Below are positions 1-63,110 of a stretch of DNA of 63,110 bases, piece by piece (within the stretch, counting starts at the first letter, position 1; each line of letters begins with the position of its first letter). The stretch is from Burkholderiales bacterium (GTDB lineage: Bacteria > Pseudomonadota > Gammaproteobacteria > Burkholderiales > Usitatibacteraceae): the NCBI GenBank assembly GCA_025360815.1, contig JANYBL010000110.1, positions 1 to 63,110 of the forward strand, written 5' to 3'. The notes below the pieces were generated by a model. It was not told the origin of the DNA. It saw nothing but the letters and a program-made list of their open reading frames with translations, and searched no databases. The position numbers and the translations under genes were made by a program.

Positions 1-720
1 CCACTCGGCAGGCGCATGTCTCAACCAAGTAGATAAATGATTTGCATTGATTTGATCTAGCTTCGACAAGACCCGATCACACTCCTCATGCGAAACAGAA
101 TGAACTCTGCTCACAACTCGAGCTAATTTTCTGGTCGCACAGTCAATAGGCAATGCCGACGGATGACCGAATGGAATTGGATGGAAAAGCAGAGCCCTAC
201 TAAAATCAATAGCAAGAACGTTGGTTTTCGCATCCACTGACTGAAATATCAAATTTGCAATTCGCCGATCAAAATTTTGTACAAAAATATCGAACGCATA
301 GAGTGCCCAAAGACGGCTTGGTGCAAATAATCTTTCCAATAGTTGGTCTGGCGTATTAGTGTGGCCAGTTTGTGTGTAAACGCCACCAGCCCAGCGTGAT
401 CCAAAAACCAACTCTCCGCTTGGCATTCGCAATATTTTGGCAGTCGGTACCGCAATACCGCATGCCTCGGCCAAGTGATAACAAATCCATTCGGAAACGG
501 GTAATTCAGTTCTGTGGTTTGCGCTTTTCACGGTGTACTGAAGGCCATCCACGGCAATAACGTTAGCGAGCGAATCTGCTCCGCTGCGCGGTGGATCTAC
601 CCTAGTGACATCGAGAGGAAAAAGATCGAGGTTTGTTTCTCGCTGTTCCCTTTTAATGGGTGCGATTCTTTTCAATCGCCCCATATTGGCAACATTACCA
701 AGCTGAATAATTTGTTCCAC
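1..720 (-). CDS. HipA-like kinase (HipA_2 type), partial at the window edge
   Basis: This reading frame opens with GTG at 720, after an in-frame TAG a few codons upstream, and stays open for 240 codons to base 1, so the C-terminus is missing. Residues about 60-70 hold a strand with a possible ATP-binding lysine (YTVKSAN). Residues 149-156 read NFDRRIAN, like the catalytic loop of HipA-type kinases, and residues 171-177 read IDFSRAL, like the DFG-type metal-binding segment. Together these support a HipA-like Ser/Thr kinase fold. It lies 19 bp after nrdB on the same strand. No HipB-type helix-turn-helix antitoxin is visible beside it; a partner could lie left of the window. The base composition looks AT-richer than nrdB, which hints at transfer. 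The ribosome binding site is weak. The kinase family call is fairly sure; any toxin role is inference. Confidence 0.7.
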   Translation of the reverse strand, partial: MEQIIQLGNVANMGRLKRIAPIKREQRETNLDLFPLDVTRVDPPRSGADSLANVIAVDGLQYTVKSANHRTELPVSEWICYHLAEACGIAVPTAKILRMPSGELVFGSRWAGGVYTQTGHTNTPDQLLERLFAPSRLWALYAFDIFVQNFDRRIANLIFQSVDAKTNVLAIDFSRALLFHPIPFGHPSALPIDCATRKLARVVSRVHSVSHEECDRVLSKLDQINANHLSTWLRHAPAEW

Positions 721-739
721 TTCGCACCTATCTAACTAA

Positions 740-2002
740 TCACTCCCAATTCAACGCCCCACCCGTCTGATACTCCGTCACGCGCGTCTCAAAGAAATTC
801 TTTTCTTTCTTCAAGTCAATCAATTCCGACATCCACGGGAATGGGTTAGTGGCACCCGGATAGAGCACATCCAAGCCGACTTGCTGCGCGCGGCGGTTGG
901 CGATGAAGCGGAGGTATTCTTTGAACATGGGGGCGTTGAGGCCGAGCACGCCGCGGGGCATGGTGTCTTCGGCATACGCGTATTCGAGCTGCACGCCTTC
1001 GCGCATGAGGGCTTCGATTTCTTTCTTGAATTCGTTGGTCCAGAGCTGCGGGTTTTCGAGCTTGATGGTGTTAACCAGATCGATGCCGAAATTGCAGTGC
1101 ATGGATTCGTCGCGCAAGATGTATTGATACTGTTCAGCAGCACCGGTCATTTTGTTTTGACGGCCAAGGGCCAAGATTTGCACGAAGCCGACGTAGAAAA
1201 ACAAGCCTTCCATGATGCAACTAAAGACGATGAGGGACTTCAATAATTTCTGGTCGTTTTCAAACGTGCCGGTTTTAAAATTAGGGTCTGACAAGGTATC
1301 GATAAACGGGATCAGGAAACGATCTTTATCGCGAATGCATTTGACTTCGTTGTAGGCGTTAAAAATCTCCGCTTCATCGAGGCCCAAGCTTTCGGCGATG
1401 TACTGGTAGGCGTGGGTGTGGATGGCTTCTTCAAACGCTTGGCGCAGCAGGTATTGGCGGCACTCAGGTGCGGTGATGTGGCGATAGGTACCGAGCACGA
1501 TATTGTTGGCGGCGAGTGAATCGGCGGTGACGAAAAAGCCTAAGTTACGTTTGATGAGCAGGCGCTCGTCATCGGTTAAACCGTTCGGGTCTTTCCAGGT
1601 GGCGATGTCGCGGTTCATGTTCACTTCTTGCGGCATCCAGTGGTTCGCGCAGCCCGCCAAATATTTATCCCATGCCCATTTGTATTTGAACGGGACAAGC
1701 TGGTTCACGTCAGTTTTGGCGTTGATGACGCGTTTGTCTTCGGCGCGAACACGGTTGAAACGCTGATCCATGTGCGCGGTATCGGCAGTCATATCAGCCG
1801 GTTTGGCGTTGTCAAAACCGGACTTTGCATCGACAGCGTAATCTGCCGCAAATTCACGGGCGAGGATGCCAGTGGCCATGTGGGCGCGGGCGGCTAGGTT
1901 ATTGTAGGTTGAGGTTGCATCGGTGCGCGGCGTTGGCGTCGGCGCAGCGGGCGTCGGTGTTGGCAAGGTGGCGGAAGGTGTGTCATCCCAAGTTAAAGAC
2001 AT
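740..2002 (-). CDS. nrdB: Ribonucleoside-diphosphate reductase class Ia, beta subunit
   Basis: NrdB houses the di-iron tyrosyl radical that starts reduction of ribonucleoside diphosphates to deoxyribonucleotides by NrdA in the cytoplasm. The 420-residue protein has the expected metal ligands D161, E192, H195, E265, E299 and H302. A tyrosine at 199 sits seven residues after the second ligand, where the radical tyrosine belongs, so this is a radical-type class Ia enzyme. The C-terminus ends LNWE, as expected for the NrdA-docking tail region. Residues 1-30 are a Pro/Thr/Ala-rich extension of low complexity. The gene is on the same strand as nrdA but is separated from it by three small genes. A strong stem-loop and tandem repeats lie just upstream of its start. 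Confidence 0.97.
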
Positions 2003-2037
2003 TTGTGGCTCCTGTTGTTTTAGATAGGTCTGTTTTG

Positions 2038-2076
2038 GGAAACTGTTAGCAATGGTGAATGTTGCTAACAGTTTCC
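2038..2076 (-). repeat. Perfect 15-bp stem-loop in the nrdB leader
   Basis: The arms GGAAACTGTTAGCAA (2038-2052) and its exact reverse complement (2062-2076) flank a 9-nt loop, ending 35 bp upstream of the nrdB start. There is no T-tract on either side, so it is not a standard intrinsic terminator. It may be an mRNA-stability or processing hairpin, or a protein-binding dyad in the nrdB leader; the function is unknown. Confidence 0.75.
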
Positions 2077-2146
2077 GGTGGCCGCAGCTTGGTGCTTATA
2101 AAACGGTTGAAGCGAAAGCATCGGCGTTGCTGTTTACTGCATTGTT

Positions 2147-2188
2147 TACGGCCTGGCTATTACGGCCTGGCTATTACGGTTTGGCTGT
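2147..2188. repeat. Three tandem copies of a 14-bp unit
   Basis: The unit TACGGCCTGGCTAT occurs exactly at 2147-2160 and 2161-2174, and a third copy with three changes follows at 2175-2188. The array lies between the LysM gene and nrdB and ends about 10 bp before the LysM gene's stop codon. No gene covers it. Confidence 0.85.
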
Positions 2189-2199
2189 TGCGTTTAACG

Positions 2200-2718
2200 T
2201 TATTCATTTAGCGGCGGAATGCGCAGCACCTGGCCGGGATAAATTTTGTCGGGGTGGCTTAACATCGGTTTGTTTGCGTCGAAAATAAGCATGTATTTGT
2301 TTGGATCGCCGTAGGCGGCCTTTGAAATTTTGCTTAAATTATCGCCACTCACGACCTCGTGATAGGTTGATTCATCGGCCGGCTCGGCAACTTCCATTTT
2401 GTCATTCACGGTGCTGACACCGGTTACATTGCCGCAGCAGAGCAGGATTTTTTCTTTCGTTTCTTGGGTATCGGCAACACCGTAAACATTCACCGTACCC
2501 GAGGCACCATCGAAGGCGACATCAAGCGCATTTGCATCCAAAGGCTGGGCGCGGATGTAGTTTACGATCGCTTCGGATGCTGCGGTGTTTTGCGCCTCGG
2601 CGGCGGCTTTTAACGCTTCATCATCGGGCGCAGCAGCGGCGGCCTCGTGCGCGGCTTCGACATCTTTGTGGTGAAACAATTTTTCACCGGCAGTTTTCAA
2701 AAAGCTCATCAGACCCAT
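2200..2718 (-). CDS. BON and LysM domain protein (YgaU/Kbp-like)
   Basis: The protein of about 172 residues starts at 2718, where ATG follows AAAGGAA with good spacing; a longer frame reaches 2769 but lacks such a site. It begins MGLMSFLKTAGEKLF, followed by an Ala-rich helical stretch. A BON-type domain spans roughly residues 45-110 (VNVYGVADTQETKEKI). A C-terminal LysM domain spans about 120-168 (YHEVVSGDNLSKISKAAYG, then YPGQVLRIPP). This matches the YgaU/Kbp family, whose E. coli member binds potassium in the cytoplasm; no signal peptide is visible here either. It lies between a DUF1508 gene and nrdB on the same strand. The domain call is strong; the potassium-binding role is by family only. 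Confidence 0.88.
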   Translation of the reverse strand: MGLMSFLKTAGEKLFHHKDVEAAHEAAAAAPDDEALKAAAEAQNTAASEAIVNYIRAQPLDANALDVAFDGASGTVNVYGVADTQETKEKILLCCGNVTGVSTVNDKMEVAEPADESTYHEVVSGDNLSKISKAAYGDPNKYMLIFDANKPMLSHPDKIYPGQVLRIPPLNE

Positions 2719-2776
2719 ACGATTTCCTTTCAGTAATGCGTCGTAACCATTTACAGACGCACTCACCATTATCTTG

Positions 2777-3001
2777 CTAATTTGCGACAGCTAATCGTGC
2801 ACCGTAAGTCGTATCGGCCAAGCTACCAAAGTTGTCATAAAAAACCGGCGCTGCGACGGCTTCGCGCATCCGCTTGATCGCCAATACGCAATCGGCACGG
2901 CGTTTATAGCCTTCTGCGGCGGTCGCGAGTTTGGCACCGTTAGGTGCAGCTAAATACCAGCGCCAATCGTTACGAATATCTTGATAAAGATGGAAGACCA
3001 T
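2777..3001 (-). CDS. DUF1508 (YegP-like) protein, copy A
   Basis: This 74-residue protein has the DUF1508 layout: an N-terminal strand motif FHLYQDIRNDWRWYL, then a helix with a Cys (KRRADCVLAIKRMRE), then a variable tail. Family members are small cytoplasmic proteins of unknown function, often with two repeats in one chain; here there is a single repeat. A paralogue lies 292 bp upstream on the same strand (3294-3521) and shares the FHxxQDxRxxWRW core. It may be co-transcribed with the neighbouring nrd genes, but this is not shown. Confidence 0.8.
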   Translation of the reverse strand: MVFHLYQDIRNDWRWYLAAPNGAKLATAAEGYKRRADCVLAIKRMREAVAAPVFYDNFGSLADTTYGARLAVAN

Positions 3002-3039
3002 GTTGCCTCCTTGGGTTTGTTGCGGGGGACTTATTCCCT

Positions 3040-3113
3040 GTTGCCTGTTGCCTGTTGCCTGTACTTATTGCATCTTACTTACTGCATCTCACTCACTGCA
3101 TCTTACATATTGC
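3040..3113. repeat. Two adjoining tandem arrays: 7-bp x3 and 14-bp x3
   Basis: GTTGCCT is repeated three times at 3040-3060. It is followed directly by 14-bp units TACTTATTGCATCT (3062-3075), TACTTACTGCATCT (3076-3089) and CACTCACTGCATCT (3090-3103), then a decayed partial copy. The arrays sit between the two DUF1508 paralogues. They are simple-sequence tracts that could vary in length between strains. Confidence 0.85.
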
Positions 3114-3293
3114 CGGTTACTCATTCGCTGTTCTTTGTTGCGCATTACCCGCACTGGTTACTGTTTTTGATCGTATCGACCATAACGACATTCTGCATCT
3201 TGCCTCATGCGGCGGCCATCTTCTGGCCTGAATCGATGGCCACCGCGCCCTTTTGGGCGAGTGGGTTGGGGGCGGTGGCTTGGTATTGCTTGG

Positions 3294-3521
3294 TTAGTGT
3301 TGTCGAAAAAATCCGGGCATTTGTAATAACTCGGTATTCATCAGGCTGGTTACATTTTCTAGCACGATGGCTTGTTCAGATCCCTTGACTTGCGAGATCG
3401 TGTTCAAGCAGGCATCTTTGTCGCGGTAGCCGTGGCCGGAGTCGGCAATTTTCTTGCCTTCGTCACTGCTTAACTGCCAACGCCATTCGAGCCGTACATC
3501 CTGAAAAATATGAAATTGCAT
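3294..3521 (-). CDS. DUF1508 (YegP-like) protein, copy B
   Basis: This 75-residue protein is a paralogue of the gene at 2777-3001. It has the same FHIFQDVRLEWRWQL start and the same helix with a conserved Cys (DKDACLNTISQVK). The tail differs, ending in a Gln/Met/Phe-rich stretch. It starts 98 bp after the nrdA stop codon on the same strand, so the order is nrdA, DUF1508, DUF1508, LysM gene, nrdB. The function of the family is unknown. The reading frame and family membership are well supported; a link to nucleotide reduction is only suggested by position. Confidence 0.8.
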   Translation of the reverse strand: MQFHIFQDVRLEWRWQLSSDEGKKIADSGHGYRDKDACLNTISQVKGSEQAIVLENVTSLMNTELLQMPGFFRQH

Positions 3522-3619
3522 CGTTGGTCCTTTTCAGTGGTGTTAAAAAATGTTGTCGGTTATTTTTACGACATGCGATCAAAACAGCGCGGCTGGCACA
3601 GGTCGCAACTGTTCTGAGA

Positions 3620-6598
3620 TTATTGGCAGGCCTCGCATTCCGGGTTGTCGATCGAGCAAAATTTCGCGCCTTCAGCAAAACCATCACCCGCGCCGTCGCC
3701 GAATGCTGATGCCGCCACCAATCCGGACACGCCAAATGCGTTCGAGCCACTGCCAGCAGCACTCATCGCGCCCATCCCGGTGGCGGCCATGCCGCCGCTA
3801 ACGGGAACAGCATTTAATTCACCGCCACGGCCAGTGGATTTCTCAGCCGAGGTCGCCGCCAAGGTGCGCAGGTAATAGGTGGTTTTAAGGCCGCGCAGCC
3901 ATGCAAACTTATAGGTGTCGTCGAGTTTTTTGCCCGATGCGCCAGCCATGTAAATATTCAGGCTCTGCGCCTGGTCGATCCATTTTTGGCGACGGGATGC
4001 GGCCTCAATGATCCATGTCGTATCGACTTCAAATGCAGTCGCGTATAGCGCGCGCAATTCAGCCGGGATACGGTCAATCTTGCCCAACGAGCCGTCAAAA
4101 TATTTGATGTCGGCGATCATGACCTCATCCCACAAGCCGCGCGACTTCAAATCGCGCACCAGGTAGTCATTGACCACGGTGAATTCACCAGAGAGGTTCG
4201 ATTTCACATACAGATTTTGATAGGTTGGCTCGATACAGGCGGAGACACCGATGATGTTAGAAATAGTCGCAGTCGGTGCGATGGCCACGCAGTTGGAATT
4301 ACGCATGCCGTATTGCTTGACACGAGCACGCAAGCTATCCCAATTCATCGCGCTCGCCATATTGACTTCAACATAGCCGCCGCGCTCTTCCTTCAACAGC
4401 GCTACGGAATCTTGCGGCAAAATACCGCGATCCCACAGCGAGCCTTGATAACTTGAGTAGCGGCCACGCTCTTCAGCCAATTCGGTTGATGCCCAGTAAG
4501 CGTAATAACAAACGGCTTCCATCGAGGTATCGGCAAATTCAACCGCGGGCTGCGAGGCATAAGGCACACGCAGCTCATGCAGGCAATCTTGAAAGCCCAT
4601 GATGCCCAAGCCCACCGGACGATGGCGCAAGTTGGAATCACGTGCTTTTTTGACGGCGTAATAGTTGATGTCAATTACGTTATCGAGCATCCGCATGGCG
4701 GTGGTGATGGTGGATTTTAGTTTGGCGTGATCAAGTGATTTCACGCCGTCTGCGCCGGTGGTCATGTGCTGCACCAGATTCACCGAACCCAAATTACAGA
4801 CCGCGATCTCGCTGTCGTTGGTGTTGAGTGTGATCTCGGTACAAAGATTTGATGAGTGCACTACGCCGACATGGTTTTGCGGCGAGCGAATGTTGCAGGG
4901 GTCTTTGAAGGTGATCCATGGATGACCGGTCTCAAACAACATCGAGAGCATTTTGCGCCAAAGCGACAAGGCGGGCACCGTTTTGAATAATTTCAATTCG
5001 CCGCGTGCCGCTTTTTCTTCGTAGCGCACATAGGCTTCTTCAAACACTCTACCGAATTTATCGTGCAAATCGATGGCATCGGATGGCGAGAACAATGTCC
5101 AGTTTGCACCTTCCATCACGCGCTTCATGAATAAATCGGGAATCCAATTTGCGGTGTTCATATCGTGTGTGCGGCGGCGATCATCGCCGGTGTTTTTACG
5201 CAATTCCAAAAACTCTTCGATGTCCAAATGCCATGTTTCAAGATACGCACAGACCGCGCCCTTGCGCTTGCCACCTTGGTTGACGGCGACGGCGGTGTCA
5301 TTCACCACCTTCAAGAACGGCACCACGCCCTGTGATTTGCCGTTCGTGCCTTTGATGCGGCTGCCGAGTGCGCGCACTGGTGTCCAATCATTACCCAGGC
5401 CACCGGCAAATTTAGAGAGCAGCGCGTTTTCTTTCAGCGCTTCATAAATGCCATCGAGATCATCAGCCACCGTCGTGAGGTAGCAGGAAGACAACTGCGA
5501 GCGACGGGTGCCGGAATTGAATAGCGTGGGCGTAGACGACATGAAATCAAAGGTTGATAGCACGTTGTAAAACTCGATCGCGCGCGCTTCGCGGTTTACT
5601 TCATTCAACGCCAAACCCATCGCAACACGCATGTAGAACGCCTGCGGCAATTCAATACGGGTTTCGTCGATATGCAAGAAATATCGGTCGTACAAGGTTT
5701 GCAAACCAAGGTACGTAAACTGGCCGTCGCGCTCGGGGTTCAGCGCAGCACCAAGTTTTTTCAGGTCGTATTGCGCGAGGCGCTCATCTAATAATTCTGC
5801 GGCAATGCCCTTCTTGATGAAGCTCGGGAAATATTCGGCATAGCGTGTGGCCATATCGGCTTGCACGGTTTCCTCACCTAACACTTCTTTACGAATCGTG
5901 TGCATCAGCAAACGCGAGGTGACTTTGGTATAGGCGGGATCCTTTTCGATCAGTGTACGAGCAGCCAAGGTGGCTGCTTTGAATACTTCATCCGCTGGCA
6001 CGCCGTCGTACAAATCTTTGAGTGTGGCGTCAAAAATACCGTTCGGCTCAACGAATTCACCCAAGCCCGCGCAGGCGGTTTGGATCACGCCAAACAAAAA
6101 ATCGGTATCAAGCGGGATTTTTTTGCCGTCCACCGTGACGTTGAGCGTAACAGCCGCAACGGCTGGTGCCTTGGCCTTCGCTTGGGCGCGTTCTAGGTTG
6201 CGCTTTTCGCGATACAACACATAAGAACGGGCGACTTCATGGGCGCCACCGCGCATCAGCGCTAATTCAACCTGATCCTGAATTTCTTCAATGTGAAACG
6301 TCCCACCAGAAGGTTTGAAACGCAGCAGCGCGGCGACCACGGATTGGGTCAGCTCACGCACTTGGTCGCGCATCCGTGCGCTCGCGGCCTCGTGACCACC
6401 GTTGACGGCGAGGAAAGCCTTGGTCAGGGCGATTGCAATCTTGTCCGGCGCAAACGGACCAATAGAGCCATTGCGACGGATGATTTTGTAGGCAGAATAT
6501 GTCGATTCGGCGGAATCGTTTGCACTGGAATTTTGGGGTGTCATGAGTTGATTACTGAATACGGGATTCGCCGTCGCAATGTCGGATGCCTGTCGCAT
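3620..6598 (-). CDS. nrdA: Ribonucleoside-diphosphate reductase class Ia, alpha subunit
   Basis: NrdA carries the active and allosteric sites for reduction of all four ribonucleoside diphosphates. ATG at 6598 is chosen because AGGAGA sits 7 nt before it; the frame extends to 6760 without such a site. An N-terminal ATP-cone spans about residues 37-130 (YKIIRRNGSIGPFAPDKI). The redox cysteines are visible in SSCYLTT and AVCNLGSVNL, the Asn-x-Cys-x-Glu catalytic set in SSNLCTEIT, and the radical-transfer tyrosine pair in TTYYLRT. The 992-residue chain is longer than the E. coli enzyme (761), mainly through the N-terminus and a Gly/Ala/Ser-rich linker before the C-terminal cysteines (CSIDNPECEACQ), which are re-reduced by thioredoxin-type partners. 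Likely regulated by NrdR and perhaps DnaA through the upstream boxes. Confidence 0.97.
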   Translation of the reverse strand: MRQASDIATANPVFSNQLMTPQNSSANDSAESTYSAYKIIRRNGSIGPFAPDKIAIALTKAFLAVNGGHEAASARMRDQVRELTQSVVAALLRFKPSGGTFHIEEIQDQVELALMRGGAHEVARSYVLYREKRNLERAQAKAKAPAVAAVTLNVTVDGKKIPLDTDFLFGVIQTACAGLGEFVEPNGIFDATLKDLYDGVPADEVFKAATLAARTLIEKDPAYTKVTSRLLMHTIRKEVLGEETVQADMATRYAEYFPSFIKKGIAAELLDERLAQYDLKKLGAALNPERDGQFTYLGLQTLYDRYFLHIDETRIELPQAFYMRVAMGLALNEVNREARAIEFYNVLSTFDFMSSTPTLFNSGTRRSQLSSCYLTTVADDLDGIYEALKENALLSKFAGGLGNDWTPVRALGSRIKGTNGKSQGVVPFLKVVNDTAVAVNQGGKRKGAVCAYLETWHLDIEEFLELRKNTGDDRRRTHDMNTANWIPDLFMKRVMEGANWTLFSPSDAIDLHDKFGRVFEEAYVRYEEKAARGELKLFKTVPALSLWRKMLSMLFETGHPWITFKDPCNIRSPQNHVGVVHSSNLCTEITLNTNDSEIAVCNLGSVNLVQHMTTGADGVKSLDHAKLKSTITTAMRMLDNVIDINYYAVKKARDSNLRHRPVGLGIMGFQDCLHELRVPYASQPAVEFADTSMEAVCYYAYWASTELAEERGRYSSYQGSLWDRGILPQDSVALLKEERGGYVEVNMASAMNWDSLRARVKQYGMRNSNCVAIAPTATISNIIGVSACIEPTYQNLYVKSNLSGEFTVVNDYLVRDLKSRGLWDEVMIADIKYFDGSLGKIDRIPAELRALYATAFEVDTTWIIEAASRRQKWIDQAQSLNIYMAGASGKKLDDTYKFAWLRGLKTTYYLRTLAATSAEKSTGRGGELNAVPVSGGMAATGMGAMSAAGSGSNAFGVSGLVAASAFGDGAGDGFAEGAKFCSIDNPECEACQ

Positions 6599-6827
6599 GG
6601 GTGTGTCTCCTAATAGATACTTTTTTGATTTTAAATACAACACGTTACGTCTACTGATTCGCCAACAACCGCTTTGTTCTGGCACTTCCAACCAAACCAA
6701 ACCAGCGAAGCTTTCTGGCGAAACAGGGCTATCTAGGCAAGCGATGATGGATCGCTTCACTACATGGCGCTGCCGAGCACGGAGACAAATGGGGCTTCAC
6801 GTCTGAAAGTGTGCAAGAATTCCAGAG

Positions 6828-6893
6828 TTATCCACAAGCTATCCACCGTGCGTCCCAACCTTATGAGACTAGTTAAGAACAGAAATATCCACA
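6828..6893. promoter_or_regulatory. Cluster of DnaA-box-like sites
   Basis: TTATCCACA at 6828-6836 is an exact consensus DnaA box. CTATCCACC at 6839-6847 differs by two bases and ATATCCACA at 6885-6893 by one. All three are in the same orientation, 230-300 bp upstream of nrdA. DnaA control of class Ia nrd promoters is known in E. coli, so a cell-cycle link is plausible here. Confidence 0.65.
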
Positions 6894-6897
6894 ACCG

Positions 6898-6944
6898 ACA
6901 CAATATCTAGTGTCAGCGCGGGCAGAACACACTATATCGTGCGC
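6898..6944. promoter_or_regulatory. Paired NrdR boxes upstream of nrdA
   Basis: ACACAATATCTAGTGT at 6898-6913 is a full match to the NrdR-box pattern. A second, weaker box starts with ACACTATATC at 6929-6944. Their starts are 31 bp apart, the three-helical-turn spacing typical of NrdR box pairs. NrdR is the ATP/dATP-sensing repressor of ribonucleotide reductase genes; its own gene is not in the window. Confidence 0.8.
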
Positions 6945-7076
6945 TTTCAAGAAAATGCAACTGTAATTTATTTACCTGAATTTATTGAATAAAAACAAGC
7001 ACTTCAAGCACGCAAAATGGCCCCAAAAGAGGCCTCGCGTTAAAGTAATGTCTGAAGAAGGAAAAGAGCCAGAAAT

Positions 7077-7116
7077 GGCGGGCTTTCCCAGCCAAAAAAT
7101 CGTGGGAAGGCTCGCC
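7077..7116. repeat. Long imperfect hairpin between pilR and nrdA
   Basis: The 14-nt arms GGCGGGCTTTCCCA (7077-7090) and TGGGAAGGCTCGCC (7103-7116) pair with only two mismatched positions (GU-type in one strand's RNA), around a 12-nt A-rich loop. It may be the pilR transcript end on the minus strand, but no clear T-tract follows it. The role is not resolved. Confidence 0.55.
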
Positions 7117-7293
7117 GATGCTCGTGTTTTGACAAAAGCTTGTAGTCTAATCTGTGCTGAAAAGCACCGTTGGGCGTTGATTGCGGTGTTGATTGGGGCG
7201 CGGTCTTAATTATCGTTAGCTATTTTGTGTTCCGATAAATCAAGTTTGGCTGTTTTGGTGCGCTTTTTGGGTTCAACAAGAGCCGCATGCCGA

Positions 7294-8733
7294 TTACTCA
7301 ATCCCCAAGCGATCCAAACGATAACGGAGCGAACGAAACGTGATCCCCAGCACCTTGGCGGCCGCCGTCTTGTTAAACCGCGTGGCTTCAAGCGCTTTCA
7401 TGATCTGTTGGCGTTCGATCTGGTCGAGATATTCATGCAACGGCAAAGTGCGCTCGCCCGATAAATTAGCGGCGCCGCTGCTGGTCGTGTCACGCGCCTC
7501 GGTGAGGTATAAATCTGCCGTATCGATCACCTTGCCATCGCACAACGCGAGCGAGCGCTCCAAAATATTTTCCAGCTCGCGTACATTGCCGGGATAGTCG
7601 TAGTCCATAAGCGCATTGAGCGCGTTTTTGGTCAGCTCCGGCACCAGCATTTGCACCTGCGCGGCAAGCTTTTCCAAGACCTGTTGAATCATCAGCGGGA
7701 TGTCTTCGGGAATCTCGCGCAGGCTCGGCATCTTGAGTTCGATTACGTTCAGGCGATAAAACAAATCCTGCCGAAATTCGCCCGCGGCAACCTTATCGCT
7801 TAAATTTTTATGGGTTGCCGAAATGATGCGGAAATCCACCGGAGCCTCGGCTGTTTCGCCGAGTTTTCGCACCTTCTTTTCTTGAATCACCCGCAGCAGT
7901 TTTACCTGCATCAGCAGCGGCAAATCACCGACTTCATCCAAAAATAATGTGCCGCCATCGGCCGCATGCAAGAAACCGTTTTTATCCGAATCCGCGCCGG
8001 TGAACGCACCCTTTTTATAGCCGAAAAATTCGCTTTCCATTAAGTTCTCCGGGATCGCTCCACAGTTCACGGCCACGAATTCAGCATTTCGTCTGGCCGA
8101 GCCGGAATGGATTAACCGCGCGGCAACTTCTTTGCCACTTCCCGATTCGCCAGCGATGTATACCGGCGCTTGGCTCCGCGCCAATTTGCCGATCATCTCG
8201 CGGGCTTTTGCAATCGGCGCGGATTCGCCTAAAAGGCGCGGCCCGCCAGCGTTGACGGTGCCGTTGGCAGCGGCTGATGGCTGTGCTGCAACCTTGTCGC
8301 CATGCTGGGCTGATTTGCGTCCGCGCTCACCCGTTATCGCCAACACGCCCGACCCGCCCGAGGAATTGGGCAAATTCAAGGCGGACGTAATGACCTCGCG
8401 TAATTGCTTTAACTGAATCGGCTTGGAGATGTAATCAAACGCCCCGGCTTTGAGGGCGGCCACCGCGTTTTCAGTGCTGCCATAGGCGGTAATCACCGCG
8501 ACCGGTGTGTTGCCGTGATGCGCGGCGATATGTTGCAAAACCGTCAGGCCATCACCATCGGGCAAACGCATATCAGTCAGGCATAAATCGTAGCTTCGCT
8601 CGGCAAGCCTCGCGAACGCATGCTCACAGGTGGCGGCGGTATCGGCCTCAATGCCCATACGCATCAGCGTCAGCACCAATAGTTCGCGAATATCCGCCTC
8701 ATCATCAACAATCAATACGTATTTGGCTGCCAT
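7294..8733 (-). CDS. pilR: Sigma-54-dependent response regulator of type IV pili
   Basis: This 479-residue NtrC-family activator has an N-terminal receiver domain with phospho-acceptor D54 ([11 protein letters not shown]). A long linker of about 120-165 leads to an AAA+ sigma-54 interaction domain with GESGSGKE (Walker A) and the GAFTGA loop that contacts sigma-54. A C-terminal Fis-type helix-turn-helix follows ([19 protein letters not shown]). PilR drives pilin transcription with RNA polymerase carrying sigma-54. The sensor gene pilS lies directly upstream on the same strand, 105 bp away, which supports the assignment over other NtrC-like regulators. Pilin genes are not in the window. Confidence 0.92.
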
Positions 8734-8838
8734 GGTGGTGTCGTTTTCCCCGTTTCAAATGTTGATTTTCATCGATCCAGTTTGCGGCGGATGATTATTG
8801 ATCACGCGCCAGCTTGCGCAACGATTATCGTTGCGGGC

Positions 8839-10578
8839 TCAAGCCCCATTCATCGTAATGCGAAAACACGCGCCGCGAATTGGCGCAGCGCGCTCATTCG
8901 CTAAATATTCAATTCGTGCGCCGTTCACTTCCGACAGCTCCTGCGCAATATACAACCCCAGACCGGTACCTTGGCTATCGGTGGTAAAAAATGGTTCAAA
9001 CAAATGCGCCATGGCATCAACTGCGACGCCCGGCCCATCGTCCTCCACGCTGAGCCACATCATGTCCGGCACATTGGGTTTTGCAATCGTATTCACGGGC
9101 GCACTTTGTACGTTGATTTTTACGCTACCTGCCAAGCCTTGGCTATGCCGACAGGCGTTGCGCGTTAGATTCCATACAATCTGATCAAGATGACTACGGT
9201 CAAACACGATCCGGCGCGTCGTGCCAAGCTCGACGGCGATCACCCTAGGGTCTATCTTTTCATTGCCACAAAAATCACGCACAAATTGTTCTAGATAAGC
9301 CGCCGCGTCAATGGGCTCCGGATGTGCGCGATCGCGACGATTCAGATACAACACCTCTTGCACCATGCGATCCAACCGGTGCGCGTTTTGCTCAATAATT
9401 GTTAGCAGCCGCGCGTCCGCCTCGCTGCGCCCAACATCTTCCTTTAACAATTCAGCGGCATGGTTAATGCTCGACAGCGGGTTGCGGATTTCATGCGCAA
9501 TCGAGGCGGTTAAGCGGCCAAGCGCAACCAATTTCATTTGCTGCGCCTGCGCGCGTACACGGCCGGCATCTTCTAAAAAAACGACGGTCGGCGCGGGCGT
9601 TTTATCGCCGATCGCCAAGAATCGCACCTGATAGTCTTTTTGCGTCGTGACATCGCGCATCATCGGGAACACGCGTGCGTGGGGATGGGCTTGCGACTGG
9701 TCGCGTCGCCAATTTTCGAGCAACACCGCGAGCTGCGGCGCGGCACTCGCCAGCGACAGACCGGTGGCATTTTGTAAGCCGCCGACCATCGCCGCGCTTT
9801 GCGGATTGTGCTGGCGAATCATGCCACGCTCATCGACAACGACAAAACCATCTTGCATATCGCGAATCACGAGCTCGTTAATTTGCGCCAAATTGGCCAA
9901 GTCGATCCCCCGCGCCTCCGCAATTTTTTCGGCACCGCTTGCGTATTTTGCCAGGGTATAGCCCAAGCCTGCCACGACAAAAAACGTCGCCGCCAACAAG
10001 CCCGCTGGCACAAAATCATTGGCCGCACCATCGAAATATAACAGCTGCCAACTCTGTTCCAGCAACACCGCCAACGCTGCCAACGCAGCATGAAAAAATG
10101 CCATGCGCCCGCGCGACACCAAGGCCGCCGCTGCTAGCGTAATCAGCAGAAAAAGCCCGATACCGCTCTTGATGCCGCCGGAGGCGTGCATCAGCAGCGT
10201 AACGCCAACCACGTCAACCACCACTTGCGCGGTGAGGTGCATTGCGGGCTTGCTGGGCATGCGCATCTGCGCGGTCACGAGCATCGCGGTACCCACTGCA
10301 AAGTACGCCGTAATGACCGCTGCCGCCAACACCAGCGATATTGCGCCGCCCACTTGAAAACGGTGAAATCCCCAATAAGAACCGGCCAAGATCAGGAGGA
10401 TTACCAGACGATAAATGCAAAACGAAACGAGCGATTGCCAAAGCTTGTCTTGTGATTGCTGCGCGCGTTCGTCAACAGCGCCTGGCCTCGCGACCTCCGG
10501 TAGATCGCGAGGCGCGGGGCCAATCGTTTGCCTGGTTTGTGGGGCCGACTGGACGGCTGAACTGTACGATTCGTTCAT
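8839..10578 (-). CDS. pilS: Membrane sensor histidine kinase of type IV pili
   Basis: The 579-residue protein has a cluster of about six hydrophobic segments between residues 50 and 220 as its membrane domain. A PAS-like region follows (MQDGFVVVDERGMIRQHN). The kinase core has H362 in IAHEIRNPLSS, an N-box (NLTRNACRHSQ), and G-boxes DDGPGV and GTGLGLYIAQEL. This is the layout of PilS, which senses pilin in the inner membrane and phosphorylates PilR. Its start ATG overlaps the stop of the upstream PP0621-like gene by 4 bp, so the two are probably translated together, and pilR follows downstream. Confidence 0.9.
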   Translation of the reverse strand: MNESYSSAVQSAPQTRQTIGPAPRDLPEVARPGAVDERAQQSQDKLWQSLVSFCIYRLVILLILAGSYWGFHRFQVGGAISLVLAAAVITAYFAVGTAMLVTAQMRMPSKPAMHLTAQVVVDVVGVTLLMHASGGIKSGIGLFLLITLAAAALVSRGRMAFFHAALAALAVLLEQSWQLLYFDGAANDFVPAGLLAATFFVVAGLGYTLAKYASGAEKIAEARGIDLANLAQINELVIRDMQDGFVVVDERGMIRQHNPQSAAMVGGLQNATGLSLASAAPQLAVLLENWRRDQSQAHPHARVFPMMRDVTTQKDYQVRFLAIGDKTPAPTVVFLEDAGRVRAQAQQMKLVALGRLTASIAHEIRNPLSSINHAAELLKEDVGRSEADARLLTIIEQNAHRLDRMVQEVLYLNRRDRAHPEPIDAAAYLEQFVRDFCGNEKIDPRVIAVELGTTRRIVFDRSHLDQIVWNLTRNACRHSQGLAGSVKINVQSAPVNTIAKPNVPDMMWLSVEDDGPGVAVDAMAHLFEPFFTTDSQGTGLGLYIAQELSEVNGARIEYLANERAAPIRGACFRITMNGA

Positions 10579-10880
10579 TTAGCGTCGAACTTGGGGCGAT
10601 GCGCGCAACGCACGGGATCGCGACAACTCACGATGTCGTTCAACCGCACGCTATCCGACTCGGGCATGAACACGCCGCAGGCCGAGCAAGCCACCATGCG
10701 TTCAGACATCCCTGCGCTACTGTTTTTAGTGCCGGCACTAGCCTTGGCGGTGGGCACTGAGGTGGCATCGGCCGGCTCTTGGCGTCCATTGCCGTTGCGA
10801 CCGCTGGGCGGCTTGGTATGTTTCTTAAACAGAACCCACGTAATAGCTGCGATGAGCAGCATGAAGATGATTTTGCCCAT
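10575..10880 (-). CDS. PP0621-family membrane-anchored zinc-ribbon protein
   Basis: This 101-residue protein begins with one hydrophobic segment (GKIIFMLLIAAITWVLF), followed by a low-complexity polar linker. A C-terminal cysteine motif, VACSACGVFMPESDSV, then a third Cys in SCRDPVRCAHRP, suggests a small zinc ribbon. It matches the PP0621 family commonly found upstream of pilS in proteobacteria. Its stop overlaps the pilS start by 4 bp. The molecular function is unknown; location next to pilSR suggests a link with pilus control, which is inference. Confidence 0.8.
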   Translation of the reverse strand: MGKIIFMLLIAAITWVLFKKHTKPPSGRNGNGRQEPADATSVPTAKASAGTKNSSAGMSERMVACSACGVFMPESDSVRLNDIVSCRDPVRCAHRPKFDAK

Positions 10881-11067
10881 CCACTGCCTCGATCAAAAAT
10901 GACACGACGATCGTGTCGATGGCAATATGCTACCCGACTTGCGAGGCATTGCGATGGCCTCCCATTACTTGCGATGACCGGTGATGATTTACGACGGCGA
11001 ACTTGTTGCGCTCAGGAATTGCGGTGAGCCTGCCCGCTGGGCGGCAGCAGGGGATTCAAGCCGGACG

Positions 11068-11841
11068 CTATTTTTCGACAAACGCCCGCTCAATCACAAA
11101 GTGCCCGGGGGTGTTCATATGACCCTCAACAAAGCCGCGTTTGACGAGCAAATCCTTGGAATCTTTGAGCATTTCCGGACTACCGCAAATCATGATGCGG
11201 TCGTGCGCGATATCGAGATGCGGTAAGCCGAGATCATCCATCAATTTTCCCGAATCCATGAGGGTCGTGACGCGCCCCTGATTGCGGAATGGTTCGCGGG
11301 TCACGGTCGGGTAATAGCACAATTTCTCGCGCACCGTTTCGCCAAAAAATTCGTTGTGCGGCAGTTCATTGGTGATCAGCTCGTTGTAGGCTAATTCTGC
11401 CACGCTGCGGCAGCCGTGAACGAGCACAACTTTTTCAAAGTGTTCGTAGGTTTCCGGGTCTTTGATTACGCTCATAAACGGCGCCATGCCGGTTCCCGTT
11501 GAAAGCAAATAAAGCGTTCTGCCGGGGAGCAGATTTGCCAAGATCAACGTACCGACGGCTTTGCTATTCACCAGCAGCGTATCGCCAACTTTTAAGTGCT
11601 GCAGGCGTGATGTCAGCGGCCCGTTTTGCACTTTGATCGAGAAGAACTCGAGATTTTCTTCGTAATTCGCGCTCACCATGCTGTAGGCGCGCAGCAGTGG
11701 TTTACCGTCGACCTCGATACCGATCATCGTGAACTGGCCATTGAGGAACCGAAACGAGGGGTCGCGGGTGGTGGTGAAACTGAACAGGTTATCGGTCCAG
11801 TGGTGAACGCTCAAGACGCGTTCATGAAATTGCGCAGCCAT
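11068..11841 (-). CDS. fpr: Ferredoxin-NADP+ reductase
   Basis: This 257-residue flavoenzyme transfers electrons between NADPH and ferredoxin or flavodoxin in the cytoplasm. The FAD-binding half shows the RAYSMVSA motif near residue 50 and the following loop for the pyrophosphate. The NADP half shows the STGTGMAPFMSVIKD motif and CGSPEML. The C-terminus ends FVIERAFVEK, as in the proteobacterial Fpr class. It is expected to support oxidative-stress defence and iron-sulfur chemistry. It stands alone on the minus strand between ispB and the pil genes. Confidence 0.93.
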   Translation of the reverse strand: MAAQFHERVLSVHHWTDNLFSFTTTRDPSFRFLNGQFTMIGIEVDGKPLLRAYSMVSANYEENLEFFSIKVQNGPLTSRLQHLKVGDTLLVNSKAVGTLILANLLPGRTLYLLSTGTGMAPFMSVIKDPETYEHFEKVVLVHGCRSVAELAYNELITNELPHNEFFGETVREKLCYYPTVTREPFRNQGRVTTLMDSGKLMDDLGLPHLDIAHDRIMICGSPEMLKDSKDLLVKRGFVEGHMNTPGHFVIERAFVEK

Positions 11842-11921
11842 ATTGTTCTACTTTGCGAATGCTGAAAATATGAAAAAAAGTTATTAGATTATAAAAAATC
11901 GGTCTAACAAAAAACCACCAT

Positions 11922-11946
11922 AAAAAAGCCCGTGCATCGCACAGGC
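11922..11946 (-). terminator. Intrinsic terminator after ispB
   Basis: On the minus strand an 8-bp stem with one GU pair (arms 11939-11946 and 11928-11935, 3-nt loop) is followed by six T at 11922-11927. It lies about 80 bp after the ispB stop and before fpr. Confidence 0.75.
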
Positions 11947-12023
11947 TCAGACGGGCGCAGCTCAAAACTTGCAAAATTCTGCCCGGCTCGCCGCATCAGT
12001 CCGCTCTGCAGGCGCGCCGAAAA

Positions 12024-13085
12024 CTAAAATTTACGTTCAACCGCAAACACACACAATTGTAACAAAGCATCGCGATAAACGGAATTGGGCAAATGCGAAA
12101 TTGCATCCGCCGCCAGCTTGGCTTCCGCGCGTGCCGCTTCGCGTGCGTAATCGACTGCGCCCGTGGCTTGAATGGCTGACATCACCGCTTCCATAGTCGC
12201 GTCTTGTTGAGTCTCGTCACCCGTGTCGCCCTGCTCAATCGCGCGGCGAATCAGCGCCCGCTGTGCCTCGGTTCCCTCACGCATGGCGAAGATAAGCGGT
12301 AGTGTGGGCTTACCTTCTACCAGATCGTCACCGACGTTTTTGCCTGTTTCCGAAACGTCGCCGGAATAATCCAACACATCATCGATCAACTGAAACGCGG
12401 TGCCAATATGCGTACCAAAAGCTGACAAGGCGGCTTCATCGCTGGCGGTGGCATTACCCAAAATGGCGCCGACACGGCAGGCCGCTTCAAACAATTTGGC
12501 TGTTTTGTAGCGCACCACCCGCAAGTAGCTTTCTTCGTCAATATCGGGATCACGGACATTCATGAGCTGCAACACTTCGCCCTCAGAAATGATATTGGTG
12601 GCTTCTGCCATGACGCCCATTACGCGCACCGAGCCAACTTCGACCATCATCTGAAACGCCCGCGAATACAAAAAGTCGCCTACCAGCACGCTCGCCGCAT
12701 TGCCGAAAGTAGCATTCGCGGTATCGCGGCCGCGACGCAGATCGGATTCGTCCACTACGTCGTCATGGAGCAACGTTGCGGTATGGATAAACTCAATAAC
12801 CGCGGCCATCTCATGGGTTTGCGCCTTGCTGGCGCCCATCAAATTGCCGGTCAGCGCGACCAGCGCCGGGCGCAGCCGTTTGCCACCGGCGCCAATGATG
12901 TATTCTGATATTTGGTTAATCAGCACCACCTCGGATTTCAATCGGGCGCGAATAACGGTATCGACAGACTCCATATCAGCCGCAACCGCATCGCGAAACG
13001 CCTCCAAACTGGCAGCGCTGGAGGGGGCCGCAGCAGATGGTATTGTGGTGAAAGGCGCGGCCAATTCAGGGGATACGTTATTCAT
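12024..13085 (-). CDS. ispB: Polyprenyl (octaprenyl) diphosphate synthase
   Basis: IspB lengthens farnesyl diphosphate with isopentenyl diphosphate to make the side chain of ubiquinone. The protein of 353 residues has the first Asp-rich motif (LLHDDVVDESDLRRG) and the second (LIDDVLDYSGD), with GGKRLRPAL near the start of the synthase fold. An N-terminal stretch of about 25 residues is Ala/Pro-rich. It is divergent from rplU, an arrangement common in beta- and gammaproteobacteria. The chain length of the product cannot be read from the sequence with certainty. Confidence 0.93.
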   Translation of the reverse strand: MNNVSPELAAPFTTIPSAAAPSSAASLEAFRDAVAADMESVDTVIRARLKSEVVLINQISEYIIGAGGKRLRPALVALTGNLMGASKAQTHEMAAVIEFIHTATLLHDDVVDESDLRRGRDTANATFGNAASVLVGDFLYSRAFQMMVEVGSVRVMGVMAEATNIISEGEVLQLMNVRDPDIDEESYLRVVRYKTAKLFEAACRVGAILGNATASDEAALSAFGTHIGTAFQLIDDVLDYSGDVSETGKNVGDDLVEGKPTLPLIFAMREGTEAQRALIRRAIEQGDTGDETQQDATMEAVMSAIQATGAVDYAREAARAEAKLAADAISHLPNSVYRDALLQLCVFAVERKF

Positions 13086-13211
13086 TCGGTGTGTGAAATC
13101 CTAAAACAACGCTTCAAAATTAAATTCAAAACAGGCTAAAAAAGTTACAAAGGTATGCGCACTAAAGACCAAAAACCAAGCTAAGCCTCTGTTTTAAGCC
13201 GATTATTTGGA

Positions 13212-13240
13212 TTGACGGGGAAGCGCGACGCTCGTATAAT
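13212..13240 (+). promoter_or_regulatory. Near-consensus sigma-70 promoter of rplU-rpmA
   Basis: TTGACG (13212-13217) and TATAAT (13235-13240) are separated by 17 bp. They lie about 90 bp upstream of the rplU start, in the divergent region with ispB. Such strength suits a ribosomal protein operon. Confidence 0.85.
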
Positions 13241-13328
13241 AGCCGGTTCACTCAATGAAAAACCAGCGGAGCATCATGAAAACGCGTTTGGATGGGTGAA
13301 TTAACGTAACTATTTTAGGAGTTTAACC

Positions 13329-13640
13329 ATGTATGCGGTCATAAAAACCGGCGGGAAGCAGTATCGCGTCCAAGCTGGTGAAAAAATCAAAATAGAACAG
13401 ATACCGGCAGACGTGGGCTCGCAGATCGTCCTTGATGAAGTATTGATGGTTGGCACGGGTGAAACCGTAACAATTGGCAAACCTCTCGTGGCGGGTGCGC
13501 AAGTCTCGGCTACCGTTGTCTCCCAGGGTCGTGCTGACAAAGTCCGCATTTTCAAAATGCGTCGTCGTAAGCATTATCAAAAACGTCAGGGTCACCGTCA
13601 GAATTACACCGAGATTCAAATCGGTACAATTACTGCCTAA
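13329..13640 (+). CDS. rplU: 50S ribosomal protein L21
   Basis: This 103-residue protein begins [20 protein letters not shown] and ends in a basic tail ([20 protein letters not shown]), both typical of bacterial L21, which binds 23S rRNA in the large subunit. A TAGGAG site precedes the ATG. It is followed at 18 bp by rpmA in the usual order. Confidence 0.98.
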
Positions 13641-13658
13641 GACAAAGGAGAACAGACA

Positions 13659-13916
13659 ATGGCACATAAAAAAGCAGGCGGCAGTTCACGTAACGGCCGC
13701 GACTCAGAATCAAAACGTCTAGGTGTTAAAGCCTACGGCGGAGAATTGATCCCAGCTGGTTCGATCATCGTGCGTCAGCGCGGTACCGAATTCCATGCGG
13801 GCGAATTCGTGGGCATGGGCAAAGATCACACTTTGTTTGCGCTGAAAACGGGCAAGGTATTGTTCGCCATCAAGGGCGCACAGAAACGCCGCACCGTCAG
13901 CATTTTGCCAGCGTAA
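13659..13916 (+). CDS. rpmA: 50S ribosomal protein L27
   Basis: This 85-residue protein starts [20 protein letters not shown], the flexible N-terminus that reaches the peptidyl-transferase centre, and has the conserved GVKAYGGE and IVRQRG segments. It has its own AAGGAG site and is followed by a strong terminator. Confidence 0.98.
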
Positions 13917-13939
13917 TTTCGCAGGCGCTCTGCTGACAA

Positions 13940-13975
13940 AGAGGCCCCGAAGAGTCATCTTCGGGGCCTCTTGTT
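13940..13975 (+). terminator. Intrinsic terminator after rpmA
   Basis: A GC-rich hairpin with arms of about 13 bp (AGAGGCCCCGAAGA and its complement to 13971) is followed by TTGTTTT. It lies 23 bp after the rpmA stop codon. Confidence 0.92.
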
Positions 13976-14119
13976 TTCTGGCCTTTGCTAACGCTTACGC
14001 GATTCTTCGTTTCATTTTTCGCAAGAAATTGTCTGGCCTTGCCACCGATTTCATGCCAACCAAGCCGACAAAAAGTGGGATTTACTGTTGCCGGACTGTT
14101 TAATAAGTAAAATATTACT

Positions 14120-15238
14120 ATGAAATTTATTGACGAAGCACGGATCGAAGTCCACGCCGGTAAAGGCGGCAACGGCTCGGCCTCTATGCGCCGTGAAAAA
14201 TTTGTTGCCTTCGGCGGACCCGACGGCGGGGATGGCGGTGTCGGCGGCTCGATCTACGTAATCGCCGACGTCAACATCAATACCCTCGTCGATTACCGTT
14301 TTGCGCGTATTTTCCGCGCCAAACACGGTGAGCCCGGGCGTGGCGCGGGTTGCACAGGTGCGGGCGCGGATGAGATCGTGCTGCGCGTACCGATTGGCAC
14401 AGTAGTGAAGGATTTAACGACGGAAGAAATCATCGCCGATTTAACCCACGACAAAGAAAAAATATTGATCGCCAAGGGCGGACGGGGTGGCTTGGGTAAC
14501 CAACATTTCAAATCGAGCACCAATCGCGCACCACGCCAGACCACGCAAGGCGCCGAAGGCGAAACCAAGGAAATTCATTTCGAGCTGAAAGTGTTGGCGG
14601 ATGTTGGCTTGCTCGGCATGCCAAATGCAGGGAAATCGACTTTTATCCGCTCGGTCTCTGCTGCACGCCCCAAAGTGGCGGATTACCCTTTCACCACGCT
14701 GCACCCCAATCTCGGCGTGGTGCGCGTGTCAGACAACAAAAGTTTTGTGATCGCGGACGTGCCCGGCTTGATTGAAGGCGCGGCTGATGGTGCGGGCTTG
14801 GGGATACAATTTTTAAAGCACCTGCAACGCACCCATTTGTTGCTGCATTTGCTCGATATTGCGCCGTTTGACGAGTCTTCAGATCCGATCAAATCGGTCA
14901 CCGCGGAGGCCAAAGCGATTGTCAACGAGCTGAAAAAATACGATCAATCGCTGTTTGATAAGCCCCGGTGGTTGGTGCTCAATAAAGCGGATTTGCTGGA
15001 GCCTGCCGAGGCGGACCGCCGCGTCAAAGCCATCATCAAAGCACTTAAATGGAAGGGTCCACACTTCATTATTTCAGCGATGAAAGGCGAAGGAACCGCC
15101 GCCCTCACTTTTGCCATCATGGAGCATGTGGATACGCTCAAACAGCAAGTTACCGCAGAGGCTGCGGAAGCCGCCAAAGCCAAAGCGGAGCCTGCACCGA
15201 CGCTGGAAAACCGATTGCGCAGAAAGCCTAGAGTCTAA
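14120..15238 (+). CDS. obgE: Obg-family GTPase
   Basis: The 372-residue protein has the glycine-rich Obg fold in residues 1-158 ([30 protein letters not shown]). A GTPase domain follows with GMPNAGKST (G1), DVPGLIEGA (G3) and NKADLL (G4). ObgE acts in late assembly of the 50S subunit and in stress and replication control. The gene follows rplU-rpmA, a widely conserved order. The C-terminal tail of about 30 residues is Ala/Lys/Glu-rich. Confidence 0.96.
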
Positions 15239-15354
15239 CGCTGGCAAGGGATTCAAAGCATTTATTATTGAACTACTCTTGCTGGCGGGACAATTGAGCC
15301 AGTTGCGATTCAAAACGCCCGCCAGTAATCGTGTTTGTGTTTCAAAACTATCTC

Positions 15355-16461
15355 ATGGCAAAACCAAAACGTATCGTCGTCAAAATCGGCTCCACCCTCA
15401 TCACGAATCACGGTGCAGGCGTTGACCGCGCGTTAATCCATGAATGGGTCAGACAGATCGCGGCACTGACCGCTCAGGGCCATGAGGTGTTGGTGGTGTC
15501 TTCCGGCGCGATTGCTGAGGGCATCAAGCGGCTGGGTTGGAAGACGCGGCCGCATCAGGTGAACCAACTGCAAGCTGCCGCCGCTGTCGGGCAGATGGGA
15601 ATTGTGCAGGTTTATGAATCGGCGTTCCGGGAACACGCCTTAGGCACGGCGCAAATTCTGCTCACACACGACGATTTGTCCGACCGTAAACGCTACCTCA
15701 ATGCCCGCTCAACCCTGACGACCCTGATTGATCTGAAGATCATCCCGATCATCAATGAAAACGACACCGTGGTGACAGATGAAATTAAATTTGGCGATAA
15801 CGACACACTAGCCGCGTTGGTCGCGAATCTCATTGAAGCCGATGAACTCATCATCCTCACGGACCAGCGAGGGCTCTTCAGCGCCGATCCGCGCAAGGAT
15901 GCATCTGCGACCTTGATTGCCACGGCTAAAGCGGGTGAAGCACGCCTGGAGGCGATGGCGGGTGGCTCCGGCTCAGCCTTGGGGACCGGCGGGATGCTCA
16001 CAAAAATATTGGCGGCGAAAAAAGCGGCACTTTCCGGTGCATCAACCGTCATTGCCGATGGCCGCGAAGCCGATGTGCTGCTGCGCCTATTGTCCGGCGA
16101 GGCAATCGGGACGCGGCTGTCGGCGGAATCGCTATCCTTGCAAGCAAAGAAAACTTGGCTCGCGGGACATCTCAAAACGAGCGGTCGTTTCATATTGGAT
16201 GCGGGTGCCGTGAAAGCACTGACGCAAGATGGCAAAAGCTTGCTGCCGATTGGTGTGACAAGCGTGGAAGGCAGCTTTGAACGCGGCGAGGTGGTGAGCT
16301 GCATGAATGCCAAAGGCTTAGAGCTGGCGCGGGGTTTGAGCCATTACTCCTCGTCGGAGGCGGCAAAAATTTTGCGCTGCGCAACCACTGAAATTGAGGC
16401 GAGGCTGGGCTATATTGCCGAGCCGGAACTGATTCACCGTAATAATTTGGTGCTGGTTTAA
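15355..16461 (+). CDS. proB: Glutamate 5-kinase
   Basis: ProB phosphorylates L-glutamate in the first step of proline synthesis. ATG at 15355 gives [16 protein letters not shown], the usual ProB start; a GTG eight codons upstream (15331) is possible but neither has a strong ribosome binding site. The amino-acid-kinase domain (residues about 1-255) shows [16 protein letters not shown] and [11 protein letters not shown]-terminal PUA domain (about 280-365) follows. Length of 368 residues is normal. It sits just downstream of obgE, as in many proteobacteria. Confidence 0.95.
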
Positions 16462-16605
16462 GTATTGCGATTAAATCGCGGCCTAAAAATATCACCCGAT
16501 TCAACCTATTGCTCGAACCCGCTTCGTCTAGAAACTATTTGACGTTGCCAGCAAGTTAACGGTCGGTGACGATACAGGAGTAGGTTCGCACCTTGGTCGG
16601 GATGT

Positions 16606-17289
16606 TTAGCCGCCGCCAAACCGCTTCAAATCAACGCTTTTATAAAAGCTCATGACCTTCGGCACATAAGCCTGCGTTTCAGGGTAATTCGGGATTTTGT
16701 GACCCGCGCGGATCACCGCATTTTCGCCCGCGTTGTAGCCTGCCAACGCGAGTTCAGTATTGCCATTGAACATCTTCAACAAATCCTTCAAATAATGTGC
16801 GCCACCAAAAATGTTTTCGGTGGGATCATTGATGTTGTTCACTCCATAGCGTTGCGCCGTTGCCGGAATCAGCTGCATCAGTCCCACCGCGCCTTTGGGT
16901 GACAGTGCACCCGGATTATAGCCAGATTCGGCGCGGATCACCGCGTGGATCAGCTTGGGGTCAAGCCCGTGCATTTTTGCTGCGTTATCGATGATCGGCA
17001 CCAACTTGGAAATATCCACCAACTTCGGCCCGTTGGGCGACCACGCATTGGGGCGCATCTGGAACGCGGTTGGGATCCTGTAAACCAGCTTGTAACGTTT
17101 ATCCAAATGCGGCAAGTTGGAAAAGTGGACGACACCGCCGTCATCTTTGAAGGAATAGATATCGGCACTTGCGTTGACCGAAAAAAGTACACATGGCACA
17201 AACAACAATGGCAGGATTACACCGATCGCGCGGCTATTAAAAATTAAACAAAAACGCATTTTTTTTCTGACCATTTGCATATTGTGCAT
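16606..17289 (-). CDS. Lytic transglycosylase with DUF4124 and SLT domains
   Basis: This 227-residue protein has a basic start and a hydrophobic signal segment (IGVILPLLFVPCVLFSVNASA), so it is exported. A short DUF4124-like region follows (DIYSFKDDGGVVHFSN). The C-terminal half is a Slt-type catalytic domain with the glutamate in VIRAESGYNPGALSPKG, then GLMQLIPATAQRYGV and AGYNAGENAV. Such enzymes cleave the MurNAc-GlcNAc bond of peptidoglycan to give anhydro ends. A later start at residue 11 (17259) is also possible. It is transcribed away from the hybrid kinase gene. Confidence 0.9.
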   Translation of the reverse strand: MHNMQMVRKKMRFCLIFNSRAIGVILPLLFVPCVLFSVNASADIYSFKDDGGVVHFSNLPHLDKRYKLVYRIPTAFQMRPNAWSPNGPKLVDISKLVPIIDNAAKMHGLDPKLIHAVIRAESGYNPGALSPKGAVGLMQLIPATAQRYGVNNINDPTENIFGGAHYLKDLLKMFNGNTELALAGYNAGENAVIRAGHKIPNYPETQAYVPKVMSFYKSVDLKRFGGG

Positions 17290-17991
17290 GTTAAGAAAGG
17301 TCTAATTGTTTTTAACGCCACCGCACGTTTTGAACAATATTCGGCGACTTGAGTTGAACTGAGCCCTCGCCAACAATTGAAAATCTAAACAAAGATATTG
17401 ACAACAATCAACCTTGCCAATTTCAAAGCCTACCAATATCCAGCAAAGTAAAAAATGATACTTTCGTAACAGGCTGAAAAATTACCATAAAAAACAATAT
17501 TTTACAATCACGGTATTAATTTATCGGCTCCAAATTATCGCAACACCGGCAGGCAAAAATTGGCTTACTGAAAGCGATTTCATCGGCTATTTTGCGTTGA
17601 TTGAGTCCAATGAAGTGCCCTATTCGTGGCAGGACTCTTAACAGCGAACGCTGTAAACCCATGGGTTTGGACGCTTTTTTAATCGAAAGCCATCACAAAA
17701 TTTTTGGCTGCAAGCCGTTTGCCGATTATTGATTTTTGAATGTTTCTGATTGGATTGTCACCCCAATGAACCAAGTTCAACACTTAGTGTACCGCCACGA
17801 AAGCCGCCACGAAAGCGCCACAGAGCCGCAATCACATCAAATATCGCCGTCTATATTGCCATTTAAATCAGACCCTGTTTCCAACGACATTTGCTTAATG
17901 TGCTCGCAGGTACTCGTAGTATTTTGTGTTAGCGTATTGTGGATGGCATATTGTGAAATTGTAAAAACGTGACTATTCCCAAAAAATTTCC
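17290..17991. other. AT-rich intergenic region between divergent genes
   Basis: About 700 bp separate the transglycosylase and hybrid-kinase starts. The part 17390-17530 is AT-rich and probably holds promoters. A 12-bp unit CCGCCACGAAAG is repeated in tandem at 17792-17803 and 17804-17815. A 78-codon frame at 17736-17972 has no recognisable domain and is not accepted as a gene. Confidence 0.6.
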
Positions 17992-20900
17992 GTGAATCCA
18001 GCCATAAAAAGCGACACCGCGGGCAGCGCTGCTAACAATCAGCATACGTTGTCTAACTCGAGCAACGCGAGTCCCAATGCCATGCCATTACCCGGCAACC
18101 CACGCTCGCGGCTCAAGCTGGAGGCGCCCTGGATCATCCTCATCGCGTTGCTGCTTTCAACATTCATCGCCAGCTATCAAAGCTACCAGCGGGCCAAAGT
18201 CGAAGCCCAAATGCGCTACGCCGAGAGCGCTCGCGCGGCTCAACTTAATTTTGTCGTCGCGCTGCAACGCAGTGTCGATCTGATGGAAAGCGCAACAGCA
18301 TTGGTTGCGGCCGTGCCTAAAATTGAATGGTCGCAATTGAATGGTTTTTTTAACGCGCAGACTGATGCGAGTCATCAGTACTACGGCTTAGTCCGCACTG
18401 TTTATAAATCCGTTGATCCCAGCAACCCTTTATCGTTTAACCGCGATTATGATCCGATACCGGATTCTGGCGTCAGTGGTGGAGGTGGTGGCGGTGTTAG
18501 TGCTAGCGCCAGCAGCAACGACGCTAGCGACTTACTGCAACATCCGGCTATCGTAAAAGCCATTGCGCTCGCGGACACCTCCAAAAAAATGGTCTTCACT
18601 GACCTGATGCAGTTCGCAAAGAATGATTTGACGCCGACAAATCTTACGCAGCCCAATAACCAATCCGGCACACCACCCGCGATAGTTGCATTTGTCATTC
18701 CCGTATTCGCCGCTCAGCCTTTATCGCCAAACTACATCGGCGGCGGCGGCGCCATACCGACAAAACAAGGCGCATTGCTCGGGCACTTTATCTCCTTCGT
18801 GCGACTAAATGATGTCGTTGGGTACATCAACGCCAATTTTGGGAATCGTCTTTCGCTGGCGCTGATGAGCAATAGCCAGATGATCTATAGCGATGCCAAG
18901 CCAACATCAACGGGGGCACCGGCCTATTCTCAACTGTTCGATATCAATTCCGGACAACAGCTGTGGAACCTGCGGGTGGACAGCACGCCCTTGTTGGAAA
19001 AGGAGCTGTCATCCGATGCGCCGCGCGCAATCTTACTCGTCGGCATGCTGGGAACGCTATTGCTAACCGGACTCATTTGGTTGCTGACCCGTCTTCGCGA
19101 ACAGGCTGAAACGCTGGCCGCACGCATTACCGACAAGCTCCAAGATCAGGTTAAGTTCACAGAAGATTTGATTGAATTTAATCCCAATCCGATTTTTCGT
19201 AAAGATGCCTCAGGCCGCTTTACGGCGGTAAACCGTGCGTGGGAGCAGCTGTCGGGCCGCAACCGGCGCGACGTCCTGGGCAAGACCCACCAAGACTTTA
19301 CGAACGAGGGCGAAACTTTATCCGCTGATCTGGTTGACCATGATTTGACCAAAACTGATTTCAGCACCTCGAACGCGGACTATGAAGTTAATGAAGTGTT
19401 CATCAGCAACGCCGACGGGCAACCATTTGAAACCATTATTTCCAAGCAGGTCCTGCGGCGTGCCGATGGCGCAATTGACGGCTTGATTGGTACGATTACC
19501 GATATTTCACAAAAGAAAAAGCTCGAACAAGAACTGGCGCAGCAGCGCGAACAACTGGACTTGGTGATTCGCTCTTCACAGCAAGGCATTTGGGATATCG
19601 AATTGAAGCCTGGCGGGCGCACTTATTTTTCTGAGCGTTTTTTCGAAATGCTCGGGTACCGCTCCCAATCACAGCTGACCAGCACTGATTGGAGGGCGCA
19701 ATTGCACCCGGAGGATGTGGAGCGTTTTGGGCAAGAGATGGTGCGGCATTTTAAGAAAGAGACGCCTTTTTTTGACTGCGAAGTGCGGGTACGTAAACAA
19801 AGCGGCGAATATATCTGGATACGTGCGCGCGCTGTTGCGCAGTTCAATTCCGAAGGACGCACAACACGATTCGTCGGCTCAATCAGCGATATTAGTGACA
19901 GCAAAGCTGTTGAGTCCGCCATGCGTGAGGCGAATGTGCGCATTGTCGAAGCTGCCCGCGCCAAAGAAGCGTTTCTCGCCACCATGAGCCATGAAATTCG
20001 CACGCCGCTCAACGGCGTGCTGGGCATGGCCGGCTTGTTGTCAGAAACCCCTCTCAATGATGAGCAACGCGATTACATCCGGTTGATTCGCGCATCTGGT
20101 GATACGTTGCTGCGCTTAATTGATGATGTATTGGATTTTTCCAAAATTGAATCGGGCCGCATGACGCTGGAAGCGATTCCCGTTGAGATCATCACCGTAG
20201 TCGAAGAAGCGTTTGATTTGGTCGCTGAGAAGGCGCGTGAAAAGCAAATCGCGCTCATCTACGATATCCGCGAAGATGTGCCATTTTATATTTTGGGGGA
20301 CGGGACCCGCATCCGGCAGATTTTGCTGAATATGTTGTCCAATGCGCTCAAATTCACCGAGCATGGCGAAATCAAACTAACCATTACCGCCAAGCGCACG
20401 AGTGACGGCAAGCTCGAACTGGAAGGCCGCGTAAAAGATACGGGCATCGGCATCCCAGCCGATCAGCTCGCCAAACTCTTCCAGCCGTTCACGCAGGCCG
20501 ATGCATCGACAACCCGAAAATATGGCGGCACCGGATTGGGGCTGGCCATCATCCGGCGCTTAACGCAATTGATGAATGGTGATGTTCGCGCGGAAAGCGA
20601 GGAAGGACAAGGCAGCACGTTTATTTTCACGATCACCACACAGGCTGCACGTGGGCCGCTGAGCCCTTACATGCAGCGCAACGTGATGGATTTTGTCGGT
20701 AAACAGCTACTGGTTGTTGAGTCGCGCGTCAGCCGCCACGCGGGCATGAGGCATTTTTTAAGTTACTGGGGATTTCAAGTCACAATCGTCTTGCCCGAAG
20801 ATGCCGCCCGCGCGCTGCATGCTGCCCCGCAAACCGACATCGTCATGAGTGATCTGGTACTGCCCAGTCGGGACGGCGACGCACTACAGAATATGATCGA

Positions 20901-22299
20901 CACCCTGGATGCAGCCCGCGCGGCCCGGCAAACGTATCCGATTGTCAGTATTTTATTATCCACTTTTTCGCGCCAGGATTTGCAGCAGCACAATATTATG
21001 TCGCCGGTACGGCACGATATTTTTCTACTGCGCCCCTGCGGCAAGCCCAGAATGTTTGATGCGCTGATGCGTGGCATATTGCGCGAGCTCAACGCTGAAA
21101 CAGGCAACCAATCAGTACAAACTAACGGGCAAATTCATCGCCCTGCGTTAAGCGCTGCATTTGCAGCAAACTCAGGCGCAGCCACACCGCTGACCATCAC
21201 CGAGCCGGTGAGACTTAGCGAGACGCCGATCGACCAGCGCGAGAACGGCCGGGATGTTCCGGAAGCAGGCAATAACGCCTTGCCATTGCCCTTACAGGTG
21301 GCGCAAAAGGCACTCAATATCTTGGTTGCTGAAGATAATGAGATCAATCAACGGGTCATTTTTGGGATGCTGAAAAATCTGAACCAGAATGTATCGCTGG
21401 TTGAAAATGGGCGACTGGCAGTTGCTGCCGTTATCGCGTCGTTTGCTGCTGCGCCCAACAATGACATCTACAAACCGTTTGATCTCATTCTCATGGATAT
21501 CCATATGCCTGAGCTCGACGGCGTCAGCGCCATGCACGAGATTCGCGGCTATTTCCATAACTGTTTGCAACGTCAGCGCTGCCCCCCTATTGTCGCGATG
21601 ACTGCGCACGCGATGGCAGGTGATCGCGAGTACTACCTAGAGTCGGGCATGGATGATTATTTGTCCAAGCCAATCAAAAAAGCACATTTATTTAAATTAC
21701 TTGCCCGCCTTAGCACTGACCGCGCCAAACGCAGAACCAACGACGCCGTGATTGGTGCTGCAGTTGGCACATCGCTCGAAACAAAGGCAACCATGAGTGC
21801 TAATACAATGAATATCATCCCGCCATTGGCGATTGCGGTCTCCGATCCCGGCAAACTGCCCATTCTCGACAAGGAACAATTAGAGGATTTACGCTACCTG
21901 CCGGCATTGCCGAGCACCTCCCAAGGCAACGGTGAAATCGAGCCAGTCGGTAGCCTCATCAGCCTGTTTCAAACTAAAGCCGCCGAACGTATGACACGAA
22001 TGGAAAGCTACATCGCGCAACAAGATTGGAAGCAATTATCCGAGGTTGCACACAGTTTGCGAGGCGCCTCGGCCAGCATGGGCTTTCCCCGTGTTGCGCT
22101 CTTGTGCAAAGATTTGGAGCTCGCGTCACGACAATTTGCCACTACCGCCGCCACCGCAACCAACGCGATAAATCAACAAATCTCGGGTCCAAATGCAGAC
22201 GCGCACAGCATCCAGAAATTAAGCGAAATATTTGAACTGATTCAGCAACACTATTCAGAAGCCGATATCGCACTATCGCAATGGCTCGGTGAGGGCTAA
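17992..22299 (+). CDS. Hybrid histidine kinase: CHASE, PAS-PAS, HisKA, two receivers, Hpt
   Basis: This 1435-residue membrane sensor has transmembrane segments at about residues 48-64 and 346-365 enclosing a CHASE-like periplasmic sensor with a Gly/Ser-rich insert ([14 protein letters not shown]). Two PAS/PAC domains follow (about 380-640). The kinase core has H667 in [11 protein letters not shown], then the ATP-binding G-boxes. A first receiver is degenerate: it begins VVES instead of paired acids, but keeps D954. A second, canonical receiver has D1169 ([13 protein letters not shown]). A C-terminal Hpt domain has H1354 ([14 protein letters not shown]). This is the BarA/phosphorelay layout. 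The start GTG has no clear ribosome binding site; ATG at 18082 is an alternative. No cognate regulator gene is adjacent, so its output is unknown. Confidence 0.9.
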
Positions 22300-22452
22300 C
22301 CATATTCTTTGGATATGGAGCTTGCGGGTAAGTGGTCCCGCCCATGGGGTCAGTTATTTATTTTCTGCTGTTCCAGATGGGCAGGCGGGTGCGCGAGCGA
22401 AAATACAAGTAGACGTTCGAGCGGACGTAACGAGGACTGTAGCGGCGGCAGG

Positions 22453-23754
22453 CTACTTCAGACGCCGCAGCGACGAAAGCTTTTTCTCTACGTCTTGTAA
22501 ATTATCGTATCGTCCCGGCCCATACACCACGCATCGCCCCGCGAACCCTGCATCCGAACACATCTCCCATCGCCCCGCATTCACAATCACTGAGACCGCG
22601 CGATCATTAAAATCGACATCGGAAAGACTACCTACGTTGGTACGTGTACTAAAACTGCGTCCTGTAAAGCCGTGACGATCAAATATGATGACCTCACCGC
22701 CATCGCCCGGGTTACGGCTGCCCATCGAGCGGCTACCCGTGTTGGTCGGCACAGCGGTGGGCAATGCGGATGTAATGCGGGCTGATGAAATCGTGCGGAA
22801 AAAATCGGTATCGAGTCGGCGATAGAAGCCGGGGCCCAGCACCCGACAAACACCGCGATAATTGGCATTGGTGCAAAACTCCCATGTGCCGCGTTCGATC
22901 ATGATTGACTGCGTCGCATCGTTAAATCCCGCGCTCTCCAAATTTGCCGTATCGCTCGACACGCTTAATCCGTGCCCGAGGAACCCATCGGCATCAAAAA
23001 GTGTCAGGTTGCCGACATTCGCAACGACAGCATTCGGGTCAACCCCGCCACCGAGAATTGGCACCGATGTGTGATCTGTGGAGATCAATCGCGCCGACGA
23101 TAATTCGCGCGCAATCCCCAAGCCCAAATCCACATAACGACCCACTCCATAGCGTCTACACGTGCCACGATATCCGGCGTCAGTACACAGCTCCCAAACA
23201 ACGCCAGGGCCGCCACTAACGACCATCGAGACGGCCCGATCATTGAAATTAAGCGGCACGAACGACTCCGCGTTGGTTTCCAAAATCAATGATTCGCCGC
23301 CAAAATCACGCTGATCAAAAATCTCGATTGCCGGGCGATTGCGGTTGTTAAGATCACTGCTCGCATTGCCAAATGCTTCCACTTCACGCGCCGACGAAAT
23401 TTGGTTTGCATAGCGCGAATTAAGGGTTCGATATTCTCCCGGAGCGAAGGTGGCACAGTTACCGCGAAATTCAGCGTCGGTACACACCAACCATGTGCCG
23501 GAGCGCACCACGATGCTGTTGGCACGATCATTGAACCCGGTAGGTTCAAAATTGGTGCTCATACCACGCAAGTTTAATTGCTGCCCGGCAAGTCCGGGGT
23601 ATTCATAAAAAATGATATCGCCTGCGTTGGCTGAAATAGAAAAAACAACAGCAAGTAGCGCGAGCGATACTGCGGCGGAAAATTTCATCTCTCGAGCGCA
23701 ACAGCGCTTTGCAAATGCCAGAACGGTAGCGACTGGCAATATTTTCGTATGCAT
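22453..23754 (-). CDS. Secreted protein with four beta/gamma-crystallin domains
   Basis: The 433-residue protein starts at 23754, supported by GGAGG 5-6 nt before the ATG; residue 23 (MKFSAAVSL) is a second possible start directly at the signal peptide (cleavage after SISANA). Four domains of about 85-90 residues follow, each beginning with an aromatic-Asp/Tyr-x-x-x-F/L-x-G motif (FYEYPGLAG, FDQRDFGG, FDADGFLG, FDRHGFTG) and each holding an FNDRAxS-type segment. The last resembles the calcium site (N/D)(N/D)xx(S/T)S but its fifth position is Asn, Val or Gln, so calcium binding is uncertain. Each domain also carries a C-x(6,7)-C pair, likely a disulfide. It converges with the hybrid kinase gene. 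Function is unknown; envelope or extracellular stress protection is a guess. Confidence 0.85.
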   Translation of the reverse strand: MHTKILPVATVLAFAKRCCAREMKFSAAVSLALLAVVFSISANAGDIIFYEYPGLAGQQLNLRGMSTNFEPTGFNDRANSIVVRSGTWLVCTDAEFRGNCATFAPGEYRTLNSRYANQISSAREVEAFGNASSDLNNRNRPAIEIFDQRDFGGESLILETNAESFVPLNFNDRAVSMVVSGGPGVVWELCTDAGYRGTCRRYGVGRYVDLGLGIARELSSARLISTDHTSVPILGGGVDPNAVVANVGNLTLFDADGFLGHGLSVSSDTANLESAGFNDATQSIMIERGTWEFCTNANYRGVCRVLGPGFYRRLDTDFFRTISSARITSALPTAVPTNTGSRSMGSRNPGDGGEVIIFDRHGFTGRSFSTRTNVGSLSDVDFNDRAVSVIVNAGRWEMCSDAGFAGRCVVYGPGRYDNLQDVEKKLSSLRRLK

Positions 23755-23931
23755 TTTATCCTCCGACGGTAATGAAATTTTTTGACGACATTGTTTGCAG
23801 CATTGGTTTTGAGCATCTATCAGACGTAACGCGGAAACAAATTAAATAGTGGACAGCGGCGTTACGATACCGTTGCAGCGGTTATGCCCCTCTTCACCAA
23901 AAAGCACAGAACAGCATACAACAGCAAATGT

Positions 23932-24939
23932 TTAGCCATGATCGGTCATTTGCACACAGGGCCGCTCCGATTGGCCAGTTTCGATTTGTAGTGTCGGATG
24001 CCCGATGCGAAAGCGGTGCTCCAGCTCGTCAGCGACATTGGCAAAAAAATCGTCGCCCGGATGCCCATTTGGCATCAGCAAATGTGCGGTAAGCGCTGTC
24101 TCGGTGGTACTCATTCCCCAAATATGCAAATCATGCACCTCATCCACGCCTTCAAGCGAGGACAAATAGTTTTTCACCTCGACCGCATCAATACGCGATG
24201 GCACAGCGTGCATGGCAAGCTGGATCGATTCGCGCAGCAAACTCCACGTGCTCACCAATATCACGACCGCGATGGCAATACTAACGACCGAATCAAGCCA
24301 TAGCCAGCCACCATACAGCATCAAGCCGCCCGCTATTGCTACTCCCAGCGAGACAGCGGCATCCGCCGCCATATGCAAATAGGCGCCGCGCAGGTTCAGA
24401 TCATGGTCGCTACCGCGCATAAACATCAGCGCCGTAATCCCATTGATGAGCACACCCGCCAGCGCAACGCCAATAACGATGGTGCCCTGCACTGGCTCGG
24501 CGGTGGGTGAGAGCAGGCGATGTGACGCCTCCCAAACGATGCCCCCCGTAGCGAGAATCAGCAGCATCGCATTGCTCATCGCAGCCAAAATGGTGGTGCT
24601 GCCCAAGCCATAGGTATAGCGTGTTGACGGCTTCACCAGCGCCAAACGCATCGCGCCCCAAGCCATAAGCAAGCCAATCACATCACCAAAGTTATGTCCC
24701 GCATCGGCCAACAGCGCGAGAGAATTAGTCCAAAGCCCAAAGCCAATCTCGATCAAAACAAAACCCAAATTGAGTGCTATGCCGATCGCAAAAGCACGGT
24801 TCGAGCCCGGAACATGATGATGATGGCGTCCGCCGTGGTCGGCATCGTCAAGATGGTCGGGCGAATTGCTGTGGTTGTGCTGCGGACTACGGCTATGCGT
24901 GTGTCCGTGATCGTGGTGGTGATGTTGATGAGTAGACAT
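23932..24939 (-). CDS. Cation diffusion facilitator, CzcD/ZitB-like zinc exporter
   Basis: This 335-residue inner-membrane protein has a His-rich N-terminus (residues 1-43) and six hydrophobic segments. The metal site residues are visible in the second segment (ADAGHNFGDVIGL) and the fifth (LHMAADAAVSLGV), giving the HxxxD pairs of zinc-type CDF exporters. The C-terminal cytoplasmic domain has VHDLHIWGMST and ends with a variable tail. It should export Zn(II), perhaps Cd(II) or Co(II), in exchange for protons. No metal regulator gene is next to it. Confidence 0.92.
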   Translation of the reverse strand: MSTHQHHHHDHGHTHSRSPQHNHSNSPDHLDDADHGGRHHHHVPGSNRAFAIGIALNLGFVLIEIGFGLWTNSLALLADAGHNFGDVIGLLMAWGAMRLALVKPSTRYTYGLGSTTILAAMSNAMLLILATGGIVWEASHRLLSPTAEPVQGTIVIGVALAGVLINGITALMFMRGSDHDLNLRGAYLHMAADAAVSLGVAIAGGLMLYGGWLWLDSVVSIAIAVVILVSTWSLLRESIQLAMHAVPSRIDAVEVKNYLSSLEGVDEVHDLHIWGMSTTETALTAHLLMPNGHPGDDFFANVADELEHRFRIGHPTLQIETGQSERPCVQMTDHG

Positions 24940-24983
24940 GGTCTGGAGATTCTGTGAGGGCGGAATAGATGCGAAAGGACGCG

Positions 24984-25016
24984 AAAAAAAGGACAGCTAC
25001 AAGTATAGCTGTCCTT
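24984..25016 (-). terminator. Intrinsic terminator of the aldehyde dehydrogenase operon
   Basis: On the minus strand the hairpin AGGACAGCTA / TAGCTGTCCT (6-nt loop) is followed by seven T at 24984-24990. It lies about 30 bp after the aldehyde dehydrogenase stop and before the CDF gene. Confidence 0.92.
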
Positions 25017-25044
25017 ACTTCGTTACATATTTCCGAGAAGCTAA

Positions 25045-26613
25045 TTAGCCATCTGTATCGAACACGATCCCTTGGGCCAGTGGCAGTGCACGTGAATAGT
25101 TGATGGTATTTGTTGCCCGACGCATATAAGCTTTCCAGCTATCCGAGCCTGATTCACGACCACCGCCGGTTTCCTTCTCGCCGCCAAATGCGCCCCCAAT
25201 CTCAGCACCCGACGTACCAATATTGACGTTGGCAATGCCGCAATCACTACCCGCTGCCGCCATAAATTGCTCGGCCTCGCGTACATCATTGGTAAAGATC
25301 GAGGACGACAAGCCCTGCGGCACGCCATTTTGCAAAGCAATCGCTTCATCGAGCGTCTGATAGCGCAGCACATACAGAATTGGCGCAAACGTTTCTTGAC
25401 ATACTGCTGCTGTTTGCGCGGGCATTTCGACGATAGCGGGTTTGACGTAATAAGCGTCAGGCGCGCCACCAACCATTACCCGTTCACCGCCAGTCACCGT
25501 GCCACCCTGCTCCGTTGCGGCTTTCAGCGCCCTTTGCATGCCATCAAACGCAGCACGGTCAATCAGCGGACCGATCAAGGTTTCAGTCGCGAGCGGGATG
25601 CCGATGCGGGTCGCGCTCACGTTCGCGTAAGCCGTTTTCAAGCGCGTCAATAGCTTGTCGTAAATATCCGCATGAACTATCAATCGACGCAGCGTGGTGC
25701 AGCGCTGCCCAGCGGTGCCGACAGCAGAGAACAGCGTGGCTGGTACGGCCAGATCCAAATCTGCGCTCGGCGCCGCGATCATGGCATTGTTGCCGCCTAG
25801 CTCCAGTAGCGTTTTTGCAAAACGTTCTGCCGCCCGCAAGGCGACCGCACGCCCCATGCGAGTAGAGCCCGTTGCGGAGATCAACGCAATACGATGATCA
25901 TCCACCATTGCCGCACCGACTTCGGGTCCCCCGATCAGTACTTGCGACAATCCCTCCGGGGCGGCCTTACCTCGTTCAGCGAACTTCTTCATGGCTCGTT
26001 GCAATAACGCATTGCACGCCAATGCAGTCAGCGGTGTTTTTTCCGACGGTTTCCAGACGAGCGCATCGCCACAAACCAGCGCCAGCGCAGCGTTCCAAGC
26101 CCATACCGCCACCGGAAAATTAAACGCACTAATAATGCCAACCACACCCAGCGGCTGCCATTGCTCCATCATGCGGTGTCCCGGGCGTTCGGTGGCAATC
26201 GTGAGGCCGTACAGCTGGCGCGAGAGGCCGACGGCAAAATCGCAAATGTCGATCATCTCTTGCACTTCGCCTAGGCCCTCTTGGCGAATTTTGCCGGCCT
26301 CAATGGTCACCAACTCACCCAGCTCGGCTTTGTGCGCACGCAACTCTTCGCCCAGCAAGCGCACCAGCTCGCCGCGTTGCGGCGCAGGCACATTGCGCCA
26401 GAGCAAGAACGCGGCCTGCGCGGCGGCAATCTTGGCGCTGACATCGGCATCAGTGTCGGCCCGAAGCGTTGCCAATATAGCGCCATCAATGGGTGAACGG
26501 GCAATAACTTTACCATCGGACTCCGCGGCATAAAATGTCTCAAAAGCCACGCCCAGTCTAGTGTTCAGCGATGACAAGTCGATTGAATTCACGGTGCTCA
26601 TGCCTGTTTTCAT
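25045..26613 (-). CDS. amaB: ALDH7-like aldehyde dehydrogenase (probable aminoadipate semialdehyde dehydrogenase)
   Basis: The protein of 522 residues starts at 26613, where ATGA overlaps the stop of the upstream gene; residue 5 (26601) is an alternative start. It has the catalytic Cys in GTAGQRCTTLRR, the Glu in LELGGNN and the cofactor segment ISATGSTRMGRAV. The GGNNAMI and QRCTT patterns are those of the ALDH7 (antiquitin/AmaB) group, which oxidises alpha-aminoadipate semialdehyde to aminoadipate in lysine or pipecolate breakdown. The upstream saccharopine-dehydrogenase-like gene and divergent Lrp/AsnC regulator support that role. The exact substrate is inferred. Confidence 0.85.
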   Translation of the reverse strand: MKTGMSTVNSIDLSSLNTRLGVAFETFYAAESDGKVIARSPIDGAILATLRADTDADVSAKIAAAQAAFLLWRNVPAPQRGELVRLLGEELRAHKAELGELVTIEAGKIRQEGLGEVQEMIDICDFAVGLSRQLYGLTIATERPGHRMMEQWQPLGVVGIISAFNFPVAVWAWNAALALVCGDALVWKPSEKTPLTALACNALLQRAMKKFAERGKAAPEGLSQVLIGGPEVGAAMVDDHRIALISATGSTRMGRAVALRAAERFAKTLLELGGNNAMIAAPSADLDLAVPATLFSAVGTAGQRCTTLRRLIVHADIYDKLLTRLKTAYANVSATRIGIPLATETLIGPLIDRAAFDGMQRALKAATEQGGTVTGGERVMVGGAPDAYYVKPAIVEMPAQTAAVCQETFAPILYVLRYQTLDEAIALQNGVPQGLSSSIFTNDVREAEQFMAAAGSDCGIANVNIGTSGAEIGGAFGGEKETGGGRESGSDSWKAYMRRATNTINYSRALPLAQGIVFDTDG

Positions 26614-27689
26614 GCGTAATACGCTCCAAATGGATTGGCCAAGAATGTTTCCAGCGAAACGGACTCTTGACGAACAAAACCAGTCCCGGGTAACTCGGCT
26701 TTGAGCTGACCTTTCGCCAGTAGATCCACCATTGTACAAATACCAGCGGCGGTGGTGAGCTGAATCGCCGAGAGCCATTTGCCGTTCACTTGTTTTGCGT
26801 AAATTTTCTTGGCGTAGCTTTCCTGTGCCAAGCGACCTTCGCGCTGACCACTAACTGATACAAACACCAACACCACGTCTTGCAACGTGATTGGAATCGC
26901 AGTTTCCAATACGTCCTTCAACAACTCGCGGCGCTCCCCCAAGCGCAAATCGCGCACCAAAATTTTCATGATGTCGCAATGGCCAGGATAACGAACGGTT
27001 TTGTAGTTCAGGTTTTGTACTTTGCCCTCCAAAGTTTCGCACAACGTTCCCAAGCCGCCTGAGGTATTGAACGCCTCATAATCCAACCCATCCATCGAAA
27101 AATGTTCCAACTCCTCAAGCGGCGGCGTCTCTTTAATCTTGCCGTCGATAATCGCTTCACATGGGTTTAAGTATTCGTTGATGAGACCATCGGTGCTCCA
27201 GGTGAGATTGTATTTCAGCGCATTCGTCGGGTAAATCGGTAAGGCACCGACCCGCATATTTACATCGCGCAGCGTATCAAAACGGCGGGCGATTTCGGCT
27301 GCAGCAATTGAGATAAAGCCCGGCGCTAACCCGCACTGGGGCATGAAAACCGTAGCAGCGCCTTTGGCAATCTCTTTAACGACTTTGGTGCTTTCGACAT
27401 CTTCAGTTAAGTCGAAGTAATGTGCTCCAATATCGCGAGCGAGCTTGGCGAGTTTCGGCGTCAAATAAAACGGACAAGCGGAGATAATGACGTTCACGCC
27501 TTTTAATTTTGCCGCCAAATCATCATTTGCAACATCCGCCACTACAACGGTAGCGCCCAACGCTTTCATTGGTGCCAAACGTTCAGCATCCTTGTCAACG
27601 ACGGTCAGTTGATAGCCGCCAACCGAATTAAACAGTGTAACGATCGCTTCGCCGATTTTTCCTGAGCCAATAAGTGCAACGTGCATCAT
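26610..27689 (-). CDS. Saccharopine dehydrogenase family enzyme (lysine dehydrogenase-like)
   Basis: The start at 27689 is chosen because AAAGGA lies 6 nt before it; a second ATG follows immediately. The protein of about 359 residues begins with a Rossmann motif (VALIGSGKIGEAIV) and continues with IISACPFYLTPKLAKLA and DLTEDVESTK, the pattern of saccharopine reductase and lysine 6-dehydrogenase enzymes. The C-terminal domain contains GTLCETLEGKVQNLNYKT and RYPGHCD. It likely produces or consumes aminoadipate semialdehyde, the substrate of the overlapping downstream aldehyde dehydrogenase. Whether it acts on lysine or saccharopine cannot be told from the sequence. Confidence 0.82.
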   Translation of the reverse strand: MMHVALIGSGKIGEAIVTLFNSVGGYQLTVVDKDAERLAPMKALGATVVVADVANDDLAAKLKGVNVIISACPFYLTPKLAKLARDIGAHYFDLTEDVESTKVVKEIAKGAATVFMPQCGLAPGFISIAAAEIARRFDTLRDVNMRVGALPIYPTNALKYNLTWSTDGLINEYLNPCEAIIDGKIKETPPLEELEHFSMDGLDYEAFNTSGGLGTLCETLEGKVQNLNYKTVRYPGHCDIMKILVRDLRLGERRELLKDVLETAIPITLQDVVLVFVSVSGQREGRLAQESYAKKIYAKQVNGKWLSAIQLTTAAGICTMVDLLAKGQLKAELPGTGFVRQESVSLETFLANPFGAYYA

Positions 27690-27770
27690 GATGATTCCTT
27701 TGGTCTGAATTAATGTAAATTTGGTTAGCCATACTGTAGATTTTTTACCTGCCAATTCGTAGCTGCAAAC

Positions 27771-27826
27771 TTGCACATTGTTAGGGTAAAATTGTGCAAA
27801 TCGCAGGGCGAACCACTCATTGTGCG
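27771..27826. promoter_or_regulatory. Candidate Lrp/AsnC operator between divergent genes
   Basis: TTGCACATT (27771-27779) and AATTGTGCAA (27790-27799) form an inverted repeat with one mismatch in nine. A third half site ATTGTGCG lies at 27819-27826, in phase with the second at 28 bp. The sites sit just upstream of the regulator start (27835) in the 145-bp divergent region. The regulator beside them is the obvious candidate to bind. Confidence 0.55.
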
Positions 27827-27834
27827 AACTAATA

Positions 27835-28272
27835 ATGCTTAATTCAATAACACCCAGCGAGCAACAGTTGCTTGATTTGCTGCGCAAAAACGCACGTACC
27901 AGTGTGGCTGATCTTGCGCGCCAACTCGGTTTGGCGCGCGCAACGGTACAGGAGCGAATTCGCCGACTGGAAGATAAAGGTGTGATCGAAGGCTATACGG
28001 TCCGGCTCAACCCAACCTACAGCCGCAGCCGCGTTACAGCGCACACTCTGCTTCACATTGATCCTAAGAAGGCCGAAGCACTTTACGACCAACTACGCGC
28101 TATCCCTGCCGTCGGCGGGATCTACGCGCTATCGGGTGAATTTGATGCGCTTGTGGTGTTGCAGGCAGATACGACGGCGGCGCTCGATGTGGCGCTGGAC
28201 GCGGTGGGTGCTCTTGACGGCGTAGCGCGTACGCAAACATCGATCGTGTTGAGCGTTAAATTTGAACGATAG
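27835..28272 (+). CDS. Lrp/AsnC-family transcriptional regulator
   Basis: This 145-residue regulator has an N-terminal helix-turn-helix (LLDLLRKNARTSVADLARQL, then ARATVQERIRRLEDKGVI). A C-terminal RAM ligand-binding domain follows (residues about 65-145, GIYALSGEFDALVVLQA). ATG at 27835 is preferred to a TTG five codons upstream. It is divergent from the lysine-type catabolic pair, so it probably senses lysine or a product of it and controls that operon. The ligand is inferred from context only. Confidence 0.88.
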   Translation: MLNSITPSEQQLLDLLRKNARTSVADLARQLGLARATVQERIRRLEDKGVIEGYTVRLNPTYSRSRVTAHTLLHIDPKKAEALYDQLRAIPAVGGIYALSGEFDALVVLQADTTAALDVALDAVGALDGVARTQTSIVLSVKFER

Positions 28273-28314
28273 TTTTCAACAACCTGCGTTTTAATTAATC
28301 GAGAAAGCTGGACA

Positions 28315-29643
28315 ATGATTTTCCATCGACGGATTCACATCAGCACTATTTTAGTTTTACTGGCAACTTCCTGCGCCGCATCCGCTGCATTCGCCCAAAA
28401 CAAGTTGAATCCGGATTCTGAAGTTGAGGGTTTCTCGATGCAGCGACTCAAGGCAATCGGCGAGCAAGTTCGCGCGGACGTAAAAGCAGAGCGCATCCCA
28501 GGCGGCGTGTTGATGGTGATGCGAAATGGGAGGCTAGTCTATGCCGATGCGATTGGGACGCAAAATCCGAGACTAGATTCCGCATCTAAAACCGCGATGG
28601 GTCAAGATGCTATTTTCCGTATTTACTCGATGACCAAACCAATTGTCGCAGTCGCAGTGATGATGATGGTGGAGGAAGGTCGCATTCTCATCACCGATCC
28701 AGTCACCAAATATTTTCCTGAATTCAAAGACCTGAAAGTCGGCGTAGAAAAAGCCGACGCGAGTGGCAATAAAATACTCGAACTCGTCCCTTTGCAACGC
28801 CCGATTACCATCCACGATTTGCTACGGCATACCGCCGGTTTCACCTATGGGTTCCAGGGCAAGTCGTTGGTGAAAGATGAATACAACAAATTACGAATTG
28901 ACAGCGGCAACCACACCTCGCTCGAATTCATCGAAAAGCTCGCCAAAGTGCCGCTCCAATTTCAGCCCGGCACGAACTGGGATTACAGCGTCGCCACCGA
29001 TGTGTTGGGCGTACTGCTAGAACGCCTATCCGGACAAACCCTTGAAGAGTGCCTATTGGCGCGGATCTTCAGGCCACTGGGTATGAACGACACCGGCTTT
29101 TGGGTGCCGGCTGACAAGCAAAATCGGATCGCTGAGCCGTTTGAAATTGACCCCGATTTTAAAATAAAAACAATGCTGAGCAATCCTCGCAAACCGCCCA
29201 AAATGTTTTCCGGCGGAGGCGGCCTTGTCTCGACTGCGCCCGACTATGTGCGATTCATGCAAATGCTTATCAACGGCGGTCAGCTTGATGGCGCGACCGG
29301 ACAGGTACGGATCCTGTCGCGCAAAACGGTTGAATACATGCTGGCGGATCACTTGGGCAATATTCGCCAATCATTACCACGCGAAGCGGTCGAAAGCTTC
29401 GGGCCGCGCCCCGGCTATGGCTTTGGTTTGGGCTTTGCCGTGCGGCTGCCATTCGCCGAGGGCGGCGTGACTGGACAGTTTGGGACCGCAGGCAGCGGCG
29501 ATTGGAATGGATTATCGGGCCCGAATTTTTGGATTGACCCGACCGAGAAATTAGCGGTGGTCTGGATGATGCAGGCACCAGGGGCGCGGGCTTATTATCG
29601 CCAGATGATTCCGAACCGCGTATACGGAGCGATAGTGAAATAA
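28315..29643 (+). CDS. Exported serine hydrolase, beta-lactamase class C/EstB family
   Basis: The 442-residue protein has a signal peptide (ILVLLATSCAASAAFAQ). The nucleophile motif S-x-x-K is SMTK at residues 105-108. The second motif is Tyr in NWDYSVATDVL near residue 223. A third motif is seen as FGTAGSGDW, where penicillin-recognising enzymes have HTG or KTG. Family members include esterases, D-aminopeptidases and class C-like enzymes; nothing here shows true beta-lactamase activity. It follows the Lrp-type gene by 42 bp on the same strand and converges with the Ldh2-type gene, 24 bp away. Confidence 0.87.
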   Translation: MIFHRRIHISTILVLLATSCAASAAFAQNKLNPDSEVEGFSMQRLKAIGEQVRADVKAERIPGGVLMVMRNGRLVYADAIGTQNPRLDSASKTAMGQDAIFRIYSMTKPIVAVAVMMMVEEGRILITDPVTKYFPEFKDLKVGVEKADASGNKILELVPLQRPITIHDLLRHTAGFTYGFQGKSLVKDEYNKLRIDSGNHTSLEFIEKLAKVPLQFQPGTNWDYSVATDVLGVLLERLSGQTLEECLLARIFRPLGMNDTGFWVPADKQNRIAEPFEIDPDFKIKTMLSNPRKPPKMFSGGGGLVSTAPDYVRFMQMLINGGQLDGATGQVRILSRKTVEYMLADHLGNIRQSLPREAVESFGPRPGYGFGLGFAVRLPFAEGGVTGQFGTAGSGDWNGLSGPNFWIDPTEKLAVVWMMQAPGARAYYRQMIPNRVYGAIVK

Positions 29644-29667
29644 CACTTGCAACATAAAGCCTAGGAC

Positions 29668-30672
29668 TTAAACCCCAGCCAAGCGCACCAAATCCGCCAT
29701 CAATGCATCAGGAATTTCGATGCCCGCGCTCGTGGATGCCATTGCAATTACTTCACGGCGGCCACCGGGCAAACGCACACCATCATCGGCCAGCATTGCC
29801 GCAACTAAAGTTTCAACCCGCTCAAAAAATACCTCGCGCCCTGCCAGTGAGGCAGGATCAATCACTAAAAATGCTTGCCCAATGCGCGGGCGGTTTCCCG
29901 CATCTACAAAAAACGAATCGGCTTCAAAGCCAAATGCGGCGCCGGTGAGGGCGCAACACAATAATTCAACCACCAATGCCAGCATCGCCCCTTTCACACC
30001 GCCTGCGGGCAGCATGGTACCTTCCATCCCGGCTTTGGGATCGGTGGTTGGCTGACCATCTTTGTCCAACGCCCAACCGAGCGGAATCGCCTCGCCTTTT
30101 TTGGCAGCGATCATAAGCTTGCCGCGCGCGACCTCTGATAGCGAGAGGTCAATCATCAGCGGCGCATCAAATTCACGCGGGAATGCAGCGGCAATGGGGT
30201 TGGTACCAAAAATCCCGCGCTTGCCGCCCCAAGCGGGCATAGCGGCGGGGGAATTGCTAAATGCCAAACCAACCATTTTTTCAGCAGCAACCTTTTCCAA
30301 GTGATAAGCGGCCATGCCGAAATGGTGGCTATTGGCCACTCCAACAAAACACGCGCCAGAAATCTTTGCCCGGGCTATCGCCTCAGTAATCGCCAACTCG
30401 CAAGCGGGAAATGCCAAACCTTCCTCCGCATCAACCAAACATGCGGCTGCTTTGCTGTTCGTAATTTTTGCCACGGCCGCGCCATTGGCACGACCATTAC
30501 GCAGATGGGTGGTGTATTGGAGTATGCGTGAGAGCCCATGCGAAGGCAGGCCCCGTGATTCGGCGTAGATGAGTGCGCGTACTGTTGCATCAGCGATAGC
30601 TGTTGACGCGCCTGCTAGTGTGAGGGTACGCGTGGCTAAATCAACGAGATGTTGTTGCGAATATTTGGGCAT
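29668..30672 (-). CDS. comC: Ldh2/MDH-2-type oxidoreductase, candidate (R)-sulfolactate dehydrogenase ComC
   Basis: This 334-residue NAD(P)-dependent enzyme belongs to the malate/L-lactate dehydrogenase-like (Ldh2) family. Visible family features are ESRGLPSHGLSRI near residue 47, NSHHFGMAAYHLE near 116 and GTNPIAAAFP. It is the last gene of a run with a SerA-like dehydrogenase and UxaA-family subunits. In known sulfolactate degraders, ComC and SlcC interconvert the two sulfolactate enantiomers through sulfopyruvate so that SuyAB can act on the R form. That same four-gene set is what suggests this role; from sequence alone it could also be a malate, lactate or ureidoglycolate dehydrogenase. 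Confidence 0.72.
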   Translation of the reverse strand: MPKYSQQHLVDLATRTLTLAGASTAIADATVRALIYAESRGLPSHGLSRILQYTTHLRNGRANGAAVAKITNSKAAACLVDAEEGLAFPACELAITEAIARAKISGACFVGVANSHHFGMAAYHLEKVAAEKMVGLAFSNSPAAMPAWGGKRGIFGTNPIAAAFPREFDAPLMIDLSLSEVARGKLMIAAKKGEAIPLGWALDKDGQPTTDPKAGMEGTMLPAGGVKGAMLALVVELLCCALTGAAFGFEADSFFVDAGNRPRIGQAFLVIDPASLAGREVFFERVETLVAAMLADDGVRLPGGRREVIAMASTSAGIEIPDALMADLVRLAGV

Positions 30673-30726
30673 ATATGGATAAATTGTTAAATCGCTGAAT
30701 CGTTTAATCGTTTAATCGCTAAGCAA

Positions 30727-31653
30727 TCAACGTAAAAGAAACTTAGAAACGCGCGCGGCAATCATACTACTGACGCGTTCATTCGATTCAGCAGTCACTC
30801 CCGCAATATGCGGCGTAAGAATCAAATTCGGGCAATCGGCAAGCCCAGAGCCATTCTTCAGGGGCTCAGTCTCAAAAACATCGAGCGCTGCGCCGCCGAG
30901 CTTTTTGGCTTTCAGCACAACCGCCAAAGCCGCTTCATCCACCACCCCGCCGCGCGCGGTGTTGATCAATACCGCATTGGGCTTCATCATCGCCAAGCGT
31001 TGTTGCCCGATCAGATTTTTAGTATCAGTCGTCAGGGGAATATGCAGCGTGACAACATCGCTTTCAGCAAGCAACGTATCAAGCGTGCGAAATTGCACAT
31101 TGTTTTCAGCCCAAATCAGTGCGTCGGCAGCGATCATCGAATCACTTGCCACGACTCGCATTCCCAGACCCTGTGCGAGCTTGGCGGTAAGTTGCCCGAT
31201 GCCGCCAAAGCCGACAATACCGAGCACCTTGCCGCCAATCTCGCGGCCATTCGAGAGCGCGTTGCGTGGCCATGCGCCTACTGCAACCGCATCCGATGAA
31301 CGATAGGTTCCGCGCAGCAACATCATGGCCGTGCCAATCACGTACTCGGCAACGGCCAGCGCATTCGCACCGGTTGCCGGAATCACCTCAATATTTTTTG
31401 CTTTGCAGGCAGGTAAATCAATATTGTCGAGCCCGACGCCAAGACGTCCCACCACCTTGAGCATTGGCGCAGATTGCAGCAGCGCGGTCGTGACTTGCGT
31501 CCGGTTGCGAACGATGACAGCATCGTAGTCTTTCAGCTCGACGAGCATATCGTCGGGTCGATCCACCAAAGTGGGATCGTAATTCGTATCGAACTGTTTT
31601 TTCAGCGATTCAACGGCAGCTTGATCCATGAATTCTGTGATGAGAATTTTCAT
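30727..31653 (-). CDS. slcC: SerA-like 2-hydroxyacid dehydrogenase, candidate (S)-sulfolactate dehydrogenase SlcC
   Basis: The 308-residue protein has the D-isomer-specific 2-hydroxyacid dehydrogenase layout: a split substrate domain around an NAD domain with GFGGIGQLTAKLAQGLGM. The catalytic Arg lies in NTARGGVVDEAAL, the Glu region near DVFETEPL, and the His in PHIAGVTAESN. The length fits SlcC of sulfolactate degraders, which oxidises (S)-sulfolactate to sulfopyruvate. It starts 15 bp after the large UxaA-like subunit and precedes the ComC-like gene. Without the neighbours it would be called a phosphoglycerate dehydrogenase-like enzyme. Confidence 0.75.
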   Translation of the reverse strand: MKILITEFMDQAAVESLKKQFDTNYDPTLVDRPDDMLVELKDYDAVIVRNRTQVTTALLQSAPMLKVVGRLGVGLDNIDLPACKAKNIEVIPATGANALAVAEYVIGTAMMLLRGTYRSSDAVAVGAWPRNALSNGREIGGKVLGIVGFGGIGQLTAKLAQGLGMRVVASDSMIAADALIWAENNVQFRTLDTLLAESDVVTLHIPLTTDTKNLIGQQRLAMMKPNAVLINTARGGVVDEAALAVVLKAKKLGGAALDVFETEPLKNGSGLADCPNLILTPHIAGVTAESNERVSSMIAARVSKFLLR

Positions 31654-31668
31654 GTTTGCATTTTCGGG

Positions 31669-32838
31669 CTACGCGCTTTCGTACAAACGTGTCAGCACAA
31701 ACTCGCGGTGACCAAGCGCTTCGGCTGCCGTTAATCGGCCATTGGCGGTTCGCAGCATCATGTCGAGTAATTTATCGCCCGCGTCGTCAAGCAGTAGCTC
31801 GCGCTGCAATAGGGCACAAGAATCGACGTCAATATGCTCGCTCATCGTGCGGACTGTGCGAGGGTTTGCGCAAATTTTAATCACCGGCAAAATTGGATTA
31901 CCGATTACATTACCCTGGCCTGTTGGGAAGAAATGCACTGTGAATCCGGCCGCCGCGCAGAGCGTCACCATCTCGGCTGCTGCCGAAGAAGAGTCCATAA
32001 ACCAGAGGCCGGGGCCGGTCGGCGTTTCAGCCTTGTCGAGCACGCCGTCAACCAAACATTTTTTGCCGATTTTTTGAATGTTGCCCATCGCTTTTTCTTC
32101 AATGGTCGTTAGGCCGCCGAGAATGTTGCCCTTGGTCGGCTGCGATTCAGAAAGGTCACTCGTCTTATGACGGTTTACCACATCCTGATAGCGGTTAAAC
32201 ATCGCCATGAAATCCTCGGCCACTTTCGGCGTGCGGCAGCGCTCAACCACCACTTTCTCCCCGCCGGTAATTTCGGTTGTCTCGCCAAACACCAGTGTGC
32301 TGCCGAGACCATAAAGCCTGTCAAATGCGCTGCCCACGGTTGGGTTTGCGCCACAGCCGGATGTCGTGTCGGATTCACCGCACTTGGTTGATACCCATAA
32401 ATCCGCCACGCCACATTCGACTCGATGCAATTCAGACGCATCTTGCAAAAACGCCCGCGCCGCTTTGGATGCACGCATGATCGTGTCGTGGTCACCATGC
32501 TGCTCAATACCAAAGCCCACCACCGGCTTGCCTGTTTTAGCGATGCCATCCACCACACGCTTGGTCCAGCCTTCTTCGATGCCAATCACCACGACGGCAG
32601 CCACATTCGGATTTGAACCCGTACCGATCAACGTTCGGAAATGCAAATCCAAATCTGCCCCAAACTGCAAACGGCCATAGGGGTGCGGGATTGCCATCAC
32701 GCCTTTGATGTTGTGCGCAACGGCTTCACAGGCGGCGTTGGACAAATCATCGACGGGCAAAATAATAACGTGGTTACGCACACCCACACGGCCATTCGCG
32801 CGCCGGTAGCCCCAGAAAGTGGTGTCTTTAGTAATCAT
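31669..32838 (-). CDS. suyB: UxaA-family large subunit, candidate (R)-sulfolactate sulfo-lyase SuyB
   Basis: This 389-residue protein matches the catalytic C-terminal part of altronate dehydratase-type lyases. It begins [20 protein letters not shown], then [17 protein letters not shown] and [11 protein letters not shown], and has the metal-binding signature region [15 protein letters not shown] and ETTEITGGE. It lacks the SAF domain, which is supplied by the separate small gene upstream. This split arrangement and size fit SuyB of the sulfo-lyase that cleaves (R)-sulfolactate to pyruvate and sulfite. The alternative is a split altronate or related sugar-acid dehydratase. Context with SlcC- and ComC-like genes favours SuyB. 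Confidence 0.78.
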
Positions 32839-32941
32839 ATGAGTTTCCTGAAAAATTCGTAGCGGTTTGATTTGATAACTCTAGAGAGCTAACGGTGGTC
32901 TGCAATAATGCCGATTCCGGCCTTATTGAAAAGACAAGCGA

Positions 32942-33223
32942 CTACCAACGCTTGGTTTTGATATTGTGGACATGCGCATGTTCACCAGCTTTGATCGGCG
33001 CAATGACGCGGCCAATATCGGTGCCGTATTTAAAAATTGTATCGCCGACGGCCATATCCTTGAGCGCGATCTTGTGGCCGATGGGAATATCCTGCAGCGC
33101 CTTGATCGCGATTTGCTTATCGTCATCCATGATCCACGCCGTTAAATCAGCACCGGCTGTAATGCCCTCAACCACGGCCACAGCCACGGTGTCTTTGGCT
33201 TCATGCAACACAAAATGAATCAT
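32942..33223 (-). CDS. suyA: UxaA-family SAF-domain small subunit, candidate SuyA
   Basis: The start at 33223 follows GGAGGAA at good spacing; the frame extends to 33319 without such a site. The protein of 93 residues (MIHFVLHEAKDTVAVAVVEG) is a single SAF domain: VEGITAGADLTAW, IPIGHKIALKDM, and the C-terminal HVHNIKTKRW. Such domains pair with the large UxaA-type chain to complete the lyase. It is the first gene of the four-gene operon and lies 89 bp from the shared 31-bp regulatory element. A 103-bp gap with no gene separates it from the large subunit. Confidence 0.8.
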   Translation of the reverse strand: MIHFVLHEAKDTVAVAVVEGITAGADLTAWIMDDDKQIAIKALQDIPIGHKIALKDMAVGDTIFKYGTDIGRVIAPIKAGEHAHVHNIKTKRW

Positions 33224-33290
33224 TTTTAATTCCTCCAACGATGGGCAGACAGGTATAGGACAATGAGCAACGTAAATATCGTTAACCTTG

Positions 33291-33342
33291 ATAATATTCA
33301 CTGCCGCGACTAAAGTCAATTAGGTCATCTATATGAGTTGTA
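33291..33342 (-). promoter_or_regulatory. suyA promoter with GntR operator, site 1 of the 31-bp element
   Basis: On the minus strand, -35 TTGACT (33314-33319) and -10 TATTAT (33291-33296) are 17 bp apart. The -35 lies inside a 31-bp element (33312-33342) that recurs with one difference at 49047-49077. Its core TCATCTATATGA (33325-33336) is a near-palindrome. On the other strand a weak TTGTAG and TATGAT (33361-33366) could serve gntR, so the element could control both genes. Confidence 0.8.
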
Positions 33343-33404
33343 GCTTTTCGCTTGGTTCGTTATGATGGATCTGTCATTGCACGTAACCTTTAAATATAAC
33401 CCTC

Positions 33405-34214
33405 ATGCCAAAAATCGCAACGGATCACATGCACCGCAAATGGGAAGACTCGTCAAGGCATCACAAACTCGCCGCCGGTGCCGCATTGGCTACGCCGCTC
33501 TACAAAGAAATCAAACGCCTCTTAACCGAGACCATCAGTGCCGGCGAATGGAAGCCTGGTGCGGCAATTCCCGCTGAGTGGATGCTATCGGAGCGTTTTA
33601 AAGTTGCCGTCGGCACAGTGCGTAAAGCAGTTGACGAATTGGTGAATGAAAACATTCTGATTCGCCAGCAAGGGCGCGGCACGTTCGTCGCGGCCCATAA
33701 CCGTGCGCGCCTGATGTTTCATTTTTTTCATATTGTGAAGAGTGATCGCGTCGATAGCGCCAAAGACACACCCCTCGTTGAAATGCTTTCATTTCGCAAA
33801 GGCAGCGCGAATATTGAGGAGGCCGCGCATCTCGGCATCGCCGTTTCAACAAAGGTCTATCGGATTCGCAATGTGTTGAGGCTTGTTGATAAGCCGATTA
33901 TTTTTGATGCCATTACGATCCCGCAAGCGCTGTTTCCCAAGCTCACTGCCTCAACATTCAAAGGTCGGCCGAACACGATTTATCATCTTTATCAGTCCGC
34001 CTTTGATATCACCGTGGTTCGTTCTGCCGAGCGGTTACGCGCGAGGTTGGCCGATATCGAAACCGCCGAATTGCTTGGCGTAAAAGTCGGCGCACCGCTC
34101 CTAGAGATTCGCCGCGTGGCGATGAGCTTTAACGATGCGCCAGTTGAATTTCGGCGCTCGCTGGTGAACACGGAACATTACGAATATTTTAGTGATTTGG
34201 CGAAGAATAGTTAA
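33405..34214 (+). CDS. GntR/HutC-family regulator with UTRA domain
   Basis: The 269-residue protein has an N-terminal winged helix (residues about 30-98, LYKEIKRLLTETISAGEWKP, then MLSERFKVAVGTVRKAVDEL and RQQGRGTFVA). A UTRA ligand-binding domain fills the rest. It is divergent from the suyA-like operon and convergent with the sugar operon, so it sits between the two gene sets. The shared 31-bp element, one copy of which overlaps its own upstream region, makes it the likely regulator of both. The ligand may be the sulfosugar or a catabolite; this is inference. A later ATG at 33429 is a possible start. Confidence 0.88.
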   Translation: MPKIATDHMHRKWEDSSRHHKLAAGAALATPLYKEIKRLLTETISAGEWKPGAAIPAEWMLSERFKVAVGTVRKAVDELVNENILIRQQGRGTFVAAHNRARLMFHFFHIVKSDRVDSAKDTPLVEMLSFRKGSANIEEAAHLGIAVSTKVYRIRNVLRLVDKPIIFDAITIPQALFPKLTASTFKGRPNTIYHLYQSAFDITVVRSAERLRARLADIETAELLGVKVGAPLLEIRRVAMSFNDAPVEFRRSLVNTEHYEYFSDLAKNS

Positions 34215-34372
34215 CCGCCCCACGGACGAAAATATGCCTTCCTCGCGCTGCTTCGGCGGCTACCAATTGAAGCGACCGAAAATCCATCACAAGCGCTCAT
34301 CACCGAAACGAGCACTGCCTTGGATCACGCCAGCGTAAAACTTGCAATGCGCGATTTGTTAGCAACAGAAGC

Positions 34373-35173
34373 CTAGCCCGCAACTGAGACCTGTGCTAAG
34401 CCTGCATCAACAATAATATTCTGCCCGGTAATGCCATCAGAATCATCTGCTGCCAAGAACAGTGCGGTGCGTGCAACATGTGCCGCGTCGAGCCGATATT
34501 TCAAACACTGCAAGTCAATAAATTTTTTATCGTCATCCACACCACGCCAAAGCGCCTCTTGCCGCGCCGTCACAATTGCTCCGGGAACCAGCGTATTGAC
34601 ACGAATGTTTTGCTCGCCCAGCTCGCGCGCCAGCGTGCGGGAAATGCCCGATATTGCCGCCTTTGATGCAGTGTAACCGATCAAATTTGAGCGGCCACGC
34701 ATCCACGAAACCGAGCCCATATTGATGATTGAGCCGCCGCCTGCAGCGGCCATTCCGGGAGCAACTTGCTGAATTGCGAAGACATGGTGTTTGAGGTTCA
34801 GGCCTAAATAGTTGTCCCACGATTCGGACGTGAGTTCGGCGAGGGAGTGGCGGGTATCGTTGCCCGCGTTGTTAATCAATACGCGAATGGCGCCGAGTTC
34901 GCGTTCCACATCCGCCAGCTTCGCTTGATAAGCGGCGGTATCACGAATATCACAGACGATGAATTGTGGCCTGTGCGCGCATGTTTTTGCCAGCTTTTCG
35001 GCTAGCGCATCGCTTGCCGTTTGATCAATATCGCAAAATGCTACATGTGCCCCCTGCAGCGCAAAGTGCTCCACCAGTGAAGCGCCAATCCCTGAGCCGC
35101 CGCCAGAAATAAACACCACACGATGATTGAGGCTCGGATATTGCGTCATCTCATCAACCTTTTTAAACTTCAT
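34373..35173 (-). CDS. SDR dehydrogenase, candidate sulfoquinovose (aldose) 1-dehydrogenase
   Basis: The 266-residue protein is a classical short-chain dehydrogenase: GGGSGIGASLVEHF for the cofactor, CDIDQ after the second strand, NNAGND, the catalytic Ser in INMGSVSWMRG, and YTASK with Tyr and Lys. The start at 35173 overlaps the stop of the lactonase gene by 1 bp; residue 9 (35149, MTQYPSL) is an alternative with an AAAGG site. An Asp ending the second strand usually favours NAD. In an Entner-Doudoroff type pathway it would oxidise the free sugar to its lactone, the substrate of the lactonase upstream. The exact sugar is inferred from the cluster. Confidence 0.8.
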   Translation of the reverse strand: MKFKKVDEMTQYPSLNHRVVFISGGGSGIGASLVEHFALQGAHVAFCDIDQTASDALAEKLAKTCAHRPQFIVCDIRDTAAYQAKLADVERELGAIRVLINNAGNDTRHSLAELTSESWDNYLGLNLKHHVFAIQQVAPGMAAAGGGSIINMGSVSWMRGRSNLIGYTASKAAISGISRTLARELGEQNIRVNTLVPGAIVTARQEALWRGVDDDKKFIDLQCLKYRLDAAHVARTALFLAADDSDGITGQNIIVDAGLAQVSVAG

Positions 35174-36111
35174 CAGTCCACATAATGCGGCTCGGCTCGG
35201 CCTGCTACATCTACCCTACACGCAAAAATACCACCTGCAGTTGATTGCGCCACTAACTCATCCACTGACGCGCCATCACGGGCAGTGGTAATGTACATCG
35301 TCCGCAAATCAGCCCCGCCGAAGGCTAACATGGTCGTGCGTTTTGCAGGCACGTTCACTTTGGCGACGATCTCACCAATCGGGGAAAACCGCAGCACACA
35401 GCTGCCTTCGTATTGCGCGCTCCAATAACAGCCTTCGCTATCCACGGCAGCGCCATCGGGGCGGCCATCGTAACTTGCTTGTGTTTTATCGTCAGGACGT
35501 TTAACAAAAATTTCACGTGCACCGGCACGGCCCGTTTCAACATCGAACGTAAAACGATAGACGACGTGGTTTGGCGTATCGGATTGATAAACCGTTTTAC
35601 CATCCAGCCCAAACCCCAGGCCGTTGCTCACTTTCACGCCATAATTGCGACTATTTTCAACACCCACACCCCAGCCCAAGCGGGCTTTACCCTTGTCTAA
35701 ACAATACATTTCCGCCAGCGCGGCCGTGCGTGGCTCATACATGGCACCTGCCCAAAAACGCCCTGCAGCATCGCAACGACCATCATTAAAACGCATGTTA
35801 GATGTATCGTAAGGTGCATCGGCAATTTTTTTCAATTCCCCGTTTTCGGGATAGAAGCGATACCAACCATCGCGCAAAGCGGCGACCAATCCGCGGTTGG
35901 CGGCGATGCCAATGCAGCCGGGTTCGCAAGGCATGGCCCACGCTTGATTTTGTTTCGTTTCAGGATCAAACCGGTTGATCGTGTGGCTCGAAATGTCGAC
36001 CCAATACAACATCTGTTCGGCCACACTCCAGAGTGGGCATTCGGCGAGTTTAGCGCGAGCATCGAATGCCAATTCAGCTTGGTATTGTCTAACCATTTTT
36101 GCTTTTTCCAT
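35173..36111 (-). CDS. SMP-30/gluconolactonase family lactonase
   Basis: This 312-residue six-bladed propeller hydrolase shows the metal ligands of the family: Glu in KLAECPLW, Asn in KVSNGLGFGLD, Asp in RPDGAAVD, and the substrate loop MRFNDGRCD. These enzymes open sugar lactones to aldonates. In this cluster it would hydrolyse the lactone made by the SDR enzyme (sulfogluconolactone in the sulfo-ED route, xylonolactone in a pentose route). Its start overlaps the epimerase gene by 23 bp; residue 6 is another possible start. The lactonase family call is strong. Confidence 0.88.
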   Translation of the reverse strand: MEKAKMVRQYQAELAFDARAKLAECPLWSVAEQMLYWVDISSHTINRFDPETKQNQAWAMPCEPGCIGIAANRGLVAALRDGWYRFYPENGELKKIADAPYDTSNMRFNDGRCDAAGRFWAGAMYEPRTAALAEMYCLDKGKARLGWGVGVENSRNYGVKVSNGLGFGLDGKTVYQSDTPNHVVYRFTFDVETGRAGAREIFVKRPDDKTQASYDGRPDGAAVDSEGCYWSAQYEGSCVLRFSPIGEIVAKVNVPAKRTTMLAFGGADLRTMYITTARDGASVDELVAQSTAGGIFACRVDVAGRAEPHYVD

Positions 36112-37024
36112 CTTTACCGGTGCCTTTATTCGGCAGCATTTCCTGCATCGAAACCGTCATTGATACCTCCATGCTGTCGCCACGTCCCAGCAGTTGCATG
36201 CCGGTATCAGCCACACCTTTGGCCGCAAGATTAAACCCATCGTTGATATGGCTAACGGGCTCTAAGGCCATGAAGTTTCGGCCGTCATCGGGCGCGTAAC
36301 AAATAAGCTGCTGGCAATTGCTGCTGGCTTCAATAGTCGTGCGGTGCGTTGGGTATTCGATTACCGCCTGTCGCCCCCAACCGGTAAAACAGTTATCAAC
36401 TTTCCAGCCTTCGACAGAACGTAGCTGCCGAAAGTCAGCGCTGGCGGGCGTCTCCACCCATTCAGTGGGCAAGGACTCGGCGTCCATTTTCCACATGCCT
36501 TTCCATTCGGCTTGCAGCTTCGCAGCAGGAATAGTGGGAAAAAACGGATGGAAGCCCAACCCGGCGGGCATCGGCGCATCATCCAAATTGCACACGCTGA
36601 TCGTCAAGCGCAATCCATCGGCCGACAGTTGAATATGCTGCTTTGCTTCGCAGGCAAACGGCCAATCGTTATCGGCCGCGTGCCTGAGGGTGAGCCGCGC
36701 ACTGTCCACACAGCTGGTTAAAACCTGCCAAGCGCGCTGCCAACCAAAGCCGTGTACCGCATGCAGCTCCGGCGGGAAATTTTGGCGAAGCACATAGCGT
36801 TTATCTCCAACAACCAGCTTGGCGCGGGCGATGCGATTGGAATACGGCATCAACGCATATGCGCCCATTTGCCGTACTAAGCCCTGCTCAATAGCCGAGT
36901 CCGGTGCGCGGCGCAAAACAGAATGGCCACGCCACGTATAGCGCGCGATCGCAGCACCGATATCGGGGCACAGCAAAACCTCGCTATTGGCGTTTTTGAG
37001 ATTGATTACATTGGCTGAAGTCAT
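36089..37024 (-). CDS. Aldose 1-epimerase (mutarotase)
   Basis: The 311-residue protein belongs to the galactose mutarotase-like superfamily. It shows the sugar-binding segments LMPYSNRIARAKL, HAVHGFGWQRAW and GLGFHPFFP, and a likely catalytic Glu in the stretch FMALEPVSH. It would interconvert alpha and beta anomers of the sugar released by the glycosidase so that the dehydrogenase gets its preferred form. Its start overlaps the GH31 stop by 4 bp (ATGA), which supports joint translation. Confidence 0.88.
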   Translation of the reverse strand: MTSANVINLKNANSEVLLCPDIGAAIARYTWRGHSVLRRAPDSAIEQGLVRQMGAYALMPYSNRIARAKLVVGDKRYVLRQNFPPELHAVHGFGWQRAWQVLTSCVDSARLTLRHAADNDWPFACEAKQHIQLSADGLRLTISVCNLDDAPMPAGLGFHPFFPTIPAAKLQAEWKGMWKMDAESLPTEWVETPASADFRQLRSVEGWKVDNCFTGWGRQAVIEYPTHRTTIEASSNCQQLICYAPDDGRNFMALEPVSHINDGFNLAAKGVADTGMQLLGRGDSMEVSMTVSMQEMLPNKGTGKDGKSKNG

Positions 37025-39309
37025 GCCAAGAAATTAACACAAACGCGGCCAAATTCGTCACGCACGGTAATACCGACATCGCTATCACTCACGCTATGGC
37101 ACTGCGCGGCACTCACACCCGACAAAAACGCCACACCATTTTCAACGGACAGCGTGACAACATCGTTCATCACGCAAGGCTGACCTCTGGGAACACCAAA
37201 CAGCCACGCCTCGTTGATGGGAGCAGCCAAATCCATTTCGCCGGTGTGCATCATCGCCGGCCCCAAACACAACACATATCCGTCACGCCCCCACACAGGC
37301 AGCTCGTGAATCGCCTTTTGAATCACGCGGGTGTGACCGCCAACGATCCTCTCACCGGTCGTCAAATCGTGCCAAATTTCACCGGCCGGGAAATAAACCT
37401 CGACCTCGCCGCCCGCCGCAATAATCGGTGCGACCAACAAGGCGTCGCCAAATAGATACTGCATCTCAAACGATCGTGCCAGCCGATCGTGCGGGAAAGC
37501 AAGCGGCATGGCGCGCATGAGCGGCAGGCCGGTCAGCACAGCCTGTTGCGAAGCACCCATGATGTACGGAATCAGCCGGTATCGGAACGCCAGCAATTTT
37601 TTTGCAACCGCTTCTGTCGCTTCCCCCAAGCCCCAAGGCTCGCGTACACCGATCCCGTGATAGCGAAAGTGTGAGCAAAAAATACCGTTCGCCGTCCAGC
37701 GCAAGTAAAGCTCGCCGTCCGGCTGCTGCGCCCCATAAAAGCCGCCGACATCAGTCGCGTAATACGGCACACCACTCAACCCATAGCTCAACGCACCGCG
37801 AATGCTTGCTGCCATCCCTTCCCAATCGGTCTGCGGATCGCCGCCCCACTGCATCGGAAACCGCTGACTGCCAATAAAACCATCCCGCCCCCATACCATC
37901 GGCGCACCCCTGCCATGCTGTTCGTTATAGCTTTTGGTGGCATTGTAGACGCACGCGTTGTAGAGCAGCGGATAGACATTGTGCAAGCGTCGCCCGGTAT
38001 CGCCGTTGTGCGCCACCATATCGTCTTCAACCTGCTCACCGAAATCCGTTTTGATCACATCTACGCCATCATCAAATAATTTATTGTGGCTGTCTGCCCA
38101 AAATGCTGCAGCGGCAGGATGCGTGAAATCGAGAATACCGGACGGCGGAAGCGGCGTAAGCACGGCACCGAATGGATTGTCGGTTGGATCTTTTACCCAA
38201 TCGAACACGTAGGCCGCGCCTTCTTTATTTTTAAGCAACCAGCCTTTGGCTTGCAGCTCTTTAAAAAGCGGATTGTGCACTGAAATATACGGATATTCCC
38301 AAGCGCAGACCTTGAGATTGTGGTTGCGAAGTTGGCCCAATATTTTTTTCGGATCATCAAAGCGCGATTTGTCCCACTCGAAAGCAAACCGCGTCCGCAC
38401 TTCCCACGCGGCGCGGCCATCAAGCGTGATGACATCGCAGGGGATCTCGCGTTTGCGCAGCGCAGCCGCTGTGTCAATCGCTTCTTGCGGTGTTTTGTAG
38501 TACGCACGCGAAAGCCACATGCCAAAGCTCCACAATGGCGGAATCGCCGCACGGCCTGTGAGCTTGGTGTACGAGTCAATTATTGCAGCTGGCTCGCCGC
38601 CGAATAAAAATAAATCGAGCGCGTCGTCTTCGATCTCAACCACATAGCTGCGATGTGACCATTGCGGATAACCCGCACCGTGCCGTACCACGCCTGGCGT
38701 ATGCGCCAGCAAGCCCCAGCCGTCGGGGCTCCAGCAAAAGGGAATGTTTTTGTACGATAACTCCGTATTCACGCCCAGCGCATCCTCAGTACGGCCGCGG
38801 ATGAGTTGGCCGCGTTTATTCAACGGTCCGAACTTTTCGCCCATGCCGTAGATGGCGGTATTGCTTTCGAGGGCAAAGGCTGCGCACCAGAGACTCCGAC
38901 CGCCACGATTTTCAGTATCCCCGACGCCAAACGCGGGCAACCGGCTGCGGCCGCGGAAATGTTGGTCGGTAATAGAGGCGAGAATGGTTTTGCCGTTGCG
39001 GGTGAGCTTCAGACGCAGCGGCGTACACGTTAATTCAAGCACCATCTCACCGGCGCTTATCTGCCAAACACCAGGCGCAGCAACGACTTTGAGTACTTCG
39101 CTCGCATTTGGTTGCTGCAATAATTGGTAATCCGGTAACTCCGATTTGCCAATGGTTAAGCGAAAGGTGTTCGCCGCATGTGCCGAAACCCGTAGGGGGA
39201 TGCCGTCCACTTCAAAGTGGGCATCATGCGTGCTGTCCGAAATAAAGCGAACCTCATTGAGACGCTGAAATGCGGCTTGATTCAAACTATCAAATGACAA
39301 CGTAGCCAC
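37021..39309 (-). CDS. GH31 alpha-glycosidase (alpha-xylosidase-like)
   Basis: The 762-residue protein has an N-terminal sandwich domain and a GH31 barrel. The nucleophile is D422 in IKTDFGEQ and the acid/base is D491 in QWGGDPQTDW, both placed as in E. coli YicI (772 residues). Segments such as LWSFGMWLSRAYY and FKELQAKGWLLKN also resemble YicI more than the sulfoquinovosidase YihQ (678 residues). I do not see an Arg-x-x-Trp pair like the sulfonate-binding pair of YihQ; the region reads VRTRFAFEWD. No signal peptide is seen, so it acts on imported glycosides in the cytoplasm. The substrate is therefore open: a sulfoquinovoside by context, or a xyloside by sequence type. Confidence 0.88.
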   Translation of the reverse strand: MATLSFDSLNQAAFQRLNEVRFISDSTHDAHFEVDGIPLRVSAHAANTFRLTIGKSELPDYQLLQQPNASEVLKVVAAPGVWQISAGEMVLELTCTPLRLKLTRNGKTILASITDQHFRGRSRLPAFGVGDTENRGGRSLWCAAFALESNTAIYGMGEKFGPLNKRGQLIRGRTEDALGVNTELSYKNIPFCWSPDGWGLLAHTPGVVRHGAGYPQWSHRSYVVEIEDDALDLFLFGGEPAAIIDSYTKLTGRAAIPPLWSFGMWLSRAYYKTPQEAIDTAAALRKREIPCDVITLDGRAAWEVRTRFAFEWDKSRFDDPKKILGQLRNHNLKVCAWEYPYISVHNPLFKELQAKGWLLKNKEGAAYVFDWVKDPTDNPFGAVLTPLPPSGILDFTHPAAAAFWADSHNKLFDDGVDVIKTDFGEQVEDDMVAHNGDTGRRLHNVYPLLYNACVYNATKSYNEQHGRGAPMVWGRDGFIGSQRFPMQWGGDPQTDWEGMAASIRGALSYGLSGVPYYATDVGGFYGAQQPDGELYLRWTANGIFCSHFRYHGIGVREPWGLGEATEAVAKKLLAFRYRLIPYIMGASQQAVLTGLPLMRAMPLAFPHDRLARSFEMQYLFGDALLVAPIIAAGGEVEVYFPAGEIWHDLTTGERIVGGHTRVIQKAIHELPVWGRDGYVLCLGPAMMHTGEMDLAAPINEAWLFGVPRGQPCVMNDVVTLSVENGVAFLSGVSAAQCHSVSDSDVGITVRDEFGRVCVNFLA

Positions 39310-39379
39310 TCCTATTAATTGAGCGAATTTGTTCCAATCGTTTGCGTTGACCTCGGCTAGAACCCATTGCTTCTTACCC

Positions 39380-40231
39380 CTAGCCCTTCAGTCCGCCCGA
39401 TGTTAATCCGCTCACCACTTTATCTTGGAACACCACAATCACAATCACCACCGGCACCATCGCCACCACCAGCGCCGCCGAAATAATCGGCCATGGAAAC
39501 GCAAATTCGCCCTGATACATTTGAATACCGACCGGCAATGTGCGATAGGCGACGGCAGAATTAAGCGAGAGCGCCAATAAAAATTCATCCCATGAATTCA
39601 CAAAGGCCAATATACCCGCCGTAAACACACCGGGCGCTGCCAGCGGCACGACGATGCGCCACAACGCACCCAGTCGTGTGCAGCCATCGAGCATCGCGGC
39701 ATTCTCGATATCGCGCGGAATGTCATGGAAAAAACTCACCAGCATTAAGGTGCAAATTGGCAGATTCAACACCGTATAGGGCAAAATCAACGCCCAATAA
39801 CTATTGAGTAAATTAGCCGCTCGCATAATCTCAAACAAAGGCACCATCAGCGTCACCAGTGGGAACATCGAGACGGCAATAATCGAGGTCAAAATCAGAT
39901 CGCGGCGTTTAAGGTTAAGCCGTGCAATGGCGTAGGCCGCCAAAGCGCTGATGAACAAACTCAGCATCGTCGACAAAATTGCAACGGTGCCGCTGTTCAA
40001 CAGATAGGTCAACAGCGGCTGATCGCGAAAGGCTGAAATGAAATTTTGCAGCGTGGGATTATGGGGTAAATAAGTGATCGGTTTGGCGGTCAGCTCGACC
40101 TCACCTTTCAGCGACGTCGCCAATATCCACAAGGCGGGGAAAAGGCCGTTGACGATCACAATGGCAGCCGCAAGCCAGCGCAGTCGTTTGGACGACAATA
40201 GATTGCTCATTTTATTTTCACTCATCGTCAA
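39380..40231 (-). CDS. Sugar ABC transporter permease, MalG type
   Basis: This 283-residue inner-membrane protein has six hydrophobic segments and the EAA loop of carbohydrate permeases (ENAAMLDGCTRLGALWRIVVP), which contacts the ATPase. It ends VFQDKVVSGLTSGGLKG, as MalG-type subunits do. Its start overlaps the partner permease by 4 bp. It forms the CUT1-type uptake channel with the MalF-type subunit, serving the glycoside taken up for the GH31 enzyme. Confidence 0.92.
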   Translation of the reverse strand: MTMSENKMSNLLSSKRLRWLAAAIVIVNGLFPALWILATSLKGEVELTAKPITYLPHNPTLQNFISAFRDQPLLTYLLNSGTVAILSTMLSLFISALAAYAIARLNLKRRDLILTSIIAVSMFPLVTLMVPLFEIMRAANLLNSYWALILPYTVLNLPICTLMLVSFFHDIPRDIENAAMLDGCTRLGALWRIVVPLAAPGVFTAGILAFVNSWDEFLLALSLNSAVAYRTLPVGIQMYQGEFAFPWPIISAALVVAMVPVVIVIVVFQDKVVSGLTSGGLKG

Positions 40232-41142
40232 TCCCGGCCGCCACGCACGTAGCGCAGATACACAAACGTGGTCGCCATTGACAACATAAACATAAACACC
40301 GCCAGCGCCGAGCTATAACCCAGATCGAGGTAATCAACTGAATTGAGCTGAATGTACATCGCCAATGTCTGCGCCTCTTCGCCAGGCCCCGGCATGCTAA
40401 ACGGAATATCGAAGGATTGAATGGCGGTAAGAGTGCGGAAAATCAGAGCGATTAACATTGAGGGTATTAGCAGCGGCAGCGTGATTTCAACAAACTGCGT
40501 CCACCGTGATGCGCCATCAACTTCGGCGGCTTCATACAATGAAGCCGGAATCGTTTGCAATCCGGCAAGTAAAATCAGCGCCATGAACGACGATGTTTTC
40601 CAAACGGTAGCGATACAAATCGCCATCATCGTGAGTGATGGCGAGTTGAACCAAATCTGCGGCTCCCAGCCCAGACTTGGCATTAAGGTGGCAATGCGGC
40701 GAATTATATCGTTGAAGATGCCGTATTCGCTATGAAAAAACCACGCAAAAATGAGTCCGACAAATGCGAGCGGCAACGCCCACGGCAACAGCAATGAAAG
40801 CCGAATCAGCCCGCGATATTTGAACGGCATATTTGCCAACATCGCCAGGCCCAGCCCCACCACCAGTGCACCGGGCACGGTGACGAATGTGATGATGAGC
40901 GTATTTTTAACCGCGCGCCAGAACATCGCGTCGTTGAGCGCAGCAAGATAATTTTCGAATCCGACAAACCGAACAGGTACGCCGCGTGAAAGCCGAATAT
41001 CAAAAAAACTATTAACAATAAGGCTTAAAACGGGATAGGCCACAATCAGCAAAATGAACACAATTGCGGGCGTCAACAGCAGCCACGCCAGCGTTGTTTC
41101 GCTGGGATCAATGATTCGATCGATAAGGGCGCGTTTTTGCAT
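40228..41142 (-). CDS. Sugar ABC transporter permease, MalF type
   Basis: The 304-residue protein has six hydrophobic segments. The EAA loop reads ASLYEAAEVDGASRWTQFVE, the ATPase contact site. The first membrane segment (AWLLLTPAIVFILLIVAY) and the LRYVRGGRD end are typical of MalF/UgpA-type subunits without the long periplasmic loop of E. coli MalF. It lies between the binding protein gene and the MalG-type gene in one operon. Confidence 0.92.
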   Translation of the reverse strand: MQKRALIDRIIDPSETTLAWLLLTPAIVFILLIVAYPVLSLIVNSFFDIRLSRGVPVRFVGFENYLAALNDAMFWRAVKNTLIITFVTVPGALVVGLGLAMLANMPFKYRGLIRLSLLLPWALPLAFVGLIFAWFFHSEYGIFNDIIRRIATLMPSLGWEPQIWFNSPSLTMMAICIATVWKTSSFMALILLAGLQTIPASLYEAAEVDGASRWTQFVEITLPLLIPSMLIALIFRTLTAIQSFDIPFSMPGPGEEAQTLAMYIQLNSVDYLDLGYSSALAVFMFMLSMATTFVYLRYVRGGRD

Positions 41143-41156
41143 TGGACTATTTTTAG

Positions 41157-42434
41157 CTACCGCACGGCGCGGCCAACGCGCAATTCAATTTCAGCCAAGG
41201 CTTCTGACGGTTTTTTCACGCCCGCCATGACGGTGTTGGTGTTGATCCGAAGTGCATCAGAGACCATTTTGTACATCGGCGTAACGGGGCGCGGACGCGC
41301 TGTGAGCACGACCGGTAAAGCGTCGGCGAACCAAGGGATCGCCTTGGTAACATCCTGATCCTCGTAAACCGAGGCAAAAACTGGATGGAACGATCCGCGA
41401 ATCGCCAACTGCTTTGATGTTTCCGGGCTCGACAGCCAACGAATCAGCGCAGCCGAAGCCGCCTTATTTTTTGAGAATGCTGACACCGCCCAATTCCATC
41501 CACCCATGCAAGAAACGGATTTACCGCCATCCATTGCGGGTAGCTTGGCCACACCTACTTTGTTGGCCACTTGTGTATCAGCGCCCGATTCAAAATGATT
41601 CCACGCGTAGCCCCAGTTCACGGCGAAAATGACGCGACCCGCTTGAAACTCTTTACGGGTGTCGTCTGTTCCTACTTCAGCAACATTTTTCTTGGCAACA
41701 CCTTGGTTCACCATGTCGCGCCACATGGCAAGCCCAGCCTCGGCCTTTGGGGCGTCAAACGTCAATTTGCCGTCACGAAGCATCTCGCCACCGAGGCTCC
41801 AATAGGGCAGTAAAAATGTACAGACGGTTCCTTCAATTGCTTTTGCCTGAAAGCTCAGGCCTTGCAAGGTGGCGTTGTGCTCGCCAGCAGAAATCGTGCG
41901 CGCCATATTGGCCAATTCGGGCCATGTCGTTGGTGGCTGAAAACCATATTTTTTGAGCAAATCTTTGCGATAGTAAAGGAACATCGAATCGGCGAATGCG
42001 GGTAGTGCAATAATTTTGCCATCAATTGTATTGGCCTCCCGGTACGCGGGGAGATAATGGCTCATGGCCGCTTCCAGCGCCGTGCTCGAGCCGAAATAGG
42101 CATTCAGCGGCTCCGCCCATCCGGCTGCTGCAAATTGCGCTGGGCGCACGACATCAATTAAAAAAACATCTAGCGTAGTGTCTTTGGCCGTTAACACCAT
42201 ATTCAAGTATTTTTGATGCAAGTCCGAAGTCGCGCCGCCAATTTCGAGGTCAATTTTAATGCTGGGATTCACTGCCATGTAGCTTGCAAATAGTTCGCGC
42301 ATTAAATCCGGGCGTTGCTGGCCGCCAATATAAACCTTTAACCGCGTTGTTGTCTGCTCGGCAAACGCATTCTCGGCGACAGCGAGCAAAATTGCGGCTG
42401 ACAGCACAAAAATAGTACGGAACATCGTGCGCAT
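41157..42434 (-). CDS. Extracellular sugar-binding protein of the ABC transporter
   Basis: This 425-residue periplasmic protein has a signal peptide (IFVLSAAILLAVAENAFA) and the layout of group 1 solute-binding proteins. Visible segments are DVFLIDVVRPAQFAAAGWAEPL, YYRKDLLKKYGFQPPTTW and MGGWNWAVSAFSKNK. It should bind a mono- or disaccharide-sized glycoside; which one cannot be read from sequence. It lies 2 bp from the ATPase gene and 14 bp from the first permease gene. Confidence 0.9.
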   Translation of the reverse strand: MRTMFRTIFVLSAAILLAVAENAFAEQTTTRLKVYIGGQQRPDLMRELFASYMAVNPSIKIDLEIGGATSDLHQKYLNMVLTAKDTTLDVFLIDVVRPAQFAAAGWAEPLNAYFGSSTALEAAMSHYLPAYREANTIDGKIIALPAFADSMFLYYRKDLLKKYGFQPPTTWPELANMARTISAGEHNATLQGLSFQAKAIEGTVCTFLLPYWSLGGEMLRDGKLTFDAPKAEAGLAMWRDMVNQGVAKKNVAEVGTDDTRKEFQAGRVIFAVNWGYAWNHFESGADTQVANKVGVAKLPAMDGGKSVSCMGGWNWAVSAFSKNKAASAALIRWLSSPETSKQLAIRGSFHPVFASVYEDQDVTKAIPWFADALPVVLTARPRPVTPMYKMVSDALRINTNTVMAGVKKPSEALAEIELRVGRAVR

Positions 42435-42436
42435 GA

Positions 42437-43624
42437 TTACGGTGCGCCGCTCGTTGAGGCGTTTGCGAAAGCGCTCATGGCAGCGTTAAGAATCGCACTA
42501 CCTGTCGCCGGATCAAACAAATGAAACTTGTCCATATTGACCCAGAGCGTAATGTTCTCGTTTTGTTTGAGCCGCGCAGCAGGCGGCAATCGCGCAATCA
42601 ATTCGCCACCGCTACATTGCAGGGTTACTAATGTCTCAGCACCGAGCGGCTCGACAACGATCACTTTTGCCGGCATCGGCGCATCGTTTTTGCCGGTTGC
42701 TTCCAGCGCCAAATTCTCCGGGCGAATTCCGAATTCAATTGGCTTGCCGTGCCATGACAGATCAAGCGGTGTGGCAACCGCAGGCATCACCAACAGCGTG
42801 CTCGTGGCGTCCGAGCCAAGCTTTATTTTCAATTTACCATCTTCATTGGCGATAACACTGGCCGATAGAAAATTCATGGGTGGCGAACCCGTGAACCCTG
42901 CGACAAATTTTGAAACAGGTTGATTGTAAATCTCATCCGGCGTGCCGACCTGCATAATATTACCGCCGGAAAGTACGACAATGCGCTCAGCTAACGTCAT
43001 CGCTTCCGTTTGATCGTGCGTGACGTAGATCGCGGTGGCGCCAATACGCTGGTGCAGTTTTTTAATTTCGGTCCGCATTTCGGAGCGCAATAGCGCATCG
43101 AGGTTTGATAGCGGCTCATCAAATAAAAACAACTTCGGCTGGCGTACGATCGCGCGACCCATTGCAACACGCTGCCGCTGCCCGCCCGAAAGCGCCCGCG
43201 GTTTACGATTAAGCAAATGGTCGATCTTTAAAATCGTAGCGACATCGTGAACACGTTTTTCAATGTCGGCCTTAGCGAGTTTGCGCAGCTTTAAACCGAA
43301 CGCCAAATTATCAAATACGGTTTTATGCGGATAGAGCGCGTAGTCTTGAAACACCATCGCGATATCGCGTTCCCGCGGCGGCAGATCATTGACGACACGT
43401 CCATCAATCGAAATTTCACCTTCGGAAATGCCTTCAAGGCCGGCAACCATGCGCATCAGGGTGGATTTTCCGCAGCCGGATGGGCCGACAAAAACGACAA
43501 ACTCGCCTTTTTTGATTTCAAGGTTAATGCCGTGCAAAACCTTCACGCCAGTTTTGGTGCCGTTGTCGTAAACCTTGACGACTTGACTGAACCGAACGCC
43601 GGATGCAGATTGAGCGTTGTTCAT
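42437..43624 (-). CDS. Sugar ABC transporter ATPase, UgpC/MalK type
   Basis: The 395-residue ATPase has GPSGCGKST (Walker A), the signature LSGGQRQRVAMGRAI, and Walker B LFLFDEPLSNLD, with the switch His in YVTHDQTEAM. A C-terminal TOBE/regulatory region of about 140 residues follows, as in MalK and UgpC. It powers the two permeases of this operon. Seven bases separate it from the aldolase gene upstream. Confidence 0.93.
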   Translation of the reverse strand: MNNAQSASGVRFSQVVKVYDNGTKTGVKVLHGINLEIKKGEFVVFVGPSGCGKSTLMRMVAGLEGISEGEISIDGRVVNDLPPRERDIAMVFQDYALYPHKTVFDNLAFGLKLRKLAKADIEKRVHDVATILKIDHLLNRKPRALSGGQRQRVAMGRAIVRQPKLFLFDEPLSNLDALLRSEMRTEIKKLHQRIGATAIYVTHDQTEAMTLAERIVVLSGGNIMQVGTPDEIYNQPVSKFVAGFTGSPPMNFLSASVIANEDGKLKIKLGSDATSTLLVMPAVATPLDLSWHGKPIEFGIRPENLALEATGKNDAPMPAKVIVVEPLGAETLVTLQCSGGELIARLPPAARLKQNENITLWVNMDKFHLFDPATGSAILNAAMSAFANASTSGAP

Positions 43625-43631
43625 CGGGATC

Positions 43632-44465
43632 TCAATATGCGCCTGTTGTCAGCGGCTTTGCCAGCGCGGGCTTCATTGCGGCAAAAAATGCATTGGCTTG
43701 GCGCATCATCATGCCCATATCGGAGGCAATGGCAACATAGTTGTAACCATAATCAATAAATTTTTGCACCATCTCCGGCGTTGGCCCGACGATACCGATC
43801 GGTTTGCCAATCGCATGAGCACGCTCTGCGCATTTTTTTAAAACTGCCTGAATATCCGGATGCGCGATATTACCCAAATGCCCCATCGCCGCTGAGAGAT
43901 CCCCCGGCCCCATAAATAGCGCATCGACACCCTCAACGGCTGCAATGGCCTCTAACTGTTCAACCGCGGCCGGTGTTTCTAACTGAATCATGCAGGTGAT
44001 CGCGTCATTGGCGCGGCTACCGTAATCTGCGAGCGTGCCGTAGCGACTGCCACGATGCATGGCCGCATAACCTCTCGTGCCGATAATACCGTGCGCCTTT
44101 TCACCAGGCTGCGGATATTTTGTGGCAGCCACAGCCCGCTGTGCTTCATCGGCATTTTGTACAAACGGGAACATCAATGTCTGTGCGCCAATGTCTAATG
44201 CTCTTTTAACCATCACCGCATCGTTCCACGCTAAGCGGACGACTGGTACTGCTTTTGTGCCTGCAATCGCCTGAAGAATTTGATACGCATCACGATAGTC
44301 AATCGGCACATGCTCCATATCGACCACCAGCCAATCAAATCCAATACAGCCCATCGCCTCTGCCGTGGCTGAGTTGCCGGACATGAGCCAAGTGCCCAAT
44401 GGGATTGTTGGTTCAGCCAGCAAGGCGCGGAAAGGGTTGTTTAAAATATCCATGGTGGAATCCAT
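43632..44465 (-). CDS. HpcH/HpaI aldolase, candidate 2-keto-3-deoxy-6-sulfogluconate aldolase
   Basis: This 277-residue class II aldolase has the family features: VVDMEHVPIDY with the base-side Glu, PVVRLAW with the pyruvate-binding Arg, TLMFPFVQNADEA, the metal ligand Glu in MIQLETPAAV and Asp in FMGPGDLSAAMG. It splits 2-keto-3-deoxy acids to pyruvate and an aldehyde. With an IlvD/Edd dehydratase upstream it forms the lower half of an Entner-Doudoroff type path; the aldehyde would be sulfolactaldehyde in the sulfo-ED version. No clear ribosome binding site distinguishes 44465 from 44453 as the start. Confidence 0.85.
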   Translation of the reverse strand: MDSTMDILNNPFRALLAEPTIPLGTWLMSGNSATAEAMGCIGFDWLVVDMEHVPIDYRDAYQILQAIAGTKAVPVVRLAWNDAVMVKRALDIGAQTLMFPFVQNADEAQRAVAATKYPQPGEKAHGIIGTRGYAAMHRGSRYGTLADYGSRANDAITCMIQLETPAAVEQLEAIAAVEGVDALFMGPGDLSAAMGHLGNIAHPDIQAVLKKCAERAHAIGKPIGIVGPTPEMVQKFIDYGYNYVAIASDMGMMMRQANAFFAAMKPALAKPLTTGAY

Positions 44466-44477
44466 AAAATTATACGT

Positions 44478-46229
44478 TCAATAAATCGATGGCTCCGGCG
44501 TTTTCGCCGTCCCCGATAAGAAGTCAAAATCGCAACCGTCATTGGCCTGCGAAACATGCTGAATGTAGAGCTTGGTGTAACCACGCTGAAAAATTTGCGC
44601 GGCCGGCTTCCAAGCGGAGCGTCGGCGCGAGAGTTCATCATCAGGCACCAGCATGTTAAGCGATCTAGCGTCCACATCGAGCTCAATGATATCGCCCGTT
44701 TGCACCAGCGCAAGTGGTCCGCCAATCGCAGCCTCCGGCGAAATATGCACCACGCAGCTTCCAAAATGGGTGCCGCTCATCCGCGCATCCGAGAGCCTAA
44801 CCATGTCACGAATGCCCCGCTGAAGCAGCTTTTTGGGAATCGGTAAATTGCCCCATTCGGGCATGCCTGGCGCACCTTGCGGACCGCCATTTCGTAAGAT
44901 AATCACCGTGTTCTCATCAACATCTAAATCGGGCAGATGAATTTGCGCAAGCATTTCGGCGTTGGAGTCGAATACCAGCGCACGGCCTTCGTGTTTAAAA
45001 AATTTCGGGCTCGCAGCCGATGGCTTGATGATCGCGCCGTCCGGACAAAGATTGCCACGCAGGACAGCAAGCGCAGCGCCGGGTGCGACAGGATTGGCAA
45101 CATGACGAATGACGGTTGCATCATCATTGACCGCAGCGGCGATATTTTCGCCTAGCGATTTGCCGGTGATTGTCATCGCATCGAGTTTCAAATGGGGTTT
45201 GATTTCCTGGAGCAACGCTGGCATACCACCGGCGAAGAAAAAATCTTCCATCAATTTATCGCCCGACGGAAACAAATTGGCGATGACCGGAATGCGCCGT
45301 GCCATCGCGTCCATTTCGTCCAGACTGAGCTTGATGCCCGCCCGCCCTGCCATCGCAATCAAATGAATCGCCGCGTTCGTAGAGCCGCCCAGCGCCATGT
45401 AAGCGGCAACAGCATTGGCGAATGAATCATCGGTTAGGAACGCGGATGGCTTTAAATCCTCCCACACCATATCGACAATCCGCGCCCCGCACGTTGAAGC
45501 CATCCGCACGTGATTTGCGTCCATGGCGGGAATGCTACTCGCACCCGGCAAGGTCAGTCCCATCGCCTCAACAATACTCGTCATGGTGCTGGCGGTACCC
45601 ATGGTGTTGCAGGTGCCTGGCGAACGGGTCATTTTCGCCTCAAGCCTGATCCACTCCGGCTGATTGATGTTGCCGGCTACATACTCATCCCAGAATTTTT
45701 TGGTATGAGTTCCGGCACCCACCGTTTGACCCTTGTAACGATCGTTGAGCATCGGCCCGGCGGGACAGAAGATAGTCGGAATATCCATGCTAATCGCGCC
45801 CATTAGCGTGCCCGGCGTGGTTTTATCACAGCCGGCCAGCAAGACCACACCATCCACTGGATGCGATCGTAACAACTCCTCGACTTCCATCGCCAGGAAA
45901 TTTCGGTAGAGCATCGTGGTCGGCTTTACCATCACTTCGCCAAGCGAAAGCGCGGGCAATTCAACCGGAAAACCACCTGCCAACAAGATGCCGCGCCGCA
46001 CATCTTCGGCGCGCTCCCTCAAATGCGCGTGGCAAGGCGAAAGATCACTCCAAGTGTTGATGATGGCGATAACCGGGCGGTTTAAAAATTCATCACGCCG
46101 CAACCCCATTTGCTGCAGCCGTTGCCGGTGCGCAAATGAGCGCATATCGTCCCGCGCCAACCAGCGTTGACTACGCAGCGATTCTAGGGGGCGAAGCGTG
46201 TTTTGTGTGTTGGCGGACATGGCATCCAT
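44478..46229 (-). CDS. IlvD/Edd-family sugar-acid dehydratase, candidate sulfogluconate dehydratase
   Basis: The 583-residue iron-sulfur dehydratase shows cluster-ligand Cys residues in SPCHAHL, LAGCDKTTPG and SPGTCNTMGTA, plus GGSTNAAIHL and the C-terminal LSDARMSGTHFGSCVVH. It is closest in pattern to the arabinonate/xylonate dehydratase branch, which works on sugar acids rather than dihydroxyisovalerate. It would remove water from the aldonate to give the 2-keto-3-deoxy acid cleaved by the aldolase 12 bp downstream. The sulfonated substrate is inferred from the regulon; a plain pentonate or hexonate remains possible. Confidence 0.87.
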   Translation of the reverse strand: MDAMSANTQNTLRPLESLRSQRWLARDDMRSFAHRQRLQQMGLRRDEFLNRPVIAIINTWSDLSPCHAHLRERAEDVRRGILLAGGFPVELPALSLGEVMVKPTTMLYRNFLAMEVEELLRSHPVDGVVLLAGCDKTTPGTLMGAISMDIPTIFCPAGPMLNDRYKGQTVGAGTHTKKFWDEYVAGNINQPEWIRLEAKMTRSPGTCNTMGTASTMTSIVEAMGLTLPGASSIPAMDANHVRMASTCGARIVDMVWEDLKPSAFLTDDSFANAVAAYMALGGSTNAAIHLIAMAGRAGIKLSLDEMDAMARRIPVIANLFPSGDKLMEDFFFAGGMPALLQEIKPHLKLDAMTITGKSLGENIAAAVNDDATVIRHVANPVAPGAALAVLRGNLCPDGAIIKPSAASPKFFKHEGRALVFDSNAEMLAQIHLPDLDVDENTVIILRNGGPQGAPGMPEWGNLPIPKKLLQRGIRDMVRLSDARMSGTHFGSCVVHISPEAAIGGPLALVQTGDIIELDVDARSLNMLVPDDELSRRRSAWKPAAQIFQRGYTKLYIQHVSQANDGCDFDFLSGTAKTPEPSIY

Positions 46230-46363
46230 TGTAAGCGGATGCCTTTCGTCGAATGAAATTCGCCAACAGACATCCGTCTATTTGCCGCTTGGCAAATCGC
46301 GCTTCAGGGAGCGCAATGTGCCAAGCGCTGCGGCAACAATTAAGATAACGATTAGGACAAAGA

Positions 46364-48754
46364 TTAGAAATCGTAGCGGAAATTGATACCGAAATACCGC
46401 TTATCGTCGCGTGGAACAGCTCTCACATAATAAGTGCCGCCAGTCGCTAGTAATGACGAATACGATTTATTCGCGAGGTTTTTACCGAGCAGTGCGACCC
46501 GCCATCCGCTTGCAGGATTCGATAATGCGATGGTCGCATTAAAAATTCCATAGGCTGACTGAACGGCATCCGGTGACTGCGTCAGCTCATACTGAACCTT
46601 ACTTTGCCAGTTGTAGTCCGCGCCTAAATCCAAGCCCATGCCGTCAGCCATGGCAATCTTGTAATTGCCACGGAAGTTCACTTTCCAATCTGGCGAAAAC
46701 GGCAATGGTTGCCCATTAATATTACATTCTAGCGCTGCAGTTGCCGACAACGTAGCCGGGCACGGGAAGTTATCCACTCGAGCATTAATACGTGCCGCCG
46801 CACCGGACACGGTGAAGTTTTTCGAGACCTTCGCCGCAAAATCCATCTCGATACCGCGGGTTGAAACTGCACCCGCGTTAATCAGCCGCGTGACGATCGT
46901 GCCCGCGACGGTATCTGGCACATTGGCTTGGTAATTGTCGTACTTGGTATTGAACGCAGCAACGTTTAAACGCAGGCGATTGTCAAATAGCGTGGATTTC
47001 AGGCCAACCTCGAATGAATCTGAAGTCTCGGGCTTCAATGGATTGGTTTGCAGATTGGTCATGTTAAAAAACACGTTGTACGCAGGGCCTTTGTAGCCAC
47101 GCGAGTAGGTGGCGTAGACCATCATGTCTTTATTGAGATCAAATTGCGGTCCGATGCGCCCTGAGGTTGCTTTTTCTGTGACCGAACCGGCGTTCGATAC
47201 GGCGGGCTGCACGCCGGGAAACGCGGCAGGTTGTGTGGAGACGCGCCCGTGATAATACGACAGCTTGTCGTCTGTAAAACGTAACCCGGCAACACCACGC
47301 ATTGCGCTGCTAAAATTAAACGTACCTTCGCCGAACAACGATGCACTCTTGCTGCGGGTGCCGTAGTCGGCTACGCCAGAATCAACGGTAAAGGAACCCG
47401 CCGAACAAGGTTTTAATCCTGACGGAAGTGCAGCAGCCGTGGTCGCGTTGCAACGCGTCACCTCGCGCTGATAACGCTCGGTATCTTTGCCGTCGATATA
47501 AAACAAACCGGCAACATAGTCAAAGAACTGGCCTTTGGGCGATGCGATCCGCAGCTCTTGCGAGGTTTGTTCAAAATTTAAATCGCCGCGATCTTGCGAT
47601 TGCGGAAATTGTTGGTACGGCACCGATAAACGATCACCGTCTTGAAACTGCGTGTTTTCCCACTTGCGATACGCCGTGATAGAGGTGAGTGTGTAGGCGC
47701 CCAAATTCCAATCGACCTGGGCCGACAATCCGGAGTTAATATCTTCCACGCGAGTTTGGATATTGCTGGTGATTTCGCGGTTGGTGCTGCTCGGCAGAAC
47801 AGGCGCAATCGCGAATGGGAACAGCGGATTAGTGTTGACGCGACCCGACCCGTAAAATGTTGCCTTGTTATTGATCACCACGCCGTTCGGCCCGTTATCA
47901 TTGGACTTCATGTAGTCGGCAATGACAGAAATTTTCAGATCCGCATTGGGCGTGAAATTGAATCGCGCGCGCGCGCCGTCGCGTTTGTAACCGCTTACGG
48001 AACTGCCGTCCGCTAAATTTTTAACGTTGCCCTGATACTCGCCATGCATTACCGCAATGGAGGCATTGACCAAATTAGGCGAAATTTCACCAGACGCACC
48101 TAGGCGCAGACGCTTTTCATTGCCCTGAAAATACGAGATGTCGACGTAACGTTCCGTATCTTTGACGGGGCTGCGGGAAATAATATTAATCACACCGGCC
48201 GATGCATTCCGGCCAAACAGTGTGCCTTGCGGGCCACGTAGCACTTCAACGCGGTCAATATCGAGCAAATCGAGCGTAGATTGGCCGGGGCGCGAATAAA
48301 CGACACCGTCAATCACCGTTGAAACCGTCGGCTCAACGCCAGGGGAGGTTGAAATCGTGCCAACCCCGCGAATAAACAACGAGGTGTCTTTGTTGGATGC
48401 ACCGGTACGGAAATTGACAGTCGGCGTTTGTGAGGTGATCGAGCCGAGCGTATTTAAATTGGATTGCTCAAGCTGCGCACCACTGATAACCGTAATCGCA
48501 ATCGGCACAGTCTGCAGCGATTCGGAGCGCTTAGTGGCCGTAACGACGATGGTTTCTAACTGCGCATCGTCAGTCTTCGCAGGCGGCTTAGCAGCACCAG
48601 TAGCTTGCTGTGCCTCGGCGGCAGATGCCATTAACGTCGCCGCGATCAAAGCGGGCAGCAATCGACAACGGGGGCGGCGCTCCAGTTGATATTGAAACAC
48701 GACATCGGGATTCGATGCCGGCGTGTGAGTGTTGAATCTTTGAGTCAATTTCAT
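46364..48754 (-). CDS. TonB-dependent outer-membrane receptor
   Basis: The start at 48754 follows GGAGGAG; an upstream frame to 48823 lacks this. The 796-residue protein has a long N-terminal leader before a signal peptide (LLPALIAATLMASAAEAQQ). A TonB box-like ETIVVTATKR follows, then a plug domain (VDVLRGPQGTLFGRNASAGVINI pattern, split as RVEVLRGPQGTLFGRNA and SAGVINI) and a barrel ending in aromatic YFGINFRYDF. It transports an unknown ligand across the outer membrane. It is the first gene of the sugar operon (134 bp before the dehydratase) and carries the shared 31-bp element upstream, so a glycoside ligand is likely. Confidence 0.9.
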   Translation of the reverse strand: MKLTQRFNTHTPASNPDVVFQYQLERRPRCRLLPALIAATLMASAAEAQQATGAAKPPAKTDDAQLETIVVTATKRSESLQTVPIAITVISGAQLEQSNLNTLGSITSQTPTVNFRTGASNKDTSLFIRGVGTISTSPGVEPTVSTVIDGVVYSRPGQSTLDLLDIDRVEVLRGPQGTLFGRNASAGVINIISRSPVKDTERYVDISYFQGNEKRLRLGASGEISPNLVNASIAVMHGEYQGNVKNLADGSSVSGYKRDGARARFNFTPNADLKISVIADYMKSNDNGPNGVVINNKATFYGSGRVNTNPLFPFAIAPVLPSSTNREITSNIQTRVEDINSGLSAQVDWNLGAYTLTSITAYRKWENTQFQDGDRLSVPYQQFPQSQDRGDLNFEQTSQELRIASPKGQFFDYVAGLFYIDGKDTERYQREVTRCNATTAAALPSGLKPCSAGSFTVDSGVADYGTRSKSASLFGEGTFNFSSAMRGVAGLRFTDDKLSYYHGRVSTQPAAFPGVQPAVSNAGSVTEKATSGRIGPQFDLNKDMMVYATYSRGYKGPAYNVFFNMTNLQTNPLKPETSDSFEVGLKSTLFDNRLRLNVAAFNTKYDNYQANVPDTVAGTIVTRLINAGAVSTRGIEMDFAAKVSKNFTVSGAAARINARVDNFPCPATLSATAALECNINGQPLPFSPDWKVNFRGNYKIAMADGMGLDLGADYNWQSKVQYELTQSPDAVQSAYGIFNATIALSNPASGWRVALLGKNLANKSYSSLLATGGTYYVRAVPRDDKRYFGINFRYDF

Positions 48755-49197
48755 GGGTAGCTCCTCCGTAAATGAGTCCGCTTTGAGCTTGGTCATCCGT
48801 CGCAGGACAGCGCGACGCCGCAAACTATCTTCGGGACAGGATCATCAAAATCTAGCAATTGCTGGTGTTTCAAAAAGGCCTGCTGCATCGAATGCAATAT
48901 GTAAAGTACGCTACCGATCCGTTAGCACCAATAGTAACAACGGTCGGCCACTGATCATTTATTGCGGGCTGGAACTGTTGTGAGCCGACACGTCGCTGGG
49001 CATTGCACTTACTAATCTAATTTGCATACTATTGATCACGGTCAGCAAAGTCAAGTAGGTCATCTATATGAGTTGTATTTTGTTCACAACTGACAGGCCG
49101 GGACAAACCGGTTGCCGAAAAATTGGAATGAAGCGAATGCAATCGCAGTGGTCGATGCCGGAAAGGCTCGGCTGAACAAATAACCGGTTAAACGCGA
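48755..49197. other. Intergenic region upstream of the TonB receptor
   Basis: This stretch of 443 bp has no convincing gene. It contains the second copy of the 31-bp element with a minus-strand promoter (49026-49077). The remainder is the probable receptor leader (48755-49025) and the downstream region of tetR (49078-49197). Confidence 0.6.
49026..49077 (-). promoter_or_regulatory. TonB-receptor promoter with GntR operator, site 2 of the 31-bp element
   Basis: The element at 49047-49077 matches 33312-33342 at 30 of 31 bases, including the near-palindrome TCATCTATATGA (49060-49071). On the minus strand it contains -35 TTGACT (49049-49054), followed after 17 bp by -10 TAGTAT (49026-49031). The same arrangement exists at site 1. 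It lies about 290 bp before the receptor start. Confidence 0.8.
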
Positions 49198-49821
49198 TCA
49201 ATTCTTAGCAGCGTGCAAGCCTGCCAAGTAGATGTCGATAATCGGCTCCGCATCTCTGGCGAGCGAAATAAAATGCCGATCTAGTAGTGAGTTGGCGATC
49301 ATGCCATCGATCAGCGCGTGCATGCCGCGTGCGGCACGGTGCGCATTGAGGTTTGCCGGTAGTTGCCCCTTTTTGACGGCATTCTTGAATGCTTGTTCCA
49401 CATGGCCGATACAAGCCATACACGACTCATAATGCCTCGTGCGCAACGCCTCCATCTCGTCAACATATTCACATTTATTGCTCATAATGTCGAAGACACG
49501 GCGCGTTTGCTCATCTTTGGCCAATCTTAAGAGCACGTTTAGCGAACTAGCTTTGACATAAGCCAGCGGATCTTCCAGCGCGACTTCCCTAAACCGTTGC
49601 GTTATCTGCTCCATTGGCAGTGTCACGCGTTGCATCATGGCATCGAACAGATCCACTTTGTTTTTGAAATGCCAGTAAATGGCACCCCGCGTTACGCCAG
49701 CCGCCTCCGCAATGTCGCTCAATGCAGTCCGCGTTACGCCTTTTTCATTGAATATTTTTTCAGCCGTATCAAGAATGCGGCTGCGGGTTTCTTGTGCTTC
49801 TTCTTTAGTCTTGCGAGCCAT
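49198..49821 (-). CDS. acrR: TetR-family repressor, AcrR/TtgR-like
   Basis: The 207-residue protein begins MARKTKEEAQETRSRILDTA, typical of AcrR/TtgR. The helix-turn-helix follows (ALSDIAEAAGVTRGAIYWHF). The C-terminal ligand-binding domain is all-helical. It is divergent from an RND efflux operon, and an AcrR-like palindrome lies between them. It should repress the pump until a toxic ligand binds. The symbol reflects the family role, not proven orthology. Confidence 0.88.
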   Translation of the reverse strand: MARKTKEEAQETRSRILDTAEKIFNEKGVTRTALSDIAEAAGVTRGAIYWHFKNKVDLFDAMMQRVTLPMEQITQRFREVALEDPLAYVKASSLNVLLRLAKDEQTRRVFDIMSNKCEYVDEMEALRTRHYESCMACIGHVEQAFKNAVKKGQLPANLNAHRAARGMHALIDGMIANSLLDRHFISLARDAEPIIDIYLAGLHAAKN

Positions 49822-50335
49822 AATATGGTGGGTCGATTGTCAATGTGATGAAGGTTGTTGCTTGCCGCAATAGGCTTCGAAAAATTCGCATTGTAACGAT
49901 TGTGAAACAAACATCGCTAAAATTGAACCGGCGGGAACAGATCAAAAAAATGTTGCACCGCAAAACGATTTTACATACAATCGTGGATGTATGTACAATT
50001 CTTTTACATTGCCTTTGGATCGCTAACTGCTACGGAATCGTTAGCGGCAATCATCAAACGCAAAATAAATCAATTCGAGTGGATTTTCTGCCGGAGCTCG
50101 CAAGCACACCTCGAACCTCACCAGACCAAACATGAAATATTGTGCGCTTCTTATATATGACGAAGAATGATTTCACTGTTTGGCACCCTACGCTCGCAGT
50201 ACTGAATTCAAAGGTCGTGAAGATTCGTTCTCAATACGCCACAAACCTAGTGAATATGTCAATGCCATTGACCGCATTAATGGTATCCACAAAACGCCTT
50301 CAAATTTTAATTTTACGTACTCGTTAGGAATAACT
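49822..50335. other. Divergent control region of the efflux operon
   Basis: This 514-bp region between the repressor and the adaptor gene has no convincing gene. It contains the AcrR-like palindrome and predicted pump promoter near 49970-49999. The adaptor transcript would then have an unusually long leader of about 330 nt. Confidence 0.6.
49970..49999 (+). promoter_or_regulatory. AcrR-type operator over the efflux promoter
   Basis: The 24-bp element at 49972-49995 has arms TACATACA and TGTATGTA around TCGTGGA-like centre and closely matches the known AcrR binding site. A plus-strand promoter TTTACA (49970-49975), 18 bp, TACAAT (49994-49999) coincides with it, so repressor binding would block RNA polymerase directly. 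Confidence 0.82.
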
Positions 50336-51667
50336 ATGCCCGCATCCACGCGCACACCTTCACTAAAACATCTTCCCAGATACGCCGCCATCGTTGGCGA
50401 GCCCGCTGGTACTGCGTTATCGATACAAGCTGGGGGGCTCAAAGCTACCGTTACCGGACTATTGTTGATGATTATCGCGAGCTGCGGTCAAGGCGGCCAT
50501 GGCGATCATGTTGGGATGCCGCCAGCAATGGTGACTTACGAAGTGGCGGCAGCACGTGATATCCCGGTGGAATACGAATTTGTCGGGCAGACCAACGGCT
50601 CGCGTGAGGTCGAGATTCGGGCCCGCGTGAACGGCATTATCGAGAAACGTCTGTATGAGGAGGGCGCAACAGTCAAAGCCGGACAACCGTTGTTCCGGCT
50701 CGAATCCAGTTTGTACGCTGCTGCTGCTGCGCAGGCAGAAGCAGGGCTTGCCGCGGCAGACGCTAATTTGAAGCAGGCCGAGCGCGAGTACGCTCGGCTG
50801 AAGCCCTTGATCGAAGCCAAGGCGATCAGCCAAAAAGAGTGGGATGGCGCAGCTTCCGCGTTCGATATTGCCAAAGCCCAATTCAAACAGGCCGAAGCGC
50901 AATTTACCAGCAGCAAAGTTGAGCTGGGCTACACCTACATCAAAGCACCGATCAGCGGCGTCATCGGACGTGCCCTTAAAATGGAAGGCTCGCTAGCCAA
51001 CGCCGCCAATGACAGCCTGCTTGCCACCATGGCGCAGACCGATCCAATGCATGTCAATTTCGCCATCGCCGAGCGCGACCGCAATGAACTGCAAAGCGAG
51101 CTTGGCGCAGGCACATTAAAACTGGCTAAGACTGGCTATAGCGTGAAACTCAAAAATAGCGAAGGTCAGTTCTTGAAGGCCACTGGCAAAATGAGTTTTA
51201 GCGATTACAAAGCCGACGCCAACACCGGCGCTTACGCAGCCCGCGCAGAGATTGCCAATGCTGACAACACACTAACACCAGGGCAGTTTGTGCGTGTTGT
51301 ATTGACGGGCGCTTCACATCCGGCCGCTATCGCACTGCCGCAACGCGCTGTGCTCGATGGCCCCCAGGGCAAATTCGTGTACGTGGTCGGCAAAGGCAAA
51401 GACGGAAAGCCGGCCGCAGAGCCGCATCCGATTGTGCCCGGTGAATGGGTCGCGCTGGACGGCCAGGAGAAGAATGGCTGGATTATTCGCCAAGGTGTCA
51501 AGGCGGGCGATCAGGTAATTGTGGACGGCACCGCACGTATTTTTGCACCGGGGCAACCGATTGTTCCAATGACCGCAGCCGAAGCGAAAAAAGCCGCTGG
51601 CGCTGAACCAGCACCTGCTGCGGGCAAACCCGAAGCCGGCAAGCCATCTGCTCCCGCAAAAAACTAA
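50336..51667 (+). CDS. RND efflux periplasmic adaptor (membrane fusion protein)
   Basis: The start at 50336 follows TAGGAA; an open frame to 50180 lacks such a site. The 443-residue protein has an unusually long stretch before the hydrophobic lipoprotein signal (GLLLMIIASCGQ, lipid on Cys at about 50). The lipoyl/barrel-sandwich half appears as EIRARVNGIIEKRLYEEGATV and the matching GYTYIKAPISGVIGRA, with a coiled coil between them. A beta-barrel domain and a Pro/Ala/Lys-rich tail follow. It links the inner-membrane pump to the outer-membrane channel. Same operon as the two genes downstream, 24 bp before the pump. Confidence 0.92.
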   Translation: MPASTRTPSLKHLPRYAAIVGEPAGTALSIQAGGLKATVTGLLLMIIASCGQGGHGDHVGMPPAMVTYEVAAARDIPVEYEFVGQTNGSREVEIRARVNGIIEKRLYEEGATVKAGQPLFRLESSLYAAAAAQAEAGLAAADANLKQAEREYARLKPLIEAKAISQKEWDGAASAFDIAKAQFKQAEAQFTSSKVELGYTYIKAPISGVIGRALKMEGSLANAANDSLLATMAQTDPMHVNFAIAERDRNELQSELGAGTLKLAKTGYSVKLKNSEGQFLKATGKMSFSDYKADANTGAYAARAEIANADNTLTPGQFVRVVLTGASHPAAIALPQRAVLDGPQGKFVYVVGKGKDGKPAAEPHPIVPGEWVALDGQEKNGWIIRQGVKAGDQVIVDGTARIFAPGQPIVPMTAAEAKKAAGAEPAPAAGKPEAGKPSAPAKN

Positions 51668-51691
51668 GACTCAACACAAGGCAACCCCATT

Positions 51692-54600
51692 ATGTTTTCT
51701 CGCTTTTTTATTGATCGGCCTATCTTTGCCTTCGTGATCTCAATTTTTATCGTGATTGCTGGCATGGCTTCGATGCGCTCGCTGCCTATTGCGCAATATC
51801 CAGAAATTTCGCCCCCGACTGTGCAAGTGATTGCCGTTTATCCCGGTGCGTCGGCAGAAGTGATTGAACAAACCGTTGCAGCACCAATTGAGAATGCGCT
51901 GACCGGTGTAGAAGGCATGATGTATATGGCGTCCACATCGACCTCAAACGGCTCAACCACCATCACGATCACCTTCGAGATCGGCACCAATGCAGATCAA
52001 GCCGCACTAAACGTCAACAACCGCGTCAAGCAGGTAGAAGCCAAGCTGCCCCAAGAAGTACGTCGTCAGGGCCTGACCGTTGTTAAAGGTTCCTCGGCGT
52101 TCCTGCAAGTGCTGGCGTTTTATTCGCCTGACGGACGCTTCAACGATATCTTCACGTCAAACTATGTGACGCTAAACATACTCGATCAATTAAAGCGCGT
52201 GCCGGGAACCACCAATGTGCAGATTTTTGGTGCGAAAGATTACGCGATGCGCGTTTGGTTGAAACCCGATCGCATGACGCAGCTTAAAGTCACGGTTGAG
52301 GATGTAGCACGCGCGCTAAACGAGCAAAACGCACAGTTCGCCGCAGGCAAAATCGGCCAGTCGCCGAATGGTGGCAATCAGGAAATGGTCTACACCGTAA
52401 CGACCAAAGGCCGCCTTGCAACCACCGAGGAATTCGAAAACATCATTGTCCGATCGAACCCTGATGGCAACCAGATGCGCTTGAAAGACATCGCACGTGT
52501 CGAGCTGGGCAGCAAGGATTACGATTTTATCGGCTACTTTAACGGCAAGCCTGCCACCCTCGTCGGTATATTCCTACAGCCGGGGGCAAACGCGTTAGAA
52601 GCAGCAAAACAGGTCAACACCGTAATGACCGGACTGAAAGCAAAATTTCCGGAAGGCTTCGATTACGGCGTGCCCTATGACACCACGCGCTTCGTCGAGG
52701 TCTCAATCCGTGAAGTGCTGATCACGCTCGCTGAAGCAATGGCGCTAGTTTTTATCGTGGTGTTTTTATTCCTGCAAAATTGGCGCGCCACATTGATTCC
52801 GTTCGCAGCAGTGCCGGTGTCGTTAATCGGCACCTTTGCGGGGCTGCAATTGCTCGGCTATTCGATCAATACGCTCACACTATTCGGCATGGTTTTGGCG
52901 ATCGGCATTGTGGTTGATGATGCAATTGTGGTGCTCGAAAACGTCGAGCGCATCATGCACGAAGAAGGCCTGGCCGCCCGCGAAGCCGCCATCCGCGCGA
53001 TGAAAGAAGTGACCGGACCGGTGATTGCGATTGTGTTGACGCTGTGCTCCGTGTTCGTGCCGATCGCTTTTTTGGGCGGCCTTACTGGTGAGCTGTATCG
53101 CCAATTCGCCGTCACCATTTCGATTGCCGTGGTGCTGTCCGGCATCGTCGCGCTGACAATGACGCCCGCACTTTGCGTAGTGTTACTCAAGCAGGAGCAT
53201 CGTCGCGCTGATGACGCATCAACCGGGCTGTTCGGCAGATTTTTTGCATGGTTTAATAATTGGTTCGCTCGCATCACCACCCGCTACACATCAGGTGTGC
53301 TGTGGATGATTCGGCGCAGCACGATCGGTGTACTGCTGTTCCTGGGTATGATCGGCTTGACGGTTGGTCTCGGTATTTTCACGCCGTCGTCATTAGTGCC
53401 AGACGAGGATCAGGGCTATTACATCGCCGCCGTATTTTTGCCCGATGGCGCGTCACTTGACCGCACCGACAAAGTGGTGAAAGAAGTCATCAAGGCGATT
53501 CAGTCAAACCCCAATAACCAGGACGTGATCGCGTTTACGGGTTTTGATTTCTTGGGCGGTGGCTACAAAAACAGCGCGGCCACTTTGTTCGTCACACAAA
53601 AGCATTGGGATGAGCGCACGGTCACCGGTAAAGAGTTAGTTGGCGATTTTTTCATGAAGACGGGCGGCATTAAAGAAGCGCTTGTTCTTGCCTTTAACCC
53701 ACCCGCTATCTTCGGCCTTGGCAACACCGGCGGTTTTGAGTTCTATATTCAGAACCGCGGCGAAGGCGGCGCGGCCAAATTGCAGCAAGGCATGTTCGCA
53801 ATGATGGGTGCAGCGGCGAAGGACCCGAAACTAGCCGGTGTGCAAACATTGTGGCGTGCTGCTGCCCCGCAACTCAATGTCAATGTTGACCGCAATAAAG
53901 CCAAGGCGCTCGGTGTGCCGCTCGATAGCGCATTCAACACGCTCGCTGCAACCTTGGGCACCTATTATGTCAACGATTTCAACAAATATGGCCGTACTTG
54001 GCAGGTCTTGATGTCGGCCGACAGCCAGTACCGTAAGCGCCCTGACGATATTGGCCGCATTTTTATCCGAAGTGATCGCGGCACTATGGTTCCTGTTTCC
54101 GCGTTTGCCAAAGTCGAATATTCGGCAGGGCCGGACAGTTTGGATCGATACAACAATCTACCCGCCGTAAAAATGATTGGCAATGGCGCGCCCGGCGTTA
54201 GCTCAGGACAAGCCATTGAAGCAGTGGAACGCGTCGCGAAACAAGCATTGCCAAGTGACATGAGTCTCGATTGGAGCGGTGCATCTTTTCAAGAAAAGCG
54301 TGTAGGCAACAACGCCATTTATGCTCTCGTGCTTGCTGGACTCATGGCGTTCTTGATATTGGCAGCGCAGTACGAGAAATGGTCACTTCCGTTATCGGTG
54401 CTGATGGCGGTGCCATTTGGCTTATTTGGTGCGCTCGTGGCGGTCAAATTACGCGGATTTACCAATGATGTGTATTTCCAGATTGGCTTGGTCACGCTGG
54501 TGGGATTGGCCGCGAAGAATGCCATTTTAATTGTTGAATTTGCAGTGTTGAAATCGCATGAAGGCGTCGGTGCCGCTGCCGCCGCGTTGGAAGCCGCACG

Positions 54601-54949
54601 GCTGCGCTTCCGGCCGATTTTGATGACCTCAATGGCGTTTATTTTGGGTGTCGTTCCGCTCGCTTTTTCCCATGGCGCGGGTGCTGGCGCGCGAAGCTCG
54701 GTCGGCACGGGTGTGATGGGCGGTATGTTGGCCGCAACGTTCCTGGCGATTTTCTTTGTGCCGCTTTTCTATAAAGTCATCACCGATCGAAAATTTAAAG
54801 AGAGCAAATCGGACGCGGAAATTCGCTCAGAGGCGGAGCATTCACGCGGAGAAACAAACCAGAATCTGCACACCCCGCATCGCAATCCCAGCGTTAGTGC
54901 GGCATTAAAGACCGATGCCGACAGCATCAAAGGGAACGATCATGAATAA
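51692..54949 (+). CDS. RND multidrug efflux pump, AcrB/MexB type (HAE1)
   Basis: This 1085-residue inner-membrane pump starts MFSRFFIDRPIFAFVISIFI, the typical HAE1 start. It has two sets of membrane segments and large periplasmic loops. The proton-relay Asp pair is in IGIVVDDAIVVLENVERI in the fourth segment, and the fourth-family motif GLAAKNAILIVEFA is in the second half. A hydrophilic tail of about 50 residues (from FKESKSDAEI) extends beyond the usual end. It exports hydrophobic drugs or toxic compounds driven by protons. The channel gene start overlaps its stop by 8 bp. Confidence 0.96.
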   Translation: MFSRFFIDRPIFAFVISIFIVIAGMASMRSLPIAQYPEISPPTVQVIAVYPGASAEVIEQTVAAPIENALTGVEGMMYMASTSTSNGSTTITITFEIGTNADQAALNVNNRVKQVEAKLPQEVRRQGLTVVKGSSAFLQVLAFYSPDGRFNDIFTSNYVTLNILDQLKRVPGTTNVQIFGAKDYAMRVWLKPDRMTQLKVTVEDVARALNEQNAQFAAGKIGQSPNGGNQEMVYTVTTKGRLATTEEFENIIVRSNPDGNQMRLKDIARVELGSKDYDFIGYFNGKPATLVGIFLQPGANALEAAKQVNTVMTGLKAKFPEGFDYGVPYDTTRFVEVSIREVLITLAEAMALVFIVVFLFLQNWRATLIPFAAVPVSLIGTFAGLQLLGYSINTLTLFGMVLAIGIVVDDAIVVLENVERIMHEEGLAAREAAIRAMKEVTGPVIAIVLTLCSVFVPIAFLGGLTGELYRQFAVTISIAVVLSGIVALTMTPALCVVLLKQEHRRADDASTGLFGRFFAWFNNWFARITTRYTSGVLWMIRRSTIGVLLFLGMIGLTVGLGIFTPSSLVPDEDQGYYIAAVFLPDGASLDRTDKVVKEVIKAIQSNPNNQDVIAFTGFDFLGGGYKNSAATLFVTQKHWDERTVTGKELVGDFFMKTGGIKEALVLAFNPPAIFGLGNTGGFEFYIQNRGEGGAAKLQQGMFAMMGAAAKDPKLAGVQTLWRAAAPQLNVNVDRNKAKALGVPLDSAFNTLAATLGTYYVNDFNKYGRTWQVLMSADSQYRKRPDDIGRIFIRSDRGTMVPVSAFAKVEYSAGPDSLDRYNNLPAVKMIGNGAPGVSSGQAIEAVERVAKQALPSDMSLDWSGASFQEKRVGNNAIYALVLAGLMAFLILAAQYEKWSLPLSVLMAVPFGLFGALVAVKLRGFTNDVYFQIGLVTLVGLAAKNAILIVEFAVLKSHEGVGAAAAALEAARLRFRPILMTSMAFILGVVPLAFSHGAGAGARSSVGTGVMGGMLAATFLAIFFVPLFYKVITDRKFKESKSDAEIRSEAEHSRGETNQNLHTPHRNPSVSAALKTDADSIKGNDHE

Positions 54950-56393
54950 AATCTTTGCTCAATTTAACGCCGCCGTTGTCGGCGCCGCATTGACGCTAAC
55001 GATCTCAGGCTGCACTTTCGGTCCGGATTACGTGCGTCCCAAACTGGAATTACCGGCTTCGGTCACTGTTGTGACGCAATCAGCAGCGGTTCCAACCGTC
55101 GCTTCTACCCCGCCGCCAAATTGGTGGCAGGTATTTCAGGACGCCTACCTCGATAAATTGGTGAATGAAGCGTTGGCGAATAACCATAATTTGCGTGCAG
55201 CGGCCGCGCGCGTTACCGAGGCCGACACACAATTTAAAGTGGTTAAGTCCGACGAGCTACCGATTATCTACGCAACAGCGGGACGCAACCGAAGCCGCAA
55301 TTCAGAGAAATCCAGTAATTTTCAGACCAATATGCCGCTTGAAACCACGACCAATCGTGCGTCACTCAATGTGTCTTGGGAGATCGATTTCTGGGGAAAA
55401 TTTCGTCGCGCTACAGAAGCGGCGCGGGCTGATTTGTTGAGCATTGAGGCCAATCAGGATGCGTTACGCCTCTCGATCGCCAGCCAGACTGCTCAGGGCT
55501 ATCTTGCGCTGTGTTCACTCGACGCCCAACTTGCTGCGACGCAGCTCGGTCTGCGACGCGCTAAAGAAGGCTTCGAGATGCAGAAGAAGCGCTTCGATGC
55601 CGGTGTGGCATCCGAGTTCGAATATCGCCAACGCGAGGCCGAATACGATGCAACGCTTGCCCAGCTTCCGGCAGTAGAAGAAGCACGGGGCCGCCAAGAG
55701 CGTGCGTTGCTGGTCCTGCTGGGTCGTACGCCGAAGGCAATTTTGGGCGATAAACTGGCGCGTCCGGATGCGGGCATAAACACGATCAAAGCGCCGCAGG
55801 CGCTGCCAGTTGGCATCTCATCTGCGTTAATGTTGAATCGGCCTGATGTGCGCGAAGCGGAACAAAAACTCGTTGCAACCAATGCCCGCATCGGCGTTGC
55901 ACGTGCGGCCTATTTCCCCTCAATCTCGCTCACCGGTGATTATGGTGGTGAAAGCGCGTCGTTATCCGATTTGTTTTCCGGTTCGGCGCGAACTTGGCAG
56001 TTTGCAGGCAATCTCACACAAGCACTTTGGGGTTCTGGGCGACTGAACAATCAAGCAGCCGCTTCCGAGGCACGAAACGAGCAAGCCCTGCAAAACTATC
56101 GCAGCACTGTATCGAACGCGTTTCGCGAAGTGGCTGATGCGCTTGGTGCCTACGCAAAATCAAGGACGGTGGCCGATGCTGAAACACGACGCCAAGCATC
56201 CCTGCATAAAACTTGGGAGCTTGCCAAACTACGATTTGATCGGGGCGTATCAAGCCAGCTTGATGTGATCGATGCCGAGCGGGGATTGCTGCTGGCGGAA
56301 TTCGATCGCATCGCGGCGGATCGTGATTTAAAACTTGCGGTTGCCGATTTTTATCGGGCGCTTGGCGGTACAACGCAGGCCTCAAACCCGTAA
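54942..56393 (+). CDS. RND efflux outer-membrane channel, OprM/NodT type
   Basis: ATG at 54942 follows AAGGGA; it overlaps the pump stop by 8 bp. The 483-residue lipoprotein has the signal VVGAALTLTISGCTFGPDY with the lipid-attached Cys. Two OEP repeats follow, with NWWQVFQDAYLDKLVNEAL, the coiled-coil helices and LNVSWEIDFWGKFRRATEAA. It forms the trimeric exit duct with the adaptor and pump. Residues and length (about 480) are normal for the family. Confidence 0.94.
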   Translation: MNKIFAQFNAAVVGAALTLTISGCTFGPDYVRPKLELPASVTVVTQSAAVPTVASTPPPNWWQVFQDAYLDKLVNEALANNHNLRAAAARVTEADTQFKVVKSDELPIIYATAGRNRSRNSEKSSNFQTNMPLETTTNRASLNVSWEIDFWGKFRRATEAARADLLSIEANQDALRLSIASQTAQGYLALCSLDAQLAATQLGLRRAKEGFEMQKKRFDAGVASEFEYRQREAEYDATLAQLPAVEEARGRQERALLVLLGRTPKAILGDKLARPDAGINTIKAPQALPVGISSALMLNRPDVREAEQKLVATNARIGVARAAYFPSISLTGDYGGESASLSDLFSGSARTWQFAGNLTQALWGSGRLNNQAAASEARNEQALQNYRSTVSNAFREVADALGAYAKSRTVADAETRRQASLHKTWELAKLRFDRGVSSQLDVIDAERGLLLAEFDRIAADRDLKLAVADFYRALGGTTQASNP

Positions 56394-56467
56394 TTATTTT
56401 TGCTCGACGGAAGGCCGACAAGCTAAGGTCTGCCTTCCGGCGCCCGCTTTGAGATGTTGAATATTTC

Positions 56468-56944
56468 TTAAGGCTTTTGTAGCGCGCTTGCATAACGCAA
56501 TCGCTGGATAATCCACCAGATATGCCCTTCAATATCAACCGCACTATCGCCGCGATCTGCCCAATGTTCAGCGCCGTCGTCATGGGTTGAAGGCGCATCA
56601 GCAATTGTCGCGCCAGATGCACGTCCTTGTTCTCCGTGCGCGTCGGCATCGTCGACGTAGAGTATGATACTTCGCGAGTTCCCGCCAAGGAGCGATTGCG
56701 AACTTTTCAGCATGGCTTTCCAAGAATCGACGCTTGCATCGCCGCGCTCCTGCGCGATCATGATCACCGCCTCGCCATAGGTTAGATCGCTATGCAAAAC
56801 GCGGCCATCGTCATCTTTAATTTTAAAGCGCACCGCAAAACCGGGCGCGCGGCACTGCCAATCAACAGCTGCCGCCTCGCCGTAAACCAACGCGCTTGAA
56901 AGCAGTGGCCAATCGGCCGGTGCTGGGATCATTGGCATTGTCAT
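56468..56944 (-). CDS. VOC (glyoxalase-like) superfamily protein
   Basis: The 158-residue protein shows the C-terminal half of a VOC module: IILYVDDADAHGEQGRASGATI, then a loop, then AVDIEGHIWWIIQRLRY, where family members have DPEGHLW. The N-terminal half is weaker (FAVRFKIKDDDGRVLHSDL, AVIMIAQE). PhnB/YdfO-like members are dimeric metal-binding or binding proteins of varied function. Substrate is unknown. It lies alone on the minus strand between the efflux operon and a membrane-protein gene. Confidence 0.72.
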   Translation of the reverse strand: MTMPMIPAPADWPLLSSALVYGEAAAVDWQCRAPGFAVRFKIKDDDGRVLHSDLTYGEAVIMIAQERGDASVDSWKAMLKSSQSLLGGNSRSIILYVDDADAHGEQGRASGATIADAPSTHDDGAEHWADRGDSAVDIEGHIWWIIQRLRYASALQKP

Positions 56945-57030
56945 CTTTAGCGCCCCTCTGGCAGGGAACGAATCAAATCGTCAGGATTTAAGTCAACATC
57001 AGCGCATTCGGAAGATCACTGTTTACGACA

Positions 57031-57069
57031 AAAAACCCTCAAACTCAGCTCTGGGAGCCGAGTTTGAGG
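57031..57069 (-). terminator. Intrinsic terminator after the membrane-protein gene
   Basis: On the minus strand the stem CCTCAAACTC / GAGTTTGAGG (extended by an imperfect inner part) is followed by a T-rich run (57030-57035). It lies about 30 bp after the stop of the gene at 57098-57655. Confidence 0.85.
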
Positions 57070-57097
57070 CGTCTTTTCTTTATAAAATCAACGAATA

Positions 57098-57655
57098 TCA
57101 AGGCCAAAGCCAAATAAATGCGAGCGCACTCACCGTGCCATAAATTAGCGCATCGAGCACATCCTTGGCCGCACTTCCCCAAGGCTTGCCCATCCAAATC
57201 GCGGCCTGCACACCGCCGCAGCCATAAGCAAAAAAACTGAACATGCCAACCAGATGTCCGCCCCTATTCCCGCCGCCCTGTAACCCCACCATTTGCAACG
57301 CCAACATCGCTGCCACAGCCGCGATCACCATATTCAACACAAACCATTGCGAAAGCGCACCACCCATTTTGATGTCACCGTTGGCCTTGACCGTTAAAAA
57401 TGCGATCGGCCCTTCACGATATTTTTGTTGTATGGACTCTGTTTGCATTTCTTTCATATCGTAAATATGCGGCATGATGTATTGACCTGGCGCAGGGGCA
57501 TTGGCGCGCACAGCGGCGCGAACCTCGTCTTCATTTCCGAGCTTCATGTAATCCGAGTTATGCCACTTAAAGACCATGTGAATCAAACTGCTCGCGACAA
57601 AAACGGCAACGGCGGTAACAACAATTGGTAACCATAGCTGAAGGACTTGGCTCAT
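57098..57655 (-). CDS. Conserved membrane protein of unknown function
   Basis: The 185-residue protein has a first hydrophobic segment (LWLPIVVTAVAVFVASSLIH), then a polar part with WHNSDYMKLGNEDEVRAAVR and GQYIMPHIYDMKEMQ. Two further hydrophobic blocks follow in the C-terminal half (VLNMVIAAVAAMLALQMVG and the last 25 residues). It appears to be an inner-membrane protein of a conserved hypothetical family that I cannot name with certainty. GAGGAGAAT precedes the start. It is transcribed alone and ends at a good terminator. Confidence 0.7.
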   Translation of the reverse strand: MSQVLQLWLPIVVTAVAVFVASSLIHMVFKWHNSDYMKLGNEDEVRAAVRANAPAPGQYIMPHIYDMKEMQTESIQQKYREGPIAFLTVKANGDIKMGGALSQWFVLNMVIAAVAAMLALQMVGLQGGGNRGGHLVGMFSFFAYGCGGVQAAIWMGKPWGSAAKDVLDALIYGTVSALAFIWLWP

Positions 57656-57971
57656 TTTTATTCTCCTCGTGGATGAATGCAGACCATATAAAACCAGTTC
57701 GCCAACTTAATTAAGAGCCTAGGCTAGTCTGCAAATGAAATCATAGGCTTTTTTTAATATTTCTTGCTTGTATGCTGGGTTTGTATGCCGGGTTCGGGCA
57801 ATTATTTCAGGTAAGCCAGCACCGCAACGTATTAAAATCAGTGCAGAAGATTAATATTTACGCGCCAATTGGATTAGCAGCATCTTTCTCCAATTGACCA
57901 CAAAACTGGACATGCTTTGTACACAGCGCCGGCTGAGTAAATCAAAAGCCGCTGCTTACCCGAACTAGTTA

Positions 57972-58004
57972 TTGCCTAAGAGTTGCCTAAAAGTTGCCTA
58001 AAAA
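57972..58004. repeat. Three tandem 11-bp repeats beside the attachment site
   Basis: TTGCCTAAGAG, TTGCCTAAAAG and TTGCCTAAAAA follow one another without gaps, ending at the terminator of the former tRNA-Glu gene. They are on the chromosomal side of the tRNA fragment. A role as protein-binding iterons is possible but not shown. Confidence 0.8.
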
Positions 58005-58038
58005 CAAAAACGGCCTACATTAGAAAATGTAAGCCGTT
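58001..58038 (-). terminator. Terminator of the disrupted tRNA-Glu gene
   Basis: On the minus strand the stem AACGGCTTACAT / ATGTAGGCCGTT (one mismatch, 6-nt loop) is followed by TTTTTGTTTT. It lies directly past the tRNA-Glu 3' fragment in its direction of transcription, so it looks like the original tRNA terminator left on the chromosome side. Confidence 0.8.
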
Positions 58039-58046
58039 GTTCGTGC

Positions 58047-58090
58047 TGGCGTCCCCAACCGGATTCGAACCGGTGTTATCGCCGTGAAAG
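58047..58090 (-). other. Attachment site: 3' fragment of a tRNA-Glu gene
   Basis: Read on the minus strand, 44 nt give an anticodon loop CTTTCAC (anticodon TTC, Glu), the 3' side of the anticodon stem, a T-arm with GGTTCGAATCC, the acceptor 3' strand GGGGAC and an encoded GCCA end. The 5' half of the tRNA, including the D-arm, is missing; unrelated sequence follows at 58091. This is the usual form of the left end of an element inserted in a tRNA gene, with an intact tRNA-Glu expected at the other end beyond the window. Confidence 0.85.
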
Positions 58091-58199
58091 AGTTCTAACT
58101 AAGACTTTTGCGAACATCAGTAGATTTCGTAACCATTTGATTCTCTTGCAAGTTGAGGCTTTTCAGCCTACCATTGTCTATGGCGGTCTAACCATGAAA

Positions 58200-58221
58200 T
58201 CTAGACACAATCTAGACACGG
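58200..58221. repeat. Two tandem 11-bp repeats upstream of the integrase
   Basis: TCTAGACACAA (58200-58210) and TCTAGACACGG (58211-58221) lie 20-40 bp before the integrase start, inside the element. They could be arm-type integrase sites or an autoregulatory operator; this is inference from position. Confidence 0.6.
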
Positions 58222-58239
58222 AGCTTTTGGAGGTATTCA

Positions 58240-59523
58240 ATGGCGCAAAAAATGCGCGATGCGCAGCTAGAAAAAAGAAGCAACCGCCTGAAATTGCCGC
58301 TTCGCACACGGAAATACAAAGTGCTGGATACGGGGGTCGCACTCAGCTACCGCCGAACGTCCGAGGATTTTGGGACGTGGGCCGTACGGCTGGCACTGGC
58401 AGATGGCAAATACACGCTAGAGACCCTCGGCACCGCAGACGACTACGCTGATGCCAACGGCGAGACAATTCTCAGCTTCGGTCAGGCGCAAGCGAAGGCA
58501 CTCAACCGATTTAGGGAGCACCAGGAGGCTGGTGGGGTAATCAAGCCCTCCATTACCGTTCGAGAAGCAGCAGAACGCTATATGGAATGGTTTAAGGTCA
58601 ATAGCAAGTCGGTCACGGCGACGCAGACGACCATCGATGCGCACATCCTGCCGACGTTCGGCGAGACGCCTCTAAAGGATCTCGATTCAGAGCGCATAAA
58701 AAATTGGCACACGCGCCTTGCGGCGAAGGCCGCTCGAAAACGCAGACGCTTCGGCGCTGCCATCGCGCACCGCGAAAAGCCGGGAACAGACGACGAAAAG
58801 CGTTCACGCAAGTCAACGGCAAATCGAATTCTGACGGTGCTCAAGGCCATTCTTAACCACGCATTCGACGCCAAATTAGTGGCGAACAATAGCGAATGGA
58901 AAACGGTGAAGCCCTTCAAGAGTGTGGACGAGCCGATCGTGCGCTTTTTGAAGGCTGAAGAGGCCACCCGACTCATCAATGCCTGCGCGGAAGATTTTCG
59001 CCGACTCGTGAAAGCTGCGCTCATGACGGGCGCTCGTTATTCCGAGTTAGCGGGCGTTAGGGTGGAGGACTACTCGCCCGAGACGAGGCAGGTCTTCATT
59101 AGTCCGCGTAAATCAGGCAAGGGACGCCATGTACCACTGACCGCCGAGGGTGCGGCGCTGTTCGCCACCTGTACGGATGGCAAGATTGGCGAAGCCCTCA
59201 TATTTCAACGCAAGGACGGCACGGCCTGGGGGAAGAACTATCAGGTTCGCCCGCTACTGGAAGCCTGCAAAGTTGCCAAGATCGTGCCGTCGACCGGCTT
59301 TCACGAATTGCGCCACACCTACGCAAGTTTTCTGGCGAACGCTGGTGCGGACTTGCTCACGATTTCCAAACTACTAGGACACGCCGACACGCGCATCACG
59401 TCACGCCACTACGCACACTTGTGCGACAAGACATTGCGCAATGCGGTCGAAAAATACCTGCCGGAACTGGGCGCAGAGCCGGACTGCAAAGTTACATTCA
59501 TCAACGCCAAACGACACCAGTAG
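58240..59523 (+). CDS. Tyrosine recombinase (phage-type integrase)
   Basis: The 427-residue protein starts at 58240 after GGAGG. It has a SAM-like core-binding domain (about residues 110-225; ERYMEWFKVNSKSVTATQTT) and a C-terminal catalytic domain. The catalytic set is R266 (MTGARYSEL), H355 and R358 (HELRHTYASF), and the nucleophile Y391 (SRHYAHL). The N-terminal 60 residues hold an arm-binding-like region. It should integrate the element by recombination at the adjacent tRNA-Glu site. The toxin gene follows 15 bp downstream. Confidence 0.95.
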   Translation: MAQKMRDAQLEKRSNRLKLPLRTRKYKVLDTGVALSYRRTSEDFGTWAVRLALADGKYTLETLGTADDYADANGETILSFGQAQAKALNRFREHQEAGGVIKPSITVREAAERYMEWFKVNSKSVTATQTTIDAHILPTFGETPLKDLDSERIKNWHTRLAAKAARKRRRFGAAIAHREKPGTDDEKRSRKSTANRILTVLKAILNHAFDAKLVANNSEWKTVKPFKSVDEPIVRFLKAEEATRLINACAEDFRRLVKAALMTGARYSELAGVRVEDYSPETRQVFISPRKSGKGRHVPLTAEGAALFATCTDGKIGEALIFQRKDGTAWGKNYQVRPLLEACKVAKIVPSTGFHELRHTYASFLANAGADLLTISKLLGHADTRITSRHYAHLCDKTLRNAVEKYLPELGAEPDCKVTFINAKRHQ

Positions 59524-59538
59524 CTTTTAAGATACAAT

Positions 59539-59862
59539 ATGCTCACGCTTAAAATCTACGTAGATCGCAAGGGCAAAGCAATCTTCGCTGATTGGCTTAA
59601 AGCCCTACGAGACACGCAGGCACGGGCAAGGATTGATGTGCGCTTGAACCGTCTTGCGAATGGCCTCGCGGGCGATGCAAAGGTCGTCGGCCAAGGCGTC
59701 ACGGAGCTTCGCATAGATTGGGGTCCGGGTTACCGCGTGTACTTTGCGCGGGATGGTGCGGCGGTCGTGCTGCTACTTTGTGGTGGCGACAAGCGCACCC
59801 AACAAAAGGATATTGAACATGCTATCGAATACTGGAAAGACTACCAAGCGCGTCGCGACTAA
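59539..59862 (+). CDS. Type II toxin, HigB/RelE superfamily (phage Gp49-like)
   Basis: The 107-residue protein fits the phage-derived Gp49-like/HigB-2 group: KAIFADWLKALRDTQARARI at the N-terminus, GVTELRIDWGPGYRVYFAR in the core, and LLCGGDKRTQQKDIEHA in the C-terminal part with the usual basic residues. Such toxins cleave mRNA at the ribosome. The antitoxin gene overlaps its 3' end by 44 bp in the toxin-first order typical of higBA. It probably stabilises the element. The specific cleavage site is unknown. Confidence 0.88.
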   Translation: MLTLKIYVDRKGKAIFADWLKALRDTQARARIDVRLNRLANGLAGDAKVVGQGVTELRIDWGPGYRVYFARDGAAVVLLLCGGDKRTQQKDIEHAIEYWKDYQARRD

Positions 59863-60211
59863 GGTTGCGGGCGTCCGCAAAGCTGCGACCGTGAAGCCTT
59901 CCACCGCTGCTCGCAGCGTGGACTACAAGCCCTCGCAGCACGCTTGGCTGCGTGCTGATGCTGCGTACGCGGCGGCGTTCCTTGAAGCCGCACTCGAAAC
60001 AGGAGACCCGGGCGATCTCATGGCCGCACTTCGTGACATTGCCGACGCGCACGGCGGCGTAGCAGAAATCGCCAAGATCACGGGACTCAGCCGCGAGACG
60101 TTGTACCGCACCCTCTCCAAAAAAGGCAACCCGCAGTTATCGAGCCTGATGCCAATATTGCAGGCAACAGGCTTGCGAATTGCAATTGCGCCACTAACGG
60201 GGGCGGCGTGA
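59819..60211 (+). CDS. Type II antitoxin, HigA-like Xre-type
   Basis: ATG at 59819 follows AAAAGGA; a longer frame from 59744 would run through the toxin's frame-shifted sequence and is unlikely. The 130-residue protein has a basic, Ala-rich N-terminus of about 40 residues, longer than usual. The DNA-binding part follows: LMAALRDIADAHGGVAEIAK, GLSRETLYRTLSKKGNPQL and ILQATGLRIAIAPL. This is the addiction-module antidote (TIGR02684-like) pattern. It should neutralise the toxin and repress the pair's own promoter. Confidence 0.87.
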   Translation: MLSNTGKTTKRVATKVAGVRKAATVKPSTAARSVDYKPSQHAWLRADAAYAAAFLEAALETGDPGDLMAALRDIADAHGGVAEIAKITGLSRETLYRTLSKKGNPQLSSLMPILQATGLRIAIAPLTGAA

Positions 60212-60263
60212 TGATGTTGTTTAGACATCCTCTACAAGTCGGCAGTTAAAAGGCAAAAGGCGC

Positions 60264-60860
60264 ATGAGCTCGAAAAAGCAGGCTGCCGACCGGATTCGAG
60301 AACAGTTTTTCGATAGCGCAACTGAGAAACTCACAGCCCTTGAACAAAGGGATTTGGCATCGGTATTTAAGTCTCTCGGCGACGATGCGAGTTTTCCGGC
60401 GTTTTTGCAGCTGGAAATGGGCGATACGCAGTTAGCTCAGATTCGACAGCAGGTTCACTTAGGCGATACGCAAGCCATGCTTGATCTTTTCATGATCGTG
60501 GCGCGCGCCCTGCGATACTTTGACGCTCTGCCGCAAAACACTCGTGAGGCATTGGCGCATGGACTTGAAACGACGACAAGAAAGTTGACTGACGGCGGAG
60601 ACTTTTTGCCGAAAAAGCGCGGTCGCCCGCCTAGCTCAATACCAGATGGGATGCTGGTCTCGGAGGCGCTGTCAATAGCACTCAATGTCGAAATGGAACG
60701 GGCAACAGGCCCGACGGTAGAAGAGGCATTTAAGAATATCGCCGACGAGCGCGGGCTGACGGAGGAGTTGGTTAGAAAACATTGGCGGAAGAACCACAAG
60801 ACCGCAAAGGTTTTGCTCAAGCAAATCGTCTGGATTGGCCAAACCATATCCAGCATATAG
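60264..60860 (+). CDS. Element protein of unknown function with an AT-hook-like motif
   Basis: The 198-residue protein is mostly helical and charged. Its middle carries PKKRGRPPSS (about residues 114-123), matching the AT-hook core R-G-R-P that binds the minor groove of AT-rich DNA. The C-terminal part (EEAFKNIADERGLTEELVRKHWRKN) resembles a helix-turn-helix. I do not recognise the family. It follows the antitoxin by 52 bp and ends 14 bp before a perfect inverted repeat, so a DNA-binding or regulatory role in the element is a reasonable guess. Confidence 0.65.
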   Translation: MSSKKQAADRIREQFFDSATEKLTALEQRDLASVFKSLGDDASFPAFLQLEMGDTQLAQIRQQVHLGDTQAMLDLFMIVARALRYFDALPQNTREALAHGLETTTRKLTDGGDFLPKKRGRPPSSIPDGMLVSEALSIALNVEMERATGPTVEEAFKNIADERGLTEELVRKHWRKNHKTAKVLLKQIVWIGQTISSI

Positions 60861-60874
60861 GGCAGACAAAGACG

Positions 60875-60904
60875 TTGTACGAAATTCAGCACAATTTCGT
60901 ACAA
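60875..60904. promoter_or_regulatory. Perfect 12-bp inverted repeat upstream of the AlpA-like gene
   Basis: TTGTACGAAATT (60875-60886) and AATTTCGTACAA (60893-60904) are exact complements around the 6-nt spacer CAGCAC. No T-tract follows on either strand, so an operator or replication-related site is more likely than a terminator. It lies 80 bp before the AlpA-like start. Confidence 0.75.
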
Positions 60905-60983
60905 TGACATCGCAATAGGTGCAGACTAAAGTGACTCCTACTGAGACGACGCTGTGTCTTCTCAAACATCAACAGGAGCCACT

Positions 60984-61190
60984 ATGTATCCAACACCCGC
61001 AGCACAAGCCGCAGGCTGGACCATCCCAGACTGGTGTCGAGCAACTTCAATCAGCCGAGCATCTTTTTATCTACTCGCCCAGCGACCTGAGACCGTAAAA
61101 CTCGGCCGACGCACCGTTGTGATTGAATCGCCCCGTGACTACCTCGCGCGCATAGCCAACTCACAAAAGGTTGCGGGATGTTCGCGATGA
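60984..61190 (+). CDS. AlpA-like small DNA-binding regulator
   Basis: ATG at 60984 follows AGGAG; a GTG frame from 60954 is less likely. The 68-residue protein has a winged-helix/MerR-like pattern (IPDWCRATSISRASFYLLAQ, then ETVKLGRRTVVIESPRDYL), seen in AlpA and excisionase-like proteins of mobile elements. Such proteins can control integrase or act as excision factors. It is the first gene of the tightly packed run that continues to the primase-helicase. Confidence 0.72.
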   Translation: MYPTPAAQAAGWTIPDWCRATSISRASFYLLAQRPETVKLGRRTVVIESPRDYLARIANSQKVAGCSR

Positions 61191-61510
61191 ACGCCCGCCA
61201 TAAAAAGAAAAACCCATCGAACCGGGGGGCAGATGGGCTTTTTGATACAACACAAAACAGTACAAATTCTACGCCACTAGCCGACAGAATCAAAGCCGCA
61301 TTTTTAGCCGGTCGGACGGTATGCGCGATTGATTTTGTCGAGCACCACCGAGCGGAAGCGTTGGGCGCCATCGCCACACTACGTGACAAACTGCCGATAA
61401 CCCAGGGCTGGCGAACGGTTCGCCAGTCCCAGCTATCGGAAACACAGTTAAAAGCGAGGACATACTTCATTCGCGGCGAGCACCTACGCGGAGAGGTGAG
61501 TCATGCTTAA
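61178..61510 (+). CDS. Element protein of unknown function
   Basis: The 110-residue protein starts at 61178 after AAAAGG, overlapping the AlpA-like gene by 13 bp; ATG at 61187 would give an ATGA overlap. The N-terminus is basic and polar (NARHKKKNPSNRGADG). The rest (residues about 35-100; LADRIKAAFLAGRTVCAIDFVE, then GAIATLRDKLPITQGW) looks like a helix-turn-helix module of the type found before replication genes of satellites. I do not recognise a named family. Confidence 0.65.
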   Translation: MFAMNARHKKKNPSNRGADGLFDTTQNSTNSTPLADRIKAAFLAGRTVCAIDFVEHHRAEALGAIATLRDKLPITQGWRTVRQSQLSETQLKARTYFIRGEHLRGEVSHA

Positions 61511-61610
61511 GAAATTAAAGGCGCTCATCGTGACGTTAGCCGTATGGGGATTGATCCCGGCAAACATCGCAACGTGGCTTATCCGAGTGGGAGGGTTGAC
61601 GCATGAATAA
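61503..61610 (+). CDS. Thirty-five-residue membrane microprotein
   Basis: This frame (MLKKLKALIVTLAVWGLIPA, then NIATWLIRVGGLTHE) has a basic start and a hydrophobic helix. It overlaps the previous gene by 8 bp and the next gene by 8 bp, so it fits exactly into a translationally coupled chain. That placement is the main evidence that it is a real gene. The function is unknown; it may also serve mainly to couple translation. Confidence 0.55.
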   Translation: MLKKLKALIVTLAVWGLIPANIATWLIRVGGLTHE

Positions 61611-61905
61611 CGCAACCCTACACCGGCGGACGTTGATTAAAGACTCACTACCAGCACCGCACCACTACCTAGCCAAGCGTGACCTACTGAAGCGCCTGCC
61701 ACGGGGCGAATGGGCGGTTATCACTTGCCCGGCACACAAGGGTGGCGCGGAGAAAACACCAAGCCTGTCCGTGTCCCTAGTTGATGGGCATTTCCGGTGC
61801 TTCGCGTGTGGTGCATCTGGCGGCGATATTGTGGCTTTGCATCGCTTGATGACCGGCCAGAAATTTATAGATGCTGTCCGAGACTTGGGAGGCCGCTTTG
61901 AGTGA
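61603..61905 (+). CDS. CHC2-type zinc-finger primase subunit
   Basis: The 100-residue protein is a stand-alone primase zinc ribbon: ITCPAHKGG with C42 and H45, and HFRCFACGASGGDIV with C66 and C69, the CHC2 pattern of DnaG-type primases. The end (LMTGQKFIDAVRDLGGRF) is also typical. The TOPRIM and helicase parts lie on the next gene, which overlaps by 8 bp, so the primase is split across two chains. It should recognise template start sites in replication of the element. Confidence 0.9.
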   Translation: MNNATLHRRTLIKDSLPAPHHYLAKRDLLKRLPRGEWAVITCPAHKGGAEKTPSLSVSLVDGHFRCFACGASGGDIVALHRLMTGQKFIDAVRDLGGRFE

Positions 61906-63110
61906 AACACCAAAACAAGCGGCTTCACGATTGGCAGGAAGCGCCCTCGCAAAAGGATTCAAGCCTGAGGCGCTTCATTGCTATACCGACGAACACGGAG
62001 CGCCATTGTATTGGCGCATTCGTGCGAAGCATCCGACAACGGGCGAAAAGTGGATTAGACCCATGCGGTTGGCTGGCGGCGTCTATGAATTGGGCGAGCC
62101 TGATTTTCCAAGCGGCAAGCCTTTATATGCGCTTCACCAGTTGGCCACCAACACCAACGCCACGGTCTACATGGTCGAGGGCGAGAAGTGCGCGGACAAG
62201 TTAAATGCGCTCGGAATGCTGGCGACTACCAGCGGCGGTGCGACGAGTGCGAGCACTGTTGACGTTGGCATCCTTCGCGGTCGGACGGTTTGCATCTGGC
62301 CAGACCACGACAAACCCGGTAGAAAGTTTGCTGACGATTGGGCGGCGATCCTTTTCGGCTTGAATTGTCTGATTCAGGTTATTGATGTTGATGCGCTGGG
62401 ACTACCTGATGGCGGCGATTGTGTTGATTGGCTTGCAGCGCATTCTGAGGCTGATAGCGCCATGATCGATGCACTCCCCCTATCAGAACCCTCACCCGTT
62501 GTTACCAAAACCTTAGAGCCTGTCTATTCAGGCGGTCGATATGTCACGCTCACCAGTGCGGCAGATATTGAGCCTGAGCCTATCGAGTGGCTTTGGAATG
62601 GGTGGCTGGCGGCGGGCAAGTTTCACTTACTAGGCGGCGCACCGGGAACCGGAAAAACCACCATCGCCATTGCAATGGCCGCAACGGTGTCGAGCGGCGG
62701 ACGCTGGCCAGACGGCACAACGGCGGAGGCCGGTAACGTGTTGATCTGGTCAGGCGAGGATGACCCTGCCAATACATTGGTTCCTCGCCTGATTCTGTCC
62801 GGCGGCAATCGTGAGCGGGTTCACTTTGTCATTGGGACGGATGGCATCGGCGGCAAACTTCCTTTTGATCCTGCACAAGATATGCCGCGGCTAACAGAGG
62901 CGGCGCACAACATCGGAAACGTGCGGTTGTTGATAGTTGACCCGATTGTGTCGGCGGTTGTGGGTAACTCGCACAACAACGCAGAGACGCGGAAAAGCCT
63001 GCAACCCCTTGTTGATTTAGGCGCGGTGCTTAACTGTGCGGTGTTGGGAATAACTCACTTCACCAAAGGAACGGGCGGCAGCGATCCGGTTGAACGGGTG
63101 ACGGGTTCAA
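61898..63110 (+). CDS. TOPRIM primase fused to RepA-like AAA helicase, partial
   Basis: The frame starts at TTG 61898, 6-7 nt after GGGAGG and overlapping the zinc-finger gene by 8 bp, and stays open for 404 codons to the edge. A TOPRIM domain fills about residues 35-185, with the Glu in YMVEGEKCADKL (E95) and the Asp pair in IWPDHDKPG (D136, D138). A RecA/RepA-type ATPase follows from about 215: GGAPGTGKTT (246-255, Walker A), SGEDDP, RLLIVDPIVSAVVG (Walker B) and GITHFTKG. This is the replication primase-helicase of satellites and plasmids. The C-terminus lies beyond the window. Confidence 0.9.
   Translation, partial: MSETPKQAASRLAGSALAKGFKPEALHCYTDEHGAPLYWRIRAKHPTTGEKWIRPMRLAGGVYELGEPDFPSGKPLYALHQLATNTNATVYMVEGEKCADKLNALGMLATTSGGATSASTVDVGILRGRTVCIWPDHDKPGRKFADDWAAILFGLNCLIQVIDVDALGLPDGGDCVDWLAAHSEADSAMIDALPLSEPSPVVTKTLEPVYSGGRYVTLTSAADIEPEPIEWLWNGWLAAGKFHLLGGAPGTGKTTIAIAMAATVSSGGRWPDGTTAEAGNVLIWSGEDDPANTLVPRLILSGGNRERVHFVIGTDGIGGKLPFDPAQDMPRLTEAAHNIGNVRLLIVDPIVSAVVGNSHNNAETRKSLQPLVDLGAVLNCAVLGITHFTKGTGGSDPVERVTGS

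Follow-up and report, generated by a model that had tools for sequence, protein, structure and literature searches.

A predicted two-operon regulon for the conversion of sulfoquinovose to pyruvate and sulfite in a Burkholderiales bacterium

We propose, with a probability that we put at nearly nine in ten, that the locus described here is a two-operon regulon that allows a single cell to convert sulfoquinovose (SQ) and SQ glycosides to pyruvate and sulfite. Mineralization of SQ is usually described as the work of two members, one of which excretes a C3 sulfonate that the other desulfonates. The gene identities, the diagnostic residues, the shared operator and the conservation of that operator can be read from the DNA, and they support the core of the initial annotation, which had assigned the sulfo-Entner-Doudoroff (sulfo-ED) pathway and SlcC/ComC/SuyAB to a single bacterium, governed by one operator. 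That the substrate is SQ and not its C4 epimer, and how sulfolactaldehyde is oxidized and sulfite disposed of, we infer.

Organization of the locus

All named genes in the window (the whole stretch of 63,110 nucleotides that we analyzed) are open reading frames, and a Pfam search confirmed their families, in agreement with the gene list first drawn up. The small UxaA-type subunit (32942-33223) had no match in the Pfam search and a weak NCBIfam match to galactarate dehydratase (27.9 bits).

29668-30672, minus strand: ComC-like sulfolactate dehydrogenase, Ldh2 family (Pfam Ldh_2, 326.8 bits)
30727-31653, minus strand: SlcC-like sulfolactate dehydrogenase, SerA family (Pfam 2-Hacid_dh)
31669-32838, minus strand: SuyB, large subunit of (R)-sulfolactate sulfo-lyase (GD_AH large part; 80% to C. 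pinatubonensis HN-2)
32942-33223, minus strand: SuyA, small subunit, 93 amino acids (75% identity to C. pinatubonensis SuyA)
33291-33319, minus strand: suyA promoter-like site, TTGACT-17-TATTAT (consensus scan, 10/12 matches)
33316-33340, no strand: operator copy 1, between suyA and gntR, TCAATTAGGTCATCTATATGAGTTG
33405-34214, plus strand: GntR/UTRA (HutC-type) regulator, labelled SuyR here (Pfam UTRA 97.5 bits, GntR 61.8 bits)
34373-35173, minus strand: sulfoquinovose 1-dehydrogenase, SDR (top PDB match 9gwu, 278.8 bits; SWMRGR kept)
35173-36111, minus strand: sulfogluconolactonase, SMP-30 family (Pfam SGL, 246.7 bits)
36089-37024, minus strand: sulfoquinovose mutarotase, aldose epimerase (Pfam Aldose_epim, 124.9 bits; YihR 24%)
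37021-39309, minus strand: GH31 glycosidase of a YicI-like clade, predicted sulfoquinovosidase (sequence comparison)
39380-40231, minus strand: CUT1 permease (BPD_transp_1)
40228-41142, minus strand: CUT1 permease (BPD_transp_1)
41157-42434, minus strand: sulfoquinovosyl-glycoside binding protein, SmoF-like (PDB 7nbz SmoF, 479.7 bits)
42437-43624, minus strand: transporter ATPase, UgpC/MalK type (NCBIfam UgpC subfamily, 478.8 bits, above the cut-off of 432)
43632-44465, minus strand: KDSG aldolase, HpcH/HpaI family (Pfam HpcH_HpaI, 135.6 bits)
44478-46229, minus strand: sulfogluconate dehydratase, IlvD/Edd family (Pfam ILVD_EDD_N and ILV_EDD_C)
46364-48754, minus strand: TonB-dependent outer-membrane receptor (Pfam Plug and TonB_dep_Rec)
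49026-49054, minus strand: sulfosugar-operon promoter-like site, TTGACT-17-TAGTAT (consensus scan, 9/12 matches)
49051-49075, no strand: operator copy 2, upstream of tonB, TCAAGTAGGTCATCTATATGAGTTG

The open reading frame of the TonB receptor extends to 48823, and the coding strand has a GGAGG ahead of 48754.

In the proposed pathway, SQ glycosides would enter through the TonB receptor and the SmoF-type ABC importer, and the GH31 enzyme would release SQ from them. The mutarotase, SQ dehydrogenase, lactonase, IlvD-type dehydratase and HpcH aldolase would then yield pyruvate and (S)-sulfolactaldehyde, which an aldehyde dehydrogenase encoded outside the locus may oxidize to (S)-sulfolactate. SlcC and ComC would interconvert the sulfolactate enantiomers via sulfopyruvate, and SuyAB would split (R)-sulfolactate into pyruvate and sulfite.

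The predicted route from sulfoquinovose to sulfolactaldehyde

In a PDB search the binding protein matched SmoF (7nbz) with 479.7 bits, compared to 203.8 bits for the next best entry, and the top match of the SDR was the SQ dehydrogenase of P. putida (9gwu). The SWMRGR stretch that the SDR shares with PpSQDH holds Arg152 and Arg154, the sulfonate-binding arginines, both of which are missing from the next two PDB relatives of the SDR. The locus thus carries a predicted SQ dehydrogenase with its sulfonate-binding arginines, a hallmark of the sulfo-ED pathway, and a PF08450 lactonase, a PF00920 dehydratase and a PF03328 aldolase lie within the same cluster. The IlvD/Edd dehydratase is 69% identical to the enzyme of the Rhizobium sp. 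WSM4643 cluster and 74% to that of the Burkholderia multivorans cluster, and the transporter parts share 51-73% identity with their counterparts in these two clusters. Because the four core steps of the sulfo-ED pathway are represented, we claim the core pathway and not the complete published set; to that extent (SmoF-type importer, SQ-dehydrogenase arginines, lactonase, dehydratase and aldolase) the sulfo-ED assignment of the initial annotation stands. The Rhizobium and B. multivorans clusters also carry YihQ-type GH31 and TauE-type proteins.

Automatic annotation favors a different substrate for three of the genes. The top NCBIfam matches are alpha-xylosidase for the GH31 enzyme (447.8 bits, below the cut-off of 606) and D-xylose dehydrogenase for the SDR (304.1 bits, below the cut-off of 400), and the dehydratase passes the cut-off for L-arabinonate dehydratase (924.9 versus 882 bits). 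Read in this way, the locus would serve the use of alpha-xylosides: the GH31 enzyme would free D-xylose, XylB/XylC/XylD-like enzymes and the aldolase would convert it to pyruvate and glycolaldehyde (Dahms route), and the UxaA-type pair would be a sugar-acid dehydratase. The sulfo-ED-type dehydratase of Rhizobium carries the same L-arabinonate dehydratase annotation. The SmoF-type binding protein, the arginines of the SDR, SuyAB at 80%, the operator common to suyA and the sulfosugar operon, and the occurrence of the GH31 clade in Deinococcus and gammaproteobacterial sulfosugar-type clusters all speak against xylosides. We rejected this reading as very improbable.

The predicted route from sulfolactate to sulfite

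SuyB shares 80% identity with the C. pinatubonensis HN-2 subunit that adjoins hpsN-hpsO, and SuyA shares 75% with C. pinatubonensis SuyA, which is of equal length; identity of SuyB to the E. coli altronate dehydratase UxaA is 29%. In trees whose outgroup branches are long (a warning of the tool), SuyB falls into a single SuyB clade apart from three UxaA-type proteins of 37-40% (support 100/99), and the clade persists when E. coli UxaA is included in a tree of 7 rows (support 100/100). The two UxaA-type subunits thus group with SuyAB and not with sugar-acid dehydratases. They are adjoined by a SerA-type and an Ldh2-type dehydrogenase, as would be expected of a SlcC/ComC pair, and the top NCBIfam match of the ComC-like protein is L-sulfolactate dehydrogenase (215 bits, below the cut-off of 500). 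Among SuyB loci, sampled as the best 80 of 585 relatives found, many have homologues of ComC and of SlcC (55-67%) near SuyAB, and 60 have a GntR homologue. A P. versutus SuyB homologue (64%) has genes for a sulfate exporter and a sulfite oxidase in the same stretch. Family matches and subunit identities thus agree with the SlcC/ComC/SuyAB set as first proposed, a set that we regard as probable.

The initial annotation had also called the gene set complete, which it is not, because family searches of the locus for a sulfolactaldehyde dehydrogenase found none. Of 10 PF00171 matches in the genome, the nearest candidate is a GabD-like protein on another contig (C63) that is closer to E. coli GabD (69%) than to the Rhizobium enzyme (63%); since the proposed sulfonate-binding residues also occur in E. 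coli GabD, they do not discriminate for this candidate. Elsewhere the genome encodes an exporter of SuyZ type and a domain of sulfite-oxidase type.

A shared operator

At up to 3 mismatches, a 25-bp operator occurs exactly twice in the 3.74-Mb genome, once at each operon, while a control pattern occurs 0 times, and hence the idea of one operator holds. Within the window, the 2 sites compare with 0 in each of 100 shuffles. Both copies overlap the -35 boxes of the promoter-like sites of suyA and the sulfosugar operon, so that the two operons would open together. The GntR/UTRA protein is the probable binder of this palindrome at both promoters, most plausibly as a repressor that a C3-sulfonate such as sulfolactate would release.

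The operator recurs at suyA in 25 of the best 80 SuyB loci (up to 4 mismatches). Of the 11 GH31-clade clusters in the order that have a promoter region in view, 9 reached scores of 28.8-41.1 with a matrix trained on suyA sites, compared to a maximum of 10.6 in 40 mononucleotide shuffles. The matrix found the operator at the sulfosugar promoters of 8 of 10 further GH31-clade clusters; because the training sites were picked for their likeness to the window site, only the scores at sulfosugar promoters constitute a test. The clusters of G020 and G335 had no operator at the sulfosugar promoter; the former stretch has no dehydratase gene, and the latter no dehydratase, binding-protein or SDR gene.

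Four relatives carry this gene set as well. Three of them (G010, G012 and G008), which belong to the same genus and are not independent, keep the gene order of the window, with the contigs of G012 and G008 ending inside the cluster. In the fourth, G014, slcC is relocated upstream of tonB and comC lies about 10 kb away. In G010 and G020, too, the TonB receptor gene marks the upstream edge of the cluster; in G014 it comes after slcC. Sulfo-ED genes lie at most 10 kb from SuyAB in 5 of 80 further SuyB loci (best 80 of 585), a lower bound because many flanks are incomplete; in one of them, L083, both gene sets form one unidirectional array. G186 has a sulfosugar cluster with the operator, and a search of its genome for SuyB found none. 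G004 has a 95% identical SuyB at a suy locus from which the sulfosugar operon, slcC and gntR are absent, and a search of G004 for a SmoF-like protein gave none at E up to 1e-90.

These surveys also bear on whether the operons are neighbors by chance, one degrading SQ to excreted sulfolactate and the other using external sulfolactate. As one would then expect, 75 of the 80 SuyB loci show at most one sulfosugar gene in view (many flanks being incomplete), the locus has no sulfolactaldehyde dehydrogenase, and the linked loci L065, L080 and L120 show the operator at suyA only; in L083 we saw none. Against two independent pathways stand the genome's only two operator copies, one at each operon, the operator in the sulfosugar promoters of five genomes whose suyAB genes lie elsewhere, the placement of slcC upstream of the sulfosugar operon in G014 and the single array of L083. 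We consider chance adjacency very improbable and favor one regulon.

Comparison with known pathways

The initial annotation had ranked this union as the most novel system, which is too strong, because the same union was published for sulfofucose in 2025 (PMC12421959) and noted for sulfo-TAL in a 2022 review (PMC9594981). The sulfofucose tandem pathway, that of Paracoccus wurundjeri, has, as here, an SDR, an SMP-30 lactonase, an HpcH aldolase and an ABC importer in the same cluster as SlcC, ComC, SuyA and SuyB, and likewise no recognized sulfolactaldehyde dehydrogenase. It differs in its substrate, in a PF13378/PF02746 dehydratase where the window has an IlvD/Edd enzyme, and in having no glycosidase identified and, in the sections consulted, no shared operator reported. 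With this as the nearest published tandem pathway, and with the C4 configuration not readable from sequence, sulfofucose (the C4 epimer) or another 6-sulfohexose could be the substrate instead of SQ. We think this unlikely: the PF00920 dehydratase is of the SQ-pathway type, in contrast to that of the sulfofucose pathway (PMC12421959), and the closest matches of the SDR and the binding protein are SQ dehydrogenase and SmoF.

The sulfo-ED pathways of Pseudomonas putida SQ1 and Rhizobium leguminosarum SRDI565 share the SQ dehydrogenase, lactonase, IlvD-type dehydratase and KDSG aldolase with the window, but these bacteria export sulfolactate (PMC9594981). The Rhizobium sp. WSM4643 cluster shares the SmoF-like importer and differs in having its own succinate-semialdehyde-type dehydrogenase, a YihQ-type GH31 and TauE. 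Extended sulfo-TAL clusters of Thermotogae and Chloroflexi combine sulfoglycolysis with SuyAB, as here, but by a transaldolase route and in other phyla (PMC9594981). Chromohalobacter and Paracoccus (SlcC/ComC/SuyAB) and C. pinatubonensis (HpsNOP-SuyAB) pair racemizing dehydrogenases with the sulfo-lyase, but what feeds them is sulfolactate or DHPS instead of a sulfosugar operon (PMC9594981). In P. versutus, as here, a GntR gene adjoins suyA.

SQ is a gigaton-scale sulfonate, according to the abstract of PMC13372026. If our reading is correct, a recurrent one-cell regulon in Burkholderiales changes which organisms count as complete SQ mineralizers, and the common operator would offer a sequence handle for finding them even where the genes are unlinked.

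The GH31 glycosidase

By sequence comparison, the GH31 enzyme is not a YihQ-type sulfoquinovosidase and sits in an 'alpha-xylosidase'-like clade. It matches YicI with 334 bits versus about 120 bits for YihQ, is 30-34% identical to YicI and 24-31% to YihQ-type enzymes, and separates from the YihQ branch with support 100/100, in a tree where long YihQ and YicI branches meet and YihQ and L159 are of unusual composition. With YihQ sulfoquinovosidases and YicI alpha-xylosidases it has the GH31 family and the catalytic Asp pair in common (D422 and D491 by alignment). Of the YihQ residues R301, W304 and Y508, not all are kept, as a Phe takes the place of Y508. An L-INS-i alignment sets R299 and W302 on R301 and W304, whereas the default MAFFT alignment sets R305 on R301; because the single-sequence AlphaFold2 model is poor (mean pLDDT 32.6), we place R299 with respect to the sulfonate by alignment, and the two alignments disagree. 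Clade-specific motifs are DGRA...TR and WEYP, and the D-C-F-W stretch of YicI gives way to D-G-R-A-A-W.

Each of the 16 clade members that we examined belongs to a sulfosugar-type cluster. These clusters are of three kinds, and none has a YihQ-type gene; four degenerate proteins nest inside the clade, which is therefore not made up of sulfosugar-cluster proteins alone. The clade also occurs alongside a sulfoquinovose-isomerase-like protein in a cluster from Deinococcus, and together with a TauD-type dioxygenase, TauE and a homologue of sulfite oxidase in a cluster from a gammaproteobacterium. The arginine that one of the two alignments places on YihQ Arg301 is kept in 15 of the 16.

The enzyme of the window is predicted to act as a sulfoquinovosidase. 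Taken jointly, it seems likely to us that there is a second GH31 sulfoquinovosidase lineage separate from YihQ and that the GntR protein regulates the whole route from SQ to sulfite. This reading predicts that the clade, annotated as alpha-xylosidase, has a role in three or more sulfosugar pathways, spread over Burkholderiales, Gammaproteobacteria and Deinococcus, that R299 sits at the place where YicI contacts the sugar on its C5/C6 side, and that import, sulfoglycolysis and desulfonation are all controlled through a single type of operator whether the genes are linked or not. If it is true, surveys that rely on YihQ or GH188 miss some of the SQ users.

A YihQ-type sulfoquinovosidase elsewhere in the genome was also considered and rejected: the B. 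multivorans enzyme as query gave no match above 35% identity in 15 genomes, and all its matches were the GH31 clade itself except two, one each in G428 and G064. A scan of viral contigs with the GH31 protein found no relative. Among 204 plasmid records with a GH31 match, only the best was examined for its neighborhood; for eight matches at 34-38%, the neighborhoods of L162-L166 were read and G343, G287 and G369 left out. The three YihQ-type enzymes are mutually 47-64% alike.

Organization of the locus

In this 3.74-Mb genome (completeness 99.99%), the genes for the two halves of a predicted sulfoquinovose (SQ) breakdown form two leftward operons, separated by a single regulator gene of the opposite orientation:

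29668-33223 (-), suy operon: suyA - suyB - slcC - comC
33316-33340, first operator copy, in the suyA-gntR spacer
33405-34214 (+), gntR, a GntR/UTRA gene
34373-48754 (-), sulfosugar operon
37021-39309 (-), GH31 gene of the sulfosugar operon
49051-49075, second operator copy, upstream of tonB

Read leftward from 48754, the sulfosugar operon encodes a TonB receptor, an IlvD-type dehydratase, an aldolase, an ATPase, a binding protein, two permeases, the GH31 protein, a mutarotase, a lactonase and an SDR. Each gene listed in the initial annotation is one open frame of the family stated there (ORF check and Pfam). To the left of the locus, Pfam finds obg, a proB-like kinase, a polyprenyl synthetase, a PilS/PilR-type pair and ribonucleotide reductase. 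The whole gene set recurs in four other genomes (G010, G012, G008 and G014); in G014, slcC lies upstream of tonB and so is grouped with the sulfosugar genes, and suyB is followed by a gene for a SuyZ-type exporter.

A congener (G004, locus L022), whose SuyB is 95% identical, retains suyAB, comC and a lactonase gene, but neither slcC nor gntR nor the sulfosugar operon is present at that place, a partial loss. Tail to tail with comC lies a gene for a PF00144 serine hydrolase of the beta-lactamase/esterase family (28315-29643), a 57-62% homologue of which adjoins comC in G006 (L029); a role as sulfolipid esterase is one possibility. The surroundings also encode a protein with four beta/gamma-crystallin stretches (22453-23754; PF00030, 197 bits) and an aldehyde dehydrogenase above the NCBIfam cut-off for L-piperidine-6-carboxylate dehydrogenase (25045-26778; 811.7 vs 730). 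Upstream of the sulfosugar promoter (49198-56393), a TetR gene (-) is oriented towards that promoter and is divergent from an RND efflux system (+).

One operator for both operons

The suyA-gntR spacer and the tonB upstream region have TCAANTAGGTCATCTATATGAGTTG in common. At up to three mismatches, this operator matched twice in the window and never in any of 100 shuffles; the whole genome yielded the same two sites, and a reversed control pattern yielded none. The initial annotation had placed both operons under one operator, a view that these counts uphold. Each copy overlaps the -35 box of a promoter-like site that reads leftward: TTGACT-17-TATTAT (33319-33291) at the first and TTGACT-17-TAGTAT (49054-49026) at the second.

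Among 80 SuyB loci of the genome_contigs set (the best 80 of 585 relatives), 25 carry the operator upstream of suyA at up to four mismatches, and in C. pinatubonensis it lies, with two mismatches, between hpsP and suyA. We derived a weight matrix from 29 sites at suyA promoters, with none taken from sulfosugar promoters, and used 40 shuffled loci as the null, in which its maximum was 10.6. At the tonB/sulfosugar promoter, the matrix scored 39.6 in the window, 34.0 in G010 and 28.8 in G014; in G012 and G008 this promoter lies outside the sequence in view. Sulfosugar promoters of six other genomes scored 30.7 (G411), 31.5 (G186), 33.1 (G064), 33.3 (G220), 34.3 (G149) and 41.1 (G249). SuyB is encoded elsewhere, unlinked, in five of these six, and was not found in the G186 genome. 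The sulfosugar loci of Rhizobium, B. multivorans and Deinococcus scored 7.1, 4.2 and 3.1, and the operator was not found in the G020 and G335 clusters. At its best the operator is a perfect or near-perfect 21-bp palindrome, such as TCATATAGATGATCTATATGA in G249, as a GntR dimer would lead one to expect. Because the operator overlaps the -35 boxes, we infer that the regulator acts as a repressor; because the same site guards suyAB where the sulfosugar genes are not linked to it, the inducer would be a C3-sulfonate.

Sulfo-Entner-Doudoroff (sulfo-ED) genes lie within 10 kb of SuyAB in at least 5 of the 80 SuyB loci (best 80 of 585 relatives), namely in Limnohabitans (L065), Rubrivivax (L071), Piscinibacter defluvii (L080), a Burkholderiales MAG (L083) and Polaromonas sp. 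P2-4 (L120). In L065, L080 and L120, the suyA copy of the operator was the only one found, and in L083 there was none. The latter locus reads in one direction ilvD - ald - transporter - GFO/IDH/MocA protein - SDR - suyA - suyB - slcC - comC, and its GFO/IDH/MocA protein is a possible NAD-dependent (GH188-type) sulfoquinovosidase (SQase). The stretches available for P. defluvii SH-1 and Polaromonas sp. P2-4 showed no member of the GH31 clade described below.

Predicted desulfonation and sulfite disposal, and a missing step

The split UxaA-type subunits had been read as SuyAB, and sequence identity and tree placement support this. Window SuyB and SuyA are 80% and 75% identical to proteins of C. 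pinatubonensis HN-2 encoded after annotated hpsN and hpsO, whereas E. coli UxaA shares 29% with window SuyB. The tree sets 18 putative SuyB sequences on one side (support 100/99) against three UxaA-type proteins of 37-40% identity. In C. pinatubonensis strain JMP134, the (R)-sulfolactate sulfo-lyase is SuyAB (PMC9594981). The P. versutus homologue of SuyB (64%) lies in a stretch that also holds a histidinol-dehydrogenase-like gene, a sulfate exporter, a transhydrogenase and a sulfite oxidase. Window SuyB is the sole GD_AH_C match in its own genome, and SuyB occurs at 78% identity or more in 27 of the 61 genomes searched (own included).

The proposed gene set from SQ to pyruvate plus sulfite falls one enzyme short of the 'apparent complete' set first described, since the locus contains no sulfolactaldehyde dehydrogenase. 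The same step is missing from the Paracoccus sulfofucose pathway (PMC12421959). Among ten PF00171 match rows of the genome, the nearest to the Rhizobium enzyme is 63% identical to it, yet 69% identical to E. coli GabD, and all three share Arg171, Arg289 and Trp-Asn-Phe, the residues named in PMC10599462. For sulfite, contig C83 encodes the one SuyZ-type exporter of the genome, 53% identical to that of P. versutus, and contig C105 its one Mo-co_dimer protein, a partial 35% match to the P. versutus sulfite oxidase; the operator was found at neither at up to three mismatches. By eye, the exporter gene lies near rplS/trmD/rimM-like genes (L175). In G006 and G014 (L025, L029), a region of this kind also borders the Suy or sulfosugar genes, and it may be where the cluster originally lay.

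Sulfosugar-type features of the upper pathway

SmoF is a sulfoquinovosyl-glycerol binding protein. In a PDB search, the binding protein of the window matched it at 479.7 bits, and the next-best PDB sequence at 203.8. The top PDB match of the SDR is the P. putida SQ dehydrogenase (278.8 bits, next 241.4), in which the sulfonate is contacted by Arg152 through a salt bridge and by Arg154 through a water molecule that this residue holds (PMC12133307). The window SDR has the identical stretch SWMRGR, where the next two PDB relatives read SWMLKN and SWHQSG, and both arginines are kept in 14 of 14 SDRs compared from other sulfosugar-type clusters (WMRGR, WLRGR or WMRRR). The NCBIfam labels for SDR, GH31 and dehydratase point instead to xylose or arabinose. 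SDR and GH31 fall below the curated cut-offs; the dehydratase lies above, but the Rhizobium dehydratase, 69% identical, is likewise labelled 'L-arabinonate dehydratase' though it sits inside a sulfo-ED-type cluster.

The occurrence of sulfosugar breakdown and desulfonation together in one bacterium is termed 'unusual' by Stewart et al. 2025, who demonstrate it for sulfofucose (PMC12421959), and the combination of sulfo-TAL and SuyAB is listed by Wei et al. 2022 (PMC9594981). A 2026 review states in general terms that some C-C-cleaving SQ degraders also carry genes for short-chain products, and tabulates sulfolactate, mineralisable by other bacteria, as the sulfo-ED end product. Among the open-licence papers listed in our literature searches, we saw none describing a shared operator for sulfo-ED and SuyAB, or a YicI-type GH31 SQase. 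The kind of system is already known; the proposed GH31 lineage is the bolder addition and can be tested.

A GH31 lineage in sulfosugar-type clusters

Depending on method, the window GH31 shares 24-26% identity with YihQ, the classical GH31 SQase, 26-31% with two further YihQ-type enzymes and 30-34% with YicI, an alpha-xylosidase. Matches at E <=1e-100 occur in 20 of 399 genomes of the order. All 12 homologues at 46% identity or more (own genome included) lie beside sulfo-ED-type genes, of which the G335 neighbourhood has aldolase, mutarotase and lactonase homologues only; for the eight homologues at 34-38%, none of the five neighbourhoods read did so. Across the phylum (398 genomes, E <=1e-130), two gammaproteobacteria carry a 50% homologue beside TauE, GntR, SuyZ and sulfite-oxidase homologues, a sodium symporter, an aldo-keto reductase and a TauD-family dioxygenase (Pfam for G759). 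This cluster resembles the published sulfo-ASDO route with SqoD and SquF (PMC12890257); a SmoF-like protein was found in neither genome. The best plasmid match (46%), in Deinococcus peraridilitoris (WP_015231244.1), has as neighbours a SmoF-like binding protein (48%), a PfkB kinase, an aldolase, a succinate-semialdehyde-dehydrogenase-type protein and a protein whose sole NCBIfam match (E <=1e-10) is sulfoquinovose isomerase (139 bits, cut-off 700). This stretch (L133:5388-17051) is likely a sulfo-EMP2-like cluster, with transposase and integrase genes nearby. All 16 clade members examined (G012 included) thus lie in sulfosugar-type clusters, of three kinds, and no YihQ-type enzyme was seen in the 15 clade-bearing genomes searched; Deinococcus was covered separately, by a 30-kb plasmid stretch.

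In the tree, these proteins form a clade apart from YihQ (100/100) and YicI (100/100 and 100/99), within which a long branch holds four degenerate proteins from another family of the order. DGRA...TR is kept in 15 of 16 members, the exception being G335, where the nucleophile Asp is also lost. The DGRA region aligns with D306-C307-F308-W309 of YicI, where C307 and F308 decide between xyloside and glucoside specificity. R299 and W302 fall on YihQ R301 and W304, its sulfonate-binding residues (their numbering agrees with the YihQ sequence), in one alignment and not in another. Proteins of the G186 type and of Deinococcus (DGRAW) have W302 displaced by one position. The window GH31 is therefore a predicted SQase, strongly so from its context and only suggestively from its residues, because the alignments disagree and W302 is shifted in some members.

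In another family of the order, GH31 homologues of 32-38% identity (L162:8912-11026, L163:9427-11478, L164:8535-10652 and L165:8293-10386), which nest in the clade on a long branch, lack both catalytic Asp residues (e.g. CDAQIAIP, GPQAENTW) and are apparent pseudo-glycosidases; the L159 GH31 has lost its nucleophile too.
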